DNA of 64,000 nucleotides from Auriscalpium vulgare (taxonomy: Eukaryota; Basidiomycota; Agaricomycetes; Russulales; Auriscalpiaceae), in NCBI GenBank assembly GCA_019915015.1, contig JAHBBC010000023.1:310001-374000 (forward strand), given 5' to 3'. This document shows, piece by piece, positions 1 through 64,000 of the stretch. Both the position numbers and the translations under genes were made by a program. Below the pieces are notes generated by a model. The model was not told where the DNA came from, did no database searches, and worked only from the letters and a program-made list of their open reading frames with translations. Positions within the stretch are counted from its first letter, which is position 1; every line of letters starts with the position of its first letter.

Positions 1-3000
1 CGCGAAGACACCCGTCTGCCTGACGGGTCGACGAAGCCGCTCGGCCCCGCCGCGCTCGACGCGTTCGCGATTTTCCAGGACCTGTGTATGCTCGGCAACG
101 GCGAGAAGCCGCTGTTCCTGAAGCTCGAATACCTGCACAAGACCTTCGCGCTGGAGCTCATCGAGAGCGTGCTCACGAACTACCACGATTTGTTTCGCAA
201 GGTGCGTGGTGCCTATGCTTGTGCGCGTCGATAGTCCTCATCATGTTGTCATTGCAGCACACGGAACTCCTGTTACTGCTCCAACACCATCTCTGCCCCC
301 TCCTGCTCAAATCCCTCTCTGACCGGCCCATCTTCCCGCTCACGCTGCGGTCCACACGCGTCGTATTCCTCCTGCTCAAGCAGTTTTCATTAGAGCTGCT
401 CACGGAGTCGGAAGTCTTCATGATGCTGCTGATCCGCATCATTGGTGGAGACTTTGATCCGTCAACAGGCACACACGCGGACAGCGGCCCGCCGCGCCCA
501 CCATGGATGCGCGTCCTGGCGATGGAGATCATGCGCGGGTGCGTCCCAGCATACACCCCCTTCGCGCACCACTGACCACAGCTGTAGCTTGTGCGGCGAC
601 GCTGACTTCATGCGCAACATCTGGCAGCGCTACGACGCGCAGCAGACCGACACCGGCGCGAAGGTCTTCACGCAGCTCATCGCCGCGCTCAAGCGCCTCG
701 TGACAGCCAAGCCCGCGATCCTCGGTGTGAGCCACCAGATGATGGGCGTCGGGGTGCCAGCTGCTGAGGGTGCCGATGGCCGGGTGTATGGGCTGGATAA
801 GGGCGGGGTGGCGGGGATGGTGGCGACGGCGGCGAGCGCGACGGTGTCGAATGTCGTCGGCATGATCGGCTCCGAGGCGGGCTTGAGCACCCAGGGATCA
901 GCAATGAAAGTGCAATGGTACGCACACCCCACACACTTTTCTGAACCTCGCTGATTTTGATCGCGCACAGTATCGACCAGCTCGACAAGGCCGACGCGCC
1001 GCCCATCCCCGAAGCATATATCTACCTCCTCGGCGTGCAATGTCTTGTCGCGATCTGCGACGGCTTCGCCACATACACTGCCCCTCTCTACACGTCCCTC
1101 ATGGTCCAAAAACCCCGCGCGGCCGGCGACGCCGTCGTCCGCGCCCCCGCCGCGCTCGACCCTAACACCCTGCCCTCCACCGAGCCCGCGCGCGCCAGCC
1201 TGCTCGCCGTGCGCGCGATGATCAGCGCTGGTTGGCCTGCGCTGCTCGCGGCGCTCTCCTTCCTCATCTCGACAAACCTGTCGGACGAGCTCTTCGTCGA
1301 CGTGCTCGCGGCGCACCAGGCGCTCACGAATGTCGCGGGGATGCTCGCGCTGCGCACGCCGCGCGACGCGTTCCTCACCGCGCTCGCCAAGGCCGCGATC
1401 CCCGCGCGCGTCGTGTCCGCGCTCGACTCGTACGTCGAGCCCGCGACGCCGCGCACACCCGCGTTCTCTGAGGGCCTCGGGCTCTCCGGCCCCGCGCCGG
1501 GCCACGCGCCCGGGCTGTCCGAGCGCAATCTCGCGTGCCTCAAGGTGCTCGTGACGAGCGCGCTCTTCCTCGCGGGCAGCCTCGGCGAGAGCTGGTTCGA
1601 CGTGCTCGAGGCGCTGCAGAACGCGGACTACGTGCTCACGAGCAAGGGCCAGCGCGGCCCGAAGCGCGGCCCGCCGGCGTCCGGCTCGGCGCGCCAGGTG
1701 TCGCAGCCGGGGCCCGCGTCGGGGCCGCCGCCGCCGGGCTCAGGGCAGGCGCGGCACCCGCTGCTAGCGGACCTGGACACGGATAGCGTGCAGCTGGCAA
1801 TCCAGCGGCTGTTTGACGCGTCGAAGCTGCTCGAGGACGCGGCGTTCAAGGACTTTGTGGACGCGCTGTGCCGGCTGAGCGCCGAGATGGTGGGGATGCA
1901 GTCGATCGTGCTGGTGGATTCGGCGTCGGCGCTGGACGTGGAGGGCGGCGAGGACGGGGAGACGACGGGCAGCACGACCAGTTTGGCGTCGCCGAGGGCG
2001 GAGTATGCGAATCGGAGGCGGGTCAGTGGGATACACCTGCCGCGCACGCTGGTATGTACTCATGCTTGCTTGTGTACATTGCGGTGGAGGGTTGACTGAC
2101 GTTGTGGGCAGCGCTCCGGGGACTTCGGCATCAACAAGCTCGGCGGGGTGGCGATCCAAAATATCCACCGCCTGATCTACCGCGCGTCCGACATCGCGTG
2201 GGACACGATCACCTCGCACCTGCTCTTCGTCATCCGCCTCTCCAACGCGCCGCAGTCCATCCGGTTCCAAGCCGCGCACACGCTGGACGAGATCCTCATC
2301 GTCGTGCCGCGGAACCTCACGACGGCGGGCGACCAGCAGGCGGTCGTGCAGCGGCGCGTCCTGGACGTCCTGGCGCAGCAGATCATGCTGGACCCGCCGT
2401 CGTCGAGCGCGAGCGTCGAGCTGCGGCGCATGGGGCTGGAGACGCTGCACCAGATCCTGCAGGCGTCGGGGCACACGCTCGTCGTGGGTTGGGAAACTAT
2501 CTTCGAGATCCTGAACAGCGTCTGCAAGCCCGCGGGCCCGGCGGCGTCGGTCTCGACAGAGTCAACATCTTCTGTGCTCTCGTCGCCGGCGTCGGCGCGC
2601 CCGAAGCCGCTGCCGCTCGGGTACTCGCAGGAGCGGGGGTACGCGACGCTGATCAAGATCGCGTTCCAGTCGCTGACGCTGGTGTGCGACTCGCTGTCGG
2701 TGCTCTCGCCGGAGCACCTGCGGATGTGCATCAGCACGCTGGGGCACTTCGGGCTGCAGGCGGACACGAACATCTCGCTGACGGCGGCGGAGAGCCTGTT
2801 CTGGAGCGTGTCGGACTCGATCCAGGCGAAGCGCAAGGACGCGGAGAAGGAGCCGGCGTACAGCGCGCTGTGGATGCACCTGCTGCTGGAGATCCTGCAG
2901 CTGTGCACGGACGCGCGGCCGGAGGTGCGCATGGGCGCGATCCAGACGCTGTTCCGGACGCTGCAGCTGTACGGCGCGACGCTGAGCCTCGAGACGTGGG

Positions 3001-5529
3001 ACGAGTGCGTGTGGAAGGTCACGTTCCCGCTGCTCGACGCGCTGACCGCCGCCGTGCGCCACAACGCGATCGTGCCGAGCCCTTCGCTCGATCCGTCCTC
3101 GTCGGCGGCGGCGGCGTCCCCTGTATCCCCGCGCGCGGAGGCGACGTCGTGGGACGAGTCCAAGGTGGTCGCGCTGCAGTCGGTCGGGGCGATCTTCAGC
3201 GACTTTCTGGTGTCAAAGATCATGCACCTGGCGTCGTTCGGGCGGGTGTGGGAGACGTTCGTGGAGCACATCCGGGACGCGTTCCTGCTGGACAGCCGCG
3301 CGATCAGTGCGCCGGCGCTGCGCTGTCTGGAGAAGGCGCTGCGGGCTTCTGTGGCGGCGGCGGCGGCGCTGGTGCCGGCGACGGCGGTGTGGGAGCGGGC
3401 GTGGCAGGCGGCGGACGAGATGGGCGAGACGGTCGTCCGCCGGGCTAACGCCGCGGGCGACAAGGCGCAGCTGCACGTGCCGTTCACGCAGGAGAGCTTA
3501 GTAGCCTATGTCGATGTGGTCAGAAGCATCCGCACCGTCAGCCTCGCCGTTGAGAACGCAGAGTGGCCGCTCGCCCGCATCGCCCGCCTCATGAGCATCC
3601 TCAAAGGCAAGCTGGCCCGGCATTGTGGGTTTCTATGCTGACTCTTGCACCAGGTGTGTTGACCTACCCAAACTCGCCGGACTACAGGCCGGACATCGAC
3701 AGCCTGTCGCCGCTCCAGGTGCGCCACACTTCTCTTTGCGTCGTGTGCGGACGCTGACGTTGTTCGCGCCAGGGTGTCGTGCTCGAGACGGTCAGCAGCA
3801 TCGACCTGTCCGCACCCGGCGTGCCCTCCACCATCCTGCGCGATCTCTCCGAATATGCCACCCTTCCATTCATCGCCGCCTTCGATGCCCCCGACCCCAA
3901 CGCACCGCCCGCCTCCGCGCCCTCCATGCTCGCCGTGCAGATATCGCCCGCGCGCATGTCGACCGCCTCGTCCAAGCAGAAGCGCGTCACGTACATGGCG
4001 CTGTCGAAAAAGACAATGCCCATGTTGGTGGAGATGTTTCTCCGGTTCAAAGACAAGGAGGAGATCTATGTCGACGAGACGTTGGAGGCTCTGCTGTCGG
4101 CGTATTCCATCCCGATCAAGCTAAAATATGATTGTCCGCCGTCGTCCAAGTTCGTCAACGATCCCCCGATATGGAAGACCGCGACGACAAGTTTCTTGCG
4201 CATCGTGAAGGAGATCGCATCGCAGATCCAAAGCTTGGGCACCAGTGCGTTTCTCCGCTCTTCCCATTGCGGTCGTGCTCATGTTTCTGTCAGAAATTTC
4301 TCCCGAACGCGTGGAGAGCATCTGGCGCCAGACCATCGACGTGTTCCGAGGCGGCATCCTTGCAGACTGGTACGCCCGTCCCTGTACCCGTCGTCCGTTA
4401 TCCCCCTCTCACCCTCACGCTCCCCAGCTCCGCCGCCGACACCTTCCCGTTCGAAGACCAAGAAGCCGAGGAGAACTTCGACCTGCAGCTCATCGCCTCG
4501 CTCGAGATCGACGTCGTGCCCTTCCTCGGCGACGCGCGCGTGCCGGACCACCTCATCCTGCAGCTCGCGAAGGTCCTGCAGCAGGGCAGCCAGCTGCGCG
4601 AGTACGAGCCGGACGACGACTACGCGTTCACGCCCATCACGCCCATGCGCCCGCGCGAGAATGCGTGGGGCGGCAATACCGACGCCGACGACGTGTACGG
4701 GAGCACCGCGCCGGCGATAGCGGTCTCGCGCGAGCGCTTCTCGTACTGGTGCTTCGACCTGCTCTTTCTCATTTGCTCGGACACGTCGCAAGGTGCGCGC
4801 GCCGCTCGCGCTCGCTGTGTGTATGCGCTGACCTGACACCGCGCACCGTTGGCAGACCAGGAGGAGTCCCGGAAACGCGTCGCGGCGCTGTGCTTGTCGG
4901 CGCTGCTCGGGCGGTGTCGCACGACGCTCGCGGGGTATGTCGCGGACGAGAGTCTGCGCGGGAACCTTCCTTTTCCAAGGTGCGCTCTTCCGTTGTGTGT
5001 GTGCATGTATTTATGTCGGCTAACGCGCTGTGCAGAGTGCGGGAAGAGGAGCTGCTCTACGTGCTGCACAAGCTGCAGGAGCTGCGCCTTTGGCCCGGCT
5101 CGCTCTGGGCCGCGCTCTCCGACAGCCCAACCCAGTACGCAACCCACCAACCGCGTACGTCCCCTCCCCATCCCACCCACTATCATCTAACTCGATTCGC
5201 ACGCAGCGGTGGACACGTCCCTCCCGCCCTCCGCGCTCATCGCAGACTCCGCCAAGCGCTCGACGCGCGGCCACCTCTTCCACTTCTACACCGTGCTCGC
5301 GGAGATCGCGAGCGTGCCGCGCAAGGCGCCGTCCGCGTGGGTCGTCTCGGACCAGCTGTTCGCCGACACGGACCGCGAGGACGCGCGGGGTGGGGGCGCG
5401 GAGGCGCATGCGGGGAGCAGGATCGCGGCGGGCGGGCTCGCCGCGGGGCGTATCACTGCGCTTGATGCGCGTGCGCTGGCGCGGGAGTGTCTGAAGGAGG
5501 TGGGGCGCGAGCTCGGTGTGCCGCGGTGA
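1..5529 (+). CDS. MON2: MON2-like endosome/Golgi trafficking protein, 3' part, 12 exons
   Basis: The gene is cut by the window start. Exons: 1-201, 258-538, 588-917, 971-2051, 2112-3606, 3654-3718, 3773-4244, 4294-4369, 4428-4792, 4856-4979, 5036-5154, 5207-5529. They sum to 4932 nt with every junction in phase, giving 1643 residues and a TGA at 5527. The first exon carries the DCB/HUS-type stretch DAFAIFQDLC, and later exons carry the LDKADAPPIPEAYIY and SPDYRPDIDSLSPLQ segments. These resemble MON2 (Mon2/Ysl2 family), large armadillo-like scaffolds related to Sec7 Arf-GEFs that act at late Golgi and endosomes. No Sec7 catalytic domain is visible where a BIG/Sec7 protein would have it. All introns are GT-AG except 3607-3653, which reads GC-AG. 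Family assignment is from recognition, not a search. Confidence 0.85.
3607..3653 (+). other. GC-AG intron of the MON2-like gene
   Basis: This 47-bp intron begins GCAAGC after exon end ATCCTCAAAG and ends CACCAG. Splicing restores ILKGVLTYPNSPDY, whereas reading through meets a stop near 3640. GCAAG is the usual donor form of minor GC-AG introns. In the decayed copy near 61630 the donor is lost. Confidence 0.7.
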
Positions 5530-6036
5530 GAGGCGTTCGTGGTTTGGTGCGTTCTCTTTTGGTGGTTGTTGTTGTTGTCATTGCTGTGTTTCGTTTAGAT
5601 TCCATCTGTATTGTAGGGGAATGCATCGTAATCATGGATAGCAGGCTATTGCCAGAGCCGTGGAGTTTCCGCGACTTCCCTCAGGCAGTGTCGACTTCGG
5701 CACAAGTATAATGGAGAACTCTCAGTGTGAGTGCAAGCTTGGGAGCTATGTATGTCTTCTTCTGGTGTTTGAGTTCTACCTCAGCTGGTGTTGACAATGG
5801 CTGGTAGCATGAGCACTCTAGTGTGCTAGTCAATGCATGACAACAGTTTAGAAATATGATTGGACAGAATGAGTACAGTAAATGCGTGAAAGGACAGAAT
5901 AAGCAAGCCCTGCAACACAATTCACCACCCCAAATGAACACTCAATCTTTATACACCTGACAAATTAAGTTTATTAGGCCTTGGACAAGAGACAAGAAAA
6001 CAAAAACTCACACCTGTACTACTTGCTGACCATGAA
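5530..6036. other. Intergenic, tail-to-tail MON2 / CHAT
   Basis: There is no supported gene here. It separates the MON2 stop (plus) from the CHAT stop (minus), so both genes must terminate within it. Base composition changes abruptly from GC-rich MON2 to AT-rich sequence. I could not pick out a specific polyadenylation signal with confidence. Confidence 0.5.
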
Positions 6037-6908
6037 TCATGCACCAATGTGAACAAAAGGAACCCAGCGGTGTAGTGGAACATTCTTCCTTCTCATCTCC
6101 TTTGTTACATTTTTGAGAACCTTGGCTGCATCTTTGAAATCAACAAGTGCATCTTGATTCTTAAGATTAAGGATCCTTCTGTAGAATTCTTCAGCCAACA
6201 AAGGGCCATCTTCATCAGCCATGCCCCACAGGGTCCCAACAATCCCCCTGAATCCACAGAATTGCATGCCTGCTGCAAGGCTGATCCCTTCGTCTGGAGT
6301 ATTGTCCTTGTCCACAGCTGCAGTATGACAAGCAGACAGAACAGCCAACTCAGCATTGGGCAACTTGGCTTTTACAAGATCTAGGATGGTGAATCTAGTG
6401 TTGTCATGTAACTCAAATGATGAGTTGAAAGGTTGCTTTGTATCAATATGCCCATGAGAAGCAAAGTGAATCCAGGGGCATTTTGAAAGGCCCTCTAGCA
6501 TAGTGCTATGAGTGACTTTATCTCCAACAAGCTCTTGAGCTTTGCATCCCACTGTTTGCATAACCTTGATCTCCTTGTATACCCTTGGTAGAGAGCTGGC
6601 AGCTATGGCAAGTATGTCAGGAGCATTTTTGTTGACTCTTGCAACAAGATCTTCCCTGGCTCTTATGAGTGAGCCAAGTGTTGGAGTATATGAGTGAACA
6701 TATTTCTGTGAGAGTTGCTGCTGGTAGGTGTCTCTTTCAAAGGGTTGAGCAGCATGCAGAGGGAGTGTACATAGTTTGCCTGATGGGCACCACCATATCC
6801 TGGAGCCCTTGCCAAATCCAAGGCTATCCAACTTTATGAGAATAGGGGATGCAATACATATCCACAATTGTCTCATTATGTCTTCAATCACCTCATCCAT
6901 CCCGATAT
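6037..6908 (-). pseudogene. TPR-CHAT gene, C-terminal CHAT protease-like half
   Basis: This is about 290 codons of uninterrupted CHAT domain (caspase HetF associated with TPRs, clan CD cysteine-protease fold). Visible landmarks in order are RIWWCPSGKLCTLPLHAA, the catalytic His context HFASHGH, and the catalytic Cys context LSACHTA followed by DEGISLAAGMQFCGFRGIVGTLW. Both dyad residues are present. The 5' end stops at the LTR: the host codons here (GGG ATG GAT GAG...) continue exactly from ...RDDI encoded just above 49912. The domain is therefore intact but severed from its TPRs by 43 kb. Fungal TPR-CHAT proteins are expanded in basidiomycetes; their function is mostly unknown and proteolytic or immune-like roles are inferred only. 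Confidence 0.85.
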
Positions 6909-7324
6909 TGTCAAGACTCACGTCAAGGAACACACAAAAGAGCCGCCCAAGTCACCGACCGGACCAGAGGGATGAGACGAGTGAGAGTGCTGTGGCCAAC
7001 AGCGCAGGCAGTGTATTGCGTACGGTGTAGACGAAGTGAACAGTCTGAGGAATAGGGAGAGAGACGAGTCCTTATATACTGAGTGAAGCCAAACAAGGGT
7101 AAACGGAAGAACAATAGGGTGCGGAACAATAAGGAAGGAACCATGACAATGGACTCGGAGAACAATAAGAAGGGCGAACAATAGCGTACACAGCCTCGTC
7201 ATAGAACTTCATGGAAGAGTCTAGAGAGGTCCGGATTAATGAGGGGTCTGGATCGTGGTCCGTGATTGATGGTGGATGCGAATGGCAGTCAAGAGAGTCG
7301 AAAGAAATGGAGCGATTCGTGACA
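6909..7324 (-). repeat. 3' LTR of the chromovirus
   Basis: It runs TGTCA...TGACA (perfect 5-bp inverted ends), 416 bp. Compared by eye with 49496-49911 at offset 42587, I see only two differences: A6920/G49507 and C7175/T49762. The purine-rich tract read on the minus strand just inside it (AGAGAGGGGGTGA) is a good polypurine tract for plus-strand priming. Confidence 0.93.
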
Positions 7325-10300
7325 TCACCCCCTCTCTAAGACGCGCTTTCTCCTGGAGCGCATGATCAGCTTGTAGTGCATCGAAATAAATGAGTCCACG
7401 TAGCGCAGGAGGGCGAACAGCCCGCGGATGGTCCTTGTAGAACTTTGTGATAGCCCCGGTGGCGTTGGTCATAGCCGTCCGGGGAAGCCACTGATTCTCC
7501 GAGTCAGAATAACCGACCCACTTGACGAGGTACTGAATGCCCCGCTTGTTGGGCGTGAGTCTTGCGTCTAGAACTGCTTCAACCTCATATTCTTCTTCCG
7601 CATTGACAATCTCAGGCGGAGGTGCGAGGAAGTTTGGTCCATGAGCGGAGGTTTCCACATAGGGCGTTAGAAGGGATGCGTGAAACACCGGGTGAATTCG
7701 CCAGGTGGGTGGAAGCTTGAGTCGATAGTTCACTGGTCCAATGATCTCGGTGATTTCGAAGGGTCCTACTCGTCGAGGAGACAACTTAGCTTTTGGTTGA
7801 GTTGTCCTAATGTGCTTTCCATCCAACCATACGCGGTCTCCAATCTTGAAGTGCACGCTGCTCTTGATGTGATCGGCGTTGTTGCGCTTCATTACTTCGG
7901 CCGCAGAGCGAAGGCTAGCTTCAACCTCCGTGCGCACTTGTTCCATGTGCTGCAGGCGTTCTTCAACGGTAGGGATTGTTGACGTAGTGTGGATAGGGGG
8001 CATGGCGTGGGGAGTGTAACCGAGGAGCATTTCGAAGGGTGAACGGTTTGTCGCGCTATGGATGCGGTGGTTATGCGAGAACTCAGCGAATGTTAACCAC
8101 TTCACCCAATCGTCTTGTCGATAATTGCAGAATACTCGTAGGAATTGTTCCATCTCTTGGTTTACACGTTCGGACTCACCATCCGTCTGTGGGTGATAGG
8201 CCGTGCTGAGTGCAGACTTGATGCCTAGCTTGTCGAATACACCGCGCATGACCTTCCCAGCGTACTGGGGTCCGCGGTCAGAGATAAGTCGTTCCCAGAG
8301 GCCGTAGTGCCGATAGATCTTGTCAATGAGAAGGTCAACTGTGCCGTCGCTAGTGATGGTCTTGTTGCAGGGTGTGAATGTGACGTGTTTAGTGAACCTG
8401 TCCACTATAACGCAGATTGAGTCGAATCCGTTGCAGGGCGGGAGTTCAACTACGAAGTCCGAAGTGATGTCTTGGAATGTTCGGCTGGGGATGGCGTTTG
8501 GGATAGTCTCGACGTGCGTTCGATGATTCTGCACCTTGGTTGCTTGACAAGTAGCGCAACCGTCGACATAGTCCCGTATGAAGACTGACATACCGGGCCA
8601 CCAATATTCACGTCCAACTAGTTCATGCGTCTTGTGGCGCCCTGGATGTCCTGCTGAAGGGTTGTCGTGATGCATCCGAACGATGTCACGTCGCAGTTGG
8701 TCGTTCGCAGGGACGTAGACTTTCCCCCGGAACAGGACCAGTCCGTCTTCGGTGTTCCATTCTTCTAGGTTCTTTGTTAGTGATCGAGGCCCATTGCCGA
8801 GTATGACGTCGAGAGCCTTGACAACTTCTATGTCCTTGGTCTTTGCTTCTCGGATGCGACGTCGGAGGTCGTGATTGCCAAGGGAGGTGAAAGCGCCAGG
8901 ACGAGTAGCGCGGATGCGGAAAAATTGAGGGTCCAGTAGTACCCGTTCCGCGTTATCGTCCTCCACCCCCTCTCTATGGTCAGGTCGCCTCGACATGGGA
9001 TCAGCACGTTGAGAAATTCCTGGTTTGTGGATCAGTTCAAAGTCGAAACGTGTAAGGAATAACGCCCATCGAGCTTGTCGACGACTCAGCTTCTGGGCGG
9101 AGCGAAAGTACTCCAAATTCTTGTGATCTGTCCAGATTTCTATGCGATCTGGAGCGCCTTCGAGGTAGTGGCGCCAAGCTTCAAGGGCGCGAATGATAGC
9201 AAGGAGTTCCTTGTCGTAAATGTCGTAGTTGCGTTCTGGGTCTGAGAGCGACTTGGACAGATATGCGACCGGATGCCAGAGGTTGTCGTCACCGCGCTGC
9301 GAGAGTATGCCTCCCGTTGCGTAGTCTGAGGCGTCGACTTCCACCAAATATGGTTTGGTAGGGTCAGGCATGACAAGGACGGGAGACGAGGTGAACGCAG
9401 CTTTGAGGTTATCAAAGGCCTCTTGGCATTCGGTTGTCCAGTTCCAGGCGTAATCCTTCTTGGTTAGGGCGAACAGTGGGTGCGCAATCTTGGAGAAGTC
9501 GCGGATGAAACGCCGGTAGAAATTCCCAAATCCTAAGAAAGATTGGACGTCTTTCACCGTTCGTGGCGCTGGCCAGTCTGCAATCCCAGCGACCTTGACT
9601 GGATCCATAGATAAATGATCATGGGAAATGATCAGACCAAGGTACTCGACTGTGGATTGTTCGAAGGTGCATTTCTCGGGTTTCAAAAACAAGTCATGTT
9701 CGCGAAGTCGTTGTAAGACTTGTCGCACCAGGCGGCGATGTTCTTCAAGGGTGTCGGTGAAGATAAGAATGTCGTCCATGTAGATGATGACTTTGCCGAG
9801 GTCAATGAGGTCCTTAAAGAGTTCGTTCATCATTGCTTGGAAGGTGGCGGGTGAATTCATGAGGCCAAAGAACATCACCAATGGTTCGAAGAGCCCGCGG
9901 TTAGTTTTGAACGCCGCTTTCCATTCGTCGCCTTCCTTGATGCGTACGTTGTTGTAACCCCAGCGGACGTCCATCTTGGTGAAGACCTTGGCACCCTTGA
10001 GCTTGTCGACGATTTCAGAGATAAGCGGCAGGGGGTATTCATTCTTGACCGTCCCCTTGTTTAGTGCGCGATAATCCTGAACTGGTCGCAGCTTGCCATC
10101 CTTTTTCTTAACAAAGAAGAATGGACTTGCCATGGGAGACTTGGATGGGCGTATGTATCCCTTCTCCAGGTGTTCATTGAGAAAGGCGTCCAGTTCCACT
10201 TGCTCAGCTGGCGACAACGGGTAAACCTTACTCGGTCGTGGTTCAAAGCCGTCCTTGAGGTCAATAGCGTGGTCCCATGAACGGCGATCCGGAAGACGTT

Positions 10301-10834
10301 CAGAAGAGACTTTGTCAAAGACGTCGCGAAAGTCTTGGTATGGGAGCGGGACTAATTCCTCAAATTCTTTCTGCACCGGGGGTCCAGCAGCTTTTTCGGC
10401 GAGCTTCTGTGCGTTCGTGAAAGCTGCTCGTACGTGCACCGGTCCTGGTCCGACAGGCGGGGAAATGAGCGGAATATTGAAGGCGGGTAACATACCAGCG
10501 AGTTGCAATCCGTGCACCATCCACGCATGTTCCATGGTGAATCGTTCTTCGTCGTCTTCCGTGAACAGGGCACCAAGCGTTGGGGACCGCGTAGTGCGAA
10601 TACGTACTCCATGGACACGACGAGCTGGGACGACGTACTTTGGCATCGTTGGCGGAGGTAGTGGAGCCTCATGGCGCGGCCTGGTAGTAGGTCGTGGGGC
10701 TGCAGACGATTTGGGGGTCTGTCGTTCTGTGCGCGTTGATAAGTTCTTGATCGGTGGTGCATGCAACTTGCAGGATGGTGGGCATCGAGTCATGTCGACG
10801 CGCTTTTCTCGCCAGTCGACTGCCGGATTGTGAA
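7236..10834 (-). CDS. pol: Chromovirus pol: reverse transcriptase, RNase H, integrase, chromodomain
   Basis: About 1200 uninterrupted codons; the stop lies 88 bp inside the 3' LTR. Domains in order: post-protease motif HNPAVDW (just below 10834); reverse transcriptase with YMDDILIF (near 9780); RNase H with VEVDASDYATGG (near 9335); integrase HHCC zinc motif ending GCATCQATK (8560-8690); the D,D,E core at SDFVVELP, SDRGPQYAG and ESERVNQEM (about 8480, 8270, 8160); and a C-terminal chromodomain with YLVKWVGYSDSENQWLP (7480-7590). The chromodomain defines a chromovirus and usually targets integration to marked chromatin. No frame break is visible, so the enzyme was intact until the 36-kb insertion cut it from gag-protease. 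An ATG at 10862 is in frame but belongs to the inserted element. Confidence 0.93.
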
Positions 10835-10848
10835 CTTGGGGGGGAATG

Positions 10849-10865
10849 GCCAGTGCAAGCATGGC
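10849..10865 (-). other. 3'-terminal hairpin of the giant element
   Basis: The 17-mer GCCAGTGCAAGCATGGC can form a stem of GCCA/TGGC plus TGC/GCA with one bulged base. It lies between the 3' inverted repeat and the chromovirus junction. Rolling-circle elements usually have such a stem-loop beside the 3' terminus. Confidence 0.5.
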
Positions 10866-10868
10866 AGT

Positions 10869-10888
10869 ACGATTACTCTTAATCGTTT
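10869..10888. repeat. 3'-side subterminal inverted repeat
   Basis: ACGATTACTCTTAATCGTTT on the plus strand, an exact inverse of 46758-46777. The repeat is itself a palindrome: ACGATTA / TAATCGT around a 4-nt centre, CTCT here and AGAG at the other end. Confidence 0.8.
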
Positions 10889-10957
10889 AGGAGGAGGGGG
10901 GGGAGGGGTAATTTACAACATGTGAAGTGCAATTGAAAGTTCCCTGGAAACCATCTT

Positions 10958-12343
10958 AGAGGGGCCTCTCAATTTGAAGATGTGGGCTGACCTGTCGCTC
11001 TGCATATATCTGTCCTCACCATGGCTTGCGGGTTTGGATGCAAGTTCAGTGGTATTACTCAGGAAAACATATCCAGGACCATCGGCAGATGTAAGAACCG
11101 ACTCAGCGTAGCCCTGGCCCTCGCCATGCCCCTTGAGTGCCGCCCCAGTTTCCCCCTCCTCCCAACTGTCCCCGCTTTCGACTCAGCGCCGCCCCGGCCC
11201 CCGCCATGCCCCTTGAGAGCCGCCCCAGTTTCCCCCTCCTCCCGACTGTCCCCGCCTTCGACTCAGCGCGGCCCCGGGCCCCGCCATGCCCCTTGAGGGC
11301 CGCCCCAGTTTCCCCCTCCTCCCGACTGTCCCCGCCTCCGACTCAGCGCCGCCCCGGCCCCCGCCATGCCCCTTGAGGGCCGCCCCAGTTTCCCCCTCCT
11401 CCCGACTGTCCGCCATGCCCCTTGAGGGCCGCCCCAGTTTCCCCCTCCTCCCGACTGTCCCCGCCTCTGACTCAGCGCCGCCCCGGCCCCCGCCATGCCC
11501 CTTGAGGGCCGCCCCAGTTTCCCCCTCCTCCCGACTGTCCGCCATGCCCCTTGAGGGCCGCCCCAGTTTCCCCCTCCTCCCGACTGTCCCCGCCTCTGAC
11601 TCAGCGCCGCCCCGGCCCCCGCCATGCCCCTTGAGGGCCGCCCCAGTTTCCCATTGTGCCGACTGTCCCTGCCTCTGCCCGGCATTGGCCCTCGGAGTGG
11701 AGTCACCCTCGCTGGAAGATCCCTGGGTAGCAACCCTCTTGTCCATCAGAGGGGCCTCTCAATTTGAAGATGTGGGCTGACTCGTCGCTCTGCATATATC
11801 TGTCCTCACCATGGCTTGCGGGTTTGGGTGCAAGTTCAGTGGTATTACTCAGGAAAACATATCCAGGACCATCGGCAGATGTAAGAACCGACTCAGCGTA
11901 GCCCTGGCCCCCGCCATGCCCCTTGAGGGCCGCCCCAGTTTCCCCCTCCTCCTGACTGTCCGCCATGCCCCTTGAGGGCCGCCCCAGTTTCCCCCTCCTC
12001 CTGACTGTCCCCGCCTCCGACTCAGCGCCGCCCCGGCCCCCGCCATGCCCCTTGAGGGCCGCCCCAGTTTCCCCCTCCTCCTGACTGTCCGCCATGCCCC
12101 TTGAGGGCCGCCCCAGTTTCCCCCTCCTCCTGACTGTCCCCGCCTCCGACTCAGCGCCGCCCCGGCCCCCGCCATGCCCCTTGAGGGCCGCCCCAGTTTC
12201 CCATTGTGCCGACTGTCCCTGCCTCTGCCCGGCATTGGCCCTCGGAGTGGAGTCACCCTCGCTGGAAGATCCCTGGGTAGCAACCCTCTTGTCCATCAGA
12301 GGGGCCTCTCAATTTGAAGATGTGGGCTGACCCGTCGCTCTGC
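10958..12343. repeat. Nested tandem repeat block near the 3' end of the giant element
   Basis: A unit beginning AGAGGGGCCTCTCAATTTG starts at 10958, 11748 and 12298 (spacings 790 and 550; the third is truncated at about 12343). Within each unit runs a GC-rich array of CATGCCCCTTGAGGGCCGCC-type modules, with or without an additional CGACTCAGCGCCGCCCCGG segment. The array length explains the unit size difference. Each unit closes with the same sequence ending CTCTTGTCCATC. AGAGG/CCTCT can pair. The block lies between the RepHel stop and the 3' inverted repeat. Confidence 0.85.
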
Positions 12344-12350
12344 ACTACAT

Positions 12351-15300
12351 TTAGGCTAGTGCAGGGACAGTTGAATTCCTATATACTGTACTATATATCA
12401 ACACAGATGCCTTGTATCCTCTTGTTTGATATATGTCAGATATTGTGTTGAACTTCTCCTCAGTGATACAAACCCTGCCTGTGGTTATTCCATCATGAAA
12501 CCATGTTTCAGCTGAGTCTCCTATCAAACGTGCAGTAAAATGAGCATGTGCAAAATAGATAATACCTTTCAGCTTGTACATTACCTTATTATTGCCATCA
12601 CCAACATGCATTGTCTGTTTTATTTTCAACTTTGTAGTACCAGCATAGGGCAAAGCAATGCCGAGTAGAGGAGGAGGATGGGCACTCAAGTCTGTAATCT
12701 TTACCAAAGGTCTTTGGCATGATTGACAGAGGCGGGTAGTTGTCATACTGAATAACTTGTTTAGTTCTGATGACACAGGTTGACTGACATCCTTCTCCAA
12801 GGTCCAGAAAGGAGTATTGTATTGTCTATCAGATGCTATGGTATTGCAAGATGTACATTTATGTATAATATGAAAAAGGTATTTGTCACTTGAGAGCATC
12901 AACCGGCAGAGACTATAAATATCAGTCCCATGGATATTATCCATTGGATATCCATTGGGATCCCTTTGGTGGAGTTGGGCTTGGAGAGAATTACGAGATT
13001 GTTCTAGAGTAGTTAGAGGCTGTCCAGTCATGACCTGATTCCATCCCTCAGATATCAAAGTAATATAAGGATTTATTGAAGCAACATCTCTATTCCATAT
13101 TTGATCGTGACTGATAAATATTTGAAAGAGAATTGTAAGCAGGCTATCATAGACACAGCTCCAAGTGTCTCCATTCCATATATACCCCTTGCGCTCTCTC
13201 CCAGAGACAGCCATTAAATTTACATTGCCTACAACTTTACGTCTTTTCACAATGCGAGCAGGCCCGTTATTGGTGTTAAGTTGAGTTATTGGCTGAGTCC
13301 CTATTGCAGGGACAAAACCATTTGCAAGGTCAGTGTCATCAAATTTTCGTTTTGTCCCCTGTGCAGCTGGTTTTGGGTTTGTTGACCTTTTATTTCCCTT
13401 GGATGTGACTCGCTGCCATGAGGCATCTTCACCCACTTCTGGTATTACCAGTGGGTTGTACTTGGACCACTTGATAGAAGAATGCACATTGCCTGGCACA
13501 TGGTCAGCTCCAACCCAGGCTCTATACTGCTTGATCAATGTGCTACGTGTTGAAGCGTTGATATCACTAGGAAGTTCACCTATATAGCGCAACCGAGTAA
13601 TTTCATCTAATAGCTCTAACTCTCTCAACTCCTGGCGAACATGGCCAGGGAGACCACCCGTTATAATGGCAGCGGAAAAGTCACGCATTAGAATAGTGCC
13701 ATCCAAGCTTGCACTTCTTGATAGACATGTATACATAGAATAGTGAGTACGACACCTGAACGGGTCCACCACATTAAATGGACGTGTTCTTCCTTGGGAT
13801 GCATAGTCTGTCATTGCAAAATTAGGCACAATAGGAACCTGGTCTCGAGAGATGAAAATGTTGCCGTCATTGGGAGTATTGCATTTGATAGGTAAAGATT
13901 GTTTGGACAGCGGCACAACATTTTCTGGCAGACCCTCAAGTTGAACATTGGTTGGCGGCTTTGTCAACTTTACAAATACAACATCCAGAGTTTCTCTGTC
14001 ATTATCTAGTGCATGTGATTGCCAACCTACAACAGTGCCTTCTGCACCATTGGTAACGCACACTTCAGTTGCTTCATTGCGCTTTATCATAACAGGTAAG
14101 CCATGGCAAAGCTTGAGAACACCAGGAATGTTCATTGTAACACCATGAGGCAGACTATGCAGCTTTGCTTGCATCTCAGGAGGTACATTGTTTGACTTTC
14201 GCTTTGGATCAAGTTGTTTGCCTTTAGATTTTGTAGTGGTAGGCTCCCTTGATTTCCATTTATCGACACTATAAAAAGGGTTCAACACTTGATTTGTTTC
14301 TAGAGCAAAACGATCTGACATTGTAGTATTAATTTGATCACGCTGAGAGTTGAAAGCAGTGATCACAGACACGAAGCGAAAATTGGGATGATTTGGATCA
14401 ACATCTGGATTTTGAGGCCCTTTAATTCTAGATCGCAGAAGCGCGATGTCATGTGGAGTACATGATTTGTAACGCATATTTTCCAATGCTACACGGAACT
14501 GTGCATCTCTTTCTGTCTGTGAGCGTTGTCGCATATTCTGTCTCAAGAGGACAACAACAGTTGTTTGATGCCATAAAGCCTTGCCAATTGTCCTTTGTTG
14601 TTCTCTAAAGCCATTGGTGGTACCCAGAATGGTTGATACATTGTGGCTATATAGTGCAGGCCCTTTTGTCTGAATAGGGGGTAATTGTGCAAAGTCACCA
14701 GCAAAAATCATATTCTTGCCACCAAATGCTTGATCATCACTTTGTAAAGCAAGGCTCATTTGAGAGCTTATATGATAGAAGTCACCACAGTCGATCATAG
14801 ATACCTCGTCTAAGAAAACATATTTGACACATTTCAACCGCTCTCGAATCTTTGACATAGTAGTTGCTGTTTCACTTACGCCACTGCCAGGTCCCTCTCC
14901 TCCTCCCTGGAAGCCAAGAATTGAATGATAAGTTGACCCTGACACCAAGGCAGCTGCTGTACCAGTAGGAGCCATTATCAGAAATACGTAACTACGCTTT
15001 TGCTTGTCAAAGAGAGCCATGAGAGCCTTTATAACTTGAGATTTACCTGTGCCCGCCATCCCTCCAATATGCATCTTGAGTTGTTCAGCAAATGCATCAA
15101 CAGAGTGATTTGCTATAATGCGATAAGCTCGTTCTTGCTCTTCATTAAGTGTGTATTCTTGAGCTACCTCATCAATGAGTCGGGCATCTTCTTCACTGAC
15201 GGCTTTAAAGGTCTTGTATAAGAACTCACGATCTACCACTTTAACTTCATTAACATTATATGGCTTTGGTATGCCATTCAGGGATGGTTCGTTGTCCTTT

Positions 15301-18300
15301 CCAATTTGCTGGTACTGTGCCTGCTTGTTGTTGAGAACTTCTTTTTTTTTATCCGACAGGACATCCTTCCATTGCTTTCCTGTCATGATATCACCATTTG
15401 TAACGTCGGTATCAATACTCCATACATTGTCCCTGTCAGCTGCAGCCCAACCCCCACTCTGCAAAACTTGTTCAATTTCGGCCATCTGTATTGCTTTGTT
15501 TGCTGTTTTCCCACTCACCTCATCAAATTGAGCACTCAACCATTCAAGCTCCTTGCCATTGAGTGCTTCCTCTGTGTTGCGATCCTCACTATATTGTGCA
15601 TCCAAATCGTCCTGGAACTGACCAAAGATAGGATTGAACCCCATTTTTTGGTTCGCTTTCTCTGCGGCCTTGCGCTGAGCATGAAAGTCATCTCGTGCAT
15701 CATTGCATTCATATCGTATGTGAAAGAATTTCATCAACTCCAGCTGTCGAGGGGTAAAAGTGTATGTCTCAAAGGCCTCCTGCCAAGTTTGACCATCAAG
15801 TTTTAGATCAGAGCCCACACGCCAAGGTTTGAATAAGGTAAGCATAGTCAAACAATAGTCCTCATAATTTCCTTTGTCTTTTCTAGGCAGAGTTCCTCCA
15901 ACAAAATTGGGGACAATTGGCTCATCCTCAGATGCCAGTCGTATGGTATGTGTTTCGCATTGAGGATGTCCCGCTAAAAAATGGGGGTACTCTTTTGGCT
16001 TCTTGTCTTTTTGACCCTTTCGTTTAGTGCCTTTCTTTGCCTTGGGCTGTACATAGTCAGATGAACTATCGTCTGCCTCTGTGCTATTCATGCTCATTTC
16101 ATAGTCTTCATCATCAGAATTATTCACAATTGTGCTCATATCATCATCCTCAATATCCATCTCGTCGTCACTATCAACGATTGTCTTTTCTGTGTCACTT
16201 TCAATCTCTATCACCATATGCTCATCATCACCGCCACCACCAACCTGTATTTTTTGATCTAGGTCCCGGTCTATATCCATCATGTCATATTGATTGTCAA
16301 GATCAGCATTCTCAGCTACTTCTTGTTCATTTGCCTTTCCGTTTTTGGGAATCTTGAACTTGGTAGCAAAGCGACACCAATCATAGAGAGACATAGCTTC
16401 ATAGTCCACAGGGCGCTTGGTAAAGTCATCTACAGTAGTCAATGCAACAATTTTTCCTTTTACTTTGTTGATTACAACACGATCTCCATTCTCCTCTTCA
16501 GGCTCCAGGGAGTTCCAATATCTTTTCACTTCATTAATAAATGGCCGCCAATAAAATGTCTTAAATTTATGACTAGTGTAATGGTCAGGATGACCTAACA
16601 CATAGAGAGATGCCATTGGGCCACCTATTTCCATCTTGGTAGTCATAGAGTTTACCACTTGAACCATGACCTTGCGTGCCTTTTCCATTTGCGTCGCAGT
16701 TCCGCTAAGAAACTCAGAGTTGCGATTAAAGACTGACTTGATAGCCTCTAACATGACATGAGTCTTTAAAGGTGTCTTGGTTATATAGTCAGTCACATAT
16801 GCTATAATAGATTTAATAGCAGTTCCAGATAGAAGACTGGCAACATCCGAGTTGCACCTAATGAGGTAAGTCAATGTAGGGTTGAATGTGTTTAGCCAGG
16901 CCTCACCATGTTTCAATTCGATTGCACCTGTACCCATGTCCACTGAGGTCTCAGCATGTACTTCACGAGGAAAACGTGATTTGCATGAGGAATACTTTTT
17001 GTTAGTGCAACCTGCATGACATCTATGACGATTAGAGCGAAATATCAGTTCATCTGCTGTCTCCCACATGCGTGCCCACCATGATTTACTTTCAGAGCAA
17101 GATGTACATTCATCATCTTGAAGTGTCACATGGTTAGAGCACATCTTGGGTGGATGCTCTGGCAAGGTACAAGTGGGATCTAAACCACTATCACCTCTTT
17201 CCAAGTTGTCTTGAATTTGACTGTGGACATCGTTCAGAGTTCCATTAATGAATTGGCCTTGATGTGAGCCTTCTAGATATTCTACCAATTGTCTTTGAAA
17301 TTCAGAATCACCTGCTACAATTCGATCCCTTACCTCCTGCGGTGTTAATGCGTTTTGAATCCATAGAAGCATATGTAAGTGCAAAGTCAATCTCCCCTGT
17401 TGTTCCACAGTACCATAGTAGGCAGCTGTTTTACCAAACAACCCATCATGGTCTGCACCTACCCCAAGTACAACCTTGATAAATGTCTCCACCATGAATT
17501 TGAAGAAGCGCGCACCAGACACAGGATTGTTTGCAATCAAGCGATATCGTTCACTAGCGGTATATACCTTGGGATAAATGTGTATGTCCTGGTCAGCAAA
17601 ATATAGTGCAATCGGATGTTTAGAATCTGTTGGTGCAAACGTAATAAACCAGGTTGGAGCCCCAATATAGCTCATGAGAGCCCAAAGCTCATTACGCTTA
17701 TATTTATTGTTTGTTCGTGAGCCTTGCACATGCTGAGCGACATGGTCCAAGTCGTTGATAATTGCAAAGCACTCTTTTTCTGCCTCTCCATTAGCAGTTT
17801 CAAATTCACCATCTACCATCCTCTGGATCATATCATTCAGCACAACTTCATTCACATTGAGTAATCGCCTAGCAATATCTGGAAAGGACGCTTTCTGAGT
17901 GAGCAAATACCCCCCAGTATTGCTTCGTTTTATTTGTTCGTGATTAAATGCTATAAGTGGGAACAGAGGTTCCAATTGAAAGCGCTTGTCGTGATACATC
18001 AACAATGCACATTTTCGGGCACTATCACTGATTTTTGAGTACCCATTCTCATTTCCAATACCACCAAGCCCATAAGGGAAAAGCCAAGGAAAGGCTTGGG
18101 GATATAGCTGAGGATTGTTATATGTGCTCTCTGGTGTATCATTGTGACCTAGGCCAAGTGCGTATCCATTTTTTGAGTTTATATACTGAAGTGCAAGGGC
18201 TTTTAACTGTGTACCAGACTTCTTCTCAAGCTCAGCACCTGTTAAGGTATGCATAATGAAAGGGCATTCCCCCTCCGCTGTACCTTCTTCATCTTCAGAA

Positions 18301-19757
18301 GACTTGTTTACTGCCTTGTCTTCAGAGTCTTTCTCTGATGGAGGTATACGGTAATCAATTATAACTGGGGGTTCATCTTCAGAGTAGGTCGCCAGATTGT
18401 CATAGGAGATGGTAAGGTCTGCATAGTCTGCATGGTTGACTTTGAGCCATTCGAGGGCAATGGCCACTTTATTTCTACGCACAAGAAACGGGGTTCTCCG
18501 ATGTTCTCGTATTGTAGGACGAGTCGGTCCAATATATACAAATGCCATCACATCGTCTAATTCTTCTGCTCGAGGTGGTAGAACACTGTATATCCGCGGC
18601 ATAGGCATCGCATACATTACTGCATTTGCAACCATTTTATATTGACCAGAGGATTGTACTTTGATCACACATCCGTTGCGACATACCCTGGCGATAAGCA
18701 TCTTCTCTGCAAATGACAAACCTTGCAATTGTGTGGGCACATCCCCAATCCAATTCCCATTTGCTAAAGCCTGAGATGGAATCTTTCCCTTTTCCAGAAC
18801 ATCCAAGCATGGTTTGCAGACCTTTGAGCATGCCTTGTCCAGAATTGGACCTTCTTCAAACAGAATAGGGTCATCAACTGACTTGCGTTCGATCCGGGTC
18901 ACAGGGTACAGACCATTGTTATTTACAAGTAGGTCACGTTCAAAATCTGCTTCGTCTAGGGGAATCATTGTTTTCGAAGTGGTCAATGTGCCACACACTG
19001 CACATCCTTCCTCCAATAAATTTTCTTTATCAATAGCATTGCAATAATTTGTTACTATTTTGTGGAGTAGAGACGCTGAGGGAGGCTTTGGTGGAAAGAC
19101 TGCAATAGGGGCTGGCTGGACCTGCAACTGTTTAGCTGTTTTTGTCCTCTTCACCTTGGGTTTATCAACTCCGCTGAATTTGAAAAGGGTAGATGCGACC
19201 GCACAAGCAGTACACATATCAGCATGTAACATATGACCCTCCATCATATCATATATTTTATTTGTCTTGTCATTCCATTTAATGCTCAAATTATGCATGG
19301 CGCATATCTCAATTAGGTCAAGCTTGTGCAGTCGAGTCAACTCTGATAATGGCATCTGACACAGTATCCACTGAACATCATCTTCATGATTCTCTGCAAT
19401 CTTCAAGGCAACCTGTGGACCGTGGCCACCGAACTCAAACTGAGAAAGCTGATGAAAGTCTTTGGTTGAAGCGACGACTTGATATTGGACAAGCTCGCTC
19501 AGCAACCATAATGGCTTTTTCTTTCTTCCACCGCCAATTAGAGTCTGTTTTGTGTCCTCCAGCATGTCAGTACCGTGTAAGAAAAGTTTGCATTTTGTGG
19601 CATAGTTCAACAGATAAAACAGAACAATGCTTATGATTGCGCAGCTCAGCACTTTGTGTATCGGCCCTTGCCATATAAGTTCTTTGACTTTACTGTGCTC
19701 ATTAGCTATTGTCCTTTGACATGAATGCAGTGTAATGCATAAGTGTGTGTCACGCAA
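12351..19757 (-). CDS. Helitron-type Rep-helicase (RepHel) with C-terminal USP-like domain
   Basis: A single open frame of 2468 codons; ATG at 19565 (MLEDTKQTL) is another possible start. In order: a Cys-rich DUF6570-like region (CSKVCKPCLDVLEKGKIP, about residues 300-400); the Helitron-like N domain; the HUH nuclease motif GRLTLHLHMLLW (about 790); the two-tyrosine motif YVTDYITK (about 985); an acidic, low-complexity linker (about 1150-1290); and a PIF1-type helicase with Walker A GMAGTGKS (about 1570), LDEVSMID (about 1650) and YTCLSRSASLDG. The last 280 residues resemble a ubiquitin-specific protease fold: Cys in GDTWSCVYDSLL (about 2196), CTSC/CQSC zinc pairs, and His in HAHFTARLI (about 2409). 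The protein nicks and unwinds DNA for rolling-circle transposition. All catalytic motifs are present, so it may be active. Confidence 0.9.
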   Translation of the reverse strand: MRDTHLCITLHSCQRTIANEHSKVKELIWQGPIHKVLSCAIISIVLFYLLNYATKCKLFLHGTDMLEDTKQTLIGGGRKKKPLWLLSELVQYQVVASTKDFHQLSQFEFGGHGPQVALKIAENHEDDVQWILCQMPLSELTRLHKLDLIEICAMHNLSIKWNDKTNKIYDMMEGHMLHADMCTACAVASTLFKFSGVDKPKVKRTKTAKQLQVQPAPIAVFPPKPPSASLLHKIVTNYCNAIDKENLLEEGCAVCGTLTTSKTMIPLDEADFERDLLVNNNGLYPVTRIERKSVDDPILFEEGPILDKACSKVCKPCLDVLEKGKIPSQALANGNWIGDVPTQLQGLSFAEKMLIARVCRNGCVIKVQSSGQYKMVANAVMYAMPMPRIYSVLPPRAEELDDVMAFVYIGPTRPTIREHRRTPFLVRRNKVAIALEWLKVNHADYADLTISYDNLATYSEDEPPVIIDYRIPPSEKDSEDKAVNKSSEDEEGTAEGECPFIMHTLTGAELEKKSGTQLKALALQYINSKNGYALGLGHNDTPESTYNNPQLYPQAFPWLFPYGLGGIGNENGYSKISDSARKCALLMYHDKRFQLEPLFPLIAFNHEQIKRSNTGGYLLTQKASFPDIARRLLNVNEVVLNDMIQRMVDGEFETANGEAEKECFAIINDLDHVAQHVQGSRTNNKYKRNELWALMSYIGAPTWFITFAPTDSKHPIALYFADQDIHIYPKVYTASERYRLIANNPVSGARFFKFMVETFIKVVLGVGADHDGLFGKTAAYYGTVEQQGRLTLHLHMLLWIQNALTPQEVRDRIVAGDSEFQRQLVEYLEGSHQGQFINGTLNDVHSQIQDNLERGDSGLDPTCTLPEHPPKMCSNHVTLQDDECTSCSESKSWWARMWETADELIFRSNRHRCHAGCTNKKYSSCKSRFPREVHAETSVDMGTGAIELKHGEAWLNTFNPTLTYLIRCNSDVASLLSGTAIKSIIAYVTDYITKTPLKTHVMLEAIKSVFNRNSEFLSGTATQMEKARKVMVQVVNSMTTKMEIGGPMASLYVLGHPDHYTSHKFKTFYWRPFINEVKRYWNSLEPEEENGDRVVINKVKGKIVALTTVDDFTKRPVDYEAMSLYDWCRFATKFKIPKNGKANEQEVAENADLDNQYDMMDIDRDLDQKIQVGGGGDDEHMVIEIESDTEKTIVDSDDEMDIEDDDMSTIVNNSDDEDYEMSMNSTEADDSSSDYVQPKAKKGTKRKGQKDKKPKEYPHFLAGHPQCETHTIRLASEDEPIVPNFVGGTLPRKDKGNYEDYCLTMLTLFKPWRVGSDLKLDGQTWQEAFETYTFTPRQLELMKFFHIRYECNDARDDFHAQRKAAEKANQKMGFNPIFGQFQDDLDAQYSEDRNTEEALNGKELEWLSAQFDEVSGKTANKAIQMAEIEQVLQSGGWAAADRDNVWSIDTDVTNGDIMTGKQWKDVLSDKKKEVLNNKQAQYQQIGKDNEPSLNGIPKPYNVNEVKVVDREFLYKTFKAVSEEDARLIDEVAQEYTLNEEQERAYRIIANHSVDAFAEQLKMHIGGMAGTGKSQVIKALMALFDKQKRSYVFLIMAPTGTAAALVSGSTYHSILGFQGGGEGPGSGVSETATTMSKIRERLKCVKYVFLDEVSMIDCGDFYHISSQMSLALQSDDQAFGGKNMIFAGDFAQLPPIQTKGPALYSHNVSTILGTTNGFREQQRTIGKALWHQTTVVVLLRQNMRQRSQTERDAQFRVALENMRYKSCTPHDIALLRSRIKGPQNPDVDPNHPNFRFVSVITAFNSQRDQINTTMSDRFALETNQVLNPFYSVDKWKSREPTTTKSKGKQLDPKRKSNNVPPEMQAKLHSLPHGVTMNIPGVLKLCHGLPVMIKRNEATEVCVTNGAEGTVVGWQSHALDNDRETLDVVFVKLTKPPTNVQLEGLPENVVPLSKQSLPIKCNTPNDGNIFISRDQVPIVPNFAMTDYASQGRTRPFNVVDPFRCRTHYSMYTCLSRSASLDGTILMRDFSAAIITGGLPGHVRQELRELELLDEITRLRYIGELPSDINASTRSTLIKQYRAWVGADHVPGNVHSSIKWSKYNPLVIPEVGEDASWQRVTSKGNKRSTNPKPAAQGTKRKFDDTDLANGFVPAIGTQPITQLNTNNGPARIVKRRKVVGNVNLMAVSGRERKGYIWNGDTWSCVYDSLLTILFQIFISHDQIWNRDVASINPYITLISEGWNQVMTGQPLTTLEQSRNSLQAQLHQRDPNGYPMDNIHGTDIYSLCRLMLSSDKYLFHIIHKCTSCNTIASDRQYNTPFWTLEKDVSQPVSSELNKLFSMTTTRLCQSCQRPLVKITDLSAHPPPLLGIALPYAGTTKLKIKQTMHVGDGNNKVMYKLKGIIYFAHAHFTARLIGDSAETWFHDGITTGRVCITEEKFNTISDIYQTRGYKASVLIYSTVYRNSTVPALA

Positions 19758-19908
19758 GAGCTACAGAGGATGTCCCATGGTGGTGGTTCAGTTCAAGGGG
19801 AGGCGCCTAGAAACTTTCACCTTGGTGTTTGCTGTTGTTTGCAATTGTTTGCCACAATTATGTCATCATATGTCATCCCTTCCCCTTTGCTTTCGCTCAT
19901 GTTGCAGT

Positions 19909-20679
19909 CATGGACAAACTTCACCCTCTCCGACGTGTTTACTTAGATGTGACAAAGTATCTCATGGAGGATGCGTGTGTCTTTCAATTGCCTGAGGGGC
20001 ACATCGGTGTAATGGATAATAGGTGGGGCGAACGTCTTATACTGCATCTCCTACATCTGATCGCATTACAGAGACGTATGAAAATGAGAGCAGAAGCCTT
20101 TCGAGGGTCAGACCCAGGAGTTGGAATTTGACATGTACGCTGTCCTATACCTTCTGGAAAAACATGTATGCTAACAACATGCATAGGGTGCGTTAGAACT
20201 TGCGCATCGCTATGGGCTCTCTGACCCGGTTACAGTACGCAGACCTTGCAGCCATGGTCTACATTGCACAAGACCACAATGTGGACGTTGCAAATGCGAC
20301 GGATCACCGGGTGCGTGTTCACAGGCATGCCAACAAGATCACATACCTGGCGCCCCCACCTCACTATTTGCACCTCCGCCCCCGCACGATATACTGCATT
20401 TATCCAAACACTTTTCGCGCAGAATTGACGTCACCAGCACGGTACATTTGCATCCAGGAGATTGGACCTGGACCGGACACCGTTACGTACAGTTATATAC
20501 CTGAGGATGGAGTGGAGCAGACTGACGAAGACATGGTTATGAGCCCAGAGCTCATTACTTTCTGGTGCCCATCCACACAGTCTTGCATCCGTAGACGTCA
20601 GTTCCCCATTCTACCTTTAGACATAGACTCTGTTGCTCATCCCATAACTGGTGACGCTGTCATTACTTTTACACCCTGA
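19909..20679 (+). pseudogene. Small unknown gene, probably degenerate
   Basis: From ATG 19909 (MDKLHPLRRVYLDVTKYL) about 70 codons look coding. A second coding-like stretch occurs in another frame at about 20090-20175 (YAVLYLLEKH). A third runs to a TGA at 20677 and ends ITGDAVITFTP. No normal-sized GT-AG introns connect all three, so at least one frame break or missing piece is likely. I do not recognise a family. It is divergent from RepHel (heads about 150 bp apart), so they may share a promoter region. Confidence 0.4.
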
Positions 20680-20981
20680 GTGTTATATATAGCATGGAAT
20701 CGAACAGTCTTGAATACATACCCATTGCGTTTAGGCATTGTGCAGTGATGATAATGAGGCATTAGTGTTGAGGCATAGAATATTGGGCCTAAGATGAAGT
20801 CATCCTGAGCAACCTGGTTGCATTCTATTCAAGAAGACTTAGACGAAGAATGCTTTCACACATAAGGGGGAGATGAGCAGAGAGGTTTTCATAACAGGGC
20901 ACATGCTATGACCCAATACAAAGTACCAACGGACACATAACTAAGCCTTACTCGCCTTGCAATCCATCCCCCAACAACCAC
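20680..20981. other. Short convergent intergenic spacer
   Basis: The spacer lies between the plus-strand small gene and the minus-strand stop at 20982. I see nothing specific in it. Confidence 0.5.
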
Positions 20982-23900
20982 CTAGCCGTGATACACATAG
21001 CCACCAAGGGTGGCCATAACCTGCCCACCAACAATGTTGAAGCCTAGGCCCCAGGTGCCGTCGCTGCGCATGAACCGCGTGGCAGTGAACAGGATATTGA
21101 CCAGCGACTCCCTTGGGATCTCACCCACCCAAAGAGGGTCAGGCATGTGGCGGCCCTTCTGCCGAGCGATCATGGGTGGCAGAACGTTGGGACGGATAAT
21201 GCCATTCGTCTGGTGGTAGAAGTGACGACGGGAGTCCCAGATGGGCACTATACAAGATATATGAGAGCTTGCCTTGAAAAGAGAATTGTGCACTTACCCT
21301 TGTCGGTACATTTCAGGGCAGTGCGGGAGACTTCCTTATTGACCAATGCATTTGGCCCAGTTGCCGTTGTGGCAACCGCTGCACGATTGGGACCGCGATC
21401 TATTCCACCATAATGTGAGTAGGATATAGCCAGAGAATATCTCAAGCACATACCGACACGTTTGGTGCTTGGCTGGGCCTCGACATTGCCAGTAGTGGTG
21501 GTGAACCGCAACGCACCACTCGGGGATGACCAGTAGGACATTGTCCTGTCATCGAAGAACACCCCAAACATTGCCAACATGCGGCGAAGCTCCGCCACCA
21601 GACCAAAGACCTCAATCCCACGCTGCGACCTGTTGCCAAAGGTCTGGCCAAGCCCAAGCAGAAAAGACGCGTCGAGTACACCGACCACCCGGAAGATGGG
21701 AACAGTCCTGCTGATAGGATCCCATAGACCCCAAGATTCCATGCCCTTGCGGAACCCAATCTTGATGGTTCTGATCCGACTGGGGTCAGAGATGCGGATG
21801 GGGCTCTGGATGTTGGCTTGATCATCCGACCCATAAGACACCATGTCATGCACGGAGCTGCAAAGCACACATCAGCATCAGCATTCAAACAGAGCAGACA
21901 TTGCACATACCTCATGTTCACCGTGCCGTAGTCAGCATGACTGAAGGCAGACAAATCCCCCTCTGTGAGCTGCCCGTTGTTCATTTCCACATTCCTGCAT
22001 GTGTACATAAACAAAATGGCGGCATCCAAGATATTAAAGAATAACTCACTGCTGAATGGCGACCAGGAATTTGAATAGGTCCCTTATGCCCTGGGGTATA
22101 TCTTCAAGATTCGTGACCGCGTCGCTATCCATCCAGGCAAAGCTGGGGAATATTGGCATGAGGACAAGCAAAAGGACATCAACAAAATGCGGCTTACGCA
22201 TCTTGGTCCGACTGCTCAGCAGGACTATTGGGAGCGACATCGGAATGAGGGTTCACAGTCGTGAACATGTCGGGGGTCTCATTTGTCGCCGGCGCCCCGT
22301 CTGTCTCAAGCGTCTCGTTGGAACTTGACGACGGTGTGTCGTTGGCTGGGAACGTATCTGATTCGGCGGAGATGTAGGGGGCCTGAGAGGGGGAGAATGG
22401 ACTCGGCGACCAGGGAATGGGATCAATGACCTCGTCCTGTAACACAGGGGACGAGGGAAGGCTACAATGTGCAAGGGTGAGTGAGCGTTCAAAGGAGAAA
22501 AAAGAGAACACACATAGCTGGCGCAACTGCTTTCTTCTTGCCCTTCTTTGCCTCACGAACGCGCGCCAATATGGCCTTCTCCTTGGCAAGCTGTTGCTTG
22601 ATGAGCTTCTGTTTCAGGAGAAGGTGCTTAATGGCCATGGCGCGATCCACTTTTGACGTTGTGTTGGCACTGTTGGCAGGTCCGGCTGGAATGGACTTGG
22701 CCACAGGGGGTTTGGCAAGTGTCTTCTTGCTACAGGAGTGTGCCAGTGTTAGTTGCATAGTGTAGGTATCCATGCGCATGAGGAACGTACATGGGAGACT
22801 TCTGCTTCATCTCCTCTTCAATGTGGACCATGCCTGACGAGTCCTCCTCTTCAACGTGGACCATGTCGGAGGGGTCCTCGTCTTCAACATGAACCATGCC
22901 CGAGGAGTCCTCCTCTTCAACATGGACTGTGCTCGAGGAGGTCATGAAGCTAACAATGAGAACAAGTTTAGCGACAAGACAGCGAGTCAGAGCCACTGAA
23001 ACGTACACGTCATCGTTGTCAGAGATGAAGCCATCGTTGAAGTCCAGGAAGTCCGCGTCCTCGAAGGCGGAAAGGTCGATGTCGCTCAAGCCATCGCCGG
23101 ACTCATCAGCCGTGTCGTCTACAAATATGCTCTTTGTCCCCTGTGGTCGACCACCAGTCCTGCCACTGATATAAGCCCATATAAATGTGGACAATAAAGA
23201 AACAATACTTACCGTATGCCCACCTGCTCATTGAGCGCGTTGGCACCCAAAAGGTCTGGCTTCAAGGCAAAGGGACTGCTAATGTATGTAATTAGTTATC
23301 GGAAATGCACGGCATCTGTGCAACACTTACGAAAGTTTGCTAGGCCCAGCCTGCAAGGCCTTCACCTTCTGAGGCGCTCCAAACTCGACAGGCTGCGCCT
23401 TTGAGGTCCTATACACTAGGTGAATGTCATATCAAAGAGTAGATGTTAATCAGACGTACTGTGGAGTCAAGGTGACGAAGTCGTCTCCAGCCTGCGCTTG
23501 CACCCTGTGCTGAGGTCAGAGTAAGTCCACCAGCAGAGAAGACAAACGCACATATTGAACTCCACAGGGAGTAGCGTCTCCTTGGCCTGGGCAGGAGCAG
23601 CCTTGGCCTTCTTGAGTGGCCTTCATGAAGATGTCAGTAAGTAAGCAAGGGAGTGTAAAAGAGCACAGACCTAGCCGGAACAATTGATTGTTTCTTGCCA
23701 GTGGGTGGGCCACGCTTGAGAGTAGGCGTAGGCGTAGATGCCAGCCCGCTGTCCGAGCTGTCGCTGTCAATGTCGATGATTGACCAGGCCTCGGACACCT
23801 TTGGCAGGGCCGGCGACCCCGTAGTTTTCTGTCCAATAAGAGCGCCGCTAAAACAAGGCAAGTTATTAGTAAAGACGACAGTACATAGACAATCAATAAC

Positions 23901-23990
23901 TTACAGTTTCGTACGCGCAAGGACTGGCTGCCCGACGTAACGGGCAGTAGAAGTCTTCGAGGACTGGGTGGATCTGGTGGTTGGCGCCAT
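20982..23990 (-). CDS. Unknown multi-exon gene with acidic repeats and coiled coil
   Basis: About a dozen short exons read from MAPTTRSTQSSKTS at 23990 to ...GGYVYHG-stop at 20982, with consensus donors (GTAAGT, GTACGT, GTGCGT) and CAG/TAG acceptors. The N-terminal half is low complexity and basic/acidic. It contains four copies of an 11-12 residue unit VHVEEEDSSGM (22800-22930), then a Lys/Leu-rich coiled-coil-like segment (RAMAIKHLLLKQKLIKQQLA, near 22600), then a Ser/Pro/Thr linker. The C-terminal half (20982-22240) looks folded: FGVFFDDRTMSYWSS, PIFRVVGVLDASFLLGLG. I do not recognise the family. Splicing looks intact, so this is a plausible functional cargo gene of the giant element. Confidence 0.65.
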
Positions 23991-24110
23991 TGAAATGATG
24001 AATTGAAGGGAGGGTTGAGAAGAGCAGTGAGTAGTCAATGAGAAGCAAGTAGTCAAAGAGGTAGTCTGCGTGTGGGGGCAAACTGACGCTCATGGATGGC
24101 CGCGATGCTC

Positions 24111-24117
24111 TTATATA
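24111..24117 (-). promoter_or_regulatory. TATA box upstream of the 20982-23990 gene
   Basis: TATATAA on the minus strand, about 120 nt upstream of the ATG at 23990. Position and match suit a core promoter. No other element was identified. Confidence 0.4.
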
Positions 24118-24689
24118 CAGCAAGCAACAGCTGAGCGACTTTGTGAGAATATCGACTTGTAGAAAATTGCAGACACAACCGGCGTTCTACATGTCAAGCT
24201 TACTACACAGTGTTACGCTGAGGCAGAGTACTCATTGGCTAGAGATCCGTTGGGGATGGACCCGGAGTGCACCGTGTCCAGAGCAATGAATACGGCATGG
24301 CCCAGAGGACGGGCGCACTGACCTGCATTGTTATTACCGACCGGTGGGTAGATTAGCCCGAGTAACATCTACGATTTGGGGTGCACAACGGAGAATAACT
24401 GCAGAGGCACATCTTCAGTTTGAGACTACGGATTGCAAGGAGACAGACCTGGTACTGTTTTTGTCCAGTTAACCGACGGCCGATAAAACCGGACGAAGAG
24501 TGTTCCGTTTAACGCGGTCAGGAGATTGACGCGACAAAGTATGATGCAGGGACGGGACACGACAAAGTATGGTCCAGGGACGGCCACGCGTATAGGATGT
24601 CAAATCTCGGCTACATGCCCGACGGCCGATGTGCCCGGAGACAGTCCTTCGTAAGGCAGTGGCCGCAGCTGGCACCGGAAAATTAGAGC

Positions 24690-25745
24690 GCAAGAGGATC
24701 TCGCTTTGAACGCGGTCAGGAGACCCATGCACTGCGGAGTTGAAACGTCCTCCCATTTCCGCCCGGGGTCGACGATCTTTGTCTGCTGAAGATTGGGCTA
24801 GTTCCGTATCAAGCACCCATACGTAATATTACCTTTCCACTGGGAGAAGAAGAACAAACCTAAATCCATCCAAGGAAATGCTTCGTCTCATCATCGCAGC
24901 TTCCCAGGTAAGGCAATGACACTGTAACCGGTGAGCGCCCACAATATCTTGAGCGAGGGGGACCCACAAGAACAACCATGCAGACAAGGAGCGCGCATTT
25001 GTCAAGCGACACAGAGCGACACTCGCATTTGTCAAGCGACACTCGCATTTGTCAAGCGACACTCGCATTTGTCAAGCGACACTCGCATTTGTCAAGCGAC
25101 ACTCGGCAATCCAGAGCTCAAGGCCATCGCCCCATAGATCTTGTCGGTTAGGTTGTTGGGAGTGGCGGAGTATCCATGTTGCAGAAGTTGCCTGGTAACT
25201 AGACCATGCATGCAGGGTGCAAGAGGAATCAGGCTATCCAAATACGCAATGGGAGAGACCAGCGATCCACATACGTATGGTCAATGCCAAGGGACCGGCG
25301 GCCGCTCGCAACGGACAAATGGCGTGAAAGGCTTTCGGCCCTTGAACACGGTCAGGAGATCAATGCACTGCAGGGTTGACACGTCGTCCCATTTTGGGCA
25401 GGGTACGAAGACATTCATTCGTCCGGCAATATTGACCTAGACCAGCCTCAGGAACATCCACGTAATATTCCCTGTTTGCGGTAGAAGGATGACAACCTAA
25501 AGCCATCCAAAGAAATGACTCATATCAGCATCGCAGCTTGCCACATAAGGCAAATACACTTTACCAGCTCAACACGGACAATATCTCGCGCAAATGAGAC
25601 CCACAGGAAGGGCAAGTCACATACACAGAGCAGAGCTAGAACATATCGCCCCACCGATCTTGTCGGATACGATTATCGGGAATGGCGGAATATCCACTTC
25701 CCAGAGTTGCCTGGTAACTGGACCATGTCTGCATGGGTGTAGTTG
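24690..25745. repeat. Diverged direct duplication, intergenic
   Basis: Two related blocks, about 24690-25215 and 25330-25745, share matched landmarks in the same order. Examples: CGGTCAGGAGA...ATGCACTGC at 24711 and 25347; CAGCTT...TAAGGCAA near 24898 and 25532; ATCTTGTCGG near 25137 and 25658; GTTGCCTGGTAACT near 25188 and 25706. A third partial copy begins near 24500. No gene is evident. Confidence 0.6.
25021..25100. repeat. 20-bp tandem repeat, four perfect copies
   Basis: ACTCGCATTTGTCAAGCGAC is repeated exactly at 25021, 25041, 25061 and 25081, with a degenerate copy just before (24991-25010). There are no spacers, so it is a minisatellite and not a CRISPR array. Confidence 0.95.
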
Positions 25746-26126
25746 AAATTCAGTATATCCAAAAATGACAAAGAACGTGCAAGACCCGGAGAAAGAAGGA
25801 GCGGCAGCCAGATGAGATCTATCTTATTCACTTGGATGGAATCGGACTGAGAACTGAACGTTAGCATGGCAGTTCTAGGGGCGAGGACTGAAACAATTCA
25901 GGGCCTCATGCTGAGTGGATCACGTCTCACCCAATGTATGGGAATGGAAAAATGTTCGGTCATCGGCGGCCGGAGCCAGGTACTATGTTCAAGATGTGCC
26001 GTATCCCTGTGCTTGGCTCATCAGCATAGGAATTCCCTGGGCAAAGGGGACTTAACGTTCGTCACTTGCATTGCCTATCCCTCAGCCGACCCGCGTCCAT
26101 CCATCCCTTGCCCAACTCTCCACACA

Positions 26127-27388
26127 ATGTCCACCAGCGACTTGACAACCTTTCTAGCCGATCCGGACTGCTGTGCGCTCATTGTCATTCATCTGCGCAT
26201 GAGCTTACACATCCACACAGTGAAGCACGTCCATGCAATGCTAACGGACTTCCACCGCCTACGTGATGCCAACGAGCAGTTGACAGCAGTGCGTCATGCG
26301 ACCTTTGGACCTATTTTTGATCATACTCATACTGTTTCATAGGGGAGCAGCGCACCTGAGCTCACATTTACTAGAAATGGCAGCGACATTTCGTACATCT
26401 TGCAGAAAGACGCAACAGGAGAGATGTTTGAGGCTGTGTTTGAAGTGCAGGGTGTTCTCATGGACTTTGACTTGCCGCCGGTTACCGATAAGAATCAGTC
26501 AGCTCATCATTCACAGTCAATTGGTTAAAGCGAAACTCACAAAGCACCTTTAGACTCATGCCGAAGCCAGCCTGGGCAAAGCAGGCTGTCAAGATCTGTG
26601 GTCTCGGGTCGCAAGTCTTTGACTCAGCGATTCGCGGTCTGAGAACTCTTGAGTGTAGGATTGCGTCTCTCTACAAGGTTGGCGCTCTACAGGAGTGGTC
26701 TCCATCAGCCATTGGAGAGTGGCCAAGCCTTGATTTTTCGACTCGCTATGTGACACCTCACGCATTTGCGAAAGGTCAACATGCCGTCCCATTCTCCCAG
26801 GATGTTGACCCGCAAGGGCTCCTCTTGAAGACCACCTCATCAGTGGGCGTTCATCTTGAAGACAATCATGTGTTGTATTATGAGGCACAACAAGATGAGT
26901 ACGTTGTTGCGTTGTTGCGGTTTCTTCTTATCACTGGTGCTCACCTGCATGCAGAGATAACAAAGTCATTTATCACCTGATCGACCCAGCCGTCATGCGC
27001 ATTGGGCAGATTGTGCAGCTCCAGGTTGCTTTCACATCAGTGCCACTATGGGGGAAAAAGGGTCAGCATCAACTGGCGTGCAAACTGAGGTCAATTGTGA
27101 TACTCGATCGCAATGTTCAAGAGGTGTGTGTGGCTATCTATGCCTTTTGCCTTGCCTGACTTGTGTTGTCAGGCATTCCAGTTATCTCTACATGCACACG
27201 TGCATCGAACGTCGACGGAACGCATCCCTGCAGTGCCGAAACGCAGGGTCGGGTATGCAACGGGCATAGTCAAGCGTGCAAAGACTAGAGGTTCTCCATT
27301 AGATGGTAGTTCACCGATGGCAGTCGAGCATGATATGGCTGGGTTGTCGCTGGGGCATGATAAGGAGAACAGTCCCGTGTTCGCGTAG
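26127..27388 (+). CDS. Unknown multi-exon gene
   Basis: Starts MSTSDLTTFLADPDCCALIV at 26127. Supported introns are 26289-26342 (GTGCGT...CATAG), one between about 26470 and 26555, one near 26896-26955 (GTACGT...GCAG), and one ending TCAG before 27174. The final exon ends ...GHDKENSPVFA-stop at 27388. The middle contains SSVGVHLEDNHVLYYEA and, after an intron, PAVMRIGQIVQLQVAF. The C-terminus is basic (PKRRVGYATGIVKRAK), suggesting nucleic-acid binding or nuclear localisation (inference). Family not recognised. Convergent with the dioxygenase-like gene: stops are about 200 bp apart. Confidence 0.6.
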
Positions 27389-27584
27389 TATGCCTCAGTG
27401 AATCTATGAACACATTGTCAGTATACGAGGTCACAGACTGGATGTTCACTTACTTTCTATGGGGATCAAGTGTGACACACAGAAGAGATCGGTGTAACCA
27501 GAGCATAAGACATGCTAGGTGAAGAGGAAGAGTCAATTGTGCTTGGCGCAAAAAGCCAGGGCTTGAAAGGCAGCATCATATATA

Positions 27585-30500
27585 CTATAAGTCGAGGTAG
27601 TTCATCTTATACAATCGACTGATTTTACAAAGTGTATGCTCAGCGGTGATAACGTCCCACCCCATGTGAGATTGTTCCACCGGAGTAAGGGCAGAAGAGA
27701 CAACATTGTAGAACGTACGAAATGCCCACTGAACTTCCTGCAGTTGAGGCTTTTTGGCGCTGAACTTTTGAATGCTTGAATCTATGAGTTGCAGGCGTTG
27801 GAGGCCACGAAGTGCGCCTCTGCGAAGCATCCAGATGACTCGGCCTGCCTCTTCAACTGTGGGCATAGCGACAACCCCAGTGTAGACATAATCAGCAGCA
27901 ATGAGATAACCCATGAGGTCACCGCAATAAGGATACACGTGGGCGCCATCTTCTCTCTTGATTATTTTCCGGTAGAAGTCGATCAAGGGAATGGGAGCAG
28001 CCTGTGTGGGGGTGTTGATAAAGTTGAAGGGAACATGAGATGCGGTGGCGTTCCACAGGGGGAGGGCATTGTCAACTGCACGGTGCGTAGGGGGACCATA
28101 GATCATCACGTCGGTGAAGTAGTTGTGCAGTGAGTCTTCATCAAGTTGCGATGACATGGTTGCATGGTCGTCCGTGAGTTCGGTCGGGTGGTTGAAGATG
28201 AGTGGATGTTCAAACATATACCGTCCGCCAAACAGTATAGTCCGGAAGACAAGTGAGCTGAAAAACCCTCTCCTGGTGCGCACATGATCTAGGGCGTATG
28301 GGCCATCAGATGTTCGTGATCGCCTGACACCAGGTGCCTTCTCGCGGAAGGGCAGGAATTTGTCTAGGTTGGAGGAAACTTTCCGAAGCAGCCGAGTGTC
28401 ACGTCTCGAGAGCCCAGATGGAACGGACGCGAGCGATGCGCTGCGATGAGTAGGAGCATCAATGAGATAGTCCATCATCCTCAGAACGTTGACAACGCGC
28501 TCGATGAGGGGGAAGATGTCGATTGTGTCGGGAATATGATCAAGATGGAAGACATGCGTTGACGAGGACGATGTGCCCTGCGTCATGGCGAAAATAGACG
28601 AGTGTGAAAGATCATTGACAGAGGCATGAGAGCTTGAGCTGCTAGTTGACGGGCCTAGGCCTGTGTGCGTGGACGATCCTTGTACAAATTCCGCGCCATC
28701 ATCATGCGGTACAAATTCTGCGTCGTCTTCATGCAACACAAATTCTGCATCCTCGTGTTGCCAATTGCTTGAGCCCGCAGACGCAGCACCAACGCAATAG
28801 AACTCTGAGGAATTACTTGTTGATCCGCAACTGGCAAGGAATGCCTCTTGTTCTGTGGAGAGCGAGCGAACATCTCCTCCAGCCGCGCCCCGTGTCACGT
28901 CAGCGATGAAGCGCATGGCCATAGCTTCACGCGACGATGTCACAAAGAGTTGTTGGCCGACAAGGCCGGAAAGAAGGGGCACCAGGTCGACAGCTGTGAA
29001 TGGACGTGCATTACGTGCACGGCTCGGGCCAAATCTTGACAGACTGTTGGCGTAGAGTTCAAAAGCACCAGAGACATACAATATGTCTTCAGTGAAGAGG
29101 CGAACCATGGCAGTAACGAGCCACGCCTGCAGTCGAGACGTTGGGGCCTGGGGGAAGCCAAGCCATTTGGAAAGAAGGTCGACCATATAATGGTAGACGC
29201 GCCGCTGATGGATGAACGGGCTGTCAGAGTCAGGATGGGGATCTGTTTGACGCCTCGGCACGGAGAGGATGTAAGGTGTCGCGGGGAAGGATGGGTGATA
29301 GCTGCGCGGCGTAACCGTTGACGAGGCACGTGTTGTGATCACGGTCGAAATCCTGCTAGCGAGGACAGCCAGGCGGTCTGTAGACGGCGTGTTGATATCT
29401 TGTGCGTAACGAAGGCATAATGATTCCAGCCACGTGAAAAACGCAGCATGATGTTTCATGAGCAGCGCTTGCATGTGTCGCACATCAAGGTCACTACCAG
29501 CGTGCAGAGCTGATAAGTGCTGCCAGCCTTGCCATGCTGCCGCGATCTTGTCGAATGTATCAGGGTCATTCCAGCGCGCCGATGCCATTTCACGATGTGC
29601 GATTGTCATTTGCGACGATGCTTGGTGCACAGTGATGCCAACAGACGCTAATCTGCTCGATCGAAATGCTACAGCAACGGACATTGCTTCTTGGATAAGA
29701 CTCGGCAATGACAACATGGGCTCATCTGCGCAAAATGTCAGCAAAGAAGCGGGTAGTGATGAGAAACAGCTGCACATACCAGCGACGACACTTGGTTCGA
29801 CTTCGAGAACCTCGGTGCTGGTGATGTTGAAAGGAATTCCCCAAGCCTGAATAAGCCCCGCGACGCCAGTTGGAAGGGCAGACTGTGCACGAACAGTGGT
29901 GGTAGACAGAAGAGCTGGCAAAGAGCGGAGACGGCGTGCATGTTGCTGTCCAAGATTTGGCGTCAAAGTCAGAGACGTAGGATCTGACGAAAATTCAGCG
30001 ACGTCGAAATAAACGTGGCAGGGAAACACACCTTGAGTGTTGTCAATACTGGCCCGACGAGCAAGCCGCTTGCTCCTGCGCGGAATCTCACCGCTGAACT
30101 CGTCTTCATCTTGATCTTGATCTTCATCGTCACGCTCATCACGCTTTCGCTTTGACTGCCTTGCAGAGAACGTTTCACGTGTCTTTGTGGTAGTCTTTGC
30201 AAGAGCGGTCGTCATTTTGTTACGATCCCTGCGGGCAATTATCCCACCGGCGATTGATGTGGATGGACCTTAAAACACTTAACAAGAAGTGTGCGTGACA
30301 TAGAAACAGGACGTACCCGGCTGGGCACTGCCCCCGGCGCCATCGTCATCATTGTCCTCATCGTCATCGCGGTGCCATGGAGTTTTACCATTTTCTGAGG
30401 GAAATGTAAGCAAATACAGAGAGCAGGTGATTGTATTACTTACTAGATGCGTAAGCATACGCCGCAGGCTGGCCACTAACACGATCATATGTTGCATTTG

Positions 30501-32582
30501 GCTCGGACATGATGGCGAGTGTCTTGATCTTCGCGGATTTGTCATAACAATAAGGGATGAACACACGACACTGGTCATTGTAGGCCTTCCATACCGCCGC
30601 GGCCCTGCGGCGAGCAATAGCATATTCATGATCGGGATCTACAAAATGAGCCTTCGAACAAGACGATCCAAAAGTGAAAGCTTACCGTTAAGAATTGGTG
30701 CTACCTGCCAAGGGTGCACGTCACGAAGCCCGTCACCTTGCTCAAAGCTGAACGCGGACAGGAATTTGTCCGGGTCGATATGTGCCTGGTGGAACATCCA
30801 ATCAGCAAGTGCAACGCCAATAGGACCAGGCATCATCACCTTGACGTGTGGAGGCAGCTGGGCGAGAGCGTACACACTCAATTGGTACGTAGAACGTGCC
30901 ATGAAATTGACAAGCGCCTCGTCATCCATGATCACAGAACCGTCGGCCGCGAACGTCGCATGAGGCGACCATCCTTGCTTGCTGCGGTCTTCCGGGCTGT
31001 CAAGCGAACGCACGTTAATGTAAGCGGCGATGGGAAAAAAAGCACAACGTACTTGTTCTTGACAGCTGGATCCAGGGTGAGCATCCCATGAGCCTTCTGA
31101 GCTGCATTGTCGCCAGAACGAAGAGTCGCCAGTGCAGTTATGCCGTCGTTTTCGAGAACGACACTTGGGGGATAGCATACGACAACAAGCCGATATGCCG
31201 AGCTGTCGACTTCCTGGCCGCGCGGTGCACGAGGTGGCGTCCCACCGTGGCGGCGAAGTCCATTGAAGTACAGGATGTTAAGACCCTCTAGCCGAACGAA
31301 CACGCCAAGCTCAATGAGGTGGAAGGTACCCGGATCGTAGCCAGGGGGGAGATCCGGCCACGATACCATGCCCGACAGTCCAGACACGTCGTCTCCTTTG
31401 TCGATATGCAGGAGCCCAAATTCTCCCAGCGAGGCCCATAGGTTTGTCGCCTCTGAGATTGGTGTCAGTAGATAGAGCATCCATTGTTGTAAGGGACGAA
31501 CCAATCCAGCTGGCCAGTGCAGGCGAGATGTTCAGCTGAGTATTGCCAAAATATTTGTTGCTGTATACCCCGATAGCCGGAGCATTAACGAGTTCGGCCT
31601 GCATCTGCATGGCCTCACGATGGGCCCTTCCAAGGAAGGAGACGCCAGCACTCGCCGCAGCGACTGAGGTCTATGCAGAGCAAACGTTACTAGATGATGT
31701 GTCAAAGTGTGGTGTTACGCACCCTCTGTATCTCTTGTCGCATGGCAAGGCCCTCAGACATGGGAAGATCTGGCGAGCCCTTGTTGCCCGCGGACGGCGC
31801 CATCAGCTGCGTAGGTCGTTCGTAGCCGATGCCCAGGTTGTAGGCACGAGCACCCCGGACGGGATGGGCGTTGCCCGACCGCTCAAACGCAGTCCCACCC
31901 TCGAAGCGACCAGTGTCCGGGTTAAGGACAGGCCTGGATAGTGTGCGTTCAGCGTGAGGACCAAGAATTTGCTGCCTTGCTGCATTGAGTTCATCACACA
32001 AGATGTCGCCATCGGGCAAGGCCCGCAGGAGGTTTCTGCCATCCATTTAGCACTAGTAGATCAGACGCAGTGTATGCACGTACTCGCCAACCAGCATCGT
32101 TTGCTGGACGTCCTCGCAACCACAAGCGCACCCTGTCAATGCTCGAGCAAAGAACGCATCGCCTTCCTTCATCTTCACCAGTCCTAAGGAATGACCAGAA
32201 TTAGAGGATGCATCTGTATGGATCGCAGGCAATACGCACCGACACCTCCATCGTCCAACAAACTGTTCATCGCCTTCGGGATCTCCAGACGGCTTGTATA
32301 CTCTCTGAACTCCTTCATCGCCTTCTCTGATGTGTCTTGGATATACACAAAGCAGCGGCCAAGGCTCTGTGTATTACGTAGGCCTGTCCTAGGGTCCTCA
32401 CGGAAGGGATGTTGACCACAAACGAGATGCAACGCAGGGAGACGAGGGTCGCGGTTGTCGATAGGTAATTCATCCATGAGCAAAGGGGCATGTGGTGGGG
32501 CAGGATCAGGGCTCGAAGAGCCGTGAGCAGAGCCCATGGGACCAGACTGAGAGTGACCTGCAGATTGCATGGGGGAGGACAT
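27585..32582 (-). CDS. Large multi-exon gene with 2-oxoglutarate/Fe(II) dioxygenase-like domain
   Basis: Starts MSSPMQSAGHSQSGPMG at 32582 and ends KMNYLDL-stop at 27585. Introns include 32184-32239 and 29726-29779; the latter is 54 nt with no stop, so it can hide as coding. The central exon (about 31010-31460) shows a double-stranded beta-helix signature: HID (31400-31408) in FGLLHIDKGDD, then LEGLNILYFNGLRRHGG with the distal His at 31247, and Arg in SSAYRLVVVCYPP (31190) suited to 2-oxoglutarate. Fungal TET/JBP-like dioxygenases with this HxD...H...R pattern are known to travel with transposons. Downstream is a basic, acidic-patterned segment (SKRLARR near 30070) and a long unrecognised C-terminal region of about 700 residues. 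The dioxygenase call is inference from motifs. Confidence 0.6.
29726..29779 (-). other. Stop-free 54-nt intron
   Basis: GTATGTGCAG...TTGCGCAG on the minus strand, a multiple of three without a stop, so it is invisible to ORF scanning. Splicing joins ...EPSVVA to DEPMLSLPSL. Its composition and consensus ends argue for an intron and not coding sequence. Confidence 0.6.
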
Positions 32583-34200
32583 CACGAAGGGAGGGAGAAA
32601 GGAGCACTGAAAATTGCACTGATAAGACAGGAGGCGGAAACGCATGACTCAGCTGAGCCGTTGCTGTGCATGATGATGTCGCTGCCTCTCCTTTCTGTTG
32701 AACACCCTACATCCAGCAAGAACGACCCCCACCCATGCTATTCCAACCAACTCATGGCCATTGAATGCCCCATGTCAGCGCGGAGACACCAAGATACAAG
32801 GACGAGGACACAGCCGACTTGTGCATCACGAATCGAGCAGGTACGTTGCGTGCGGCATTGAACCTGGCAGCCTCGATCATGGATTTCCGCATGGCATGCA
32901 TAGCTGCAACGAATTGGTGCGTGGCAATAGAGCTGGAGGAAGGAAACATGGAGCTTGTCCCGATGCGAGATGTAGGTGATCACTACACATGGATCTCAAG
33001 CCCACACCTATCTGGCGACGGTGCAGATCCGCCACTTTCACGCTGCTGTATTATCTTAGCATACAATATACCGTGGCTTCCCATTCCCCTTTCACTATCG
33101 TCCTCTCCGGGTGCTCGAAGTACCCCCTCCAAGTCTCGATGAACACCACCAGCTCTGTGCCCTGCCGCGGGCCCCACCCAGCTCGCACCCATCGTCGATC
33201 TGTAATCGCCGCACGCGTCCCCATGGTGGATGTCCCGCATGCGCCAGAGCGCAACAATCTCGATGCCGGGCATGCGCAAGGGCATGGCGGCCTCGCCTGC
33301 GCCGAGCGCGCCGACATTCAACACGGTGATCATGCCGCCGCGCCACGGGAAGCCCGCGGGCGTCAGCACACTGGGCACCTGGCGGTGCAGGTGTGCGAGG
33401 TGCTTGAGATGGCATGCGTGGGCGTACACGGAGTGGTGTCCACGGCCTTGGGCGTGTAGTGCCCCGTCGGGGTGGAGAGCGTGCAGCTCACACCCATCTT
33501 CAGGCTGTGCTCGCCGTTGCCATCGCCACGGTCGACAATCGCGCACGAGCGTATTGATCATGACGCCGCGCACGAGCAAGGGCACGGCTGCCTCACCTGC
33601 GTGGCGCACGGCGCCGAGGACGAGGACCATCCCATCGGGTGGGTTGACCTTGTCGGGGCCGTCGGTCGCGAGCGTCACCTGCATATCCTGTGGACGCCGC
33701 AAAATCCTGCCGGCGATGGCTCGCGGCGCGTGCCCTGCGGGCGAGGCCGCACAACATCCGCCGACGCGGTCAGCGTCTGTTGGACAGCGCGTGCGCGGGC
33801 GAAGTCTGCCAGGGCACGAAGCCGGCGTGTCCACCGTACGGGTCCCGTGGAGATCGTCGAGACAGTGGAGGAGTGTGCTGGGGGCGTGTGATAAGCGAGT
33901 GCCGGCGAGCATTCTACGGCGAGAACGGTGGGTCATCAGCCTCGCTCGCATCGCACCACGGTGACACCTACTCGGCTTGATGTCAGCGCGCGAGCATGCG
34001 GGACTTGGACAGTCGTTATCATGGCCAGCTACTGGCCATGTTCAAGGGCCTGGAGGAGGTTGTCGTGTCGCAACCGGGGACGTGGGAGGTGGGCGTGCGG
34101 GAGTACGCGCTGAGTGGCGTGTCGAAGGGTAACGACCACAGCGCAAGGACCGCGCAGCACGGCCTTCAAGACTAGGCTGACTCGGTGCGGGCCGACCAAA
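32583..34200. other. GC-rich region with a duplicated coding-like module, unassigned
   Basis: Two related modules appear in the same minus-strand frame. One near 33560-33660 reads GMVLVLGAVRHAGEAAVPLLVRG; the other near 33255-33345 reads GMITVLNVGALGAGEAAMPL. They suggest a duplicated gene fragment. Other frames are also open because the region is GC-rich, so neither strand nor product is secure. Confidence 0.3.
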
Positions 34201-35104
34201 ATGTTGGCGGCGGAGCCCACGGTTCAACGATGAGGAGGATCAGGGAGACTGTGGGACACAGCGCACTGTCTGCGCCGTGGATGGGCAGGCAATGGCGGCG
34301 GGCGGTGGAGGAGAGTGCGCGGGGGATGAGTCGAGTGCGTACAAGGCGCCGTCTTGTGCCTGCGTGCCTGTGTACGTGCGTGCGTGCGTGCGTGCGTGCA
34401 TGCATGAGTGAGTGCGTGCGTACTCGCCCCCTGCAAAGTACACAGTGTCAGCTGTCGTCCCACCACAATGACAACTGCTTGCTTACCTGATTCTCAGATC
34501 CTCTTCGACTCGGTGCGCAAGGGTCTGGCATGCCAACGGGTGCGCAGCAGCGCCGGCTCCGTGGGATGTCGGCATGCGCCGAGTCGCGGGCAACCGAGCA
34601 GTGGACGCCGAGCCAGTGCACTCGGTGGCAAGGGAGGAAGAGGGGAGTCCACACGGCAAAGACCCTCAGCACGACGCCGCAACGGCAGCTGGCAGGGCGG
34701 TCCAGGCTTGGACGATGACAAGTGGCCGAGCTACAGCGTCGGTGCGAGCTGGACGCACTGTCTGCGCCGTGGATGGGCAGGTTGGACGCACGTACAAGCA
34801 GACTGCGACACCAGTCGGCCGTCAGCCTCGCTGTCGTTGGACTGTGCTGACAACTGCTCACCTTGACCTCACTACTCAGTGGTGGCCTCGCAATGTGCGC
34901 CTCAGGGGCAAGCTGGAAGCGGCGTAGGGTTGTCGAGGAATGGTCAACCGCGGTCGTCAGGACGCTTGTTCTGAGCTGTATGAGTCTATTAGCAATGTGT
35001 GGGCTAATTGACAAGCCAGGCACTTACAGCTCAGGCAATATCGAGGCAATATAGAGGACGCCGGTCGAAGATGTGGAGGTGGACAAGAGTAGGGCCGAGC
35101 ACCT

Positions 35105-35156
35105 GAAGCATGACGTAGAAATCCGGCTAACCAAAGTGGAAAGTACGTCATGCTTC
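35105..35156. repeat. Hairpin repeat, copy 1
   Basis: Arms GAAGCATGACGTA (35105-35117) and TACGTCATGCTTC (35144-35156) are perfect inverse complements around a 26-nt loop. The loop contains TCCGGCTAACC. A conserved tail with GCAGACGTACCCGGCGCCGG follows. Confidence 0.9.
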
Positions 35157-37008
35157 TCAGCACCGGCTGCAGACGTACCCGGCGCCGGCAGGACCCCAAA
35201 CAACATGTTGCTGAGCACAGGTGGGCGCCTGCTGGACGACTCTGAGAGCGGGCGGTGGCCGATACGCGCTGCAGAATTACGTTGGCCAGCGGCACACGAG
35301 ATGGCGAGGAGCCAGTGCTGAGACACCGCACTGCGGGCACCACCGCTGCTCCGATTCGCACACGCGTGCGACGTACGTCACGCCGTGTTCCTCAAATCGC
35401 CGGTGGCCGTATCTTGACGTACAGCCACGCGGCCAGCGACCTGGGACGAAGTGCGCAACGGCAGTCGACCACACATCTCGCCAATCCCGCGCATGACCAC
35501 CCCTGGCTCGTCGTCTACAGGAAGACACGCATCAACACCGACCGTCGCAAAGCAGAATGGAATCAAGCTTACGCAGCCGGGCCAAACTCGTCGCTGCGCG
35601 GATTGCATTGGGCAGGATGGCGTTCGGCAAGGATCCTGCCGACGCAGGGCCAGGGCCGCCACCGTTGCGATGCGTGCTGGGTCCGACACGCGCGCGCGCG
35701 GTACGTTGCAGTGTGCTCTTCAAACCGCCGGTGGAGCTGACCTTGTCTGCATTGAGGGAGCGGGCCAGCAATCTCGGGCGCAGAGTGCTCATCAACGCAA
35801 GAGGGGCACTCTACAGGGGTGCCGGACGGCGCTCAAAGCTCGCGCGCGACCCGCCTGAGCTCCCAAGCGACAGGCAACTTCGCCTGCAGGAACACATGGT
35901 CAACACCAACGGTCACCAGCAGGATGGACGAAGCTCACCGTGCATGGCATCACGCGCCGTCGTCGCCATGGCGCTGTCGATCCCCCGCGGGGCTTGCAGT
36001 CACGCGCCGCCGGTGTGGCGATGCGCCCTCGGGCGATGCCAGTGCCGTTGAGCAGCGCAACGTGCTCGCCTCGCGCGCAGCGCAGGCGTTCCGGTGACGG
36101 GGCGTGCGATCGATTTGCACTCCATTGCTGGGCGCGCCGAGGTTGGGGGTGCCTGTGGTGTCGGTGTGGCACTTGCAGAATCTTCATTTTTCTGCAACCG
36201 CGAATGCGCGATGACCCCGGAAATCGAGTATCTCTTGAGATCTCGGTGGCGTGCGGGCTGTCCGCAGGCGAGGTGTTGCGCCTTGGACGAGCGCGGCCGT
36301 GCGGGCGACATGCCGCGGGACGTTCTGAGGGCGACGCTGAGCCCACTTAACGCACTTGCACAGACGAGCCTCGTGGCTCGTGGCTGTATACATTGTCTTA
36401 GTACAGTATAAGCAAGCGCAAGCGCTAAATAGAACGCACAGTCCGCTTCCAGCAGCAGCGACGGTGTCGCAAACTAGCAAGCTGCCAGAGGATAACGGTA
36501 CAATAACCGTACAGTGCCGAGTCGACTGTCAAGGCGAGTGTCGACGGCGTTCGTTTTGCGATCCTTGGGCTGACTTCCCATCTTGCAGCTGGTTTGACAT
36601 GTGTCTGTGCGAGCCCAGCTGCTAGCGAAAATGCTCCACGTCCGTGGCGTCGTTCCGTGGCGTCGTGGCAGTATTCGCGTACGCAGACGGCGCGTGAGAC
36701 AAGGCCGCTAAGAAAAGCCTTTGCAGCGTGTCCCTTCGTCTGCGCAGCGCTTCATGTGCCGCGTCAGAGGACCGGCCGATGCTCAGCTGCGCCGCAGCCG
36801 TTTACGAGCGAGCCTATTGCGCCGAGGTCGGTGCTCGATGGCCGCAGGATGTGGCGAGGGCTGGACGGGTTTGTGAGTCGGCGGACCAGTTCAGAGCAGA
36901 TCAGAAAGGAAACTCACAGTAGTTCGAGCACAGCACGACAACACTCGCCTCGACCGAAGAATCAGCGGTGCATGAGAGCTGGCTGCAGCCCCCCTGACTA
37001 GTGCAGGC

Positions 37009-37300
37009 GAAGCATGACGTAGATTTCCGGCTAACCAGAGCAGAAAGTACGTCATGCTTCAGGACACCGGGTGCAGACGTACCCGGCGCCGGTGGGCAGG
37101 AAAGCAATTACATAAGTACGAGCTCCAGGCAACATAGCCCAGAGCATGTACAGCGGGCACGAGCGTCCTCTTGTGCATTGAAGATAGGTGTTTCATTGCC
37201 AAGAGATGGATCCATCACTTGATACGAATGAGGCAGCTTGACGCCTTGGTATGTGGGCAGGAACAACACGAGCACCCCATCGCTAACACGCAGACTGCAG
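37009..37300. repeat. Hairpin repeat, copy 2, with downstream homology
   Basis: Arms at 37009-37021 and 37048-37060, loop TCCGGCTAACC, tail GCAGACGTACCCGGCGCCGG. Homology to copy 3 continues for about 280 bp, to the shared phrase CGCTAACACGCAGAC near 37282. Confidence 0.85.
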
Positions 37301-38327
37301 GTCAATCGTGATCGCAGCCGGGGCGCAAACGCGCTCTTGGTCTTGGAAGCTTGAAGAGTGAGGCGTGGCGAGGGGGAAATGGGGCGGTATGTATGATGAG
37401 GGGAAGGGGTGTCCTCGAGCGCTCGGTCTTGCAGGGGCTCGGCATTGTACATAAAAAGACATCGCGCGTACCTTCATCCAATGCAATGGGGTGCACCCAC
37501 TTACATTGGCAGATCTGTGTACTGCGCTTAGGGCGGGTGTGATTTGAAGATGAAGATTGAAAATCAGAATGCTGATGCCAAAGCCAAACATGAGACCAAG
37601 TCACACAAGACGAGGTTAAATCAAGGTACCTGCTGGCCCCGCGAACACCCGCTCAAAGCAATGACGCCACACTGGAGGTCAGGGCCAGCTGTGGAGGAGG
37701 AAGAGTCGTGGCGAGGAACAAGAAGCGACGGGCGGTTATCAACATGGCAGCGTGCGAATCGGTGATGTTGACTGCTTCTTTGAGTTGCTTCTCTGCCCGC
37801 TGAATGGCAGCAAGTGAAAGGAATGGAGGTCGAAGCTGGCGTGCAGGGTTTTCGTCTTCGGAGCGCAAGGAGGACACGTGCATGAAAATTGACTCGTGTG
37901 CTCTACACTGGTTTCACATTTGTCAGCATCAGTGTCTCCTGTCTTGCAGTACCACGAAATTTGACCGCTCCTACACCGCACCCATTACGACTCGACAAGA
38001 CGCTACCCGCTTTGTCCACAAGACAACGCCGTCAGCCGCTAGCCCGCCACCCACTTTCAAACAGCGTCATGAGCACGCAATCTGGTTGTGGTGCGATCGG
38101 AAAGTGGTTGCTTGGGTGGTCGACGAGAAGACATGACGGATGGATGCGTGAAGAGTGCTTACGGTTGATGTGCCGCCCTCGGTGGATTGAACGCTTCCTA
38201 TGAAAGTGAGGATGGTCAGCTTCACTTACCATCACACATGCTAAAAATTACGTGCCTCATTAGCGGCCTGTTCGCTGGCTGATGAATCACTGATGATAAG
38301 GTGCGCTGTATCTTGGCTGTGTGTTCA

Positions 38328-38615
38328 GGCGAAGCATGACGTAGTTTTCCGGCTAATCAAACCAGAAAGTACGTCATGCTTCGCCTCTCCGGCTGGAAAT
38401 GTGCCCGACGCCGGCGGCTGGACCACATGAATACGTAAGCATGAGCTCTAGCTAGCATTGTACAGAGCACGTACGCTGGGCATGAGAACCTTCTCGTGCA
38501 TTGAGACATGGCCAATCCTAGGGCAACGGAGTGCTCCGGCATTTGGAACGGAGGAGGTGGTGGTGCGTGTGCAGGAACATGACATGGGCACTGATCGCTA
38601 ACACGCAGACCGCAA
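38328..38615. repeat. Hairpin repeat, copy 3, longest stem
   Basis: Here the arms extend to 17 bp: AGGCGAAGCATGACGTA ends at 38344 and its inverse TACGTCATGCTTCGCCT begins at 38371. The 3' part matches copy 2 to CGCTAACACGCAGAC near 38596. Confidence 0.85.
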
Positions 38616-38660
38616 GCATCGTTGGCAGTTTTTCAGATTAAATTGAGCACATGTAAGTAA

Positions 38661-39263
38661 TGACAAGCGAAGCAGCGGGCAGCACGCCGTACTGCCTAGC
38701 AGGTCAGACTCACAGGGGTTGCAGTGGTGCCCCACGGAGATCCCGAAGGATTGGGAACACGGTCGCAACCCCAATCCCAAGCATGTCGAGGAGTATATAA
38801 CCAATCCTAAGTAAGTAATGACACGCGAAGCAGCGGGCAGCACGCCGTACTGCCTGGCAGGTCACACTCACAGGGGTTGCAGTGGTGCCCCACGGAGATC
38901 CCGAAGGATTGGGAACACGGTCGCAACCCCCAATCGCAAGCATGTCGAGGAGTATATAACCAATCCTAAGTAAGTAGTGACACGCGAAGCAGCGGGCAGC
39001 ACGCCGTACTGCCTGGCAGGTCACACTCACAGGGGTTGCAGTGGTGCCCCACGGAGATCCCGAAGGATTGGGAACACGGTCGCAACCCCCAATCGCAAGC
39101 ATGTCGAGGAGTATATAACCAATCCCAAGTAAGTAATGACACGCGAAGCAGCGGGCAGCACGCCGTACTGCCTGGCAGGTCACACTCACAGGGGTTGCAG
39201 TGGTGCCCCACGGAGATCCCGAAGGATTGGGAACACGGTCGCAACCCCCAATCGCAAGCATGT
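38661..39263. repeat. 159-bp tandem repeat, four copies
   Basis: Units start at 38661, 38819, 38978 and 39137 (periods 158, 159, 159). Each contains GAAGCAGCGGGCAGCACGCC, CACAGGGGTTGCAGTGGTGC and GAGTATATAACCAATCC. The copies are nearly identical. The last loses homology after GCATGTC near 39263. Confidence 0.95.
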
Positions 39264-39410
39264 CAAGTACTGGGATAACATTGTCAAAGCCACAACAAAT
39301 ATTGCGTGGGCAGCATGCCGTCCGCAACATCCGAAGGGTCGACCACAGACCAGAGTCAAGGGGACAAGGCCGGTGTGCTGACGTGGAGGCACCGCCTCCA
39401 GGCAAACTTA

Positions 39411-39960
39411 ATGTAAGCGCAAGTGCAAATAAATGAAAACATATCTACTCACCAGTGTACAGGGAGCGGGTGCTGGGGTGGGCTGACGTTGTCGGCGGCG
39501 ACGGCGCGGCGTGCGCGCGCGTGTTGGTGACGTGGCGAGAGCGCGCGCGTCGCCGCGCGTGGGTGTTGGCGAGAGTGCGATCTCACTGACGACAGAATGT
39601 AAGCGCAAGTGCAAATAAATGAAAACATATCTGCTCACCAGTGTACAGGGAGCGGGTGCTGGGGTGGGCTGACGTTGTCGGCGGCGACGGCGCGGCGAGC
39701 GCGCGCGTGTTGGTGACGTGGCGAGAGCGCGCGCGTCGCCGCGCGTGGGTGTTGGCGAGAGTGCGCGCGTTTGGGAAGTGGCGAGCGCGTACATTGGTGG
39801 CGAGGCGTACGCGCGTGTGGTGGTTACGCGACACGCGCTGTCTTGAAGTGCTGGGTGGCGACGGCACGCGCGCATTGGTGACGTGGCGAGAGCGCGCGCC
39901 AACGCGCGCGTGGGTGTTGGTGAGAGTGCGTGGATTTGGGAAGTGGTGAGGGCGCACGTT
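39411..39960. repeat. 186-bp direct repeat with GCGC-rich arrays
   Basis: ATGTAAGCGCAAGTGCAAAT begins at 39411 and again at 39597. Both are followed by the same GTGTTGGTGACGTGGCGAGA and alternating purine-pyrimidine GCGCGCG tracts. Degenerate copies of the GTGTTGG...GACGTGGCGAGAGCGCGC module continue to about 39960. Confidence 0.85.
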
Positions 39961-40900
39961 GCTGACGAGGCGACCACACGAGCAGTCCTTACGTGGGACG
40001 CATAGTCTTGAAGCCGACGTCCTGGGTGGCGACGGCGTCCGCGGCATTGAGAACACGGCGTGCGCGGCATTGAGAGCTCGGTGTCGCAATGTTGAACAGG
40101 TGGCATGGCGGCTGTGGCAGCGGGGCAGCAAAATGACGGCGGCGCGAGCCCGTGCAGTGTCGGAGGCGACAGGGCCGGTGGTAAGGCCTTGAGACTGGGC
40201 GTTGCATCGAGAGGGCGGCGGCGAGGCTTTGCTGGCGCGAGCGCGGATAGTTGGGGCATCAAGGGTGGATCTCGCCAGGACACAGATGAAGCCTCTATGA
40301 GCATGTTCAGTACACAACCAGCAGAGAGCGCAAATTGCGCACCAGGAACCCACAATGTAGTCACCCTGCCGGTTGACGGGTTGAGCGGAGGTGGAAGAGG
40401 CTGTAGAGCAAGTCAGTACCGGTACGACACAGAATAGCTGCCACTCATGAAGGAAGCGCGACCGCATGGTTCGCGCTGCGTGGCCTTGCGTTTCTTGCAT
40501 GTCTGTGGGGTGTAAGTAACAAAGTTTGAGTGCAGATGCATGACTGGAGAGTTCAGCAGCTGTGCTCGAACCTTGTCGGAACCCTCCGAGTCAACCCTCG
40601 GGATCCGTGGCCATGAGCGCTTGTTGAATGCGCGACGCATTCCCCCTTCCACTTCCTCCTCTGTCTTTTGTTCTTCGACTTCCTGACTGTTTTGCGGTGC
40701 TCACAGCACACCAACGCGGGGTTCGTTGCATGGCACGTCGTGCTTTACATTTTGCTGGAGGGTCTGTAAGCTAATGCGAACGCGGGACTCCTTAGCAGTG
40801 ACTAGCAACTGCGCTCGCCCGCTGCAAGGCCTCCTCCATTCATTCCAGCGCGCTGCGCACAACCCCGCACACACCGAGGACCAAGCACGACCCCGTCTCA
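39961..40900. other. GC-rich spacer, no supported gene
   Basis: Degenerate simple-sequence and GCGC-type repeats fade out at about 40200. Beyond that I see open frames but no convincing product. Confidence 0.4.
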
Positions 40901-40960
40901 AGTGCCCACCGTCAATTTCTTTGCGCCCACTGGTCCGCGCGCTGCGCAAGACCCAACGAA

Positions 40961-41900
40961 GCGTGCCCACCGTCTGGTCACTCTGGTCCGTCGTCCTACG
41001 CGTCTCATCGCCCACGCTCGCTTACCCAACGTCCCTCTCACCTCGCATGACCCCGTCTCTATCACTTATCCCCAATTCCCGCTCGCCCACCGTTCAGCGC
41101 ATCACGCACGTCCCAAAGACGCTCGCCCACCGTCCATCCGCGCTCGTACGTCGTCCTACACGCCTCATTGCCCACGCTCGCTTACCCACCGTCCCCCTCC
41201 TCTCGCACGACTCCGCTTCGATCATCCATCCCAACTTCTCGCTCGTCCACCGCGCCGCGCGCCGCGCACGACCCAACGATGCTCGCCCACCGTCCATCCG
41301 CGCTCGTACGTCGTCCTACACGCCTCATTGCCCACGTTCGCTTACCCAACGCCCCCGTCCTCTTGCACGACTCCGTCTCAATGATCCATCGCAATTCTTC
41401 GCTCGTCCACCGCGCCGCGCGCCGCGCACGACCCAACGATGCTCGCCCACCATCCATTTGCCCTCGTACGTCGTCCTACACATCTCATCGCCCACGCTCG
41501 CTTACCCAACGCCCCCGTCCTCTTGCACGACTCCGTCTCGATGGTCCATCGCAATTTCTCGCTCGTCCCCCGCGCGCCGCGCCGCGCACGACCAACCCAA
41601 CGACGCTTGCCCACCGTCTGTTTGCGGTCGCAAGCCGGTCTGCGCGTTGTGTATCGCCCGCGCTCACTCGCCCGCCGTTTCCTGTGCGCCGCATCGAGCG
41701 CATTTGCTCATACAACATCCCTGTCTCCCCGCACGCCCCCGTGTCGTTCGCGCCCCATCTGATCGCTCTTGTACGTCGTTCTACGCGCCCCATCGCGCAC
41801 AATCGCTTACCCAATGTCCCCCTCCCCTTGCACGAACCCGTCTCGATCACCGACCGTCAATTTGGGTGTGCCTACCGTCCCGCGCGGCGTGCACGCTCCC
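40961..41900. repeat. 160-bp tandem repeat array
   Basis: The phrase (GC)TCGCCCACCGTCCATCCGC recurs at 41121, 41281 and 41441, with diverged forms at about 40961 and 41605, a constant 160-bp period. Units share CGTCGTCCTACACGCCTCAT and CGCTCGCTTACCCA. Decay increases to the right, to about 42500. The period is not a multiple of three, so open frames through it are not evidence of a protein. Confidence 0.9.
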
Positions 41901-42549
41901 GCTTCATTCCCACGCCGTCCAAATGCTGTCCCCTGCCATCCCGCACGCTGGGCGCGCGCGTTTGTGTACCGCCCGTTCATGCTTGCATGCACCCTCCATG
42001 TCGAGCAACGCCCGCGCTCGCTACCACGTCCTCTCCTGCCCGCAACATCGCCCGCGCTCGCTCACCCAACGTCCCGTGCGCTACCCACGCCTCCGTGTCA
42101 GCCGCCCACCGTCCAAACCCCTTTGCCTGCCATGCCACGCGGTGCACGCAACCACGCCTCACTCGCGCACCACCTATTGTTGCTTGCCTGCCGTCCTACT
42201 CGCCGCACCGCACGCGCTCGCTCACACACAAACCCACGCGCCACCCACGACCCCGCCTGACTCGCACACCGTCCATTCTGAGGTGCCCATTGTCCTGCGG
42301 ACAGGCCATTGTAGCTCGCCCAAGGTCCTGCGAGTCAAGCACGCCTCTCTTTTGCTGGCCTACTATCCCGCGCGCTGCGCACAACCCGCCTAACTCATCC
42401 CCCATCCATTTTCGCTCGCCCGCCGTCCTGCCCGCCGCACCGTCCACGCTCGCTCACACAACATCGAGCGTCGCTCACCCACCGCCTCGCTGGCTCGCTC
42501 AGCGGCTACCGTGCAGCCCACCCACCGCCCTTGCTCTCTTGAAGTGCCA

Positions 42550-43396
42550 GGTAGGTCCCAAATATTGATTTTTGACGCTGTCGACTAAAGCAACGTGCGT
42601 GCAGTCTACCTTGCAGAGTCAGCAGGTTGCTCACCACCCACTGCCCTGCTCGCCCAGTGCGCTCCACGCCGCGCACACACAACGCTGCGCGTCGCCCACT
42701 GATCCATCTCTCGCGCCCATAAAACCGCACACCCACCACTCACCGACGGCCTGCTCGCCCGGTGCCTTGCGCACATATCACTTCGCTCCCGCAGAGCTCT
42801 GCGTGCCGCACACCGACCGCTTCGCTCGCACAGCGCACCGACTCGCTAAGCGTTCCACAGAGCACACCACCGTCTCAAACCGCCACCGTCAGGGCCACAG
42901 CGTGCGTGCCCATCACACTCGGTCATCCACCGTCACGAAACGCTGCCTTTTGCGTTGCGGCGTCGTGCACACCATCTCGTAGCATCCCTGCGCCTCGCGG
43001 TCAGGCACCTAATTGTTACGTGAGCTGCGTCGCGAGCTCTGCCCCCTACCGCACCACCATCAGCCCGAAATTGTTGTTTGTCGTGACTTTAGTGCATCAG
43101 AGCGGCGTGCTGCCCATCTTGTGTGCCATTGCTCATTGACCGTGCTCCGTATAGTCTACTTGATACTGCTGGGGCTTAGTGGCCACACTCTGTGATTGAT
43201 TGCATAGAGCATAGTGATACGGCGTGCTGCCCATCACTTTTGCACTTCGTATATTAATTACTGCTTTGGATTCTGGACTGGTGTTTGCTGCCTCTGCTAC
43301 CTGCTGTGTACCCTACACAGTCCACCCAATGTATGTACAGATGAAGAGGTGTGATGATAACAAGTGACTAACTCGATCCTGTGTTCCCGTAGTGTC
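42550..43396. other. Region upstream of the 43397 gene, no supported gene
   Basis: Decaying C-rich repeats run to about 42960, then ordinary sequence. CCCGTAG just before the ATG at 43397 resembles a 3' splice site, so a 5' untranslated exon is possible. Confidence 0.4.
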
Positions 43397-45444
43397 ATGG
43401 CCCCACCACCTTTCATCGACATGTTCTCATGGCTGTCTAACAGCCACATCATGATCTCTTGCAATGCGCAATGTATCCCTGCCCCTCTACCGTCATCTTT
43501 CAGCTTCGAGGTTCCGCCGCAAATTCAAGAGGATGGCTTATGGGGCGAGTGCGAGTGGACCACATTCCCGCAACCCTTCAATCCATCTGCTCCATATCTT
43601 GCATACATTCCTATTGCCTCCAGCACCTTTGCTATTCATCTTTGCTCTGTGCGCAAGGAAATGTGGGCGCCACACCCTGACAGCAGCGGAATGCATGTTC
43701 TGGCAAAAGAAATAGCTAAGACCCTGCACTCGGCGATGGAGTGGGCCACTTTGGTCACACAAAAAGACTTTCCTGCCTTCCATCAACACGCAAAGTCATC
43801 ACCTCTGCTACAAAATGTTGTTCTTCCCGAAGAAGCTTTGCGCAGGCTGCGCGTGTGTTTCTACACATTACAACAGGATGGGGTTCGAGCGTGGCGCGAT
43901 TTTGTCGACTACTTTAGAAATGCCCAGCGCGCATTACTAGAATTTATCGCATTCACTGCATGGTGGCAAGATCTCAAGGGCTTTCGACAACATACAAACT
44001 ACCAAGCCCCTTCTCGAGCGCCAACCCGTGGCTCATTGTTTCCCAATCGAGATCTCTACGAATACTTTGCGCGCATGAAAGTGGCGTCATATGCTATCAT
44101 TCCAGCCAACCTCTTGCCCAATATCAATTCAGTCCCCTGTGTGCCCTTCACGGCGCGCTCAAACCTGTGCATGACGAATAATCCGCGGCCCATGGGTGCC
44201 AAGCAGGAGCACAGCATAGAGCTTTGGTGCTATCCCCCAGCCGTTCTCGATAGCTCATGGTTTGAGAGCGCTGCGCGTGGGATGTCCAGCCGTGATGATG
44301 AGTTCAATCCCACTCACGAATACGCTGCAGCCCTGCAGAAAAAGCAGAACAAAAAAAATGCCCCTCGAAGTACGTCCTGCATGCTTTGAGCCTTAATAGA
44401 TAACTAACTGGCCTATCAGAATTCAATTTCTTGTTCCATGAACTTCAAGACTATCGACGCGCTTACAGCACTCCCCCACCTCCTCCAAACATCTTCCCAC
44501 CACACCTTCCCTTCTATGAACAAGCCCTGAATCATGTCAACCCAATGAAGGCGAAAGTTACAACTGAGTCTCGGCGTTTTGCATTTCCTCCACTATATCA
44601 TTTCTGGAGCGGCACTCCTGAACGACAAACAGCATTCTATAAACGGATCGACTCTCTCTCCAGCTTCTTGGTTATCCGGGACAGTCATGACCTGGACTTC
44701 CATCAATACACTGCTGCGGAGTGGAAGGAAATTCTCGGTGATGTGTACTGGAAAAAGCAGTGGCCTACCAAGGATCCCTACAAGTTCAACCCTGCTGTGG
44801 ATGAGGCGTATGACCCTGCTGTCTTCTGGAAGTATGGTGGGAAGCAGTTCTTTGGGAAGTACGAGAAGGACGCGATTGAAGGCAAGCTGAAGCTCGGCCC
44901 TTCAAAACACAGCTGTGGATGCTTGCCAGACAACAGTGTATGGGATGACCCAGCCTTCCGACGGTTGATGTTGTACAATATCAAACGCCACCAACTGCGG
45001 GATGACCTCTATTACATGCTGCGGGCAACCACTGAACTGAGAGGCTATAAGGAGGAAAGGGAGGGGCTCTTTATTGCTTTTTGGAAGAAGGTTCCTTCTT
45101 TTCCGGGTCCTTGTGACTTTTGGGAGGCACGCCGGGATTGGCTTCAGAGCCTGCAAGACATGCTGCCTGAGTTTATAGGCTATGAGCAGTATACTTCGCG
45201 ATTTCCTATTGACCTTCGATCTGCAAAAATTCCTTCTTTGGATCATCAAGGCTTTCTGAATGTAGAGTTACAGCTTTTGACTTGTTATGTAGAGTTATTC
45301 TTGATTCATTTTGGTTGGCATCCCAGTGCGCTTCTTGTTGAGCCTCACTCTACACAGTATTGGCTTATGCCTTGCTCGCGGCATGGCATCACATCTCATT
45401 CTGATTCTCCAATGTCTTCACTTACGTCTCTTACCTCAGACTAG
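43397..45444 (+). CDS. Unknown 665-residue protein, two exons
   Basis: Starts MAPPPFIDMFSWLSNSH at 43397. Exon 1 runs to 44369, intron 44370-44419 (GTACGT, branch-like CTAACTG, TATCAG), exon 2 runs 44420-45444. The two exons join in frame (KKNAPR-KFNFLFHELQ) and total 1998 nt. The sequence is rich in Trp, Tyr and Pro, with no transmembrane segment or catalytic motif I recognise. Composition differs sharply from the GC-repeat DNA to its left, and the frame is undamaged, which argues for recent selection or recent arrival. Convergent with the 45600-46358 gene. Confidence 0.75.
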
Positions 45445-45599
45445 TAGTTATGTGTTTGCTCCCATTTTTTGATGCGTCTATCAATCAAACTTTGTGCCGG
45501 GTTCAAAGGTTCTGCCACACTATGTCTCACTGCCATCAGTCAATACAGGTCTTCCATCATCTTCCACGCCCCAATTCTGCCCGCACAGGCATCCATTAT

Positions 45600-46358
45600 C
45601 TACATATCAGTAATGTAAGTATTGAACTCTGCGTCGTGATTCTCTCCAATGAGTTTGTTTGTAGTCGGAAAAACATGTTGAACCAGTTTTCCCTGTTTGG
45701 TGGGATGGTACCATTCCAAGGTGAGCTACGCATACAATATGAGCTTTAGCCATGCACATAGGAAACAAATCACTCACCCTTCGAATGCCACATACAAAAC
45801 GGTCAGGGTGTTCCGACTTCTCATGCACAGCAACAACGGCTGCAAATGCCTTCAAAAAGCTCGCCTCCTTCCAATACCACCTGCCCGCCTTCAAAAAAGC
45901 CACATCATCTGCCTCCATGCCCTCCACATCCTTCTCCCCGAGCTTGAGCAAATCAATCGCGTGCGAGCAGAAACCAACCACACATCGGTAGACTGCGCTG
46001 TCGGGCAAATGGGGATGGGTGAGGAAAAACTCCCACATTGGACCGGAGACGGCATTGTTGCGCGTCATATAGATGCGATCCGGGTGCATGTAACGTAATG
46101 CCCTCAAATGCTCCGCCTTAAAGTCGGCCTCGGCCTGCGAGTCTGGCAGGTTCAGTACTCTGTCCTGATAAACACCATTCATAACCTGAATATGAATGAA
46201 ATCATTCAGTACAATACAGGTGCAAACTTTGGGCACCTGTTACTCACATGACGCCTCCTGATGGCAGGGACTTCCTTCACGACTGGCAGGGAGACTATGC
46301 CCCCCGAGTCTTCCCCAGATGACAACTTAGACAAATCTCCAGGAGGGGATGGTGGCAT
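45600..46358 (-). CDS. Unknown 214-residue protein, three exons
   Basis: Exon 1 46248-46358 (MPPSPPGDLSKLSSG), intron 46186-46247 (GTGAGT...TTCAG), exon 2 45778-46185, intron 45726-45777 (GTGAGT...GCGTAG), exon 3 45600-45725 ending EFNTYITDM-stop. Lengths are 111, 408 and 126 nt, all in phase. Exon 2 looks like a compact folded domain (YMHPDRIYMTRNNAVSGPMW, GRWYWKEASFLKAFAAV). Family not recognised; loosely reminiscent of small basidiomycete domains linked to transposons. It is the gene nearest the 5' end of the giant element, about 400 bp away. Confidence 0.72.
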
Positions 46359-46757
46359 AGTGGATAAGGTGGTGGTTTAGGATTGAGGGGGTGATGCATG
46401 TGCAGCTACGATAGCCGGGTGATTTCGTATCTCCGCGCCCGAAAGACATGCAGGGTGCATTGGGGGACAATGAGGAACACTACTACAGTCTATACATGCA
46501 ATTCTGCCGAAATACAACATAAGAACCTTCTTACCCAGGTTGACAAAGTTAAGAATCAAGTTTGAAGACACAGAGCAAAACTACATGCGGTGCGAGTGTC
46601 ATTTGAAGCACGATGAGCCTGCAACACTTAAGGGAGGGCCTGCTTAGCTAAGAATTACTGAAAAAGGCAGTTGGGACGACGCGACTTGACCGTGGGATCT
46701 ATTTTCCTAAAGCGACTTATAACGCGTACAGATTTTGGCCTGACTCGTTGGAGAAAG
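46359..46757. other. 5'-terminal noncoding region of the giant element
   Basis: No gene. Between the 45600-46358 gene and the 5' inverted repeat. The protease frame runs 35 codons into it from the right and stops at 46655. Confidence 0.5.
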
Positions 46758-46777
46758 AAACGATTAAGAGTAATCGT
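46758..46777. repeat. 5'-side subterminal inverted repeat
   Basis: AAACGATTAAGAGTAATCGT on the plus strand, the exact inverse of 10869-10888. It lies 2 nt from the inferred 5' terminus. The internal palindrome has centre AGAG. Confidence 0.8.
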
Positions 46778-46779
46778 AA

Positions 46780-47263
46780 ATTCCAGCCAGTCTGTGCCAA
46801 GAATCATGTCGTAGTCGCCGATGTCAGTGAGGAAAAACTCAGCTTCCTCCTCATGATAGGATGTTGAGTCCTTGGCATAGATGCGGATTGTCTGAGTCGT
46901 CGAGTAACATACCCAGCCCATGATGTTTTCGGTGTTGTCGACATTGCGAACAGGGAATGGTCGGGGTAATGGTTTCAAGGGAAATCTGTGTTTAGTGGCA
47001 AACTTGGGATGAAGGATGATTCCTTCGGCTCCACTGTCGAGCAGAGCATCGGCGTCGATGAATTTTCGTGGTTCGTTGAGTCGTAGCTGTACTTGAAGGG
47101 CGATCGAGGGTGATTGCCTGTTGCGAGTGACAGCGGACATGTAGATCGCAGAGGGATACGATTGCTCACAAATGTCCGATGAAGAAAGTACAGCATAACG
47201 ATTCGATGAACTTAACAAAAACCTTGAGCCACCCGCGGACGACGCGACCGGGGGGCGCTTCAA
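46780..47263 (-). CDS. pro: Chromovirus aspartic protease, truncated by insertion
   Basis: The frame opens at TTG 47263, reached by -1 frameshifting from gag and not by initiation. The active site LLDSGAEGIILHPKFA (near 47030) and the flap-side motif DMILGTDWLE (near 46800) are both present, so the domain is complete. Immediately after WLE the frame enters the giant element and ends 35 codons later at 46655, which cuts off reverse transcriptase. Confidence 0.88.
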
Positions 47264-48264
47264 AAACCCTCTACCATGTCCTTCAGGAAGGCTTTTGCTT
47301 CCTCTGCCTCATCTCCTTCGAGCCTCTTGATCTGCGCGGTCAAGTCCGAGATGGCACGGGTGACCGGCGGGATCTCTGCTTGAGTGGTCGCAGGAGCTAC
47401 TCCCGGCGCCGGACCGGTTTCTATCGCTCGGACCGTAGTGGCGTTGCGTGGGTTCTGCGGGCAATTGAACGCAATGTGCCCTGTCTGGCGACACCTGAAG
47501 CAACCACCCTTCAACCGTAGCTGCTCGCGCTCCTGTTCCGTGAGCTTGGTGAGGATCTGGGGCGAAGCGGAGGTTGCCGCCATACGCGGACGATTCTGCG
47601 GTGTGGTGGGCGGGGAAAATGAAGTCCTGGCTGGGCGCTTGGTTGCCGCCATCGTGCGGACGCGCTCAATGTAAGCAGCGTTTCTGTCCATCGCCTTCTT
47701 CTTCCACTGTTCCAGCGTCGCTGGTACAGGGTCTGCGCGAAGACAGTCGTCAAGGAGCCCTGAGTTCAGTCCTTTCTTAAAGAAATAGACGAGGGACTCC
47801 CCAGTGTACTTAGTCCGAGGGACCAGCGCGTCAAAGTCCGTGATGTACTCTGTGACCGTTCGCGTGTTCATCTTGAGATGATCTAGTTCCGCGCGAGCGG
47901 AATTCGTCTCGTCGAGGGGTGCGAAGTCGATGTCGAACTGGGCGAGGAGTTTGGCAAATGTGTCAAAGCGACGCGCGTGGGAGCTGCTGTTTAAGTAGGC
48001 ATCGTCGTCATCGAGTATCTCGTTGCTCCGAGCCTCAGCCCATTTGCCGGCGTTGTCTCCTTGGCAAAGGTCGAGGAACAGCGTGATCTTGTCGTCATCC
48101 GTCACGTACTTGGTGGGGTTGCCTCGCAGGAACATGCGGATACGCGTTTTGAAGTGTTTCGACATGGTGCGATCACCAGTGAACGGCGTTGGTTTGACGC
48201 CGATTTCGCCTTTGGCAGGAGTCGGGGTTGTCTGAGTCGGGTTCGTCGGATTGCTGGGAGCCAT
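47260..48264 (-). CDS. gag: Chromovirus Gag
   Basis: The first in-frame ATG (48264, MAPSNPTNPTQTT) gives 334 residues. A typical Ty3 capsid region follows (GNPTKYVTDDDKITLFLDL, then FFKKGLNSGLLDDCL), then a CCHC zinc knuckle CFRCRQTGHIAFNC (about 47460-47505) that binds genomic RNA, and the stop TGA at 47260-47262. The same frame is open upstream to 48885 with coding-like sequence (VEWFADDRQWEWYFVDDLKD) but without any ATG, so the natural start is uncertain. Confidence 0.88.
   Translation of the reverse strand: MAPSNPTNPTQTTPTPAKGEIGVKPTPFTGDRTMSKHFKTRIRMFLRGNPTKYVTDDDKITLFLDLCQGDNAGKWAEARSNEILDDDDAYLNSSSHARRFDTFAKLLAQFDIDFAPLDETNSARAELDHLKMNTRTVTEYITDFDALVPRTKYTGESLVYFFKKGLNSGLLDDCLRADPVPATLEQWKKKAMDRNAAYIERVRTMAATKRPARTSFSPPTTPQNRPRMAATSASPQILTKLTEQEREQLRLKGGCFRCRQTGHIAFNCPQNPRNATTVRAIETGPAPGVAPATTQAEIPPVTRAISDLTAQIKRLEGDEAEEAKAFLKDMVEGF
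47263..47269 (-). promoter_or_regulatory. -1 ribosomal frameshift site at the gag stop
   Basis: GGGTTTT on the minus strand, read G-GGT-TTT in the gag frame and followed at once by TGA. This is the X-XXY-YYZ slippery form. A -1 slip continues into TTG-AAG-CGC, exactly the protease frame. Confidence 0.75.
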
Positions 48265-48885
48265 GGTGAGAGATGTAGTCGGGGTGGGGGCAGTGATGAG
48301 GGTAGGAGTAGGGACGCGAGTCGGAGGTTGCGTGGGTACGGGAGTCTGGGTAGCGGATCGGAGGGTAATCGAGCGAAGAGTCTGCTGAGCAGTAATTTCT
48401 CGAGCGACTGCAACAGATCTTGCTAGTTCCTGATCGGATATGAAGCGATCGTTGCTCAACCAGAACCAACGGTCTTCGTCAACGGGACTAGAGGTGATTG
48501 GTTGCCAATGGACGAGGCGCCTGGTGTAATCGCTCTGCCACGCGTACCACTTATTATTGCGCGGGTCTAGTTCTACCCCTGCAGGTACGGAGACTGGCGA
48601 TGTGCGACGAGTCGGCGGTGATGCAGGACTTGGGATGCGTGATGGGGGAAGTGGGGTCTGTAGTGCTCGTGCGTCGCGGATATCGTCGTCAGTGACGTCT
48701 TTGAGATCGTCGACAAAGTACCACTCCCACTGCCGATCGTCCGCGAACCACTCTACTCTTCTTGGTCCAGTCGCAGTGTAGAGAACAAAGTGGTCCTCGC
48801 CTTCCTGATGGATCTCACTGGGAACGTTGTTGATAGCAGTGGTGAATGCGGGTTTGGAGTTGCTGTCGGGACCAATGGTGGTGTT

Positions 48886-49494
48886 CTAGAAGAAATCTGC
48901 CGCGACTGGGCGACGAGGACGTGGCTGAGGGATTGAGGGTGGAGCAGGGGATGGAGCAGGGCGTGTGATGCGACGGATTCGTTGGGCAAGGGAGATCGTG
49001 GGTTCAGGGCTTGGGCAGGGGGTAGGTCGTCCTCCAACGACAAAGTGGATCGGGGTGGTGCGAGGGTCAATGTATATCCCGATGGGGGAGAGCAGGAATG
49101 GCTGGTGGTATGCGTGCTCCGTGAGGTCGAAGTTGAATCGATTCAGATCAACGTCAAAGACTACTTTGATGCGGACGTATAAGAAGACGCTGACCGCACT
49201 GTTATTCCAATGCCACTCTGCTATCAGGGCCCACGTTCCGTGTATTGCCCAAAGGTCTTGTTCACAACGGTTACGGACGTTGAGAATATAATTGGTAGCG
49301 TTGGCAAGATCGATGGGTTGCGGTAGATGGGGCTGGTGATCAGGGTGATAAGGGCTAAGATACCTTTGCTGATAGATGAGCCAGCTAGCGGGGGAGGCCG
49401 TGGTGTCGATGGTGGTTTTTACGTCGCGTGGACGGCAAGGGTGAGAGCGATAAGAGAGATAAAAGGTGAGGTGGGCGTAGGAGAGACTGTTCAA
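48886..49494 (-). CDS. ATG-less open frame upstream of gag (ORF0)
   Basis: There are 203 codons in the same frame as gag, opening just after the 5' LTR and ending at TAG (48886-48888). Reading resumes without interruption to gag. The sequence looks coding (EQDLWAIHGTWALIAEWHW, PIHFVVGGRPTPCPSPEP), yet I see no Met codon anywhere in it. It could be translated from a non-AUG codon, be a remnant whose ATG mutated, or be joined by splicing. No known domain recognised. Confidence 0.45.
   Translation of the reverse strand: MNSLSYAHLTFYLSYRSHPCRPRDVKTTIDTTASPASWLIYQQRYLSPYHPDHQPHLPQPIDLANATNYILNVRNRCEQDLWAIHGTWALIAEWHWNNSAVSVFLYVRIKVVFDVDLNRFNFDLTEHAYHQPFLLSPIGIYIDPRTTPIHFVVGGRPTPCPSPEPTISLAQRIRRITRPAPSPAPPSIPQPRPRRPVAADFF
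49484..49493 (-). promoter_or_regulatory. Primer-binding site, self-priming type
   Basis: In element sense TGAACAGTCT lies 2 nt inside the 5' LTR. It does not begin TGG and matches no tRNA end I know. It is the exact complement of AGACTGTTCA at the predicted transcript 5' end (49624-49633), as in Tf1-type self-primed elements. Confidence 0.65.
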
Positions 49495-49495
49495 G

Positions 49496-49911
49496 TGTCA
49501 AGACTCGCGTCAAGGAACACACAAAAGAGCCGCCCAAGTCACCGACCGGACCAGAGGGATGAGACGAGTGAGAGTGCTGTGGCCAACAGCGCAGGCAGTG
49601 TATTGCGTACGGTGTAGACGAAGTGAACAGTCTGAGGAATAGGGAGAGAGACGAGTCCTTATATACTGAGTGAAGCCAAACAAGGGTAAACGGAAGAACA
49701 ATAGGGTGCGGAACAATAAGGAAGGAACCATGACAATGGACTCGGAGAACAATAAGAAGGGTGAACAATAGCGTACACAGCCTCGTCATAGAACTTCATG
49801 GAAGAGTCTAGAGAGGTCCGGATTAATGAGGGGTCTGGATCGTGGTCCGTGATTGATGGTGGATGCGAATGGCAGTCAAGAGAGTCGAAAGAAATGGAGC
49901 GATTCGTGACA
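49496..49911 (-). repeat. 5' LTR of the chromovirus with promoter
   Basis: 416 bp, TGTCA...TGACA. On the minus strand TATATAAGG (49657-49665) lies about 32 nt upstream of AGACTGTTCA (49633-49624), placing the expected transcription start at that 10-mer. Confidence 0.93.
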
Positions 49912-52900
49912 AATATCATCACGGATTACTAGTTGCACTTGGTGAAGCTCTTGTTGAGAATCACGTGCAAGAGACCCAAATTTCAAGCTTTCTGACAGCT
50001 TATTAATTTTTGCAAATACTGTGACATTGTTCACATCAGGCAAGGGCACACAGATAGGATCAGAATCAGCAGCATACATAATGAGAGCATCTGAGTGATG
50101 ACTGGAAAGATTAACTAGAATGACAGGGCCCTCTGAAGCAACTCTGGCTATGCTTGAATAATGTGGAGCTTTCAAAAATGACTCAAACATGGTGATGGAT
50201 TGTATATTATTGACAAGCTCAGACCACCTATCATTCAATGCTCTCTTTGCTGCCCATTGATTCTCTTGAAGTTGCTTACTTAAGAGTTCAGATTGAAAAG
50301 ATCTTGTGGCAAACTGTTCTAATTGTTGAGTGACAGTTTCAAATTGCTCCCCAAGAGCAGTGTCATGAAGTTTGATTTGCTCAATTTGGTCAGATCTGTA
50401 GTCTTTCATCTTGGACCACAGGATTCCTCTGCCCTGTTCCCATAACTGAACTGCTTTTTCATACTGCTTCTTCTCAATTGCCCATGATACTGTATTTGAG
50501 GTCAACGTTGAGGTACTCTGAACAGTCTCAAAGAAATAATGCTGCAGTTCCAGTGTTGGACGGACAATCAGACACTGCTCAAGCAATCCTAAAGCCTTCT
50601 CATATGCAGTCCCAGCACACTGTTGTTTGCATTCATGAGCAGCAATAGCCCACTCTGATGTGTACCTGAGTCGACTGGTTGTATCAGAGTGACTATAGTC
50701 ACTAGCCTGTTGGAATATCTCCCACACCTCATCAGCTATATCGCTTTTGGCTCTCAATTTACTCTCTCTTTTCAGGAGGATGTGAGCCAGATTTTGAAGG
50801 CTGTGAATTTTGTGAGGATTGCCTAAGCTGTATTAATTGCATGCTTCATTATATAATAAAATGGCCTCATCCAGATCTGGCATTTCACCTAGTTGATCAA
50901 ACTGTAATCCCAAGTCAGTTGCAAGATTGTTGAGGCTGTTGGAGTGATCAGGATGGCCTATTGGCCTCAATCTCAGTGCCTCTCTATCCAGTTCAATGGC
51001 CTCCTCCAGATCTGCCATTTTACCCACTTGACCAAAAAGGAATTTCAAGTTAATTGCAAGATTATTAAGACTTTGTGATCGATCAGGATGGCCTACTGGT
51101 GTTGATGTCAGTGCCTCTCTGTTTAGCTTGATGGCCTCCTCCAAATCTGCCATTCCACCCAGTTGCTCAAAATGGGTTTGCAAATAAAATGCAAGATTGC
51201 TGAGGCTTTGTGATCTATTAGGATGGCCTATTGGTATCAGGCTCAGTGCCTCTCTATTGAGTTTCATGGCCTCCGCCAGATCTGTCATTTCACCCAGTTG
51301 GTTAAAATGAGCTGCTAAGTCAGATGCAAGATTGTTGAGGCTTTGGAATCGATGAGGATGGCCTACTGGTATCAAGCTCAGTGCCTCTCTATCCAGTGTG
51401 ATGGCCTCGTCCAGATCTGCCATTCCCCCCAGTTGTACAAAATGGGTAAACAAATGAACTGCAAGGTTGTTGAGGCTGTGTGATCTATCAGGATGGCCTA
51501 CTGGTATCAGGCTCAGTGCCTCTCTATTGAGTTTCATGGCCTCCTCCAGATCTGTCATTGAGGGACTTCAGTAGCGTGCCAGACCAGTCGGGGCTGGTAT
51601 GTGCAGCCCGACCGGTCCTGGCGGGATCCCGCCCGTACCGCGCGGACTCAGCGCGCCCAGCGATGCTGGAGCAGCTGGAGCCCGTGCGCAGCGAGGGAGA
51701 CCGCCAGGACCGGGCGGATGCCGCCCGGTCTGTGCGCCGCTCGGGAGCCCCGCAACCATCGCCGCCCGCCGCCGTCGGTGCGCCTGGTCTGTGCGGGCCC
51801 GCCTCGTCCACGCGCGTGCCCCTTGCCGCCCTCACCGCGCGCCCCTCGCCGCCTGCACTGCGCGCCCCTTGTCGCCCTCGCTGCGCGCCCCTTGTCGCCC
51901 TCGCTGCGCGCCCCTGCTCGTCGCCCGCACCGCGCACCCCTCGTTGCCCGCACCGCCCGCCCCCGCTCGTCGCCCGCACCGCGCGCCCCTGCTCGTCTGA
52001 GTCGCCCTCGCTGCGCGCCTCGCGCTGCGAACGTTGTCGCCCTTGCCGCACGCCCCTCGTCGCCGTCGTCGTGCGCCCCTGCTCCTCGCCTGCGTCGCGT
52101 CGCCTGCTGCATGCGCAGCGTCCTGGCTGCACGTCCATGTGCGCTGCCCTCGCTGCGTGTCGTCCTTGCTGCGTGTTGGCCTGGCTGCGCGTCGTTCTTG
52201 TCGCGCGCCCCTGCACGCCGTCCTCCCTGCGCAGCCAGGAGGCACCTGGTGTGGCGCCATACAAGGCTGCACAGGCACGTCTCAACAGAAAGTGGGGGGC
52301 TGGGTGGCCGGGCGTGCTGGCGTGCGGGCGTGCGGGCGCGGAAACAAGGCAGGAGTGCCTGCATTGGCAAGTGAAGCCCAATTCCCACGATGTGCTGTCA
52401 ACAAAACCACGTGACCGAGGGGCCGCGTGGCAGGTTCAACGCGGCGCAAGGCCACTTTCTCCCCACTACCACCTGCCCCCAACTACCACACCGTCCCAAC
52501 ACCCCCACACTCTCACCATCATCTCGAAACCGACCGCCAGGTGCGTACGACGAGGCGGCAACGAGGGGCGGCGCGCTGCGAGGTCCAGGCGACGGCCCCG
52601 GCGTGCAGCGAGGGCGAGGATGTGCGCAATGACTCATGAGGTCGACAATTGCGCGCAGCGAGGGCCACGCATAGGCGTGCGGGCAACGAAGGGCGCGCGA
52701 CGAGGACCGCGACAAGCGAACAGAGGCAACGAAGGCGCGCAGGGAAGGCGACGAGCAGGGGCGCGCGGTGCGGGCGACGAGGGGTGCGCGGTGCGGGCGA
52801 CGAGCAGGGGCGCGCGGTGCAGGCGACAAGGGGCGCTCAGTGCAGGCGGCGAGGGGCGCGCGGTGAGGGCGGCAAGGGGCACGCGCGTGGACGAGGCGGG

Positions 52901-55298
52901 CCCGCACAGACCAGGCGCACCGATGGCGGCGGGCGGCGATGGTTGCGGGGCTCCCGAGCGGCGCACAGACCGGGCGGATGCCGCCCGGTCCTGGCGGTCT
53001 CCCTCGCTGCGCACGGGCTCCAGCTGCTCCAGCATCGCTGGGCGCGCTGAGTCCGCGCGGTACGGGCGGGATCCGCACCATGACCGGGCGGGCTGCACAT
53101 ACGAGCCCCGCCCGGTCCGGGACGCAACTGAAGTAGTACTGTCATTCCACCCAGTTGATTAAAATAAAGTTGCAAGTCAACTGCAAGATTGTTGATGCTT
53201 TGTAAGTGACCAGGATGGCCTACTGGCCTCAAGCTCAGTGCTTCTCTATCCAGTGTGATGGCCTCCTCTAGATCTTCCATTTCACCCAGTTGTTTAAAAT
53301 GTAGGCTTAAATCAAATGCAAGATTGGTAAGGCTTAGTGATCGATGAGGATGGCCTGCTGGCCTCAAACTCAGTGCCTCTCTATTCAGTGCCAAGGCCTC
53401 CTCCAGATCTGTCAATTCACACAGTTGGTCAAAATGGGTTTCCAAACAACATGCAAGATTGTTGAGGCTTTGTGATCGATCAGGATGGCCTACTGGCCTC
53501 AAGCTCCGTGCCTCTCTATTCAGTGTGATGGCCTCCTATAGATCTGCCATTTCACCCAGTTGGTCAAAATGGGTTTCCAAACAACATGCAAGATTGTTGA
53601 GGCTTTGTGATCGATCAGGATGGCCTACTGGCCTCAAGCTCAGTGCCTCTCTATTCAGTGTGATGGCCTCCTCTAGATCTGCCATTTCACCCAGTTGTTT
53701 AAAATGTATGTTTAAATCAATTGCAAGATTGGTAAGGCTTAGTGATCGATCAGGATGGCCTGCTGGCATCAAGCTCAGTGCCTCTCCATTCAGTGCCAAG
53801 GCCTCCTCCAGATCTGTCATTTCACCCAGTTGGTTAAAATGGGTTTCCAAACAACATGCAAGATTGTTGAGGCTTTGTGATCGATCAGGATGGCCTACTG
53901 GCCTCAGGCATAGTGCCTCCCTATTCAGTTTGATGGCCTCCTCCAGATCTGCCATTTTACCCACTTGACCAAAAAGGGATTTCAAGCCAACTGCAAGATT
54001 ATTCAGGCTTAGTGATCGATCAGGATGGCCTGCTGGCCTCAAGCTCAGTGCCTCTCTATTCAGTGCAATGGCCTCCTCCAGATCCGTCATTTCACCCAGT
54101 TGTTTAAAATGTAGGCTTAAATCAAATGCAAGATTGGTAAGGCTTTGGAATTGATGAGGATGGCTTGCTGGCCTCAAGCTCAGTGCCTCTCTATTCAGTG
54201 CCAAGGCCTCCTCCAGATCTGTCATTTCACCTAGTTGGTCAAAATGGGTTTCCAAACAACATGCAAGATTGTTGAGGCTTTGTGATCAATCAGGATGGCC
54301 TGCTGGCCTCAAGCTCAGTGCCTCTCTATTCAGTGTGATGGCCTCCTCTAGATCTGCCATTTCACCCAGTTGTTTGAAATGTATGTTTAAATCAATTGCA
54401 AGATTGGTAAGGCTTAGTGATCGATCAGGATGGCCTGCTGGCCTCAAGCTCAGTGCCTCTCTATTCAGTGTGATGGCCTCCTCTAGATCTGCCATTTCAC
54501 CCAGTTGTTTAAAATGTATGTTTAAATCAATTGCAAGATTGGTAAGGCTTAGTGATCGATCAGGATGGCCTGCTGGCCTCAAGCTCAGTGCCTCTCTATT
54601 CAATGCAATGGCCTCCACCAGATCCGTCATTTCACCCAGTTGGTCAAAATGAGTTGCCAAGTGAAGTGCAAGATTATTGAGGCTTTGTGATCGATAAGGA
54701 TGGCCTACTGGCCTCAAGCTCAGTGCCTCTCTATCCAGTGTGATGGCCTCCTCTAGATCTGCCATTTCACCCAGTTGTTTAAAATGTATGTTTAAATCAA
54801 ATGCAAGATTGGCAAGGCTTAGTGATCGATCAGGATGGCCTACTGGCATCAAGCTCAGTGCCTCTCTATCCAGTGTGATGGCCTCCTCTAGATCTGCCAT
54901 TTCACCCAGTTGTATGGGCAAGGCATGAGCAAGCTTATGAAGGCTTTGTGGTCGATCAGGATGACCTACTGGCCTCAAGCTCAGTGCATGCCTTATCATT
55001 GCAATATCTTCCTTAAGGTCTGCCATATGCTTTGTTCCGTTGGGATGGACCTATGGGAGTTTTGAAAGGCCGTTGAGTAGAACATCTCTCTCTTGTACTT
55101 CTCACTCACCACTATCACTGTGTCTGTAGGCAGTTCAAGGACTTGGCTGGTACAGCTGTTCCTTTCTGGTGTCAGCTGAAGGTGAACTGGATGCTGGATG
55201 GATGTAGCTGCTTTACCTATGTGATGGATGATGGTGGTTGACAATGAGGGCAAAGAGGCGACGCGCGGCCCAGTTTGATCCTTATCGGGACCTATCAC
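49912..55298 (-). pseudogene. TPR-CHAT gene, N-terminal TPR half
   Basis: From about 55298 an N-terminal segment (ELPTDTVIVVSEKYKREMF) leads into about 19 repeats of roughly 44 residues. The consensus is ADLEEAITLNREALSLRPVG then HPDRSQSLNNLA, a TPR variant usual in fungal TPR-CHAT proteins (53155-55026 and 50840-51551). Next comes an alpha-helical linker (49917-50810) reaching RDDI at the LTR edge, which continues as GMDE at 6908. Damage: nonsense codons at 54286-54288 (CGA to TGA), 53536-53538 (GAG to TAG) and 50833-50835 (probably CAA to TAA), a fold-back insertion at 51560-53138 and the chromovirus. The repeats would form a protein-binding superhelix. The copies are so alike that gene conversion or slippage is likely. 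Confidence 0.85.
51560..53138. mobile_element. Fold-back DNA transposon (non-autonomous), 1579 bp
   Basis: It is inserted in a TPR repeat with 8-bp target duplication CTGTCATT (51552-51559 and 53139-53146). Terminal inverted repeats are over 400 bp: ACTTCAGTAGCGTG at the left corresponds to the inverse of CGCAACTGAAGT at the right. Inner parts contain matching GCGCGCCCCTCGTCGCC-type arrays, in inverse orientation near 51840-52020 and 52710-52880. The centre (52250-52600) is unique. No transposase. 8-bp duplications occur in hAT, P and Zisupton/KDZ-type elements; the superfamily is undecided. Confidence 0.85.
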
Positions 55299-55840
55299 CT
55301 ACGATTGGCGCTGCGTTTGCGTTCTGCCACTGTCGATTCGCACGCCGACCTCCATCTCCCCAAAACCGCACACAATCGGACCCGCCATCATCATCTTTTG
55401 AAACCATCGGTCAATGTCTGCATCGCGCACCGTCCGAGACGCACCTCGCACCACCCTAATCGGCGGTGCAGAGACGATATTCACCTGTGATTCGGAGCGC
55501 ATAGCGGTGGAGGGCTATTGAGATGAGGGGCATAGGTGGTCGGGATAAAGCAACTCGGGAATGAAGTGCGTACCCTGCAGTGATTTTTGCCCTGCCACTG
55601 ACCGAACGGATTCCCTTGCCCGTGCCAGGTCCCGGATGCCGCACAAGCAGCTGTTCGGGGATTCTCCTCTCGTATGGGCATCATGTATGCGATCGCGCGC
55701 GGCGGCAACAACATCCTATGGCACACCCACCCCATGAGCCTCGCCTAGCAACGGCGAACTGCCCGCTCGTCGGACGGTGTAGAGGCTACTCAGAATTCCC
55801 GCCCGGACGGTCCCGTCCAGACACCGATCAACATGTACGT
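55299..55840. other. Upstream of TPR-CHAT, no supported gene
   Basis: Only short open frames occur. The TPR-CHAT promoter should lie here, but I could not identify core elements. Confidence 0.4.
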
Positions 55841-57180
55841 TGATGGGTACCAGCCGGTAGTAGGGCGGTAATGTCTTGTATACCTATCCCTAGAGCACAG
55901 TGCACGGTACCGTTGTGTGAGGGGCGAGTCGTCAGTGGTCCCGAAGTCTCCGGGAGCGTCTCCGAAGTGGGAATGGGGTGGTCGTAGCGTGATAGCAGTG
56001 AGTTCGGGAGTGATCCAAACTAGGAAGGACGAGGAAGTGTGGGGATGTTACGATCTGCGGGGTGTCGAGTGGTCGTGCAACGTAGGCAAAGTCGAAGTTG
56101 AATGCCGTGGTTCCGAAGTGCCGAAGTGATGGAGCCGAAGTGCCGAAGTGATTGGGTCGAGGATGGAGTCGAAGTCGAAGTTGAATGACAAAGGAGGGTA
56201 CGAAAGGCGAATACGATACGTGCGTCAAAGGCGAAGTCGAAGTCGGAGTCGAGATCCGAAGTCGAAGTCAAATACTATACGTGCGGCGTGCGGCGAAGGC
56301 GAAGTCGAAGTCGAAGTCGAAGTCGAAAGGTGCAAAGTCAGAAACGCTTTGACAATGCGAGAGGTCGAGGAGAGTCTCTAGCGTGAGTCTCACTATGAGG
56401 GGGAAGAAGGGGGCATATGATATCATGCAGAATATTGTACTGACAAGTCCTATATATACTACGAGTGAGTCCGAAGTAATATACAACCGTGCGAACAAAC
56501 AAGGGCATAAGTAGAACGAAACACGAAGCAAGTGGGTCAAGATCACAAGAAATGAGTAAGTCGCAAGCAAACGGTAAGTCGAACGCCATTGTTAGGAAGC
56601 CTGAGAAGAGTAGTCATGAAACCTAAGACAATGAAACATAAGGGACTCCACAGTGGGAATGTGCGCCTAACTTCGGAACGCGTTCCGAAGTCGCTGCGGC
56701 TATCGTCCGAAGTTCCGAAGTATTGCGTTGCATAGCGGTTCGACGCAGCTAGAAACGCAGCGAACCACATCTGGAGGGCTCGAGGTAGGGTCGGAATGGA
56801 GGGGACAATACTGGGAACGAGGGGGCAATGTTCTGGAGTGGATATGGCCTAGATGCGACATAGCCCAACAATCTGTGAGTGTTTCGACTCTGGATCACGT
56901 TTGGGGCGTGTCTGATGATGATGGGCTTTGTAAAGTCTGGACCGAATCACGTGCGGGCGCTTCGGAAAGATCCGTGGAGGCTGTGCTAGCGGGCCGAGAC
57001 CGGCGCGAGTTCGGAATCCGAAGTCACGTGACTTCGGAAAGTTCGGAAGTGACTGGGTTGAAACCTCGGAAACTGCTGGCCAAATTCCGAAGTCAGGTGA
57101 CTCTGAAGCGAAACTCTCGACTTGACGAAAGTTCGAAAATTGAAGTGAGATCTCCGCACACCGCAGAACCAGGCGTATCA
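55841..57180 (-). repeat. 3' LTR of the gag-only element
   Basis: TGATG...TATCA ends. I found no difference from 59146-60485 in the stretches I compared, and all short open frames in the two copies give the same translations. It is dense in CGAAGT / TCCGAAGT motifs, including a run of CGAAGT units near 56295-56325. Confidence 0.92.
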
Positions 57181-58927
57181 CCTCCTCCATACTTTGATAC
57201 TGACCGTCCACGGTCAGAGCCCAATACGCGACGTGCGCGAGGATTCCGAGGTGCACCATATGGAGTTTCCGAAGTGATGTGGCAAAGATCCGAAGTATTT
57301 TGGCGAAGTCGCAAAGGATGATGGGTGCGTCGTGGTGGAAGAGGAAGATGCGAGTCATGGTGATGCGTCCATGTGCAAAACGCGAAGTGTCGGAGGAATG
57401 CGTTGAGACAGGATGTTGGTTTGAGAGGTCGAGCGGAGGCGCGGTACTTCCGAAGTACCGTGGGAATCGACGATCGAACGCGAGGAAGAGGGACGTGAAG
57501 CCTAGGAATACTCCGAAGTTGATGCGACGAAGTTGTAACTCCTCTGTCGATGCGACGGCGGTGGTGTGCGAGATGCTGTGGTCGGAGGAAAGGTCGATGT
57601 CTGTGATGTGATTCCTAAGGATGTGAGGCGTCCGAAGTCCACGAAAGAATCCGAAGTTTCCTAACTCGAAGGTTGGCAGAGTTGAGCTGCGTGCTCGAAA
57701 ACCAAGCGAACTGGGTCCGAAACAATTGTAGCAGTGTTTCATCGGCTTCGCTGGGTTGCTATGAACGATTGTATTGCTGCCCGCAATGCCACGTGAAGTC
57801 GAAGTGTGGCCAATTGCTGGAGAGACGAAGTCAAAGTTGCGAAGTGATCCGAAGTTCCACAGAGGCAAGTCGTGTGCGCCAGTCGAGAGGATGTGACGAA
57901 GGATGATGAGTTCGTGTGAGACGAGGATCGACTTCGTACCAGAGAACATGCCTCCAGTGTCGAACATGCGTTGGTAAGTTCGGAAGAGGTTGGAGAGGTG
58001 CTTGTCGATGATGCGGGGCATGATGAACGTTGAGACGTTGAACTGCGGGTGTTCGATTGGAATGCGGCTGTAGCTGTCACTGGGAATGGGGCGAAGTGTG
58101 TCGAAGTTGGGGATGGTAGTTCGGATGTCCTGTACGAGTACTGCGTCGTCTCCTCGGTAGTTCGGAACTGTTCCGAGGCGTGGAGTGAGTGGGACGTCGT
58201 TGTTCGCATCGCTGCGTAGCTCTGCGTCTTGGTTCGGGACTTGTTCGATGGTTGCACGCAGTGCAATGGGTGCGTAGCGAAGCTCCGGGGCGCTTGCGAA
58301 GTGCTCCAAAAGCGAGGACGTGGCAGCGGGGTATTGTGTCTCGCTTGCGAAAGCTGGATCCGAAGCGTCGAAGCAAACAGTGACCCAAGTCATGTTGCAG
58401 TCTTCTGGTTCGCGACGATGGGAAGATGTGAGCGGGACAGGAACGGGGGTGACATAGCAGAGGTTCGGAACGGTGTCGAATACTTCGGATGGCTCGTGCA
58501 TTGCTGCAATGCCATCATACTCTTGTTCGAGAGCCTGTTGCTCGCGCAGCCAGGCCAACTCTGCGTCAATAGCCTCGATTTGTTCGGAAACGAGCGAAGT
58601 TGGAGGTCCTCCGGCTGGGGCGATGTCGAACATAATTGGATCAATGGTTCGGAAGTTTCGGATGTCTTCTTCGGCTCCTGGGTAGAGGTTCGCGACTGCT
58701 TCCTTGAAGTCGTCGTAGGTACCAGGACCGTAGAACACTTCCATCGCGTCAAACAAATCAGCTTCGTCAAGTTCGACGTACTTCTGTGCCCAATCTTTCT
58801 TGGCGCGATCACTGGTGATGTTCGCAGACATGGTGAGCTTCTCGAGGTCGGAGAAGAACCTACGGGGCTGTTTGGGATCGAACGTCGGTGCAGTTCGTGC
58901 GCGGCGCGGGGGCATATACGAGGCCAT
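56849..58927 (-). CDS. Gag-like protein of the gag-only element
   Basis: ATG 58927 (MASYMPPRRARTAPTFDP) starts a typical Ty3 Gag N-terminus in basidiomycetes: PRRFFSDLEKLTMSANITSD, AQKYVELDEADLFDAMEVF and KEAVANLYPGAEEDI. After about 250 codons the sequence becomes low complexity. HCYNCFGPSS near 57720 is only half of a zinc knuckle. The frame remains open into the 3' LTR, ending at 56849. The true C-terminus is uncertain and the downstream part may be decayed sequence without stops. Confidence 0.65.
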   Translation of the reverse strand: MASYMPPRRARTAPTFDPKQPRRFFSDLEKLTMSANITSDRAKKDWAQKYVELDEADLFDAMEVFYGPGTYDDFKEAVANLYPGAEEDIRNFRTIDPIMFDIAPAGGPPTSLVSEQIEAIDAELAWLREQQALEQEYDGIAAMHEPSEVFDTVPNLCYVTPVPVPLTSSHRREPEDCNMTWVTVCFDASDPAFASETQYPAATSSLLEHFASAPELRYAPIALRATIEQVPNQDAELRSDANNDVPLTPRLGTVPNYRGDDAVLVQDIRTTIPNFDTLRPIPSDSYSRIPIEHPQFNVSTFIMPRIIDKHLSNLFRTYQRMFDTGGMFSGTKSILVSHELIILRHILSTGAHDLPLWNFGSLRNFDFVSPAIGHTSTSRGIAGSNTIVHSNPAKPMKHCYNCFGPSSLGFRARSSTLPTFELGNFGFFRGLRTPHILRNHITDIDLSSDHSISHTTAVASTEELQLRRINFGVFLGFTSLFLAFDRRFPRYFGSTAPPLDLSNQHPVSTHSSDTSRFAHGRITMTRIFLFHHDAPIILCDFAKILRIFATSLRKLHMVHLGILAHVAYWALTVDGQYQSMEEVIRLVLRCAEISLQFSNFRQVESFASESPDFGIWPAVSEVSTQSLPNFPKSRDFGFRTRAGLGPLAQPPRIFPKRPHVIRSRLYKAHHHQTRPKRDPESKHSQIVGLCRI

Positions 58928-59145
58928 CAATAGACAAGGGATGCGAAGGAGGCGAAGTGAATGGGATGTGCAAGGGATGAGGCGTGTGGAGGCGAAGTAT
59001 CGGGCCTGGGTTCGGATGATTGTTGCGATCGAGCGCTCGAAATCCGAAGTTGATTGGAGATGCGACACCTATATCAAAGGGAGTAGACACGTCCGAGGGC
59101 TTCGGAGGAATACTGACTTGGTCCCCTCGCGGTGGGCTCCAATAA

Positions 59146-60485
59146 TGATGGGTACCAGCCGGTAGTAGGGCGGTAATGTCTTGTATACCTATCCCTAGAG
59201 CACAGTGCACGGTACCGTTGTGTGAGGGGCGAGTCGTCAGTGGTCCCGAAGTCTCCGGGAGCGTCTCCGAAGTGGGAATGGGGTGGTCGTAGCGTGATAG
59301 CAGTGAGTTCGGGAGTGATCCAAACTAGGAAGGACGAGGAAGTGTGGGGATGTTACGATCTGCGGGGTGTCGAGTGGTCGTGCAACGTAGGCAAAGTCGA
59401 AGTTGAATGCCGTGGTTCCGAAGTGCCGAAGTGATGGAGCCGAAGTGCCGAAGTGATTGGGTCGAGGATGGAGTCGAAGTCGAAGTTGAATGACAAAGGA
59501 GGGTACGAAAGGCGAATACGATACGTGCGTCAAAGGCGAAGTCGAAGTCGGAGTCGAGATCCGAAGTCGAAGTCAAATACTATACGTGCGGCGTGCGGCG
59601 AAGGCGAAGTCGAAGTCGAAGTCGAAGTCGAAAGGTGCAAAGTCAGAAACGCTTTGACAATGCGAGAGGTCGAGGAGAGTCTCTAGCGTGAGTCTCACTA
59701 TGAGGGGGAAGAAGGGGGCATATGATATCATGCAGAATATTGTACTGACAAGTCCTATATATACTACGAGTGAGTCCGAAGTAATATACAACCGTGCGAA
59801 CAAACAAGGGCATAAGTAGAACGAAACACGAAGCAAGTGGGTCAAGATCACAAGAAATGAGTAAGTCGCAAGCAAACGGTAAGTCGAACGCCATTGTTAG
59901 GAAGCCTGAGAAGAGTAGTCATGAAACCTAAGACAATGAAACATAAGGGACTCCACAGTGGGAATGTGCGCCTAACTTCGGAACGCGTTCCGAAGTCGCT
60001 GCGGCTATCGTCCGAAGTTCCGAAGTATTGCGTTGCATAGCGGTTCGACGCAGCTAGAAACGCAGCGAACCACATCTGGAGGGCTCGAGGTAGGGTCGGA
60101 ATGGAGGGGACAATACTGGGAACGAGGGGGCAATGTTCTGGAGTGGATATGGCCTAGATGCGACATAGCCCAACAATCTGTGAGTGTTTCGACTCTGGAT
60201 CACGTTTGGGGCGTGTCTGATGATGATGGGCTTTGTAAAGTCTGGACCGAATCACGTGCGGGCGCTTCGGAAAGATCCGTGGAGGCTGTGCTAGCGGGCC
60301 GAGACCGGCGCGAGTTCGGAATCCGAAGTCACGTGACTTCGGAAAGTTCGGAAGTGACTGGGTTGAAACCTCGGAAACTGCTGGCCAAATTCCGAAGTCA
60401 GGTGACTCTGAAGCGAAACTCTCGACTTGACGAAAGTTCGAAAATTGAAGTGAGATCTCCGCACACCGCAGAACCAGGCGTATCA
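59146..60485 (-). repeat. 5' LTR of the gag-only element
   Basis: 1340 bp, same ends as the partner copy. In element sense TGGAGCCCACCGCGAGG begins 4 nt after the LTR (59141 downward), a candidate tRNA-type primer site. I could not name the tRNA. Confidence 0.92.
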
Positions 60486-60489
60486 ACGT

Positions 60490-61498
60490 GCCTGTGCCTC
60501 GCTGGCAAGTGGACATGGGCCCGGCCGGTGTTGCCCAGAAGTGCGCCGAACACTCAGTCAGCAAGCGGACGCACTGTCGGTAGAACATTCGTACAATTGA
60601 TTAAATATCCCACTATCCATCGTTCGCGCACTCGATTCGCGTCGCCTACTGCCGTCCAGCATTGTCCCTCTCCCAGCGCGCTAAGGACTGAGACTGATCC
60701 TGGCGCGGGTGTTCGACTTTCCGCGCGAACTGCAGCAGCCGGATTGCACTGGCATGTGAAGTTATAGAATCTGCACGAGCTGCAGCAGTCCGCCTCGCCG
60801 TCAGCATTCCACCAGAAACTCGCAAAGCGCAACCTGCGCACCTGTATACTTCTCTGCCACCAATCGACAGAGGGGACCGAGAGCCTCGTCCAGAACAGAT
60901 TGGGCAAGGGGCTTGCGCAGCTTCGTTGGCGCCTCGTCAGCAGTGACCGTGGATCAGGGATCGGATATCGGCGCGTCCCAAGTAGCTACTAGGCTGTATG
61001 CTAGCTCATCCCGCTGCTCCTGCGGCATGCATTAGCAATGTAAGGGCCAGAATAGCAAGGGGGAAACGCACCTCGATGGGCATACTCGACCCGCGAGTGG
61101 GGCAGTCGTGCAAGATGAAGACTTCTTTCGGCTTCTGGCTGACCTCAGAGGATTCCTCGGGGGCTATCTGAGTCTTGGCACCTCATGACTTCTGTGCTGG
61201 TGAAATTTCTCGCCCGATAAGCTGAGCGGCGACAGAGCTAGAGCGGTTTGAGGCGGCCAACCTTTGGTCACCGGTCACTGCTGTCGGCGAGGACTGGAGT
61301 TGACATCCTGCAGACCGACAGAGTCCGTGCTTGGAAGCAAGGAGGGCTGCCGAGGGCAAAGGCTCAAGAGAGGGTGAGTCATAGATGGTTGCAATGGGCA
61401 GGATTGAGCACAACGCTGCGCTGACGGCGACGAACACGTGCACTTCACTCGTACCTTCTTGCCTCGTTCTGACGCCTTCACGCTGCTGGTGTACACAT
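60490..61498. other. No supported gene
   Basis: Only short open frames. A plus-strand run near 60770-60960 (TCILLCHQSTEGTESLVQNR) might be a gene fragment, but nothing confirms it. Confidence 0.35.
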
Positions 61499-62757
61499 GG
61501 CGACAAGGCACAGGCACACGTACCGTTCACGCAGGAGAGAGCTTAATAGCCTACGTCGATGTCGTTAGAAGCGTCCGCACCGTCAGCCTTGTCGACGAAG
61601 GCATCGCCCGGCTCACGTCCATTCTGAAAGCACTGGGCCGACACTGCATTTGCTAGGCTGACTCTGCCCCAGGTGTATCGACCTACACAAATACACCGGA
61701 CTACAGGATCGACAGCCTGTCGCCCCTTAGGTACGCCACTTGTCTTCGCGTCGTTTCTGAAGGCTGACTTTGTTCGTGCTAGGGTGTCGTGCTCGAGACG
61801 GTCAGCAACATATCAACCTGCCCTCCACCATCCTGCGCAAGTCCTGCGCGATCTCTCCGAATATGACGTTCTTCCATCCACCGCCGCCTTCGATGCCCCC
61901 GACCCCAGCGTCCCGCCTACCCATTGCCTGCCCCCGCGCCCTCCATGCTCGCCATGCAGGTTCGCCCGCGCGCCTGTCGACTGCCCGAATGAGGAAGCGC
62001 GTCACGCGGTCAGCTGCGCTCCGAGCCGGACGACGACTACGCCTCTACGCCGATCACGCTGATACGCCCCGCGCGCGTATGGGAGCACCGCGCCGGCGAC
62101 TGCAGTCTTGCGCGAGCGCTTCTCATACTGGTGCTTCGACCTGCTCTTTCTCATATACTCGGACACGTCACAAGGTACGCGTGCTTGTCGGCGCTGCTCG
62201 CGGGGGTCGTCGCGGAAAGGATCTGCGCAGTAACCTTCCTTTTCAAAGGTGCGCTTTATGCTGTATATATGTGTGTACATATGTGGGCTAACGCTCTGTG
62301 CAGAGTGCGAGAGGAGGAGCTGCTGTACGTGCTGCACCTCTGGCCCAGCTCCGCGCTCTCCGATAGCCCGCCCATCCAAGTACGCGATATACGGGCCGCG
62401 TACGTCCCACTTCCTCCCCTTCCCACAATATCTCATCCAGCTGAGACGCACGCGCAGCGGTGGACACGTCCATCCCTCCCTCCGCGCTCAGGCGGCAAGC
62501 GCTCGACGCTCGACGCACGCGCACCTCTTCCACTTCTACACCGTGCTCGCGGCTATCGCAAACGTGCCGCGCAAGGCGCCGTTCGCGTGGGTCGTCTCGG
62601 ATCGTGAGGGCGGCGCCTGCGGAAGGACATGCGGGGAGCAGGATCGCGACGGGTGGGCTCGCCGCAGGGCGCAACAATCACCGCGCTCGACGTGCGTGTG
62701 CTGGCGCGAAAGCTTTTCAGGGAGGTTGGGCGCAAACTTAGCGTGCCGCGGTGGGTT
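61499..62757 (+). pseudogene. Decayed partial duplicate of the MON2 3' end
   Basis: It matches the intact gene from about 3457 to 5526 in order: GGCGACAAGGC..., CCGTTCACGCAGGAGAG, then the segments equivalent to exons 6, 7 (5' part), 9-12 including their introns. Damage: a 2-nt insertion just after CAGGAGAG (near 61540), loss of the GC donor of the fifth intron, large deletions covering the rest of exon 7, exon 8 and much of exon 9, further internal losses, and replacement of the stop codon context (CCGCGGTGG for CCGCGGTGA at 62757). It is on the same strand as MON2, about 56 kb away. Confidence 0.88.
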
Positions 62758-64000
62758 GACACGACGACAGCGAGCACGACTGCGCGACAGCGCGCAGAAG
62801 GCTGTGGTTTCGGTGGCGGTTGGCGACAGACTTGGCACTTTGGACCTGACGCCTAATCCTCAGGTCAACCAGGCCAGACGCTAGATGGCACGGCGAGGAA
62901 GCGCTAGGAAACACAGACATGGGTAAACGAGGCCGATATCGTTAGCTCGGGCTGAAAGCGACGATTACATACTGGCTGCCGATACGAAGTATCGAGGAAT
63001 GTTTACTCCATACTACAGTGCATTGCATATGTGTTTGCAGTCACGCCGTCGCGCGCGAGAGATACTTATGTGCCTGATGCGTGACATTTACCGAAGATCG
63101 CAGAGGCCAATGGCCGCGGAAGTACGGCATTCACGGGCTCGGCTGTGGCGGGAGAAGAGGGCGAGGTGTTGCAGATTGGGGTGGCGAGGGGGAGAAGGGG
63201 AATAATGCGCTGGTATGCCACGCGGGCGCTTATTGTCGTCTGCGCCCGTCTGGGCCGCTTGACTTCGCACCTCTACTACCGACATATTTTTGCTCATTCG
63301 ACGTGTTACCTATCCTATCCCATGTTCTTCCTACCATCTCTCTGCACCCGGCCCACTGAGCTCAGACTCGTAACCGCTCACAGCGACACGTGGAAGACAC
63401 CCCTACTAGTAGTAGGCTCCCCAGGGCCTGAGACAGACGGCAACTAGACGCCACCACGCCCTAATGCCGCCGCCTTTTCAACAGGAGGAACCACGCGAGC
63501 TGTGCATGCTGCCACCGCAGTTGAGGGAGGATAGTAGGTGAGCAATGCTTTTGGCTTATTGTTACTGCAGGCTGACTGACTGAGTCTACTGTTGCTGATC
63601 TGATCTGAACACAGTGAGTCATTCAAGTCGCTGGTGGAATGATTTTCTGACGGATGCAGATGACACCGAGTAGCCGGAACTATGTACCACCTTGTACCCC
63701 CCGTCCAATGTAAATCCTGCCAGCCAGCCGCTGCTTGCTACATATCCCAAGAGTAGGCCTCACTGATACATCTTATATGTAGCCTGCTGACGCGCGACGA
63801 CAACAAAGTAAAAGCTCTCCCGAACCGGCCCCGCTCTACGTGGTTGACAGAACTAGTCTGCGTAGCCGAATCTAGCTCCAAGCTCCGTGATGTGCCTGTG
63901 CACGAGCACACTGCAGACTTCGGCCCCAAGGGTCGCCCCTGCACAAATACCGGCGAGCAACAACTGCCGACATCGTGGAAGAAATGTAAACCCTCATTCA
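62758..64000. other. No supported gene to window end
   Basis: Short open frames on both strands, none with recognisable domains or splice structure. Confidence 0.4.

Follow-up and report, generated by a model that had tools for sequence, protein, structure and literature searches.

A probable 36-kb Helitron2-type transposon with recurring companion genes inside a chromovirus of Auriscalpium vulgare

A segment of 35,945 bp that interrupts a chromovirus of Auriscalpium vulgare is, with high probability, a single Helitron2-type transposon (element A) whose companion genes would have belonged to it for a long time, whose predicted dioxygenase may act against silencing and whose distal half would recombine. 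The segment lies within the window, i.e. the whole 64,000-nucleotide stretch of DNA that was analysed, and its features are collected in Table 1. An initial annotation had described it as an exceptionally large Helentron-like element with passenger genes. The size is indeed unusual, at more than twice the 14 kb quoted for fungi in the review passage cited, whereas the class and the passenger status of the genes had to be revised.

Four near-identical copies of the chromovirus (C28, C1, C2 and C10) are all without the insert as judged by match coordinates, the C1 copy on the basis of matches of 138 and 143 bp only (99% and 97% identity). The empty site was read in C28, C2 and C10, where the flanks are 98.6-99.3% identical and the junction is GTGAA/ATTCC with a 2-nt microhomology and no target duplication. 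The uninterrupted chromovirus sequence reads DWLEFHNPA. Both the restoration of WLE-F-HNP upon excision and the lack of a duplication had been foreseen in the annotation, as had the young age of the chromovirus, which agrees with the near identity of its LTRs. A second paralogous empty site was found for another element, D.

Most of the 36 kb acts as one unit, since a second copy (C4) holds its pieces in the same order. This copy spans the left end to position 46282 in pieces that are mostly 98-100% identical, i.e. RepHel pieces, 20038-34424, 34425-38650, the 43k gene and 45370-46282; the pieces recovered exclude 38651-43396 of A. The C4 copy is damaged, with stops in RepHel and with a stop and an extra ~0.56 kb in the 43k gene. 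A search gave no right end for it, and the DNA retrieved past the equivalent of 46282 does not continue A. In the C2 copy (J), pieces from each half are likewise preserved in order. Nested insertions are common in this material, and the C4 and C10 copies contain others. The idea of an assembly artefact was dropped, as the evidence from the empty sites, from the ends found elsewhere and from the second copy agrees.

The subterminal inverted repeats reported earlier, 2 nt inside one terminus and 34 nt inside the other, are present and unique to the ends: at up to 3 mismatches the 20-bp repeat has 2 matches in the whole window, and 0 were seen in 100 shuffles. It forms a hairpin at each end of the element (z -5.21 for the right end; z -2.95 for the left end, repeat and 17-nt hairpin folded together). 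The 3' hairpin claimed for the longer gap was located as well, though by energy alone it is no better than shuffles: the region folded alone as DNA gives -2.3 kcal/mol, and 118 of 200 shuffles fold equally well or better. No further terminal motif was found inside element A.

The same ends occur, with differing flanks, at no fewer than 27 left and 26 right junctions that are distinct from one another. In accordance with the proposed insertion at T, an A precedes 27/27 distinct left ends and follows 26/26 distinct right ends, which corresponds to a T when the coding strand is read. Of two resolved sites, one has T and the other A as the coding-strand base at the 5' side. These counts took strict-pattern ends only, with the 17-nt hairpin sequence forming part of the recognition pattern for the left ends, while the 31 left and 31 right loci included repeated places, a partial end and empty-site loci. 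Since only the best candidates were scored (40 of 143 left-end candidates, 40 of 163 right-end candidates and 19 of 120 RepHel candidates, the last giving at least 18 merged loci), the genome counts are lower bounds; one listing, moreover, left out the locus of the query itself.

The RepHel gene has the orientation expected from the ends. The protein contains Helitron_like_N (2.6e-33) and PIF1 (2.6e-21) domains. The anatomy of the element fits Helitron2: there are asymmetric subterminal inverted repeats, terminal hairpins, a Rep and a PIF1 helicase, and insertion at a T site without duplication. The 5'-TC and 3'-CTRR termini of canonical Helitron1 are absent, as the coding-strand termini are TTACG and CCAAG. 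RepHel matches no endonuclease family at Pfam E <= 5, although a diverged domain may escape detection at this level. For lack of an endonuclease hit the Helentron assignment, taken strictly, was dropped in favour of a Helitron2-type element.

Table 1. Features of element A and its chromovirus target (positions in the window)
Feature	Position	Strand	Remarks
Chromovirus LTR	6909..7324		414/416 identical to 49496-49911
Whole element A	10835..46779	-	35,945 bp; empty chromovirus copies, ends recurring elsewhere, second copy C4
Coding-strand termini of A			5' = right end (TTACGATTACTC...); 3' = left end (...CCCCCCCAAG)
17-nt hairpin, 3' terminus	10849..10865	-	weak by energy
20-bp subterminal inverted repeat, 3' (left) copy	10869..10888		ACGATTACTCTTAATCGTTT; 34 nt from left terminus
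GC-rich tandem array near 3' end	11099..12202		49/80/129-bp units; also in C4 copy, absent from elements B and C
RepHel gene	12351..19760	-	2,469 aa, one open frame (12354-19760); DUF6570, Helitron_like_N, PIF1; at least 18 merged genome loci
Small conserved gene 26k, exon	26492..26977	+	excess of silent substitutions; 18/18 RepHel loci, opposite strand
Oxygenase-like gene	27759..32573	-	~1,400 aa, about nine introns; modelled open; 17/18 RepHel loci
GC-rich tandem arrays	38653..41618		159-, 186-, 165-, 160-bp units; in variable stretch between oxygenase-like and 43k genes
43k gene	43397..45444	+	665 aa; modelled open; one intron 44370-44419
210-aa ORF	45610..46239	-	function unassigned; DNA in C4 copy, partly in C2 copy
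20-bp subterminal inverted repeat, 5' (right) copy	46758..46777		exact inverse of ACGATTACTCTTAATCGTTT; 2 nt from right terminus; itself a hairpin
Other chromovirus LTR	49496..49911		pair differs at 2 positions over 416 bp

The companion genes stay with RepHel in a fixed relative strand and order across divergence down to about 54% protein identity. The 26k gene is opposite to RepHel at all of the listed loci. The oxygenase-like gene is on the same strand at 17 of the 18, with a gap of 6.8-8.1 kb at 13 of these 17; none was found at the C11 locus. The 43k gene is on the opposite strand at 9 of the 18 listed loci, including 6/6 loci with RepHel at 52-58% identity. A protein search gave no 43k gene at the other nine, one of which, element C, has a distant relative at the same place and strand by profile (hmmsearch E 1.6e-5). 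At the locus C47:41842 the nearest 43k match is of a ~41% paralogue type, and another match (C47:7336) lies farther out. Each RepHel locus was paired with the closest match up to 60 kb upstream. For 26k all 32 match rows were compared with the 18 merged RepHel loci; for the other two genes the input was all 23 RepHel rows, 19 of 59 oxygenase-like rows (the row of the C-terminal domain for each locus) and 24 of 50 43k rows (mostly one per place).

The annotation had counted at least four intact genes with introns. Two of these, the oxygenase-like and 43k genes, could be modelled open, whereas 26k stands at the level of an exon and the 210-aa product as an ORF only. For the oxygenase-like gene the aligner placed 12 introns, of which 3, located where the frame is open even with them retained, are probably artefacts; some of the other positions are approximate. 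Pfam gave no family for 2 of the 6 frames of 19801-34798, and no significant family for the related Auriscalpium vulgare protein P0001, the larger cargo ORFs or the 43k family. An AlphaFold model of the 43k family reached pLDDT 64.1, and a Foldseek search with it returned nothing below E 2.3.

The N-terminal half of the ~1,400-aa oxygenase-like protein, which is identical to P0001 at 812 of 1,359 aligned residues, is predicted to be a 2-oxoglutarate/Fe(II) dioxygenase, perhaps of TET/JBP-like type. An HxD is found in 7/7 oxygenase-like sequences and the distal H and R in 6/7, the seventh (P0021) being without that stretch; in other words, H, D, H and R are invariant across the six sequences that cover them. 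In an hhalign alignment with the TET/JBP protein L079, H pairs with H and R with R, and the D-to-H spacing is 51 residues vs 48 (counted by eye). Moreover, fungal transposons including a Helitron2 are known to carry TET/JBP genes, according to the cited portion of PMC12730594. These points speak against a different role of the protein, e.g. structural or DNA-binding, with the motif there by coincidence. We nevertheless regard such a role as a possibility to be taken seriously, if a somewhat doubtful one, and several results are in line with it. Tet_JBP (PF12851) is the top family for the domain among 24,736 Pfam families, yet with a non-significant E of 0.17 and in 1/6 members. Against the TET/JBP sequences of the same genome hhalign gave the domain a probability of 0.5%, and the H-to-R spacing is 19 residues vs 11 in L079 (by eye). 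Two PDB searches gave best E values of 0.085 and 0.33, the latter being the sole match of the profile search and belonging to an unrelated-looking protein. An AlphaFold model from four rows was useless (pLDDT 32.6). The C-terminal ~750 aa have no assigned kind.

The distal half of the element is a mosaic: between elements whose RepHel proteins are 98-99% identical, the identity of the oxygenase-like protein falls to about 45%. Elements B and C, which were read over their full lengths of 30.4 and 31.0 kb, have the ends, RepHel and the proximal half in common with A, and the three differ in length and distal content. The distal region of B consists mostly of GC-rich repeats and has no match to A.

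We tentatively propose, as a reading that may or may not hold, a giant rolling-circle lineage with a small stable genome, i.e. RepHel and three or more genes inherited along with it, one of which would encode a DNA-modifying dioxygenase and so shield the element from silencing, and with a distal module that is swapped between lineages. If true, such a lineage would be the eukaryotic equivalent of those plasmids or phages in which the core is retained and an accessory half is exchanged. Under the interpretation given at the outset, movement is predicted to proceed by rolling-circle replication driven by the element's own RepHel, which would nick the 5' (right) end, unwind the coding strand and halt at the hairpin next to the 3' (left) end. 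The companion genes would be long-standing parts under selection, not fresh captures from the host. The putative dioxygenase could act against silencing by oxidising modified bases or a related mark, and the 26k and 43k proteins may take part in the same cycle. The distal half would be exchanged between lineages through recombination, and the GC-rich tandem arrays may add to the length differences.

The view of the initial annotation was that of ordinary cargo, i.e. a Helitron2 with repeated capture of host genes. Capture of gene fragments is known in Helitrons (in the cited part of PMC6431247), and the variation of A, B and C in length and distal content is what such a process might leave. 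Stand-alone paralogues also exist for 26k (12 of 32 matches) and 43k (12 places), so these two genes are not exclusive to the element's lineage. Yet no single-copy parent gene is present among the matches listed, and many copies elsewhere form groups of two to five with similar scores, in the way of multi-copy elements. The cargo reading is, moreover, unsupported because the genes recur at 18, 17 and 9 of the 18 RepHel loci, also where RepHel is at 52-58% identity, with strand and order fixed; we consider it improbable. Several of the companion genes recur in this order beside relatives of the element in the genome and therefore probably function in it instead of being carried along at random. 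A chance nesting of several independent insertions between two related ends is less probable still. The frequency of nested insertions here would favour such a composite, but in the C4 copy the segments of A pick up again on either side of the nested insertions in A's order, and A has no inner terminal motif; the composite was dropped on these grounds. Neither of the contrary findings named in the annotation, insert sequence within intact chromovirus copies or inner genes that stem from separate insertions, turned up.

That several open genes of a 30-36 kb family remain next to RepHel despite deep divergence suggests a multi-gene programme in some rolling-circle transposons. It provides a testable case for self-protection from silencing and for recombination between elements, and the 'captured genes' of other fungal Helitrons may need to be reinterpreted as element parts.

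Known systems share parts of this picture, which we compare here with the cited portions of the sources. The fungal Helitron2 FoHeli of Fusarium oxysporum likewise has an asymmetric terminal inverted repeat whose 3' copy lies ~20-40 bp inside the end, terminal hairpins, an absence of endonuclease from the fungal members, some subgroups that insert before T, and non-autonomous derivatives; FoHeli1, however, is ~6-7 kb in contrast to the 36 kb of A, and a conserved set of companion genes is not among the features described there (PMC5148889). The mite HINE resembles A in its 3' palindrome and in its subterminal repeats, which are palindromic and lie 2-4 nt inside the 5' end and ~38-60 nt inside the 3' end, and DINE-1 in its TT preference, whereas Helentrons have an endonuclease fused to their RepHel, of which none was found in A (PMC4067079). 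HELPO1 of Pleurotus ostreatus, with its 'cap' genes, also has a basidiomycete host, and capB homologues adjoin RepHel in other species; but 13.7 kb is the largest size in the cited part of the table, in a subfamily one copy of which has a Gypsy insertion, the genes are called captured, and the cited text describes no multi-gene order over deep RepHel divergence (PMC4289320).

The TET/JBP-bearing fungal elements of Kojima 2025 are DNA transposons of Agaricomycetes that similarly contain a dioxygenase gene, and one of their lineages is Helitron2; among Russulales only Kyakuja is reported there with TET/JBP, and PF12851 is not significant in our case (PMC12730594). In size, A is matched by the large maize Helitrons of up to 39 kb. 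Those carry up to nine gene fragments, whereas A has its own RepHel and open genes that are common to its lineages (PMC6431247).

Searching the genome (51.6 Mb in 96 contigs, the window being C23:310001-374000) with the two end regions of element A, the Helitron2-type insertion at 10835-46779, recovered four chromovirus copies with contiguous left and right flanks, i.e. uninterrupted copies of the host element. The three that were read (on contigs C28, C2 and C10) are 98.6-99.3% identical to the window flanks, their junction is GTGAA/ATTCC with a microhomology of 2 nt, and they reveal no target duplication, as the initial annotation had claimed. The inverted subterminal repeat and the hairpin that it described are likewise present (see the table below). 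With up to 3 mismatches the repeat has just these two matches in the window, while 100 shuffles gave none; the hairpin region has a single match in the window. Since the terminal repeats of the chromovirus (416 bp each) show only two differences, its insertion and that of A are both young. The chromovirus adjoins a Mon2/Sec7-like host gene (2100-4720).

Features of element A (window positions)
Feature	Position	Strand	Remark
17-nt hairpin	10849-10865		
20-bp inverted repeat, left copy	10869-10888		34 nt from proposed terminus
RepHel gene	12354-19760	minus	DUF6570, Helitron_like_N, PIF1
26k exon	26492-26977	plus	excess of silent substitutions
Oxygenase-like gene	27759-32573	minus	protein-to-genome alignment on P0001, an A. 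vulgare homologue
43k gene	43397-45444		one intron
ORF	45610-46239		inner gene (iv)
20-bp inverted repeat, right copy	46758-46777		2 nt from proposed terminus

The same ends recur elsewhere in the genome. Strict patterns were applied to 31 loci with a left end and 31 with a right end, repeated places and empty sites among them; they gave at least 27 distinct left ends and at least 26 distinct right ends at different flanks, with an A directly before the former (27/27) and directly after the latter (26/26). On the coding strand this base is T at all junctions scanned, in agreement with the proposed insertion between T and T. The other half of that proposal did not hold at the second resolved site, that of element D, whose uninterrupted counterpart flanks element B on the left: across the junction there the base is A, so insertion between T and T is a preference and not a rule. 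Some end pairs lie just 2.6 kb apart (C53:80370-82940, C2:1614564-1617132), which fits non-autonomous derivatives. At C10:1078533-1169105 the right ends of B and D face each other about 0.4 kb apart; each of the two elements sits in its own copy of a single host sequence, at points about 55 bp from each other. A further RepHel locus, 88% identical, lies between the ends of D.

The claim of one 36-kb unit is borne out for most of its length by a second, damaged copy on contig C4, which begins at the same left end and keeps the order of A, broken up by nested insertions. Its first 0.5 kb is 95.6% identical to A, the RepHel pieces 99%, 20038-34424 99-100% (last stretch 98%), 34425-38650 99%, the 43k gene 98-99% (86% in one row spanning the intron) and 45370-46282 99.6%; the comparison covers these stretches, on either side of 38651-43396, and past 46282 the fetched DNA does not continue A. 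RepHel carries stops in this copy, and the 43k gene a stop and an extra ~0.56 kb. A more diverged copy on C2 holds pieces from both halves of A, in order (69-98%). As both copies keep the order, most of the 36 kb acts as a single unit.

Elements B (C10, 30.4 kb) and C (C23, 31.0 kb) were read end to end and compared with A in 500-bp steps. As far as 24.3 kb, identity is 96-100% with B and 95-100% with C (a single step at 90.6% excepted); it falls to 88-94% up to 26.8 kb and 76-80% up to 27.3 kb, beyond which the likeness is mainly at the protein level (oxygenase-like long exon, 43-45% identical). Close to where the drop sets in lies a 20-bp tandem repeat (25015-25105). The simplest reading would be that the distal half was swapped between lineages. 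GC-rich tandem arrays lie between the oxygenase-like and 43k genes of A, and GC-rich repeats are there in B and C too.

The RepHel matches listed (23) merge to at least 18 loci, and 7 are near full length without stops; no endonuclease family was found in RepHel at Pfam E <= 5. The inner genes of A have protein matches in Auriscalpium, Lactarius, Dentipellis and Pluteus; with Auriscalpium classed in the Russulales (Agaricomycetes), these matches point to an agaricomycete as the likely host. 26k, whose best 300-bp stretch has 49 silent versus 22 altering substitutions, occurs at all 18 RepHel loci listed, always on the opposite strand, at a distance of 5.4-7.9 kb in 14 and 9.3-22.7 kb in the remaining 4; its other matches are at oxygenase-like loci without RepHel (2) or elsewhere (12). 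The oxygenase-like gene occurs at no fewer than 19 loci, 17 of which adjoin RepHel on the same strand. 43k has 18 protein homologues at 28-42% identity (those named are from Lactarius, Auriscalpium and Dentipellis) and is found at 9 of the 18 RepHel loci listed, in the opposite orientation and past the oxygenase-like gene, including 6/6 loci of the RepHel group with 52-58% identity; element C has a distant relative at the matching position and in that orientation (hmmsearch E 1.6e-5). These companions stay beside RepHel over deep divergence, and the best reading is that they belong to the element.

At C11:74086-81498 RepHel is 68% identical and 26k is present; the oxygenase-like gene was not found there. 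Away from the RepHel-linked copies, 12 places hold 26k paralogues (33-42% identical) and 12 hold 43k paralogues (40-46% over the N-terminal part), e.g. C4:1942587, C3:656666 and C4:1172212, many in equal-score sets; these likely sit in other mobile elements.

The oxygenase-like model of A has 1,390 aa without a stop (812/1,359 aligned residues identical to P0001), and those of B and C are open as well (599/1,321 and 633/1,337). Three of the 12 introns placed by the aligner fall in an already open frame, so about nine of the modelled introns are credible. In the N-terminal half HxD is present in 7/7 sequences, and H and R, 51 and 19 residues further on, in 6/6 sequences covering them. Against 24,736 Pfam families six members gave, at E <= 10, just Tet_JBP (0.17) and PSP (0.35), one member each. 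None of the 25 rows of TET/JBP matches listed for the genome itself, 11 of them above the curated Pfam cut-off, is one of the 19 oxygenase-like loci; those above the cut-off include C10:111107 and C8:1578966, several being in equal-score sets. Alignment of the family with six genomic TET/JBP sequences by hhalign was not significant (probability 0.5%), but it pairs the H residues with each other and likewise the R residues. We consider the protein rather likely to be a dioxygenase, possibly TET/JBP-like; by analogy with the sections consulted of Kojima 2025 (PMC12730594), it may have an anti-silencing role.

In the movement proposed, which follows the general scheme of the rolling-circle family, a nick made by RepHel at the 5' (right) end of A would be followed by unwinding and replacement of the coding strand; the hairpin close to the 3' (left) terminus would halt RepHel, and the copy would be joined next to a T.

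Outside A, an array of 135-bp repeats is broken by 1.45 kb of DNA (51624-53074, inside 50742-55026) whose 274-bp inverted arms are 96% complementary; the frame 54289-55050 on the minus strand has matches to TPR families. Farther on, a 739-aa ORF without a Pfam match lies between two identical direct repeats of 300 bp (55841-56140 and 59146-59445, 3.3 kb apart), perhaps a short retroelement.

Our literature search found no fungal family of 30-36 kb elements that combines several open genes, their order fixed over deep divergence, with a swapped distal half. The parts of A are of known kinds, according to the sections consulted of each source: the Helitron2 anatomy is described for fungi (PMC5148889), Helitrons that bear genes for Pleurotus, with capB adjoining RepHel in other species (PMC4289320), and TET/JBP for fungal transposons, one Helitron2 lineage included (PMC12730594).
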